Shown here: one piece after another, positions 1 through 24,461 of the stretch
Layout: each line of letters opens with the position of its first letter
Numbering within the stretch: position 1 is the stretch's first letter
Origin: a virus
IMG/VR virus record: IMGVR_UViG_3300045739_000013
Span: 1 to 24,461 of that record
DNA length: 24,461 nucleotides
Strand: one strand, 5' to 3'
Program-made: the position numbers and the translations under genes
Notes under the pieces: generated by a model
What the model was told of the DNA's origin: nothing
Databases searched by the model: none
The model's input: only the letters and a program-made list of their open reading frames with translations

Positions 1-63
1 GTTCAGCCGGGCGATCTCCTGGAGTAACTGGTTGATGATCTGTTTGTCGTCCGGCTGTTTCAT
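1..63 (-). CDS. Start of a small gene, cut by the window edge
   Basis: The first 21 codons are visible (MKQPDDKQIINQLLQEIARL and one more residue), and the reading frame leaves the window open. The start ATG at 63 has a good ribosome binding site (GGGAG, 5 nt spacer) and lies 13 nt after the stop of the tail hub gene. The visible part is polar with leucine/isoleucine spaced as in an amphipathic helix. Small helical proteins often follow tail fibre genes in siphoviruses, but no family is recognisable from 21 residues. Confidence 0.6.
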   Translation of the reverse strand, partial: MKQPDDKQIINQLLQEIARLN

Positions 64-76
64 GCTGTCTCCCATA

Positions 77-3000
77 TTAGGTGACGGTTACTGTCTTGAC
101 GCTTCCCGTGTCGTCCACGTACTTCAGCACCCCGCTATCGGAGTAGAGGTGGATGCCCGGACCCCAGGAAGCGTAAGGGGTCGGTGGGGTGGTAGCTACG
201 TCGCCTAGGAACACGTACCCACCATGGTTGACGCCGAACCGGAACCACTCGTCGCTGTCGAGTGCGGTCCCGCCTTCACCCCGGACCAGGAACCTGGCGA
301 ACCAGTTCTTATTGGCGGCCAGGGACGCTATGCCAGCCTCAACGAGAATGTGGGTGCCGTCGAGGGGGAGCGGCTCTGACTGGTGGAAGAGGATGGGGAG
401 GTCCGAGTAGCCCTTGGTTCGGAAATGGATCCCGGCCTCAACGTGAGGGGAGTCGAGGGTTCCGTCCCAGAACTGGAACCGACCGGACGTCCCCAGCATG
501 ATCCCCGAATCGGCGTAGCTCACGAGACCACCCGGGCCGTCCCGGAACTGGATCTCTGTCCGGTTCCCGTGCGTGGCGTGAACGGGGCGGATGCGGAACA
601 CTTCCTGGTTCTCGGCTCCGACGAAGGCCCGGATACTGGCACCCGTGGCGTGCTGGCCGCTGACAGAATGCAAGCCAATCCAGGGTGTAGTCCCGCCGAC
701 CATTTCGACACGGTCACCGGAAGAATCGTCCGGCATGTAGATGGCGTCAATGACGTTGACGGGACCGGTGATGGACCCGGCTTCGAGGGTGACGTCGCCG
801 ATGATGCGGACCCCGGTGATCGAGTCCATTTCGAGGAGGTGCCCGGTGTCCACGCTGGACGCCCGGAACAGGGTGTAGTCGGTTTCGGGGTTCTGGACCC
901 AAAGGTTGGTGGTGGGGGTCCCATAATGGGCATGGTCTATGTCTATAAAGGGGCTGGACGAGTCAATAGTGATCCCGTGGAGGCTTACCCCGAATGTTTC
1001 CTGGTAGTAGTTGGCGAGGTTCCCAATCACAGTGTTGCCACCCTTGATGATTCCCCGGGCGATCAGATTATTGAACCAGGCATTGCCACCCCATTCGATG
1101 CGGAACCCCTGGTCGTTGCTGAAGAACTCTGACTGGATGGCAGAGGCACCACCTGGCCGAATGTCCGGGTCAGTGCTGGGTTGCTGGAGAATGAACTCGC
1201 CGGACGTGATGTGGTCAGCGGTGAGATTACGGACGAACACTCCGGTCGTGGCCCCGTCTTCGGCGACGTTGATGGTCAGGCCACCGTCGAGAGTGGCAAG
1301 GGTCCCGCCGAGCAGGACAGCCGGTGACCCTTCTGTGGGTTCACCGAGAATGAACGACCCACCGGAGATAATGTCAGCGCTGATAGTCCGAGACTCAAAG
1401 TGCTCGGTTTTCAGCACGCCCGAAGAGATCGCCCCGGCGTACACCCGGGCGAACACAGCCTTGTCCTCCGGGAAGGCTTCAGCGTTCCAAGTAGACCCGT
1501 CCCACGACCACACTGTGTCAGCCGGGTACGGGTGCCCGGGGGTGACGTTGTCTTCAGCGGTGAGGTAATACCATTCCTCAGCGGGTTCGGTGGACTCATT
1601 GAACGTCGGTAGCTGCTTAACGGCGTTGATGTCGAACAGGTTGGGGACAAGGTCGTCAATCTTCACAAACTGAGGTTCGACTGAGGCAATGTGCGACGGT
1701 TCGGATTCATTGCCGTGAGCGTCCACTGCCGTGATCAGAACGTAGGTGGTTCCCGTAGTGAACGATGGAAATGACCCGACTGCGGGGATACGGGCCTTCA
1801 GGTGGGCGGCGCTGGCCAGGATGGTGGTGACAAGAGTGTCCGGTCCCGGATTAAAGCCATTAGTGGTGCTGGCGTACACGTTGAGAGCAGCAAGGTCAGA
1901 CTGCAAGTCGAAGGTATGCCCGGACCCTTGCCTGCCGAGGGTGGATGTGACAACAACCGACAGCGGGGTAGTGGTTAGGAGCGGGATCCCTGGAGCTGAG
2001 GGGGCGTAAGTGTCCGTGCCGGAACGCTGAGTGATGGCAACCCATTCGCTGGCGTTCCCGTCAATGTCCACGGCCCTGATCTCGACCTCGTAATAGGTGT
2101 CGATAGGGAGAGCGTCAATGACGAAGATTTCACGCCGGGATATCACGGCACCCGTTTCCAGGGTGACGGTGGCAGCGTTAGTGGAGGACTCCGTGAAGGA
2201 AGTATCGGTGGGGGTCAGGTCAGCGAGGGAGGCATCGAACTCAGTGTCGGCACCCGTCTCTGTCAGTCGGGCTGCGTACACGGTCCCGTTGAACGGCTCT
2301 AGGCCAGTGTCCCTGGCCCCTACGGTGAGGTCGGCGGTTGTGGTGGACAGGGTCCCAAGCGTGCCGATGATGTCGTCCCAGTAGTCGGTGGTATTTATGT
2401 CGCCTTCGTCATCGTCCAGGCCAACGGTGTTCCAACTGACATTGTCCAGGGTGATGGTGACCGGCTCTTCTGACTCGTAGAAGAAAATGATCCCACTGCT
2501 AGCTTCCCTCGTGACCCGGAAATGGTTAGCGGACGTGGACACCGCCTCCGGGGAATCAAACGTGTACGTGGTGCCACCCACGGCGTACCTGAGCTGAAGG
2601 TACCCGGTGGTGAGGAGGCGAACCGCCCACCCTTCGGTAAGGGATGTGCCTTGACGGGCGACCAGGACCTCTTCAGTGGTGGGGGTGTAATCATCTGGGA
2701 CACCCGAGAACATGATGTCGAGATCACTGAACTCGTAAGCGGCGATGTGGGGGGCTGATAGGTACCCGGCCCCAGAGAGAACGGCGTGGGACGTGAGGTT
2801 GGTGTTGACCGGTAAGGTTGTGGTCTCCCAGGATGCTCCGATGAGCTGCTGGAACTCGGTGAAGCCAGCATCGGATCCGAACCCTTCACCGAACCCGTCC
2901 CCGGTGAACGGGCTGATGATCGTGTTGACACCGGGCCGCCAACGAACGTCGTAGTGGTGGAGGTCGGTGGCGGTGGTGCCCGTGTCGTTGGTGGTGACCT

Positions 3001-4495
3001 CGTCGAAGGCGACCTGGATCCAGGCGGCGACCTTTGACTGCCCGGACGGATCGTCGTACTCGTAGCTGCCGGTAGTGGCGGCAATGTTCGTGACGGGGGC
3101 CGGGACGCTGTTGCGGTCGGTGACGACCACGGACCCCGAGTCGAACGGCTTAGCTTTCCTCAGCCGGTTGGACGTGAACCCCACTTCGAGCGTGATGTTC
3201 CCGTCATCGGGGACCACCCAGTCGGAGATGTCCGTCCAGGTAGCGTCGGAGGCCCGGTAGTAGACGCCCATGTCGGAGGTCACCGGCCACGTCATGCCCG
3301 TGACACGAGTGGACTTCGGGTAGATGATGTCCCCACGGAAAGCGACCTCCTGAGTGAGGTCGTAGTGCTCGGTCTCGGGGTCGAAGAGCATGACCGTGTC
3401 GCCGACCTCGAACTGGCCCTCAACGTTGAAGTCGGCGGCGTTGACGGTCACAGCCCCGGAGATAGTGGACAGCTCGTCGTACCACTTCTTGGCGATCTGG
3501 TAGAGGGTGTGGGCGTGAGCGGAGACAGGCTCATTGACGAGGGCAGTGCGGTGGTAGTTGTTGCCCTGGAAGTCCAGGTTCTCGATGGGACGGCCCACGC
3601 CACCACCCGGCCAACCAGCCACCTTCTCGGCGAGGACGGTGGTGCCGTTGAGGCTGCCGGTAGCGAACACCGACGTGGCCAGGTTCTTCGTGTCAGCGTT
3701 GACCCGCATGGCCAGGGCCGGGACCCCGTTGTAGTTAGGGTCGTCGCCCCAGTTCTTACGGACGATGAGCGTGGTCGGGTTCGTGACGAACAGGAACGCT
3801 TCGAGACCGGCGTCGAGGGAACCGTCGGCGTTGACCCGGAACTCGGCACCCCAGGCGTCCATGGCCATGGCGAGGGCTTCCCGGGCCGTGATGGCGAAAA
3901 TGTTCTCACTGAACCGGATCACTTCCCCCGTGGCTGGGTAGGTCAACAGATCCGGGGCAGTGTCCACCGTACCTTTGCTGAGACCGACAGGGTTGGAGGA
4001 GTCGAGGCCGTACCCGCTGTTGCCGTCATGGCGTAGCAGGCCGGGGGGACCGTCATCGGGGGATGAACCGGAAGCGCCGTCCGACCCGGGCCGAAAGTCG
4101 TTGCGGTCCCCGGCCCGGTAGCGGGCATCGGACGCCAGGTATGCTCCGGACTCGTTGTGGGTGCGCCACAGGGTGTTCTCAAAGGTCTGCTGGTCGTAGT
4201 GCCGGTTGACCTCGTACACGTAGCCTTTGCCGGTCTCGTCACCCAGCCACGCGAGGAGGCCAGGACCGGACAGGGTCTTACGGTTGTCGTCCCAGTCCAT
4301 TTGCCGGAGCATCCCCGAATAGCGGGCCATGGACAGCATTTGGGCGTCGGTGAAGTCGTTCGGGTTAACACGCTGAGGAAGGACGGTGATGGTCCCGAAA
4401 TGCCGGAGCGGGTTCCCGAGAGCGTCTGGTGGGGTGCGATCCGGGTCCAGGCTGATCGTCCAGGACCCGAGGGACATGAGCTTTTCCGTGATCAT
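77..4495 (-). CDS. Large tail hub / receptor-binding protein, ReqiPepy6 Gp37-like N-terminus, Fn3 and lectin-like domains
   Basis: This 1472-residue protein probably sits at the tail tip and touches the host surface. Residues 1-400 resemble the Siphovirus ReqiPepy6 Gp37-like family (ARYSGMLRQ near 57-65, GLLAWLGDETGKGY near 79-92, and a GDTVMLFDPE-type hub motif near 365-374). A fibronectin type III domain starts near 465 and stops after YDVRW at 515-519. It resumes near 786 (FVIDALPIDTYYEVEIRAVD) and ends with GNASEW. Between the halves, about 550-785 looks like a concanavalin/LamG jelly roll. A second Fn3 spans about 830-935. Then come ADIISGG and ADHITSG repeats typical of tail-stem regions, and a beta-rich C-terminus. 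The ATG overlaps the stop of the upstream gene (ATGA). A second in-frame ATG at codon 7 has a slightly better purine tract and could be the true start. Confidence 0.85.
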   Translation of the reverse strand: MITEKLMSLGSWTISLDPDRTPPDALGNPLRHFGTITVLPQRVNPNDFTDAQMLSMARYSGMLRQMDWDDNRKTLSGPGLLAWLGDETGKGYVYEVNRHYDQQTFENTLWRTHNESGAYLASDARYRAGDRNDFRPGSDGASGSSPDDGPPGLLRHDGNSGYGLDSSNPVGLSKGTVDTAPDLLTYPATGEVIRFSENIFAITAREALAMAMDAWGAEFRVNADGSLDAGLEAFLFVTNPTTLIVRKNWGDDPNYNGVPALAMRVNADTKNLATSVFATGSLNGTTVLAEKVAGWPGGGVGRPIENLDFQGNNYHRTALVNEPVSAHAHTLYQIAKKWYDELSTISGAVTVNAADFNVEGQFEVGDTVMLFDPETEHYDLTQEVAFRGDIIYPKSTRVTGMTWPVTSDMGVYYRASDATWTDISDWVVPDDGNITLEVGFTSNRLRKAKPFDSGSVVVTDRNSVPAPVTNIAATTGSYEYDDPSGQSKVAAWIQVAFDEVTTNDTGTTATDLHHYDVRWRPGVNTIISPFTGDGFGEGFGSDAGFTEFQQLIGASWETTTLPVNTNLTSHAVLSGAGYLSAPHIAAYEFSDLDIMFSGVPDDYTPTTEEVLVARQGTSLTEGWAVRLLTTGYLQLRYAVGGTTYTFDSPEAVSTSANHFRVTREASSGIIFFYESEEPVTITLDNVSWNTVGLDDDEGDINTTDYWDDIIGTLGTLSTTTADLTVGARDTGLEPFNGTVYAARLTETGADTEFDASLADLTPTDTSFTESSTNAATVTLETGAVISRREIFVIDALPIDTYYEVEIRAVDIDGNASEWVAITQRSGTDTYAPSAPGIPLLTTTPLSVVVTSTLGRQGSGHTFDLQSDLAALNVYASTTNGFNPGPDTLVTTILASAAHLKARIPAVGSFPSFTTGTTYVLITAVDAHGNESEPSHIASVEPQFVKIDDLVPNLFDINAVKQLPTFNESTEPAEEWYYLTAEDNVTPGHPYPADTVWSWDGSTWNAEAFPEDKAVFARVYAGAISSGVLKTEHFESRTISADIISGGSFILGEPTEGSPAVLLGGTLATLDGGLTINVAEDGATTGVFVRNLTADHITSGEFILQQPSTDPDIRPGGASAIQSEFFSNDQGFRIEWGGNAWFNNLIARGIIKGGNTVIGNLANYYQETFGVSLHGITIDSSSPFIDIDHAHYGTPTTNLWVQNPETDYTLFRASSVDTGHLLEMDSITGVRIIGDVTLEAGSITGPVNVIDAIYMPDDSSGDRVEMVGGTTPWIGLHSVSGQHATGASIRAFVGAENQEVFRIRPVHATHGNRTEIQFRDGPGGLVSYADSGIMLGTSGRFQFWDGTLDSPHVEAGIHFRTKGYSDLPILFHQSEPLPLDGTHILVEAGIASLAANKNWFARFLVRGEGGTALDSDEWFRFGVNHGGYVFLGDVATTPPTPYASWGPGIHLYSDSGVLKYVDDTGSVKTVTVT
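2141..2848 (-). other. Lectin-like (concanavalin/LamG) domain inserted in a fibronectin domain
   Basis: This segment encodes about residues 550-785 of the tail hub protein. It carries the motif order of phage concanavalin A-like domains: GYLSAPHIAAYEFSDLDIMF, then EEVLVARQ, GWAVRLLTTGYLQLRYAVGG, and FRVTREASSGIIFFYESEE. Fn3-type sequence flanks it on both sides and reads as one domain split in two. Carbohydrate binding is inferred from the fold class only. Confidence 0.55.
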
Positions 4496-5733
4496 GTGAG
4501 TATGGGGGTTGAGACTTCGGAGATCCAGGCCACGTACTGGAGGGCCAGGTCCTTAGCGTGCTCACCGTCACCGTCCACCTGCGGGTAATCGACTTCAGCG
4601 CCGACAGCGAAATGGTGGGGGTTCGGGTTGGTGAGGACGCTCATGGCCGTGTCGTCGAACGTGGTGGCGGTGGCCGAGTAGACGACGGCCCGGTTGCCGC
4701 TGCTGGTCGCCTGGTCCCGGGAACCGATAGTGGTAGGGGTACCACCACCGTCTGGAACCACGTCATCACCGGCCACATCAAAGTAGGTGCGGCCCTGCTG
4801 AGCGTTCGGGTTTGACATGATGCCGGTGATGATCCGGGACCCCCGCCGGACCTGGAGGTCCATCGTCCACTGCTCAGCCGGTTCGGTGGCCAGTTCTCCG
4901 ACTATTCGGACGGCGCACATTTCGGGTGTGTTGTGAAGGATGCTGACCACTTTGGGGTTGAGGACGTTGACGGTGGACCGCCGGATACGCAGCCTGTTGG
5001 GCAGGGCATCCCAGGTAGACCCGTCGTACACGTCGATGTCCAGGTCGAACTGGGTGTTCACATATGGGGTGGCTCGGATGAGACCGTTGCCTAGCTCCCA
5101 GTCGCCGACGTCGTTGGGGGCAACGAGTCCGGCCCGGGTGTACCCACCGACCTTCACATACGCACCACCGAGGTAGTAGTTGGCGGGAGATACTTGATAG
5201 GTGTGGTTGAAGTCCCGGTCGATGTCCCGGTAGGCAACGATCTCCCCGTCCGAGGTGGTACGGGGTACCGGCGAGTTCGTGTTAATGCGGACGCTGGTGG
5301 CACCAACGGGGGGTGCCCAGTAGGTTTCCCCGTCACCGGATTCCAGGCCAGAGTTGTTGGCGAGGAGATTGCCCGTGAACCGGGACTGGAACGTGATGTT
5401 GCTCTCGTTGCCGACGTGTCGGGCTGTGAGGGAGAAGCCGAGGAACCCGGCACCAGTGAGCGAACGAGTCTCAGCGGCACCGTCAATGTTGACTTCGCTG
5501 AGATGGTAGAAGCCGTTGATGGTGGGATCCTCGGTCCAGGTGATGGGGATGACCCCTGAGTTGACAGTGGCGAGCAGTTCAGTGCGGATAGCTTGGGTCT
5601 CGGCGAGGGAACCGGATTTGATGAACCCGGTGAGTCGGACCTCCCGACCGTCCTTGCTGCTCGCTTCACTGAACCCGGCGACCATGTTGATTTCAGCGTC
5701 AACACCGACACGACCTACTTGCAGGACAGCCAT
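4492..5733 (-). CDS. Distal-tail-like minor tail protein
   Basis: This 413-residue protein lies directly after the tape measure and before the tail hub, the position of the distal tail (Dit) protein in siphoviruses. It starts with a compact beta region (MAVLQVGRVGVDAEINMVAG, then VRLTGFI and LSEVNIDG), consistent with the N-terminal belt domain of Dit-like proteins. The middle (about 120-270) resembles a carbohydrate-binding jelly roll (SVRINTNSPVPRT, YDGSTWDALP). No catalytic motif is visible. The ATG shares one base with the tape measure stop (TAATG), and the gene ends in an ATGA overlap with the hub gene. The role comes mainly from gene order; family assignment is moderate. Confidence 0.75.
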   Translation of the reverse strand: MAVLQVGRVGVDAEINMVAGFSEASSKDGREVRLTGFIKSGSLAETQAIRTELLATVNSGVIPITWTEDPTINGFYHLSEVNIDGAAETRSLTGAGFLGFSLTARHVGNESNITFQSRFTGNLLANNSGLESGDGETYWAPPVGATSVRINTNSPVPRTTSDGEIVAYRDIDRDFNHTYQVSPANYYLGGAYVKVGGYTRAGLVAPNDVGDWELGNGLIRATPYVNTQFDLDIDVYDGSTWDALPNRLRIRRSTVNVLNPKVVSILHNTPEMCAVRIVGELATEPAEQWTMDLQVRRGSRIITGIMSNPNAQQGRTYFDVAGDDVVPDGGGTPTTIGSRDQATSSGNRAVVYSATATTFDDTAMSVLTNPNPHHFAVGAEVDYPQVDGDGEHAKDLALQYVAWISEVSTPILT

Positions 5734-8700
5734 TAGGACCCCGCCAATTCTGAGGCCACGATGGACTCTTGGATAGCCTTAGCGGTGGCTTCCTGCATGG
5801 CAGGGTCGCCAGGCCACAAGGCGCTGACTGTCACGTTGATGACTCGCCCCGGGTGGATGAGGTTCGGGTTACTGATCTGTGGGTTCTGAGCGTGGAGGGT
5901 CTGCCAGTCGGGGAACCCGAACATGGCAGCAATCTGGGAGAGGGTGTCCCCGGGGCGAACCGTGTACGTGTCCGGGACGCCACCAACAACACCGCCAACA
6001 CCACCACCGACACCGGGGAGTCCGATGGTGCCACCGGCTGCGATACGGGCATCGTTCGCTGCTTTCGCTGCCGCTTCCTGTTGGAGGATGGTTTGGAGGA
6101 TCCGCAGTTCAGCTCGTTCGATTTCGAGGGCGATGGTGAGCTGCCGGTCCTTCAGTTCGTTCATGTATTCAGCGGCTGCTTCGGTTTCTTTCTGGGCACG
6201 CTCAACGTCACGGCGAGCCTGGTCCTCTTCCCGGGTAGGAGCAGTGGAGTCCTCTTCAGCTTTGGCAAGTTCGTCCTTGATGGCCTGGAGCTTCGCCGCT
6301 GAGATGGTTCCCTGCCGGTACGCCTTCTCCGCCAGCCAGACCTTGTCCTGAAGGTCCTCAATGGCAGCCTGCTCCTGGGCTGTGACCATGAGGCTCTTCT
6401 GTTGTTCCTCAGTGAGCCGGGCCTCGGCTTCAGCGAGAGCGTCAATGGACTCCAACCACCGTTCGTTAGCGTCGATGATGTCCTGTGGAAGGTTGGCGGC
6501 TATCTCTTGAAGTTCAGCGAGTTCGTCCTTAGCGGTGCCGATAGCGAGTTCAGCGTCGATGGCGGCGATGGCAGCGTTGATGGCTTTCAGCATCCGGTCA
6601 GCGGCGGTTTCGACCTCATCGGCGGCACCTGAAGCTGAGGAGCCAACTGAACTGAATGCTGACCCGAAGCCGGACGTGAAGGTGCCGATGGCGTCCTTGA
6701 TCTTCTTTAGCTGGTCAGCAAAAAGGAGGCGGTTGCCAATGGCCTGATATTCTGGATCACCAGGACCCCCTGGTAGCAAGTTGGTTGCCACCCCAATGGC
6801 AGCAAGGGCAGCAGCCAGCTCAGCACCCTTGAGGGCGGCTGTTCCGAACCCACCGGCCATGTAGTAAGCGTTCGCCCCCGTACCGGACATGCTGTCACCA
6901 GCCACCCGGACTATCCCGTCGAGCGAACCGATAGCAGCACGGGCAGCGTCAGCGGCTGCTGCTGAGATGTAACCCACCTGTTGGAGGTAGTCGAGCTGTT
7001 GCACAACAGCGGCGAGGCCACCTTCAACGTCACCGGCAATGTTGAGGACTTGCTCCCAGGCCCGGGCCACAGCGAGGGTGTTCTCAGGGTTGGATTCAGC
7101 TTCAGCCCGGGCCATAGCGTCAGCGAGGTTACGGAACGAGTCGATAGCCGAGTAGCCGACGCTAGTGAGCCGCTCGGTTTCTGTGGCAGCAGTCCCGGCA
7201 GCTTCAGCGAAGGCGAGGAGCGCCTCTTCGGGGAGGTCACCCCCAAGGGCTTCAGCAGCGTCACGAGCGGCATACAGGTAATCAGCTAGTTCTTGGCTTA
7301 CTTTTCCGCCCTCAACTTCAGCTTCGATGATGTCGTTCAGAACAGTGACGGTGTTGGGGCCAAGCTCCTGGAATTCTCGTACAGCCCTGACCAGCGCCCA
7401 CTCGGCTTCAGGCCCACCACCTTCACTGACGGCCTGTTGCAATTCAGCAATCTTGGTGAGGTCTTCAAGGACTCTGCCGCCCTGTGAAGCCAGAACCTGA
7501 GCAGCAGCCTTCTGTTTGTCCTCAGCCTCTTTGGCTATCCCAGCAACCCCTTCCCAACGTTGCTGCAAAATCGAGGCTGAGAGGTCCCTTTCGATGAGGT
7601 TAATGACATCCTGGAGAGCTTCTTGGAGGTCCTCTGCCGTGTCAATGGCCACATCCATGCCTAGTTCACTGAAGAGATCCTCAAAAGCAGCAGCAGCGAT
7701 GTCAGACGGTGCAGCCATATTGGACTCACCGAGGGCAGCGGCTGTTGCCATCGCTGTCGCTAGGAGCTGAAGGTACGATTTCGCCGTCTCCAGCAAGGCT
7801 TGTTGCCTGGCCCGTTCCGAGTTGACAGTGGACGTGGCTGACGTTTCCCCAAGGACAGCGACCCCAGCAGCGTAAATTTCAGCAGCAGTAAGGGTATCTG
7901 CATAAACCTTACCGGTCATACGAAGAGCCTCATCTGTGATGGCGCTGGAGCTGAGGACCTCCCCGGTGAGTTTGTTCCAAGCCCCCACACTCCCTTCTAG
8001 AGCTTGGGACATGGCAGCCTGAGCTTCCGCAACGTCAACTCCGAGGGTGTCGGCCACCTGTGCCGCTGCACGATTGAGTTCTTTGACGGTGTCGGTGATG
8101 GTGTGAGCTGCTATCCCAATCCCAGCAGCTTGCTGGGCAAACTCGGCAGCGGTGCGGTTCAGTTCACGACCACTGAACCCAAACTCTGCGGCGACATCCC
8201 CCCAAACATCGGTAAGGTCGATAGCTAGTCCCGTCATGCCACGGATACGCTGATCCATCGCCTCGAACTCTTTGCGGAGGGCTTCGGCCTGTTTCCACGC
8301 TTGATAAAGAGCGAAGGAAAGGGCAGAGAAAACGCCAGCCGCTGCTACCCCAATGAATGGGAGCTTCTGGAGGAGAGCAGACAGCTTACTGATACCCTGA
8401 GTGAACAGCCCCTGGGTCACGTTGCCGGTTCGGATGAGCTGAATCCACTGCGAGAGTTGGCCTGCGGAGGCGTTGAAAATCGGAGCTGACTTGGCGAGGG
8501 CAGTGTTGAGTCGTGTCTGCTCTCGTGACACAGCCCTGGATGTTGTTTCGACGTTCGCCATGAGGTCAATGCGGGTACGATCTGACTTCTCCAGGGCGCT
8601 AGAGATAGTCACCAGCTCCTGGGTCTGGGAAATCTGATCCTCAGTTTCTTTGTTGTACTGTTTGAGCTTCCCAAGTTCTTCGTCGATTAGTTCAAGGCGT

Positions 8701-9161
8701 TCCTTCCCCACCTTCAGCTCGGCCTCTTTGGCCTTACGTTCGTCGTCAGTGAGGTCCTTGCTGGTTTTCAGCTCCAAGTTCAACGCTGAAACGGCTTGGG
8801 CAAGGTCAATGCTCTCATTCCGAAGTTCACGGTAAGCCTGGTTGTTGTTGTCCACCACAGCAACCAGGGACACCAGTCGCTTCCGAGCGTCTTCCAGGGA
8901 GACGCCAGAAGCCTTAACCTTCTTGGTCTGTTCGGCGACTACCTTGTCGAACTCCTGGACAGCTTCGACTGCCTCCTTATACCGGGCTTGCAGTTGAACC
9001 AGTTTCGCTGAGGATTTCTCTGAAGCGACAACGGCTTCTTGCTGCACAGCAGCAATATCACGAACAGACTTCTGGACTTTTTCAGCACCAGCTACGGCGC
9101 TGTCAGCCCCCTTGGTCTCGAACCCGAGGATGGCCGTGAGGTTGAGGACGTTAAGCGCCAC
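5733..9161 (-). CDS. Tape measure protein with C-terminal LysM domain
   Basis: At 1142 residues this is the length-determining tail protein; the usual 0.15 nm per residue predicts a tail near 170 nm. Residues 30-225 are heptad-rich coiled coil. A hydrophobic membrane-type segment lies at 268-287 (LPFIGVAAAGVFSALSFALY). The middle is alanine-rich helix, and 880-1040 is coiled coil again. A glycine-rich linker leads to a LysM domain at about 1065-1112 (TYTVRPGDTLSQIAAMFG ... NPNLIHPGRVINV). The start codon is GTG; it overlaps the end of the frameshifted chaperone by 11 nt, which is normal for this gene pair. The stop overlaps the Dit-like gene by one base. Confidence 0.93.
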   Translation of the reverse strand: MALNVLNLTAILGFETKGADSAVAGAEKVQKSVRDIAAVQQEAVVASEKSSAKLVQLQARYKEAVEAVQEFDKVVAEQTKKVKASGVSLEDARKRLVSLVAVVDNNNQAYRELRNESIDLAQAVSALNLELKTSKDLTDDERKAKEAELKVGKERLELIDEELGKLKQYNKETEDQISQTQELVTISSALEKSDRTRIDLMANVETTSRAVSREQTRLNTALAKSAPIFNASAGQLSQWIQLIRTGNVTQGLFTQGISKLSALLQKLPFIGVAAAGVFSALSFALYQAWKQAEALRKEFEAMDQRIRGMTGLAIDLTDVWGDVAAEFGFSGRELNRTAAEFAQQAAGIGIAAHTITDTVKELNRAAAQVADTLGVDVAEAQAAMSQALEGSVGAWNKLTGEVLSSSAITDEALRMTGKVYADTLTAAEIYAAGVAVLGETSATSTVNSERARQQALLETAKSYLQLLATAMATAAALGESNMAAPSDIAAAAFEDLFSELGMDVAIDTAEDLQEALQDVINLIERDLSASILQQRWEGVAGIAKEAEDKQKAAAQVLASQGGRVLEDLTKIAELQQAVSEGGGPEAEWALVRAVREFQELGPNTVTVLNDIIEAEVEGGKVSQELADYLYAARDAAEALGGDLPEEALLAFAEAAGTAATETERLTSVGYSAIDSFRNLADAMARAEAESNPENTLAVARAWEQVLNIAGDVEGGLAAVVQQLDYLQQVGYISAAAADAARAAIGSLDGIVRVAGDSMSGTGANAYYMAGGFGTAALKGAELAAALAAIGVATNLLPGGPGDPEYQAIGNRLLFADQLKKIKDAIGTFTSGFGSAFSSVGSSASGAADEVETAADRMLKAINAAIAAIDAELAIGTAKDELAELQEIAANLPQDIIDANERWLESIDALAEAEARLTEEQQKSLMVTAQEQAAIEDLQDKVWLAEKAYRQGTISAAKLQAIKDELAKAEEDSTAPTREEDQARRDVERAQKETEAAAEYMNELKDRQLTIALEIERAELRILQTILQQEAAAKAANDARIAAGGTIGLPGVGGGVGGVVGGVPDTYTVRPGDTLSQIAAMFGFPDWQTLHAQNPQISNPNLIHPGRVINVTVSALWPGDPAMQEATAKAIQESIVASELAGS
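5826..5969 (-). other. LysM domain within the tape measure gene
   Basis: The segment encodes a canonical LysM repeat: YTVRPGDTLSQIAAMFG, then DWQTLHAQNP, then NPNLIHPGRVINV. LysM binds N-acetylglucosamine-containing glycans such as peptidoglycan. It follows a glycine/valine linker and precedes a 30-residue C-terminal tail. Confidence 0.9.
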
Positions 9162-9683
9162 GCCGACCCCGCTCCCTGGCTTTCTCCATCTCCTCGTTTT
9201 TCAAGCTCCAGAGAGCCATGCGTTCCGTCAACTCCTTCGACGACATTCCCCTTAGAAGACCCGTGAGCGTGAGGCCCATGGCCTCCGATAGCTCTAAATA
9301 GAATCGTCGTTCGGGGTTTCGTCTAAATCCTCTTTGGCCTCCTCCAGGGCGTTGGCCCCGATCCCCGACAAGCGGAGAGCAACATCAGCGAGGACCTGAA
9401 GGGCTGCCCCTGATTTCGTGTTCAGCACGTCCTTGTCGGCTGGGTCGAACAGCTTCTCATCAGTGTCCGGGTCGAAGGACGTGGCGATGATGAGCTGGGG
9501 GTAGAAGGCTTCGAGGTCAACGTTGCCGTCACGGTTGGCGCTCCTGGCCGACCGCTGCATGAATTTGGCTCGGGCTGAGCCATCCATGCCTCTAACGAGG
9601 ACTTTGACACCCCATTGGGGAACGTCAACTAGTTCCTCTTCGATGTCCTCAATGGCGAGGATCTGGTCACGTAGCTCTGACAT
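9151..9683 (-). CDS. Tail assembly chaperone gpGT fusion made by -1 frameshift
   Basis: Downstream of the gpG-like ORF, a -1 frame stays open to a TAA at 9151-9153. It encodes RRFYLELSEAMGLTLTGLL, MSSKELTERMALWSL and a basic C-terminus, the usual composition and position of the lambda T or GT extension. A shift at 9324-9330 would give a 177-residue fusion: 120 residues of gpG plus 57. The extension lacks its own credible start, ends inside the tape measure start and keeps no stops in between. The family is known to bind the tape measure and recruit tail tube protein. The exact slip site is inferred. Confidence 0.82.
9294..9683 (-). CDS. Tail assembly chaperone gpG-like protein
   Basis: This 129-residue acidic protein (MSELRDQILAIEDIEEELVD, then WGVKVLVRGMDGSARAKFM) lies between the tail tube genes and the tape measure, the fixed place of the G chaperone. 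The N-terminus resembles the phage tail assembly chaperone family with the V-P-x-W-G-x-x-V-x-V-R motif. It is the unshifted product; the shifted product adds 57 residues in the -1 frame. The ATG follows a UAGGAG ribosome binding site that uses the stop codon of the upstream tail tube gene, 7 nt spacer. Confidence 0.88.
   Translation of the reverse strand: MSELRDQILAIEDIEEELVDVPQWGVKVLVRGMDGSARAKFMQRSARSANRDGNVDLEAFYPQLIIATSFDPDTDEKLFDPADKDVLNTKSGAALQVLADVALRLSGIGANALEEAKEDLDETPNDDSI
9324..9330 (-). promoter_or_regulatory. Candidate -1 slippery heptamer G GAT TTA
   Basis: In the gpG frame the codons read GAG GAT TTA. The heptamer G GAT TTA matches the noncanonical retroviral site known from the MMTV pro-pol shift. 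The A-site pairing after slippage (TTA to TTT) is good; the P-site one is imperfect. It lies inside the overlap of the two frames. I saw no better X XXY YYZ heptamer there. Confidence 0.5.
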
Positions 9684-9693
9684 TGGCTATCTC

Positions 9694-10332
9694 CTAGGCG
9701 CTAGTTGTGTAATAAATGGCTCCATGGACTTGGAAGTCCAGGGTTTCTCCGATGAGACTGTCTACGGCGGCGTCTACGCTGTCGCCGGTCATGTAGGCGT
9801 AGCACTCATACCGGTCCCCGGCGCTGTTGTCTGGGTACAACTCCAAGACGACGGGGAGGTTGAGGTTGATGTTGTCGAACCACGGGGCTGTTGAACCGTC
9901 ATGGTATGCGCCGACCGACACCGTTCCTCCCTGCTGGTTGCGGGTAAATTCCCTCCAACCGCTGGACGAGAAGACCGTCGCCTCGAACAGGTCGGCGTTG
10001 ACATTGAGGGTCCAGGACCGGCCAGCAGCAATGTTGGAAGCGGTGACATACTCCACGTCCCCGGTGACAGCTGTGGAGCCTGGGTCGCTGGAGAACGTGA
10101 TGATGCCTTGGACGTAGTTGACGTCGTAGCTGGGGACTCCCGCTGTTGAACCGTCCACCAGTATGCGTGGACGTCCAGCAGTGTTCGGGTTGAGATCCCA
10201 GTGGCGCATGGCGGTATCGACGATCTGGTAGGAGGCTGTGGTGCCCGCTACCAGATCGAAGTCCTCGGCAGCGGCGGTAGTAGCCGTAGCCGCTGTGGCC
10301 TTGACGTTGCCTGATCTGCCGGAGATAGCCAT
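9694..10332 (-). CDS. Second tail tube (major tail) protein, N-terminally extended paralogue
   Basis: The protein has 212 residues. Its second half is related to the neighbouring 140-residue tail protein: both carry a SW-x-LNV-x-AD-x-FE segment followed by a SSGWRE motif (SWTLNVNADLFEATVFSSSGWREF here). The first ~105 residues are an added beta domain (YQIVDTAMRHWDLNP, VPSYDVNYVQGIITF) that is common in tail-tube proteins of Gram-positive phages. It starts by TAATG overlap with its paralogue and is followed by the tail chaperone. It may be the main tube subunit, or a decorated variant that mixes with the short one. Confidence 0.8.
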   Translation of the reverse strand: MAISGRSGNVKATAATATTAAAEDFDLVAGTTASYQIVDTAMRHWDLNPNTAGRPRILVDGSTAGVPSYDVNYVQGIITFSSDPGSTAVTGDVEYVTASNIAAGRSWTLNVNADLFEATVFSSSGWREFTRNQQGGTVSVGAYHDGSTAPWFDNINLNLPVVLELYPDNSAGDRYECYAYMTGDSVDAAVDSLIGETLDFQVHGAIYYTTSA

Positions 10333-10754
10333 TAGAGAGTCGTGCTGTAGGAGACGGCTCCGGTGTACGTGAAGTCAGCGTCGAACATCACGATGCCGTC
10401 CACGGCGGCCTGGGGGCTGATACCGGTGACGTGCGCTGAACCGGTGTACCCGTTCTGAGCGGTGGCGTCAACGATGAGGTCCAGCGTGGCTGGGTTAGGG
10501 GACTCAGACAGGATGTGAGCCTGGATGGCTTTCATCGTTGTGCTGTTCTCCACGTTCCAGTAGCCAGAGACGGAACCCTGTGCCCCGTTCAGGTTCGGCT
10601 GGTATTCGCGCCAGCCGCTGGACCCGAAGGTGCTGATCTCGAATTGGTCTGCGGTGACGTTAAGCGACCAGCTACGGAGGTCGGCAACAAGAGCCGGTGA
10701 TCCTCCGGTAGAGCTAGAGAACTTAACTGCACCACCCTTGCCTGCAAGTGCCAT
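10332..10754 (-). CDS. Tail tube (major tail) protein
   Basis: This 140-residue protein is built of beta strands (SWSLNVTADQFEISTFGSSG, then WREYQPNL, GSVSGYW) and matches the usual look of small siphovirus tube proteins. It follows the tail terminator and Com-like genes and precedes the chaperone. Its leader is one of the few long ones in the operon (62 nt). The leader holds a copy of the recurrent GARYGCC/GAGYGYC element and a strong AGGAGG site with a 7-nt spacer, consistent with high expression. Confidence 0.85.
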   Translation of the reverse strand: MALAGKGGAVKFSSSTGGSPALVADLRSWSLNVTADQFEISTFGSSGWREYQPNLNGAQGSVSGYWNVENSTTMKAIQAHILSESPNPATLDLIVDATAQNGYTGSAHVTGISPQAAVDGIVMFDADFTYTGAVSYSTTL

Positions 10755-10758
10755 GTGT

Positions 10759-10772
10759 GAACCTCCTGGTTC
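10759..10772 (-). promoter_or_regulatory. Hairpin carrying the tail tube ribosome binding site
   Basis: On the transcript, GAACC-AGGA-GGTTC forms a perfect 5-bp stem with a 4-nt loop. The AGGAGG Shine-Dalgarno of the tail tube gene lies in the loop and the 3' arm. Its stability was not computed. Confidence 0.4.
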
Positions 10773-10780
10773 TGGTTACC

Positions 10781-10797
10781 GGCACTCTTAGGCGCTC
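10781..10797 (-). promoter_or_regulatory. Recurrent leader element, copy upstream of the tail tube gene
   Basis: Transcript sense GAGCGCC-TAA-GAGTGCC, ending 26 nt before the tail tube ATG. The predicted fold is GCGC paired with GUGC, a bulged A, a C-G pair and a UAA loop. A -10-like TACAAT lies 11 nt upstream, without a convincing -35. Confidence 0.6.
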
Positions 10798-10816
10798 TAT
10801 CAGTTTCGATTGTAGC

Positions 10817-10975
10817 TCAGGTTGAGAGGCGTATCAGGTCAAGCTGTCCGCATCGGGGACATTTCACCGATATGCCTGCGTTACCTTTTCGTTCCCACTT
10901 GAACAGTAACTTCCCGCACTTGTAGCAACGGATGTCAGCCAGGATGTGAGTTATGGTCGTGGTAGCCGCGGTCAT
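10817..10975 (-). CDS. Com-like zinc ribbon protein
   Basis: This 52-residue ORF is recognisable by IRCYKCGKLLFKWERKGNAG and ISVKCPRCGQLDLIRL: two CxxC knuckles (Cys16/19 and Cys39/42) around a basic centre. The pattern is that of the Com family, the Mu zinc-binding translational activator of mom, which occurs widely in phages and prophages. The ATG overlaps the stop of the tail terminator gene as ATGA, indicating coupling, and the gene ends 62 nt before the tail tube start. No mom-like gene is in the window. By family it should bind RNA; the target is unknown. The recurrent leader hairpins in this operon are candidates. Confidence 0.85.
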   Translation of the reverse strand: MTAATTTITHILADIRCYKCGKLLFKWERKGNAGISVKCPRCGQLDLIRLST

Positions 10976-11397
10976 GACACCTCCTTCTGAACTAGGTAGT
11001 TACAAATGACCTGATGCCGCCCGTTGTCATCCCGGCCCATGTCGAATGGGGACTGCTGGGGGCTGATCGTGAGGTAGAAGGTGCCTCCGGTGGAGGTGGT
11101 GAGGGAAGTGTTGACGGGAGTGTAGAGGGTCTTGTAGATGGATTCAGCATTTGATCGGGCTACGGCGTAGGACGTGGACCGGGAAACGATCTGGAGACCG
11201 GGGGTTTCGACGACGGGCGGAATCGCCGCAAGGCTGAAGGTCGGGCCTATCCCCCCAGTCTCGTAGATCGTGACGGCTGTGTCCGGTGCTGTCTCGGGAA
11301 CCTGAGAGACGAACACGTTTCCTGCGGTGCTGCCGCCAAGGCGGAAAGCAGTTGATGAAGCAACGATGTAGTCCTGGACTTCGGCGGCTACGGTCAT
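10972..11397 (-). CDS. Tail terminator / tail completion protein
   Basis: The 141-residue protein begins with MTVAAEVQDYIVASSTAF, then VFVSQVPETAPDTAVTIYET, LQIVSRSTSYAVARSNAESI and a C-terminal TFYLTISPQQSPFDMGRDD. This order is typical of the phage minor-capsid/tail-terminator family (DUF3168-like or gpU-like) that caps the tail tube and joins it to the neck. It overlaps the upstream gp10-like gene and the downstream Com-like gene by ATGA on both sides. Gene order fits. Confidence 0.8.
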   Translation of the reverse strand: MTVAAEVQDYIVASSTAFRLGGSTAGNVFVSQVPETAPDTAVTIYETGGIGPTFSLAAIPPVVETPGLQIVSRSTSYAVARSNAESIYKTLYTPVNTSLTTSTGGTFYLTISPQQSPFDMGRDDNGRHQVICNYLVQKEVS

Positions 11398-11804
11398 GTG
11401 ATTAGCTCACGTTGGAACCGGTCCCGGAGCTTCTGGGCGAGCCGGTTCTCCATGCCGGTAACAGCCTCCCGGGCTGGTTGTTCAAGGAATTTGGCTTGCT
11501 GGCCGGGGGAATGCTTGAATTTGAGGTTCTCGTGTTGCTCGACGGCGTAATGGGCTGCTGCTCCACCGTATCCGACGACAACGAAGGCAGACCCGAAGTG
11601 GAAGTGGGGTCCCTGGACTTCAGCGGAGGCTCGGAGGATCCCCTGATCTACCGGGACGATCTCGACTGATGCCGCCCGTATCGCATGAGCTTCTTCAAGC
11701 ATCGCTCCGGCACCCTGTATCGGGGCAGCCTCCTGGAGTTTCTCCAACGCCGCCTGGAGTTCTTCTGCGCCGGAATGCTCAAAGGTGACGTTAAAACTGG
11801 TCAT
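11394..11804 (-). CDS. HK97 gp10-like neck / head-tail joining protein
   Basis: The 136-residue product has the family signature VPVDQGILRASAEV, then VVVGYGGAAAHYAVEQHENL, then a GQQAKFLEQPAREA segment near the C-terminus. The family takes part in joining head and tail. I chose the ATG at 11804 (MTSFNVTFEHSG); an in-frame ATG 8 codons earlier (11828) is possible. Neither has a clear ribosome binding site, so translation is probably coupled to the overlapping 63-residue ORF, whose stop lies 14 nt inside this gene. Confidence 0.85.
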   Translation of the reverse strand: MTSFNVTFEHSGAEELQAALEKLQEAAPIQGAGAMLEEAHAIRAASVEIVPVDQGILRASAEVQGPHFHFGSAFVVVGYGGAAAHYAVEQHENLKFKHSPGQQAKFLEQPAREAVTGMENRLAQKLRDRFQRELIT

Positions 11805-11982
11805 CGTCCGGGGTCCAGATGAAGTCACCGGCGTTTATGGTTGTCCAGTCCGCGGCGCTGTTCTGAAACTGCACCCATTCCTCATGCTTCTGCGCCGGGT
11901 GACCGTGGTAGCAGTCAACGACGTGATCCCACATGCAGGTGGCTTTAGAAACGAAGGACTTGATGATGGAGACCATCCTCAT
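11791..11982 (-). CDS. Small Trp/His-rich protein, unknown
   Basis: This 63-residue ORF fills the gap between the head-closure and gp10-like genes, overlapping the first by 38 nt and the second by 14 nt. The start at 11982 has a strong AGAGGAG site with a 7-nt spacer. It contains two Cys (CMWDHVVDC), several His and three Trp (HEEWVQFQ, DWTTINAGDFIW). No family is recognised. Without it the operon would hold an unusual 140-nt gap, which supports it being real. Confidence 0.6.
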   Translation of the reverse strand: MRMVSIIKSFVSKATCMWDHVVDCYHGHPAQKHEEWVQFQNSAADWTTINAGDFIWTPDDDQF

Positions 11983-12268
11983 CCGGGTACTCCTCTACTG
12001 ATATGAGTGGTGGTTGGCTGCCGTCGGGGAGAGTGACTTGAGCGGTGGCTTCGATAGCTGGACCGGTGGACGCCAACCAGACAGTGGTGTGGCTGACAAC
12101 TTCGTCGCCGATGAAATCCCGGACCAGCTTCGGTTTGCGGAGCACCCGGGCCTGGTAGGTGGTGGCCTGGGTACTGTAAACCTCTTCGCCGTACCGGTTC
12201 GTGCCGGACAGGTCGTTGATGATGACCGTGTGAGGCATGAGGTCCAGGTAAGCGTCGTCCCAGGCCAT
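11945..12268 (-). CDS. Head closure (head-tail stopper) protein
   Basis: The protein has 107 residues. The layout MAWDDAYLDLMPHTVIINDL ... NRYGEEVY ... TYQARVLRKPKLVRD ... VWLASTGPAIEATAQVTLPD is characteristic of the small beta-barrel head-closure family (SPP1 gp16 / HK97 gp7 type) that plugs the connector and receives the tail. It starts by TAATG overlap with the upstream Ig-like gene. Its neighbours downstream are the gp10-like and terminator proteins, as expected. Confidence 0.82.
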   Translation of the reverse strand: MAWDDAYLDLMPHTVIINDLSGTNRYGEEVYSTQATTYQARVLRKPKLVRDFIGDEVVSHTTVWLASTGPAIEATAQVTLPDGSQPPLISVEEYPDEDGLHHQVLRF

Positions 12269-12564
12269 TACGTGTCCACCTGAGTGTGACGGGCCACGAA
12301 CCAGCTCTCCCCGGCAGACTGGCCGACGCCCGTGGAGTGAGACCGGTAATTCCAGGTGCCGGGGAGGGTGACTTCTTGGTCGTAGTAGTAGACCCCAGTG
12401 GAAGGATGAACGACTGAGGTGGAAGCGGACGTGACTTCAATGGACGTGGAGCCGGGTGGGAGAACAGTGAACGTGACCAGGGTGGGGTCAACGAAAGACC
12501 CGTCAGTGGTCGTGAACGTGGCCTCCAACCGGGCTATTTGGCCTATGAAGTATGTAGAAGCCAT
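12268..12564 (-). CDS. Small Ig-like beta protein
   Basis: The 98-residue product reads as a single beta sandwich: ARLEATFTTTDGSFVDPTLV, then VTFTVLPPGS, TGVYYYDQEVTLPGTWNYRS, GESWFVAR. The motif 'TGVYYYDxEVTLPGTWNYR' resembles Ig-like modules that phages place in head, neck or baseplate accessory proteins. It sits between the decapeptide-repeat protein and head closure, sharing one base with each neighbour. Its function is unknown; a virion accessory subunit is likely. Confidence 0.7.
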   Translation of the reverse strand: MASTYFIGQIARLEATFTTTDGSFVDPTLVTFTVLPPGSTSIEVTSASTSVVHPSTGVYYYDQEVTLPGTWNYRSHSTGVGQSAGESWFVARHTQVDT

Positions 12565-12908
12565 TACAAAACCAGCTCGTCAGTTAACGCCATAGTAGTT
12601 GCCTCATAATCCCGTAGTGAGCATCGGGAGATAATCAGGTCCTGGAGGGTTACGTCAGTTACGACAGACTCCGTAAGCCAAGTGATAATCGTGGTAGTAA
12701 GGTCCTGCTGGGTAAGGGTGGTGACATCAGTGTCTTCGAGTGCGAGGTCCATGAGGAGATCGTCACTGAGGATCATGTCCACGAACTCGTAATCAGTGAG
12801 GGAGACGTAGCCTTTCGTGAACCCGAGGATCTTGAAGAAGCTCCCCAGCCCAAAGGTGACGGTGGGGCCACGCTCCATACCGAACGTGAGGAGACCCCCG
12901 GCGCTCAT
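12564..12908 (-). CDS. Decapeptide-repeat protein
   Basis: This 114-residue protein has a glycine/hydrophobic N-terminus (GGLLTFG, TVTFGLGSFF) and then tandem units of about ten residues with Leu at position 3 and Asp at position 5: VSLTD, MILSD, LALED, a degenerate LTQQD, then VTLQD, CSLRD, MALTD. Asp recurs at residues 39, 49, 59, 69 and again at 90, 100, 110, with an 11-residue shift between. Such short repeats usually build a beta solenoid. The gene overlaps its upstream neighbour by ATGA. Function is unknown; a virion accessory protein is likely from context. Confidence 0.72.
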   Translation of the reverse strand: MSAGGLLTFGMERGPTVTFGLGSFFKILGFTKGYVSLTDYEFVDMILSDDLLMDLALEDTDVTTLTQQDLTTTIITWLTESVVTDVTLQDLIISRCSLRDYEATTMALTDELVL

Positions 12909-13480
12909 GTGGAGGGCTGCCGTCCCTTGATGGACGCCACACCATCCCAGGGGACAGTGAGTTCATCATCGGAGTACAAGTCCCAGGTGGAGTCAACCGT
13001 GGTAGTGGTCCGGTCGGCGTAGAGGATCTCCTGGCCGGTTTCATCATCAGTGACACGGAGACCGTCCCGGTGGAAAAGGGCCAGCCATGCCAGGTCGGGG
13101 GCTTCGATGAGGGCAGCGGACACGGCCTGAGCGATAGTGACCTGAGTGAAAGCAGTCGGGTAAATGGGGTTGTTGCCGTAAGCGTTGACGGCCACCAAGT
13201 TGCCGCCGTACACGGTCACCGACTCAGTGTCGGGACCAGGGCGAGCCTCGAACGCCAGCCGCCAATCATTGATGAGCGTGACCGTAAGGGCACTGAGGAG
13301 ACCATTGCCGAGATCGTCCTTGCCCCCGCCCCGCACAATCTCCAGGTCATCGAGGAACCACAGGTTGGCTTCATACTCACGGCACTCGTCGTAAAGGTCT
13401 TGCACGTCCAGGTTCACGGTCGGGGCGGGGACAGTGATGACCTTGTTGACCTTGTCGAACAAGAAATCGAAGTGTGCCAT
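12905..13480 (-). CDS. Conserved-looking structural protein, unknown
   Basis: This 191-residue protein begins MAHFDFLFDKVNKVITVPAP, then VQDLYDECREYEANLWFLDD, and has a beta-rich second half (ESVTVYGGNLVAVNA, TWDLYSDDELTVPWDG). The N-terminal 'phage-side value, then LYDECREYE' layout occurs in accessory proteins of environmental phages, but I cannot name a family. The ATG follows directly on the TAG of the 55-residue ORF, and the end overlaps the next gene by ATGA. A virion accessory or assembly role is inferred from context only. Confidence 0.7.
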   Translation of the reverse strand: MAHFDFLFDKVNKVITVPAPTVNLDVQDLYDECREYEANLWFLDDLEIVRGGGKDDLGNGLLSALTVTLINDWRLAFEARPGPDTESVTVYGGNLVAVNAYGNNPIYPTAFTQVTIAQAVSAALIEAPDLAWLALFHRDGLRVTDDETGQEILYADRTTTTVDSTWDLYSDDELTVPWDGVASIKGRQPST

Positions 13481-13648
13481 CTAGCCTTCACGCTCCTGAG
13501 CGATGAGGCGGAGAAGATCATCCCGGCGTTCCTCTTCTTTGGCGATCTCCATGAACATGCTGGCGTCGTCCTTCGCCAAGGACCGGAACAGGCTGATGTT
13601 GTCCTCTACCTGTTCGAGGTTGCGCTCCAGGGCTTCAACGTCGTACAA
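13481..13648 (-). CDS. Small coiled-coil protein with TTG start
   Basis: The 55-residue frame fills the space between two genes: YDVEALERNLEQVEDNISL, then FRSLAKDD, MFMEIAKEEERRDDLLRLI, ending REG. No ATG exists upstream in frame; the best start is TTG at 13648, in a purine-rich context and 14 nt inside the previous gene. The charge pattern and Leu spacing predict one long helix. It resembles the gene just upstream (EAL-x3-L ... NI-x-L, then acidic/basic helix), so the pair may be an old duplication. Function unknown. Confidence 0.65.
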   Translation of the reverse strand: MYDVEALERNLEQVEDNISLFRSLAKDDASMFMEIAKEEERRDDLLRLIAQEREG

Positions 13649-13829
13649 CTCCGTCCCCCGTCTCCTTCTTCACTTCCAACACTGCCGCCATCTGCTGGAA
13701 GCGGCCCTTCTGCTGCCGCTCGTCGTTGATGGCTTTCTCCAGGAGAGCAATGTTGTTGTCGATCTTTTCGATCCCGGCGTACAGGGAGTCGAGGTCGTAC
13801 TGAAGTGCTTCGAGAGTAATGTCGGCCAT
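13635..13829 (-). CDS. Small coiled-coil protein
   Basis: This 64-residue protein (MADITLEALQYDLDSLYAGI, EKIDNNIALLEKAINDERQQ) is a predicted continuous amphipathic helix with heptad-like Leu/Ile spacing and a basic C-terminus. It starts by TAATG overlap with the upstream basic protein and ends 14 nt inside the next small coiled-coil gene, which it resembles. No family is recognised. Such small helical proteins could be assembly factors or bundle subunits of the neighbouring appendage proteins. Confidence 0.7.
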   Translation of the reverse strand: MADITLEALQYDLDSLYAGIEKIDNNIALLEKAINDERQQKGRFQQMAAVLEVKKETGDGVVRR

Positions 13830-14023
13830 TACTTCGTAGCGTCGGCTTCGGGTTCGTTCTCGATGAGACCGTCAGCGACGAGCTTCTCTCGCTTCTTCAG
13901 GGCGTTCTTCAGTTTGCGTTCCGTGTCGGCCCGGGCCACGACAACCCACCGGCTGCCACGCTTCTCCCGGGCAATGTGGAGGATCTTGTCACCTCGGAGG
14001 GAACGGCTGAACCTGTACGACAT
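13829..14023 (-). CDS. Small basic protein, unknown
   Basis: The 64-residue product is basic in its first two thirds (MSYRFSRSLRGDKILHIARE, KRGSRWVVVARADTERKLKN, ALKKREKL) and acidic at the end. A short beta hairpin (DKILHIAREKRGSRWVVVA) followed by a helix is likely. The ATG has an AGGAG site 4 nt upstream, just after the 823-residue gene. It shares a base with the next coiled-coil gene. No family is recognised. Confidence 0.7.
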   Translation of the reverse strand: MSYRFSRSLRGDKILHIAREKRGSRWVVVARADTERKLKNALKKREKLVADGLIENEPEADATK

Positions 14024-14032
14024 GTCTCTCCT

Positions 14033-16504
14033 TTACGACTTGATGCTGTCCAGGCTACGAATGGCAGCGTTGGAAAGTCCACCAGAGCCGAGCGTAACGT
14101 CGGCTGTATAGGGGATCATGGGAATGGTCGCTGACGTTGACCCGGTGGAAGCGTTGCGTACAACAATCCGGGTGTCAATGTCGGTGCTGTTGTACGTGAG
14201 GACCGCTGACTCCGAACCGGGTGTCCCGTCTGTTCCCGTTGCCTCATACCGGTACAGGAGCGGCACGTACACGTTGTCGGTGGACACGGCTGCCACGGGG
14301 AGAGCGTTGATGGTGTAATCGTTACCCGCCGACTGGGCGGACACGAACGGGAAGATCGTGGCCTTGCTGCTGGACGGGATACTCACAATGTAGCTGTACT
14401 CGCCCTGAGTGGAGAAGTACACGATGTCACCGACCTTGGCGACGGTTTGGAGGTTCAGGCCCGCCGTGGACCCGAGCGCACTTGACGACGCTGAAGCGGT
14501 CAGGTTCCCCGTGGACGAGGCCAGTGTGAACGTGGCCGCAGTCCACGACGAGTAGCGCATGATGTACTCAGCGTCAGCGGAGTTGTCCACGACGACGACA
14601 GTGCCGCCCGTGGACTTGCCGGGCGTGTCCACTCGGATAGCGGATGATGCCACGATGCTGGTAGCCCCCGACGACATCGCCGTCCCCGAGTATTCGGTTT
14701 TTTCGATGGTGCCACTGGCGAGGCGGTACACGGCAACCCGGTCGGTGGACCGGAGGTTGGTAACGGCCAGGGTGACCTTGTTCGGCGGGTTGACGACAGT
14801 GGGGGCACCACCGTCAGTGCCGTCGTTGACGAGCTGAAAGTTGGTGGCGTCAGCGGCGGGGACGTTCGTGAGGACCACACCAGGGGCGCAGAAGAACACG
14901 CCACCGAGGAACGTTCCGAACGGGGCCGAAGCGATGGGGGTGATGGCTGTGGCCGTCCCCGTAGTCATCGTCACATAGTTGGAGCCATCGACTTCCACGT
15001 TGTTGGTGGTGTCGAACGTGCCCCGGCTGTTACGGAGGATGATGATGTCGTCGGTGAGGTTGTGGCTGACGACAGTGCCGGTCGCCCCCGACGTGAGCTG
15101 AGTGACCACAGCCCCCTCAGCGATAGAGCCGGTGAGGGCGTTGTAGTTGAGGCGGTAGTCAGAGCCACGGTAGAAGTGCCCGGCCAGGCCGTCAGTTTCC
15201 GTAGTGTCCGTCTCACCCCGCTGGGTGACGAACTGGGCGTACTGGTACACCTGACTGAGGGGCCGGGAGTTACAGTCGATGACGATGCTGTAATTCTCGG
15301 TGGTGTCGTCCTCGTCAATGTCGAAGGTTTCGTTGGAACCGTGAGTGATGTTGATGTCCGTGTACGTGGCAGCGTTCACGTCGGAAGGGGCAACGGCTGT
15401 GGCCGTGGTCGTGGAGTCCGCTCCCGTGAACCCACCCGTACCAGCCCCGAAGTCGGTGAGTGGATCACCGATCAGGTAATACTGGAGAGTGATGTCCGGG
15501 GCAGTACCAGAGTTGGATGTGACGATGCCCTGAATGGTGGGATCAGAGTCGTCCTCGATGACCTCACCAACAGTGAAATCACCTGACGCCGTTGTGAGGA
15601 TCATCTGGCGGGTACCGGGCGTGTTTGACAGGTCGTCACCGGTTTGGAGAGGGATAGGGTTACGACCACCAGAGGACAGGTCAGTCTCGAAGTACGAGTA
15701 CGACTTGGTCGCCTGACGGGCAAACACGACGATGACACCTTCGTCAATTTCAGTGTCCTCGGATTTGACTTTGACAGTGATGTCAATGTGCCCGTCACTC
15801 CACCAGTCGGAGGCTCCGGCAGTGAGCCGATCATCGGACTCGATGAGGAGGCTGCCGTTCTGTTCGATGTAAAGGTGAGTGTTGTCTTCGATGGTGCCGA
15901 GGGAGAACACGTTGGCCCAGAGAGCCTCACCTGTGGTTGAGGCAGCGTCCATGGTGAGGCCGGTGCCGGTTCCGCCACCCGTGGTCATCTCAAAAGTGGG
16001 GGTGCCGTCCCAGTCGTGAGTGGCAGTGTTGTTGGTGGGGCGCACCCAGGCGGTGCCGTTGGAGCCATCCGACGTGAACCAGAGGAGAGTGCCCGTGTCA
16101 CCGTTCGATGAGGTGGCGGTGAGGCCAACGTCCCCGTTGACGAGGTCGGTGCCACCACCAACGGTGTAGTCGAAGCGGACGATGCCCGTGTTCGAGGACG
16201 TGGTTCGTTTCCACAGGGACGTTTGGATAGCGCCACCAGTGAGGAACTCGACGCTGTGGTCGTCAATGAACCAGGGGTCCCTGTCACCAGTGTCGATGAT
16301 TCCGATGGTGTACTCAGTGGGGGTTTGGGCACTCATCGGGGTGCCGTCATCGAGCTGAGTTAGCTCGTCGAAGAGGTCCTGAAGAGCCGAGTACAGCTCA
16401 TTGACCGTGTACGTGTTGCCGGAACCGGAGTAAACGATGCGCTTCTGTCGGTTTTCGCTGCCGTAGTAAACGGTGAAGTCACCGCTGAGGACCGTGCTTG
16501 ACAT
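14033..16504 (-). CDS. Large repetitive beta-rich virion protein, probable appendage
   Basis: This 823-residue protein is rich in Thr, Ser, Asp and Gly and almost free of Cys. It opens with SGDFTVYYGSENRQKRIVYS and NELYSALQDLFDELTQLDDG, then FIDDHSVEFLTGGAIQTS. Three loosely repeated beta modules occur near residues 118-172, 307-370 and 457-521, each with a 'G-x-V ... sG-x-tG-x-[VIL]' core followed by strands and a TATA-like end. The C-terminal third is more beta structure (TDRVAVYRLASGTIEKTEYS). No enzyme motif is visible. It lies between head and neck genes and has its own leader (70 nt) with a recurrent element copy and a GGGAG site. A head fibre, collar or whisker protein is the likely role. 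Confidence 0.75.
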   Translation of the reverse strand: MSSTVLSGDFTVYYGSENRQKRIVYSGSGNTYTVNELYSALQDLFDELTQLDDGTPMSAQTPTEYTIGIIDTGDRDPWFIDDHSVEFLTGGAIQTSLWKRTTSSNTGIVRFDYTVGGGTDLVNGDVGLTATSSNGDTGTLLWFTSDGSNGTAWVRPTNNTATHDWDGTPTFEMTTGGGTGTGLTMDAASTTGEALWANVFSLGTIEDNTHLYIEQNGSLLIESDDRLTAGASDWWSDGHIDITVKVKSEDTEIDEGVIVVFARQATKSYSYFETDLSSGGRNPIPLQTGDDLSNTPGTRQMILTTASGDFTVGEVIEDDSDPTIQGIVTSNSGTAPDITLQYYLIGDPLTDFGAGTGGFTGADSTTTATAVAPSDVNAATYTDINITHGSNETFDIDEDDTTENYSIVIDCNSRPLSQVYQYAQFVTQRGETDTTETDGLAGHFYRGSDYRLNYNALTGSIAEGAVVTQLTSGATGTVVSHNLTDDIIILRNSRGTFDTTNNVEVDGSNYVTMTTGTATAITPIASAPFGTFLGGVFFCAPGVVLTNVPAADATNFQLVNDGTDGGAPTVVNPPNKVTLAVTNLRSTDRVAVYRLASGTIEKTEYSGTAMSSGATSIVASSAIRVDTPGKSTGGTVVVVDNSADAEYIMRYSSWTAATFTLASSTGNLTASASSSALGSTAGLNLQTVAKVGDIVYFSTQGEYSYIVSIPSSSKATIFPFVSAQSAGNDYTINALPVAAVSTDNVYVPLLYRYEATGTDGTPGSESAVLTYNSTDIDTRIVVRNASTGSTSATIPMIPYTADVTLGSGGLSNAAIRSLDSIKS

Positions 16505-16511
16505 ACCAACT

Positions 16512-16524
16512 CCCTATATCAGGG
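16512..16524 (-). promoter_or_regulatory. Small hairpin touching the ribosome binding site of the 823-residue gene
   Basis: Transcript sense CCCT-GATAT-AGGG forms a 4-bp stem whose 3' arm is the start of the AGGGAG ribosome binding site. It lies between the recurrent leader element and the ATG. Short, so weak evidence on its own. Confidence 0.3.
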
Positions 16525-16535
16525 GACAAACTATG

Positions 16536-16552
16536 GACACTCCGCGGCGTTC
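16536..16552 (-). promoter_or_regulatory. Recurrent leader element, copy upstream of the 823-residue gene
   Basis: Transcript sense GAACGCC-GCG-GAGTGTC, ending 31 nt before the ATG. The outer pair of the 4-bp stem is A-U here, where three other copies have G-C. A -10-like TATAGT lies 8 nt upstream, with no clear -35. Confidence 0.58.
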
Positions 16553-16574
16553 TGAGTCTGACTATACCACGGGG

Positions 16575-18335
16575 CTATCCGGCTATTGAGTCCTCGATGA
16601 GGATGATGTTCTGGGTCATCCCGACGCTGGTGATCTGGTTGGTGGCGACAGTTTGCAAGTACCGGGGATCATCAGCGGATGATGACTTGCGGACAATGAT
16701 GCGAACGTCAGTGTCAGAGGTGTAATTGTACGAGTCGGTGTAAACGCCGGATGCGTTGGTGGAACCGTTACTGATGAGGGTGCCGTCGAGTTCTTCGATG
16801 CGGACCCTGGCAAGGTTGATGGGGTTACTGGACTCGTCGTCCACGTTGACGGTGAGCGTGACGGACTGTTGGATGACGACGGTGGCCCCATCAGTGCGGT
16901 AGGTGAGGTTCCCGGGGGCGGTGCCGTTCCCGGCGATGTTGATGGTGACAGTGCTTGTGGTGCGCTTGATGTGGAACGTGGAGTCGTTGGCGTTGTCGGT
17001 GGTGGTGTTGAACCCCGTGAACGTGCAGTCACGGAGGGTCATGGTGAGGGGACTGGAGGTGCCGAACTCAATGGCGTGAGTAAGAGCGGTACCCATGGTG
17101 ACGTTGAGTTCGTCCAATTCCCCATCGGGGTCGGTGGCTTCGTTGAACAGAATGGCGGATGTGTTGGCGGTACCCTCATAGCCAGAGAGGGTCATGCCCG
17201 TGTAGTCCCCGGCCCCACAGATGAAGGCCCGTGACGTGTTGGCCGGGTTCTGGATCGTCATGCGGAGCATGTCATGGTCGCCACCCGTGATGGTGCCGCA
17301 GTTATCGAAGATGTGATCGTTGACGTGGTGGCCGGTGGCGTCGGCCTGAGAGGAGAAGACGATGGCCCGGTCGCCCCAGTCACGGAACGTACAGCCGTCC
17401 ATTTCCATGAGGTTGACGTTGCCGCCGTTGCTGTCCCAGGAGACGTGCGGGCCAGCGGACGTGATGGTGCAGCCGGTGAGCTTGAAATGGTTGGTACCGG
17501 TCGAGTTCCCGATGATGTTGATGTAATACTTGTCGTTGCCGATGTTGCGATCCTCGAAGATGACCACGGCGTTGGAGTCCTCGAAATACGTGGTGGTAGT
17601 GCCGTCGTTGTCACCGAAACTCATCGGTCCCTGACACCCGAAGGCGGTGGGTGGTGAGTAGGCGCGGAAGATGCCGTGGGCTGCGTCGGCGCTTCGTGAC
17701 CGATCAGCGGTGGCGAGTTCGGTGAACGTTCCCCGTGCCCCAGTGGTGCCGCCCTGCACGTCGATCCCGTCGTTGCCGAACCTGATGATGTCCACGGCGA
17801 CGTTGTAACCACCACCGAGAGCTTTGGAGTTGGTGTCGAAGCTGGCCCCGAACTGGGTGATGGCAGCGAAGTTGAGTGCAGCGTAGCTTCCAGCCACAAC
17901 GTAGGTGTTCCCCGCCGAGTTCATGGTGCCCGCCTGGCCGGTGTCGAGGACAAGGCATTGCCATGAGTTGACGTCCAGGCCGCTGGGTCCCTCCAGGTGG
18001 TTGAATACTCGCCGGTCAGCACCGGCCATGTCGAAGCCGATGCGGTCGGTGCCGTCACCCAGCAGGAGAGCGTTGGGTGGTGGGCTGGCATCCCAGGCGT
18101 CTTGCAAAGCGTTGTTGAACGTCCAGATGTAAACGAGGGTGCCGGGGGAGGTGCCGAGGTTCCGTGACGTAGCGTCGGTGTAGTAGATCTGGCCCGAGGT
18201 GGTGGCAAGCGACTCGGCAACCGCCAGGGTGTCCTCAGCCGACACTGTGGTCGTACCGTACCCCGCCCCGGTCCAGTTGGTGGTGGCCTGGGCATCGTTG
18301 ATCGTCGTCCGATTGTCCTTAATGCTTACTGCCAC
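16575..18335 (-). CDS. Beta-helix protein with C-terminal Ig-like domain, probable appendage
   Basis: The protein has 586 residues and a GTG start that overlaps the SPOUT-like gene by 10 nt. Residues 1-165 form a beta-rich head (TLVYIWTFNNALQDAWDASP, SWQCLVLDTG). From about 170 to 470, irregular short turns with Gly/Asn/Asp (FEDRNIGNDKYYINIIGN, FKLTGCTITSAG, LMEMDGCTFRDWG, LTMTLRDCTFTGF) look like a right-handed parallel beta helix. The last 100 residues resemble an Ig or carboxypeptidase-regulatory-like fold (TVNVDDESSNPINLARVRIE, GSTNASGVYTDSY). These are features of fibre or spike proteins. No depolymerase catalytic residues could be assigned. The position before the 823-residue protein suggests a joint appendage. 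Confidence 0.75.
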   Translation of the reverse strand: MAVSIKDNRTTINDAQATTNWTGAGYGTTTVSAEDTLAVAESLATTSGQIYYTDATSRNLGTSPGTLVYIWTFNNALQDAWDASPPPNALLLGDGTDRIGFDMAGADRRVFNHLEGPSGLDVNSWQCLVLDTGQAGTMNSAGNTYVVAGSYAALNFAAITQFGASFDTNSKALGGGYNVAVDIIRFGNDGIDVQGGTTGARGTFTELATADRSRSADAAHGIFRAYSPPTAFGCQGPMSFGDNDGTTTTYFEDSNAVVIFEDRNIGNDKYYINIIGNSTGTNHFKLTGCTITSAGPHVSWDSNGGNVNLMEMDGCTFRDWGDRAIVFSSQADATGHHVNDHIFDNCGTITGGDHDMLRMTIQNPANTSRAFICGAGDYTGMTLSGYEGTANTSAILFNEATDPDGELDELNVTMGTALTHAIEFGTSSPLTMTLRDCTFTGFNTTTDNANDSTFHIKRTTSTVTINIAGNGTAPGNLTYRTDGATVVIQQSVTLTVNVDDESSNPINLARVRIEELDGTLISNGSTNASGVYTDSYNYTSDTDVRIIVRKSSSADDPRYLQTVATNQITSVGMTQNIILIEDSIAG

Positions 18336-18787
18336 GACTTCACCAACCGATCATACGAGACGGTAACGAAGCATTGGTGAGGCCACAGCACGCCGTCATT
18401 CCTAACAGTCGGTATCGTGACGGCCAAGTCACCTGGCCTCAGGTTAGAGATCGTCGGGTTGAAGTGATTTGACCCGAAAATGTAGATCACATCCTCGGGG
18501 TGGTCAAAGGTGTGGAGGTCTTCACTGTCCAGCGGGAACGTAGGATTACGTGGCTCAAGAAATACTCTGGTGGCGTCTGGCCTCACCTGATCTAGCTCAT
18601 CCATGATGGCAGTAAACGATTCCCGTTCATGGAGATTGACTCGATGCTCGCTATGGCGGATACCGGACACGGGCCACATCCACCAGTCGGCCACACCAAA
18701 CTCACGGAGCGCCATGTTCCATAGCTCCGCTTCCTTGATGGGAGAGTTCCAACTCAGCTCCCAATGCCCGATAACGGTGGCGGCCAT
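18326..18787 (-). CDS. SPOUT methyltransferase-like protein, possibly inactive
   Basis: This 153-residue protein has the motif order of the SpoU/TrmH group of SPOUT RNA methyltransferases: an N-terminal 'SP-x(n)-REFGV-DWWMWPVSG' stretch (about 15-41), RVFLEP near 74-79, then EDVIYIFGSN (97-106), RPGDLAVTIPT (116-126) and LWPHQCFVTVSYDRL (133-147). These would be the knot motifs GSE, IP and SLN followed by a helix. Several key residues differ: GSN for GSE, LWPH for SLNV, and no clear N-x-G-x-x-x-R. The role could be RNA or nucleotide binding without catalysis. The ATG immediately follows the TAA of an in-frame 18-codon ORF. The assignment rests on pattern only. Confidence 0.5.
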   Translation of the reverse strand: MAATVIGHWELSWNSPIKEAELWNMALREFGVADWWMWPVSGIRHSEHRVNLHERESFTAIMDELDQVRPDATRVFLEPRNPTFPLDSEDLHTFDHPEDVIYIFGSNHFNPTISNLRPGDLAVTIPTVRNDGVLWPHQCFVTVSYDRLVKSWQ

Positions 18788-18844
18788 TTAGAAGTCCCGG
18801 AGTGTGACTCTGGTGGGTGGGTAGTCTCGGACGCTAACGGTCAT
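18788..18844 (-). CDS. Possible 18-residue leader peptide
   Basis: The tiny ORF MTVSVRDYPPTRVTLRDF starts inside the end of the connector gene (overlap 11 nt) and stops with a TAA directly followed by the ATG of the SPOUT-like gene, in the same frame. It may couple translation of the two genes, since the SPOUT-like gene has no good ribosome binding site. It could also be chance; no strong site precedes its ATG. Confidence 0.3.
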   Translation of the reverse strand: MTVSVRDYPPTRVTLRDF

Positions 18845-19325
18845 AGTTGTTGTCCGCTGTGCTGCCCCACAGGACGGGGGGGTTATCGAATTGGCCGTTC
18901 CAGGTGATAGGTGGCGGATAGTCCGAGTCGGAGGAGCGTGCCTTCTTGTCGGTGGCTGATATACCACCAGCGTAGGCGAGGAGACTGGACAGGGTTGGAT
19001 GGCCGACCTGGCTGGTGGCCTGCTTGTCCAACGCTGCTGCCAGCTCCTTGAACTTGTCGGCCCGTTGGGAGTATTTGAGGCTCAGGTCCCCGACGGTTTT
19101 GTCAACCTGATCGGCGTAAGTGGCCCCAACGGCCCGGGCAGCAGCCGCTGCTGTGAGGAACACGTCGTCGTCGTTCTGTCCGAGCAGCCAGTCGAGTTCT
19201 TCGTCGTTGATGCGCTGATCGTCGGAGTCAGTGAGACCAGTGAGGAACCGGACGGCGTCACGGTCAGAGTCAGATGGGTCGCCGGAGTATGTCCAACTAA
19301 TTTTGACCACCCACCCCTCTTGCAT
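18834..19325 (-). CDS. Head-tail connector (adaptor) protein
   Basis: The product has up to 163 residues. SWTYSGDPSDSDRDAVRFLT then INDEELDWLLGQN, LTAAAAARAVGATYADQVDK and VGDLSLKYSQRADKFKELAA is the pattern of helical gp6-like connector proteins that sit under the portal. The C-terminal ~45 residues are extended and Pro/Asp-rich. The ATG at 19325 has no good ribosome binding site; a GTG five codons later (VKISWTYSG) has GAGGGG just upstream and may be the true start. It overlaps the 27-residue ORF before it. It is the last canonical head gene before the appendage block. Confidence 0.8.
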   Translation of the reverse strand: MQEGWVVKISWTYSGDPSDSDRDAVRFLTGLTDSDDQRINDEELDWLLGQNDDDVFLTAAAAARAVGATYADQVDKTVGDLSLKYSQRADKFKELAAALDKQATSQVGHPTLSSLLAYAGGISATDKKARSSDSDYPPPITWNGQFDNPPVLWGSTADNNYDR

Positions 19326-19380
19326 TCAGGCCGTCCACCAGCCCGGCTGCGTAACCCAGTTCGGCTTCAGTCCATGCCAT
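19297..19380 (-). CDS. Possible 27-residue small protein
   Basis: The ORF MAWTEAELGYAAGLVDGLNA plus seven residues starts with a near-perfect ribosome binding site (GAGGAGG, 7 nt spacer) and overlaps the TGA of the upstream gene (TGATG). Without it, 54 nt before the connector gene would be empty. The sequence is short and helix-like, and it overlaps the connector start by 29 nt. It may be a coupling peptide or a remnant gene. Confidence 0.45.
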   Translation of the reverse strand: MAWTEAELGYAAGLVDGLNARGVGGQN

Positions 19381-20117
19381 CAGGTTGCCTCCTCCTCTTC
19401 TACTGGGCTGTCCTGAGTCCAGGTTTGCAGGACGTAATTCATGTTCTCCTGCTGGCCGATGAGCTGATTGAGGACGCCTTGGCCTTGGTTGATCTGCTGT
19501 TCGACTTGGCGGCGTTGCTCTTGAACTTTCCTCATCCGGGCTTGAAGGCGCTTGATATGGCCCCGGGTGTCTTCGAGACCGTACAGGTGAGTGGTTTTGA
19601 GGAGGTCGCTGTCGTCGGGGATGTGGATGTTCAGCCCGGCACCCTTCGCCCACCCGAGGAAGAATTCACAGGAGGGGCGCTGCTCCCGGTATTCGGAGGA
19701 CTGCGCCATGTCCACGCCGTACACGCCGATGTCGGTGTAGTCCTGGTAGATGGCGAGGGCAATCATCCATGAGATCGAGTTCGTGAAGTAGTCGGTGTCG
19801 AAGTATTTGAGGATCTCGTCTTTGGGGTAGTCCACCACCATCGGGATCCGGCCCCGGTACTTCTCGGCGTGCTCCGGGAACATGTAGATGGGGATTTCCC
19901 GGGACGCTAACCAGCCGAGGTGTTCGTCGTCCTTACCGTGGTGGGTGTCAAGATCATGAAGCTGAAACCAGGCGTCCCAGGGTTTCTCCTGGGCGATCTT
20001 ATGAAGAGAGTTGAGACCCCAATGGTGAACATGGGGGTTATCCCAGGGTGTCCGAACCCATGAGTCGGCAAAGCCGACGATGGCAACTTCGCGCTTAGGG
20101 GTGTGCTGATCGTCCAT
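19380..20117 (-). CDS. Rossmann-like protein with coiled-coil C-terminus, possibly MptE/DUF115- or glycosyltransferase-like
   Basis: This 245-residue protein starts with a nucleotide-fold-like strand and turn (EVAIVGFADSWVRTPWDNPH), then WDAWFQLHDLDTHHG, IPIYMFPEHAEKYRG, YFTNSISWMIALAIYQDYTD, IGVYGVDMAQSSEYREQRPS, CEFFLGWAKGAGLNIHIPDD and SDLLKTTHLYG. The alternation of strands and helices with a central 'YGVDM' resembles DUF115/MptE-like or sialyltransferase-like Rossmann proteins found in many environmental phages. About residues 185-225 form a Gln/Arg-rich coiled coil, and the end is acidic. An enzyme for glycan or nucleotide chemistry is possible, but no catalytic set is proven. Its place inside the head operon is unusual. 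Confidence 0.65.
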   Translation of the reverse strand: MDDQHTPKREVAIVGFADSWVRTPWDNPHVHHWGLNSLHKIAQEKPWDAWFQLHDLDTHHGKDDEHLGWLASREIPIYMFPEHAEKYRGRIPMVVDYPKDEILKYFDTDYFTNSISWMIALAIYQDYTDIGVYGVDMAQSSEYREQRPSCEFFLGWAKGAGLNIHIPDDSDLLKTTHLYGLEDTRGHIKRLQARMRKVQEQRRQVEQQINQGQGVLNQLIGQQENMNYVLQTWTQDSPVEEEEAT

Positions 20118-20135
20118 CGACGTTCAGCATAGCCG

Positions 20136-20423
20136 CTACTCGGGGTGCGCTTTGGAAATGTGCTGAGCCAGACGCTTATAGGGACCCTTACCGCATTGTG
20201 GGCAAAGAGCGTCCTCGTCGCCTGACTCTGCTACGGGTGGTTCACCGAACGCAACCGCCGTTTCCGTCTCGGTCACAGCGGGCCGCATACGGAAATGGCC
20301 GACTCGTATCAGTGACGCCAACCTGCCGGGGTCGATGCTGGTGACGACCTCCTGGGGGATGAGTTCCCCCGGGGCGTATTCGACCCCAGACAGGTTCATG
20401 CGCCGACGTGCTTCATACTGCAT
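20136..20423 (-). CDS. Small protein with C2H2 zinc finger
   Basis: The 95-residue protein has an N-terminal domain (MNLSGVEYAPGELIPQEVV, then SLIRVGHFRM) of the kind seen in small head genes of many phages, an acidic linker, and a C-terminal C-x2-C-x10-H-x4-H finger (CPQCGKGPYKRLAQHISKAH). The finger should bind zinc and perhaps nucleic acid or a partner protein. It follows the small head protein after a compact hairpin and has no clear ribosome binding site. Role in the head is inferred from position. Confidence 0.7.
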   Translation of the reverse strand: MQYEARRRMNLSGVEYAPGELIPQEVVTSIDPGRLASLIRVGHFRMRPAVTETETAVAFGEPPVAESGDEDALCPQCGKGPYKRLAQHISKAHPE

Positions 20424-20428
20424 ATCGG

Positions 20429-20443
20429 AAGGCTACCAGCCTT
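20429..20443 (-). promoter_or_regulatory. Compact 6-bp hairpin between two head genes
   Basis: AAGGCT-GGT-AGCCTT is a perfect inverted repeat with a 3-nt loop. It touches the stop codon of the upstream gene and ends 5 nt before the zinc-finger gene. No U-run follows, so it is unlikely to be an intrinsic terminator. It could stabilise the upstream mRNA or limit ribosome access to the next gene. Confidence 0.35.
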
Positions 20444-20831
20444 ACGGCGCAGTCAGTGTCAGTCCGTCAGTGGTTCCGGTCACCGTCACCGCCCACACCG
20501 TCGAGCTGATGCCGTAGAAGGTCGCAACCTCACCGGCAGCATCCAGAGATACCGCAGTGTTGGTGCTTCCCGCAAACGGAACAGCAGTCGAATTGGTGTA
20601 GACGAGAACAGCAGCGGTGGAAGCCGTGGCCCCACCAGCGGCGTACACGACCTCCTGCTTCATCCCGGCTTGGGGGGCTGGGAGAGTCAGGATCGTGCCC
20701 GTGCTGGTAGAGGTCACGACAGTCACACCGAACCCGGAGAGGGTGCTTGCCCCCGTGGAGGCGGTCGTAACCACCGCCAACGAGGGGGCACTCTCAGCGG
20801 TCTTCAGGCGTTGCTTCTGAATAGCTGCCAT
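20442..20831 (-). CDS. Small Ala/Ser/Thr-rich head protein
   Basis: The product has 129 residues from the ATG at 20831, preceded by TAGGAG with a 7-nt spacer; longer in-frame starts overlap the capsid gene and lack such a site. After a basic N-terminus (MAAIQKQRLKTAESAPSLAV) it is nearly all small and beta-forming residues (GTILTLPAPQAGMKQEVVYA, TVWAVTVTGTTDGLTL). Small beta proteins right after the capsid gene are often decoration or head-fibre subunits. No exact family recognised. Confidence 0.75.
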   Translation of the reverse strand: MAAIQKQRLKTAESAPSLAVVTTASTGASTLSGFGVTVVTSTSTGTILTLPAPQAGMKQEVVYAAGGATASTAAVLVYTNSTAVPFAGSTNTAVSLDAAGEVATFYGISSTVWAVTVTGTTDGLTLTAP

Positions 20832-20841
20832 TGGATGACTC

Positions 20842-21804
20842 CTAGCTGACCGCAGCGTTGAAGAAGTAGCCCAGCTCGGACGAAATGACCTTCTGCGCGA
20901 AGGCCGACTCGGCCTCGATGCGATCTGAAGCATTCCGTTCCAGGCGGAACCGCTTGATGCGGATACCGTCGCTACCCTGCCCGATGAGACCCGTCCAATT
21001 GAACGTGTATCCGGCAGCCGGAGTGTTGAGTCCCGGTGACGAAGGCGTGTAGCACATCAGAGCGTTCTTCCCGAAGTTGAAGCTGTACGAAGCAGTTTCA
21101 CCTTCAGCAGCCGTGTTCCTCACTGACCAGGCGACGAGCACCCGGTCCACTCCGATCATGGAAGCCAACTGGGCCTCCGACCACAAGGCCGGGGTTCCGG
21201 TGGTGGCTCCACCGCTGACCCTGGCGAGAAAGTCCGGGTGATCCTGGAGCTTGTTCCACACCTCGGGTCCGAGGACCAGGGTGTTGGGCTTCAGGGCCGT
21301 CGTTTCTGCCATGGTCATAACAGCGGTACGCATGTCGGAGATCGGGTCACCGTTGACGTAGTCGTCCCACTTGTTGGTGGGCGTCAGGTCGGTTCCCCAG
21401 ACTCCGGTCGTGAAGAAGTTCGACACCCAGTCCTGCTCGTACTTCTGAAGCAGGTGGGTGGTGACGAACTGGGTGGCATCGCTATCGAGCGCGATCTGAC
21501 TGTCGGCGTTGGCACGGGTCTGATCGTCTATGTCCTTGTGGATGGCGTAGACGTCAGTCGTGAAGTTGCCAGTCGTCAGCTCGTAGCCCGACCCGGCGCT
21601 CTCAGCTCCCGGCCCACGGAGTTCAGCCTCCGTCTTGAACCAGTAGCTCCGGTCGTAGATCCAGTACTTGTCGCTCTTGTTAGCGACGTTGACCGGAGGG
21701 AAGACCGAGCGCGCGACGAACTTGTCTGCGGACTGCGAGAACCGCACACTCATGTTGGTGAGCGCTACATCGAGATGTAGGTCCGACATTGTCGGTTGGG
21801 GCAT
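20842..21804 (-). CDS. Major capsid protein
   Basis: This 320-residue protein lies between decoration and connector genes. It opens with SDLHLDVALTNMSVRFSQSA, then FVARSVFPPVNVANKSDKYW, YELTTGNFTTDVYAIHKDID, NTLVLGPEVWNKLQDHPDFL, LASMIGVDRVLVAWSVRNTA and a C-terminal GIRIKRFRLERNASDRIEAE. This is the layout of HK97-fold coat proteins in environmental siphoviruses: an N-arm without a long delta domain, a spine helix with DxDATQFVTTHL, and a late P-loop-like strand. A scaffold is supplied separately. The 56-nt leader carries a copy of the recurrent element, and the sequence just before the ATG can pair with that element. Confidence 0.92.
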   Translation of the reverse strand: MPQPTMSDLHLDVALTNMSVRFSQSADKFVARSVFPPVNVANKSDKYWIYDRSYWFKTEAELRGPGAESAGSGYELTTGNFTTDVYAIHKDIDDQTRANADSQIALDSDATQFVTTHLLQKYEQDWVSNFFTTGVWGTDLTPTNKWDDYVNGDPISDMRTAVMTMAETTALKPNTLVLGPEVWNKLQDHPDFLARVSGGATTGTPALWSEAQLASMIGVDRVLVAWSVRNTAAEGETASYSFNFGKNALMCYTPSSPGLNTPAAGYTFNWTGLIGQGSDGIRIKRFRLERNASDRIEAESAFAQKVISSELGYFFNAAVS

Positions 21805-21805
21805 T

Positions 21806-21842
21806 CGCCTCTATGTCCTTTCTGCAAAGACGCTCAGAGGCG
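21806..21842 (-). promoter_or_regulatory. 7-bp pairing that can mask the capsid gene start
   Basis: CGCCTCT (21842 to 21836 on the transcript) is perfectly complementary to AGAGGCG (21812 to 21806), which ends one base before the capsid ATG. The 5' arm lies inside the recurrent leader element, so the two folds exclude each other. The 23-nt loop contains an AAAGGA that could also serve as ribosome binding site. Confidence 0.5.
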
Positions 21843-21845
21843 TTC
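21829..21845 (-). promoter_or_regulatory. Recurrent leader element, copy upstream of the capsid gene
   Basis: Transcript sense GAACGCC-TCT-GAGCGTC, ending 24 nt before the capsid ATG. The stem is ACGC/GCGU with all Watson-Crick pairs, then a bulged A and a C-G pair. A-U replaces the G-C pair of other copies. Confidence 0.6.
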
Positions 21846-21860
21846 GTGCTCGGTTTCCTA

Positions 21861-22250
21861 TTACGTGGTGCCGATGGCGGCGAGTTGTACGGACAGGATC
21901 CGACCGGTTGACCCGGACGATCCCCTGACCACACGACCACGACTGAGGAAGTCGGTCGAAGGGGCGGCAGCCATACCGTTGGTGCTGGCACCAACCGGGT
22001 CTCCCGTCGCAATCGTGCTTCCAGCGGCCTGAACTTTGGTGATGCCATTTATCATCACGGTTCCGGCCTCACCGTCGTAAGTGGGTTTGTTCTGGAGGAC
22101 ACCAATGACGTGGCCCTCCGTGGTCGGTGCAATCAGCTCGCCATTGGCGTCCAACTGCACGAACCTGTACTGCCAGTTCACCGAGGTGGTGGACAGGACA
22201 GCAGTGCTGGCCGGATGTGTGACCATCTGGCCGGGAAATTCAACAGCCAT
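21861..22250 (-). CDS. Head decoration protein, DUF2190-like
   Basis: The protein has 129 residues of beta structure: MVTHPASTAVLSTTSVNWQY, RFVQLDANGELIAPTTEGHV, IGVLQNKPTYDGEAGTVMIN, GITKVQAAGSTIATGDPVGA. The 'xGHVIGVLQNKP ... AGTVMINGITKV' core is typical of DUF2190-like or lambda gpD-like head-stabilising proteins encoded just before the capsid gene. The ATG follows TAGGAG, where the TAG is the scaffold stop, 7 nt spacer. It likely binds the outside of the expanded capsid. Confidence 0.8.
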   Translation of the reverse strand: MAVEFPGQMVTHPASTAVLSTTSVNWQYRFVQLDANGELIAPTTEGHVIGVLQNKPTYDGEAGTVMINGITKVQAAGSTIATGDPVGASTNGMAAAPSTDFLSRGRVVRGSSGSTGRILSVQLAAIGTT

Positions 22251-22260
22251 TGAACCCCTC

Positions 22261-22869
22261 CTAGGCGTTTCTCAGAGCGGACTTGCGTTCATTCTGGTAC
22301 TGGTCGTACAGGTCTGGGCGCTTCTCCCAAATGGTGGCCTCAGCCTCTTCCAGCGATTTGCTGGGATCGGCTTCGACCATGCGCTTGGCGAGCACCGTTA
22401 CCTCTTCCTGAGCGTTGGTAGGCCCAACACCGTTTGCTCCGACTTCTCCCAGGAGAGCTGACTTCTCGACTCGGGCTGACGCTGTGGCGAGCGCACCCTC
22501 GACGGCAGAAGCCAGTTCGGGGTTGAAGTCGTTGAGCTGCCGGAGAAGCGGCCCGAACTCGTTGGCGTCCTCGATCACCGCGTCGTAGGTGGCCGCCTTA
22601 GCGATGAACGCGGCGTCGGCGGCGGCTTCACGCTGTGCTTCGAGCGCAGCTTCAGCTTTCTCCAACCGCTCACGGTCAGCTTTCACAATGGCGGCTACTT
22701 CGACGGGGAGTTCGCTGAGCGCCTTCGAGACGAGCATCTCTTCGGCTTCTTCAACGGGACGAAGCTGTTCGAGTTCTGTTTCCAGTTCCTCGACGTAAGC
22801 GAGCACCTCTTCCACCTGTTCGGGGGAGAGGATGTCGTCCGGCTGATCTGCCTGAGTGTCGTCTGGCAT
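22261..22869 (-). CDS. Nested scaffold protein from an internal start
   Basis: The ATG at codon 356 of the long gene (MPDDTQADQPDDILSPEQVE) is preceded by a perfect AAGGAG with a 6-nt spacer. It would give a 202-residue acidic, coiled-coil protein covering exactly the scaffold-like part. A copy of the recurrent leader element ends 24 nt before this ATG, the same geometry as at the capsid, tail tube and other starts. The arrangement parallels lambda, where scaffold Nu3 is made from inside protease gene C. Expression is inferred, not shown. Confidence 0.68.
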   Translation of the reverse strand: MPDDTQADQPDDILSPEQVEEVLAYVEELETELEQLRPVEEAEEMLVSKALSELPVEVAAIVKADRERLEKAEAALEAQREAAADAAFIAKAATYDAVIEDANEFGPLLRQLNDFNPELASAVEGALATASARVEKSALLGEVGANGVGPTNAQEEVTVLAKRMVEADPSKSLEEAEATIWEKRPDLYDQYQNERKSALRNA

Positions 22870-23043
22870 ATCAGACTCCTTGTCTGGTAGTCCGGCGCTC
22901 TCGGCACTCAGCGTATCGTCGAACTTCTCGACGACTTCTTTGGGGAGAATACCACGGAGATCAGCCCCAGTGGCAGTATCCACGAACACATCGGCTTCCA
23001 CAAGTCCTTTAGCAAGGATGTCGAAAGCCTCGTTACTGTCCAT
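22261..23043 (-). CDS. Possible second nested start in the scaffold gene
   Basis: The ATG at codon 298 (MDSNEAFDILAKGLVEADVF) has AGAAAGGA with a 7-nt spacer and begins just after the basic linker, at a natural domain boundary. It would give a 260-residue product. No leader element copy lies upstream, so it is less supported than the start at 22869. Confidence 0.4.
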   Translation of the reverse strand: MDSNEAFDILAKGLVEADVFVDTATGADLRGILPKEVVEKFDDTLSAESAGLPDKESDMPDDTQADQPDDILSPEQVEEVLAYVEELETELEQLRPVEEAEEMLVSKALSELPVEVAAIVKADRERLEKAEAALEAQREAAADAAFIAKAATYDAVIEDANEFGPLLRQLNDFNPELASAVEGALATASARVEKSALLGEVGANGVGPTNAQEEVTVLAKRMVEADPSKSLEEAEATIWEKRPDLYDQYQNERKSALRNA

Positions 23044-23934
23044 AGTCGCATCCTTTCTAAGGGACGAAGGAGAAACGGGCTTACCCTCCACGATAGGTTT
23101 CTTGCCCTGAGACATTCTGGTCTTGTTACGTTTCTTGGCAGCGGCGAGGGCTTTGAGGGCTTTACGGCGACCGGGAGTGGACTTCGTCATGTACTTGGGA
23201 ATCAGGCCAGGGTCGTAGCCAGGGGCCTTGTCCCCACGACTTCGTCGCTTGCGCCCGGCGATTTCTCGCTCGATGGCTTCGACCACGTCTGACTCTAATT
23301 TGGACCGGTCGGCGCGGCGCAAAACATCATCGGATTGTTCCCCCACTATCCCAGCAAGTGCCTCGGCGCGGTTAGGTGATCCCTTGCGAGGTAAATTGAA
23401 GCGAACCCATAGAGGTTTTTCTGACCCACCCTCCACGCGGGAACCCGGGTACATGTCTTCGTCGATGAACCCCTCAGCGGCGAGGTTCCGTTTCGGCATT
23501 CCGGTGCTGCCACGAGCGAAGTTCCCTGCTGTGCCGATACCGACCCGGGACTGTCGCGCACGGGCGGCTTCGAGGACGGCTTTGGCGTTGGGGTCTTCCC
23601 GGACGGTGAGGTCCCGTTTCGGCTTCCTTGGCCGGGAACCCGGGTACATGTCCTTAACAGGGAACCCTTCGGCGGCAAGGTTGCGTTTCTGTTTGCCACG
23701 GGATCCTCGGGCGAAGTTGCCGGTGACACCGATACCGCGGTTACCGGAGCCACCGTGGACATCTTGGCTGGAGCCGGACTTGTGGGGACCGGGGCCACCG
23801 TGTTTGGAGATGGACCCGTCAGCCTTGAAGTATTCGATGTAGGCGTGCTGGTTGGCACCCTTGTCTACAAGATCCACTCGGTCCGTGGAGACATTTCGGA
23901 GTCGGTAACGCTTCCGTCTTTCTTCCGTAGTCAT
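22261..23934 (-). CDS. Protease-linker / scaffold fusion protein
   Basis: This is a 557-residue protein. Residues 10-40 (RLRNVSTDRVDLVDKGANQH, then YIEYFKAD) carry the 'VDLVDKGAN' signature usual at the N-terminus of XkdF-type prohead proteins, followed by GGPGPHKSGSSQDVHGG. Two 35-residue repeats lie at 67-101 and 132-166. Residues 170-290 are basic. The C-terminal ~200 residues are acidic and helical (SPEQVEEVLAYVEELETELE, ADRERLEKAEAALEAQREAA) with a C-terminal helix and basic end (NERKSALRNA), like phage scaffolds that enter and leave the procapsid. The ATG overlaps the upstream gene as ATGA. Two internal in-frame ATGs have good ribosome binding sites. It is unclear whether the long form or the nested product is the main scaffold. 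Confidence 0.75.
   Translation of the reverse strand: MTTEERRKRYRLRNVSTDRVDLVDKGANQHAYIEYFKADGSISKHGGPGPHKSGSSQDVHGGSGNRGIGVTGNFARGSRGKQKRNLAAEGFPVKDMYPGSRPRKPKRDLTVREDPNAKAVLEAARARQSRVGIGTAGNFARGSTGMPKRNLAAEGFIDEDMYPGSRVEGGSEKPLWVRFNLPRKGSPNRAEALAGIVGEQSDDVLRRADRSKLESDVVEAIEREIAGRKRRSRGDKAPGYDPGLIPKYMTKSTPGRRKALKALAAAKKRNKTRMSQGKKPIVEGKPVSPSSLRKDATMDSNEAFDILAKGLVEADVFVDTATGADLRGILPKEVVEKFDDTLSAESAGLPDKESDMPDDTQADQPDDILSPEQVEEVLAYVEELETELEQLRPVEEAEEMLVSKALSELPVEVAAIVKADRERLEKAEAALEAQREAAADAAFIAKAATYDAVIEDANEFGPLLRQLNDFNPELASAVEGALATASARVEKSALLGEVGANGVGPTNAQEEVTVLAKRMVEADPSKSLEEAEATIWEKRPDLYDQYQNERKSALRNA
22872..22886 (-). promoter_or_regulatory. Hairpin presenting the nested scaffold ribosome binding site
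   Basis: Transcript sense CAGAC-AAGGA-GTCTG is a perfect 5-bp stem with the Shine-Dalgarno in the loop and its last G in the 3' arm. It lies between the in-gene element copy and the internal ATG at 22869. Confidence 0.4.
22894..22909 (-). promoter_or_regulatory. Recurrent leader element, copy inside the scaffold gene
   Basis: Transcript sense GAGTGCC-GA-GAGCGCC, ending 24 nt before the internal scaffold ATG at 22869. It is translated in the long gene (S-A-E-S-A), yet keeps the same hairpin: GUGC with GCGC (one U-G wobble), bulged A, C-G. The first half has T where the other copies have C. Confidence 0.58.
23437..23541 (-). repeat. Second copy of a 35-residue internal repeat
   Basis: It encodes GIGTAGNFARGSTGMPKRNL, then AAEGFIDEDMYPGSR. 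About 25 of 35 residues match the copy at 23632-23736. The last ~20 bases are nearly identical while earlier codons differ synonymously, so selection on protein sequence is likely. Confidence 0.85.
23632..23736 (-). repeat. First copy of a 35-residue internal repeat
   Basis: It encodes GIGVTGNFARGSRGKQKRNL, then AAEGFPVKDMYPGSR. The start of a third unit (GSRPRKPKRDL) follows directly. The spacing between full copies is 65 residues. Confidence 0.85.
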
Positions 23935-24272
23935 GCTTCGGCCTTCGCCTTGTGGAAGGTCGTGTACGCCTCGTGATACCTGGCACGGGCATCGTTTAGC
24001 TGAGCAAGTGCTTGGTCTTCCGCGGAGACGCGGTGCGCGATTGTGTTAAGACCCGACGCCCGTGCCAGGTTCCGGTTGGCAGCGTCCACTTCTTCACGGG
24101 CAGCGCCCATGGCTTTGCGGAGTTGGTAGAGCTTCTGGTAAGCAGCGTCTTCGGGGGACGGCTTCGGGGCGGCTGGCTTCTTCGCTGCGGGCTTCTTGGC
24201 AGCCGGTTTCTTAGCCGCTGGTTTCTTCGGGGTCGAGGTGGTTTTCCTGGTAGAGGATTTCTTCTCGGCCAT
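23931..24272 (-). CDS. Small histone H1-like basic protein
   Basis: This 113-residue protein has an N-terminal tail with four tandem KKPAA units (residues 16-35) after a Ser/Thr/Lys stretch, resembling histone H1 and bacterial HU-tail repeats. Then comes a helical domain (YQKLYQLRKAMGAAREEVDA, LAQLNDARARYHEAYTTFHK). It lies between the protease and the scaffold genes. It could bind DNA in the head, or act as a scaffold cofactor; the tail alone does not decide. Its ribosome binding site (AAAGAGG, 6-nt spacer) lies in a 7-bp hairpin, and the leader also has a recurrent element copy. Confidence 0.75.
   Translation of the reverse strand: MAEKKSSTRKTTSTPKKPAAKKPAAKKPAAKKPAAPKPSPEDAAYQKLYQLRKAMGAAREEVDAANRNLARASGLNTIAHRVSAEDQALAQLNDARARYHEAYTTFHKAKAEA
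24168..24227 (-). repeat. Four 15-bp tandem repeats encoding KKPAA
   Basis: Residues 16-35 of the small basic protein are four KKPAA units in a row. Codons vary between units, so the array is maintained at protein level rather than being a fresh slippage product. Confidence 0.85.
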
Positions 24273-24275
24273 TAT

Positions 24276-24297
24276 GTGCCTCTTTCGTTGGAGGCAC
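24276..24297 (-). promoter_or_regulatory. 7-bp hairpin masking a ribosome binding site
   Basis: GTGCCTC and GAGGCAC are perfect inverted repeats with an 8-nt loop, 3 nt before the ATG of the H1-like gene. The 3' arm includes the GAGG ribosome binding site. The 5' arm overlaps the second half of the recurrent element at 24293-24308, so the two folds compete. Confidence 0.6.
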
Positions 24298-24308
24298 TCC
24301 TGGCGCTC
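24293..24308 (-). promoter_or_regulatory. Recurrent leader element, copy upstream of the H1-like gene
   Basis: Transcript sense GAGCGCC-AG-GAGTGCC, ending 20 nt before the ATG. The stem is GCGC/GUGC, then a bulged A and C-G with a 2-nt loop. A weak -10-like CATAGT lies 8 nt upstream. Confidence 0.6.
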
Positions 24309-24317
24309 TACCTGGGA

Positions 24318-24461
24318 CTATGAGAGTTCTTCTAGTCGGGCTAACCCCTGTATTGAGAACATCTTATACGTTCCGTTCTTGACTTTAGCAAAGGTTTCAG
24401 GTGGGACACGGAACCCCGCCCACCAACCGGTAGGGAGGCTGCCCGGCTGGAGACCTAGTTT
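24318..24461 (-). CDS. C-terminal end of an XkdF-like prohead protease
   Basis: The last 47 codons of a gene that enters from the right edge. GWWAGFRVPPETFAKVKNGT then YKMFSIQGLARLEELS matches the end of the XkdF putative phage serine protease family, where 'W-x-G-F-x-V-x-x-E-x-[WF]-x-K-V-K-x-G-x-Y-x-x-F-S-I-x-G' is followed by a short tail. The protease cleaves scaffold and capsid during prohead maturation. Catalytic residues lie outside the window. Position directly before the scaffold genes agrees. Confidence 0.75.
   Translation of the reverse strand, partial: KLGLQPGSLPTGWWAGFRVPPETFAKVKNGTYKMFSIQGLARLEELS

Follow-up and report, generated by a model that had tools for sequence, protein, structure and literature searches.

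Hairpins before virion genes of an IMG/VR phage match the operator of phage Mu Com and may control these genes by exchange of RNA folds

Com, its operator and the hairpins of the window

Com is the translational activator of the mom gene of phage Mu, and its operator is described in PMC6483171. SELEX with a Mu-like Com gave the consensus NGAGNNCC(N)2-3GAGNNCCNN, held in a hairpin with a stem of 3–4 nt whose GA dinucleotides are protected by Com, and the mechanism proposed for Mu is that Com, by binding this hairpin, melts an adjacent structure in which the mom start is hidden. In Pseudomonas, genes of the same family (PF10122) also lie directly upstream of genes other than mom, namely those for lectin-like bacteriocins and for a levansucrase/glycosyl hydrolase; unlike the phage studied here, these have a single gene per com, and no boxes are described in the accessible portions of the two accounts (PMC6240691, PMC3899960). 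The review among them states that the general role of Com is still to be explored (PMC6240691). A com stop mutation in Pseudomonas syringae left lscB expression unchanged (PMC3899960), so that finding com is no proof that the gene after it is under its control.

Two further types of system invite comparison. In RAT/LicT and ANTAR antitermination a protein-bound short hairpin excludes a terminator, as may happen at the terminase copies described below, but other proteins and RNA motifs are used, the targets are bacterial metabolic operons and there are no translational copies. The start-associated sequences (SAS/ESAS) of cluster K mycobacteriophages resemble our element in being short, repeated at many starts and conserved at orthologous genes, yet they are found only at non-structural genes, consist of 13 bp plus 17-bp inverted repeats, have a hairpin that is unsupported by substitutions and differ in sequence (PMC3203893). 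They were rejected as the identity of the element, as their motif is GGGATAGGAGCCC at non-structural starts whereas another motif and structural targets are seen here. Cluster O repeats were also compared and did not fit.

The window, that is the whole stretch of 24,461 nt from IMG/VR record IMGVR_UViG_3300045739_000013, carries five copies of a bipartite hairpin (Table 1), and the initial annotation had given the coordinates, the minus strand and the distances to the start codons exactly as we found them. The window has five occurrences of the annotation's pattern, where 400 dinucleotide shuffles averaged 0.02 and never exceeded 1, and a looser SELEX-type pattern combined with a paired stem returned the same five copies and nothing else (0.29 expected, largest 4). 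The Com motif GAGNNCC-N2-3-GAGNNCC is present letter for letter in three of the five; the remaining two have GAA in the first half and TC in the second, like the Mu mom site (GAATGCC-TGC-GAGCATC). The G-U wobbles, and the exchange of A-U for G-C in the outermost pair of the stem, were also as first described. The inner C-G pair that had been drawn across a 2-nt loop cannot form, so these copies have a 4-bp stem and a 5-nt loop; where 3 nt separate the halves, the loop is 6 nt. The bare hairpin is weak in all five, with a predicted free energy of about −2 to −4 kcal/mol. The copies assigned to intergenic gaps were correctly positioned, but the gap at the tail-tube copy contains an overlooked 52-codon com gene.

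A covariance model, R1, was built from elements that include no Mu sequence. On the whole 36.7-kb Mu genome it gave a single match at an E-value of 0.05 or better, at 35875–35891 with a modest 17.2 bits, and this sole match is the known Com site 5′ of mom. R1 sites were also seen about 35 nt 5′ of a DNA methyltransferase gene in phiARM81ld and PhAER-5, and of a mom-like gene in PAN70. No Rfam family matched above its gathering score. The element had been taken as one not previously known; it instead matches the operator recognised by Com in the com/mom system of phage Mu, and on this sequence comparison we identify it, with high confidence, as a Com operator (Com box). Like com/mom, the system has a bipartite GAGNNCC hairpin with a C-G loop pair that lies 5′ of an occluded start, a Com-family protein whose gene is immediately upstream, and a proposed switch of folds. 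Mu has one box and one target, which serves DNA modification; here up to six boxes per record precede virion and packaging genes, and a search for a Mom homolog found none in the window, which is partial, or in 11 other box-positive records.

Table 1. Com boxes, their target genes and the com gene in the window
Feature	Positions	Strand	Description	Placement or role	Score
Com box 1	24293..24308	-	GAGCGCC-AG-GAGTGCC	20 nt 5′ of H1-like start	21.0 bits
Com box 2	22894..22909	-	GAGTGCC-GA-GAGCGCC	24 nt 5′ of internal scaffold start, 557-codon ORF	21.5 bits
Com box 3	21829..21845	-	GAACGCC-TCT-GAGCGTC	24 nt 5′ of major capsid gene	25.0 bits
Com box 4	16536..16552	-	GAACGCC-GCG-GAGTGTC	31 nt 5′ of 823-codon gene	19.4 bits
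Com box 5	10781..10797	-	GAGCGCC-TAA-GAGTGCC	26 nt 5′ of tail-tube gene	23.7 bits
H1-like protein	23931..24272	-	Lys/Ala-rich, 113 aa	target of box 1	
557-codon ORF	22261..23934	-	internal start (202 aa, scaffold-like)	internal start is target of box 2	
Major head protein	20842..21804	-		target of box 3	phrog_1005, E 1.8e-80
823-aa protein	14033..16504	-	unknown function; part of inserted module	target of box 4	
Tail tube protein	10332..10754	-	PF06199, phrog_1407	target of box 5	
com	10817..10975	-	52-aa four-cysteine zinc-ribbon protein	candidate trans-acting factor	PF10122, 29.7 bits (cut-off 22.9)

Competing folds and a proposed switch

Boxes folded with their own downstream start region reached −13.66 kcal/mol, against −11.60 kcal/mol when swapped (z −9.2), and the nonredundant set gave z −9.3. 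No excess was seen in the controls for this pairing, which were the own upstream flank (z +0.8) and the reversed box (z −0.7), and a helix-score version had the same outcome, within gene families too. Forcing the short hairpin carried a median cost of 7.7 kcal/mol. Within the window, the first half and loop of box 3 can pair over 8 bp with the Shine-Dalgarno (SD) region of the capsid gene, and the second half of box 5 over 7 bp with codons 1–3 of the tail-tube gene. In the terminase copies found in other phages, an intrinsic terminator (−16 to −29 kcal/mol, with a T run after it) has the second half of the box as its 5′ arm, and in L319 the hairpin and the terminator pairing both persist through a double transversion.

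We propose that the boxes act as operators for a phage-encoded, Com-type zinc-ribbon RNA-binding protein. In unbound mRNA one box half, often with the loop, would pair with its own gene, at the SD or in the start region, or in the terminase case with the 3′ arm of an intrinsic terminator, and with this inhibitory fold formed the gene would be silent or weak. Accumulated Com would then bind the alternative short hairpin of the two GAGNNCC halves, with its 4-bp stem and exposed GA dinucleotides, and by stabilising it would break the inhibitory fold, so that translation, or transcription past the terminator, could proceed. In this way the genes for head, scaffold, tail and packaging would be switched on in concert. 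That the Com boxes are operators at which Com binding exchanges folds and switches on late virion and packaging genes is, in our judgement, very probable, and among the mechanisms considered fold-exchange activation appears to be the best supported. The boxes, their stem, the com gene, the co-occurrence of Com with boxes (see below) and the complementarity of boxes to their own start region are directly established. Against the explanation stand boxes 1 and 2, which can pair over only 5 bp with the start region, box 4, where start-region pairing with the 823-aa gene was looked for and was absent, and a clade of rumen phages with mismatched stems.

Com could also bind the boxes and repress or time the structural genes, for example by blocking the ribosome until assembly. 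In most copies the box ends 0–16 nt 5′ of the SD, where a bound protein could impede the ribosome. However, Mu Com activates (PMC6483171), the start is hidden by the alternative fold and a Com-bound hairpin at the terminase gene would exclude the terminator. All of these point to the bound state as the active one, and repression is unlikely. For the fold-exchange switch we infer, from the Mu precedent and from anatomy, that the window's own Com binds the boxes and that activation is the direction of control, together with its timing.

The com gene, box spread and stem pairing

The com gene lies about 20 nt 5′ of box 5, the tail-tube copy, and a com frame adjoins the tail-tube box in seven relatives also. 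Residues C17, C20, C39 and C42 of Com are invariant across 13 aligned sequences, including Mu Com. The window Com had no tblastn match among GenBank phages, and a search for a close solved structure found none. Across 55 phage records, Com was present in 21 of the 26 that were box-positive and in 4 of the 29 others (p = 5.8e-7, which overstates the evidence because the records lack phylogenetic independence). Zinc ribbons of the Com type are short proteins, and several from the Firmicutes type that scored under the Pfam cut-off were accepted on alignment and on their pattern of four cysteines. Of the four exceptions with Com, G016 and G028 have fully paired variant boxes, GAGTGTC-GA-GAACACC and GAACGTC-N3-GAACGTC, 5′ of scaffold-like, terminase and tape-measure genes. 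Com was not detected in five box-positive records, these being three fragments of 20 kb or less, G022 (33 kb) and G050, whose box is probably a chance match.

When the proteomes of box-positive and box-negative phages were compared all against all, no protein family was shared by all of the box-positive genomes tested. The Com family appeared in this comparison as a small split cluster, which was recognised by eye and then tested by profile. A missing common family would fit recognition of the boxes by a host factor, or no protein at all, with translational coupling or RNA stability as the basis and com incidental; so would the upstream stop codon that many boxes abut. Set against this, the GAGNNCC halves and the positions that never vary (GA and C) are those of the Com SELEX motif, Com and boxes co-occur at the p-value given above, and the bare hairpin is predicted to reach about −4 kcal/mol at best, which together make a host factor or a protein-free element very unlikely.

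Relatives with 55–81% identity in the head or tail-tube protein (L003, L004, L005, L077–L083, L093, L094) keep the element at orthologous starts, those of the H1-like, internal scaffold, capsid and tail-tube genes, whereas capsid relatives at 47% identity or less do not. The copy that the initial annotation had reported at an internal start of the scaffold ORF recurs at the same internal position in L003, L004, L005 and L077, and L077 has extra copies at a decoration-like gene and near the tail assembly chaperone gene. In the window the 823-codon gene forms an inserted module with the 586-codon gene. Because the module relatives L072–L076 (one on a 389-kb contig) are without the element, box 4 was probably acquired at the insertion or later. 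A DNA search among GenBank phages found no relatives of the window, and a single genome scan gave distant capsids only.

A DNA-pattern scan of IMG/VR found the element 5′ of starts also in phages whose head and tail proteins are of other kinds. Copies in L165 stand 5′ of a phrog_422 head protein gene, a phrog_158 tail protein gene and a tape-measure gene, and up to six boxes per record were seen 5′ of virion and packaging genes. Two homolog sets fetched by protein alone (1.04 Mb) contained 38 distinct matches on the sense strand and 0 on the opposite strand.

Among 61 distinct elements, 97.4% of stem cells were paired, compared with 91.7% in shuffles (0/500). With variants from Com-bearing phages added, giving 70 elements, 97.7% were paired against 89.0% in shuffles, and both sides of a stem cell had changed in 28 cases against 5.4 in shuffles. 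These shuffles ignore relatedness and the independent cases therefore weigh most. Compensatory changes were seen in all four inner stem pairs, double transversions included: at pair 1 A-U in place of G-C (in the capsid copies, in box 4 of the window and in the L241 tape-measure copy), U-A at pair 2 (L242), A-U at pair 3 (L004, L233, L077) and U-A at pair 4 (L077, L272). The double transversion GAGCGAC...GATCGCC, found in L094, L319 and G020, destroys the direct repeat and keeps the pairing. One rumen-phage clade has a mismatch, A.A, A.G or A.C, at an inner pair, which weakens its hairpin, but SELEX permits any base at this position (PMC6483171).

The initial suggestion of an RNA regulatory element is borne out by covariation, by a spacing between the halves that varies from 2 to 5 nt and by strict orientation before starts, and no support was found for a processing element. 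The halves do form a direct repeat of 9–10 bp period in most copies, but DNA repeats bound by a transcription factor, or promoters, are rejected as virtually untenable on covariation (pairing outlives the repeat in double transversions), on spacing and on strand (every copy is on the sense strand before a start), and by stem cells with G-U but no A-C outside one clade and the lack of any promoter excess when this was sought in the region.

Com as a regulator of virion genes

In the literature searched, with most subscription journals lying outside the search, a multi-gene Com regulon over virion genes was not found. As far as searched, what is new here is a multi-copy Com regulon at the major head protein, scaffold, tail tube, tape measure and terminase genes, with no mom homolog found. 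The terminase copies appear to be an antitermination form, and phages unrelated to one another probably use the Com switch to control virion genes. We lean towards a broader view in which this one small zinc-ribbon protein, acting on RNA, serves tailed phages generally as the master switch of late genes, as an antiterminator at terminase and as a translational activator at head, scaffold, tail-tube and tape-measure genes; the control of mom in Mu would then be a narrow instance of a widespread phage regulon.

So far Com has stood for the activation of a single gene. From our data it gains a predicted set of several target genes in phages unrelated to Mu, together with a model by which Com sites can be found, and it appears to serve both translation and termination. 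If this is true, many uncultured phages would time the making of their virions by an RNA switch, which could be tested using a reporter and the protein of 52 aa.

Gene organization in the window and its relatives

The second gene of the adjoining tail pair matches a major tail protein family only in its C-terminal half, suggesting a duplicated and extended tail-tube gene. In the 557-codon open reading frame, the start of the scaffold-like protein lies inside the frame, an arrangement recalling phage lambda, in which the protease and scaffold genes are nested. Relatives of the inserted-module genes sit on other contigs, 389-kb and 153-kb ones among them. In the related records L077 and L093, ATT appears to replace ATG at the aligned start of the major capsid gene (L077:5178 and L093:134), where no common start codon was seen.

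Features of the window and of compared records (L-numbers)
Feature	Position	Strand	Remark
Inserted module	window 12905-18335	-	823-, 586- and 191-codon genes
Tail gene pair	window 9694-10332 and 10332-10754	both -	adjoining; both match major tail protein families
557-codon frame	window 22261-23934	-	
Unit array	L129 8975-9020	-	upstream of a start
Unit array	L197 3223-3250	-	upstream of a start
Unit array	L107 357-413		upstream of a start

Repeat arrays and a second hairpin

At three loci (unit arrays in the table), at least three GAGCGCC-like units, rather than two, were observed; these may be Com targets or arise by chance. In lineages without a Com box (the two-unit RNA hairpin) just upstream of the major tail gene, a different hairpin lies there directly 5' of an AGAAAGG Shine-Dalgarno sequence (L255, L256, L257, L261, L265, L270, L275 and L282). 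Its stems, for example ACCCC...GGGGT and ACCTGTA...TACAGGT, seemingly covary.
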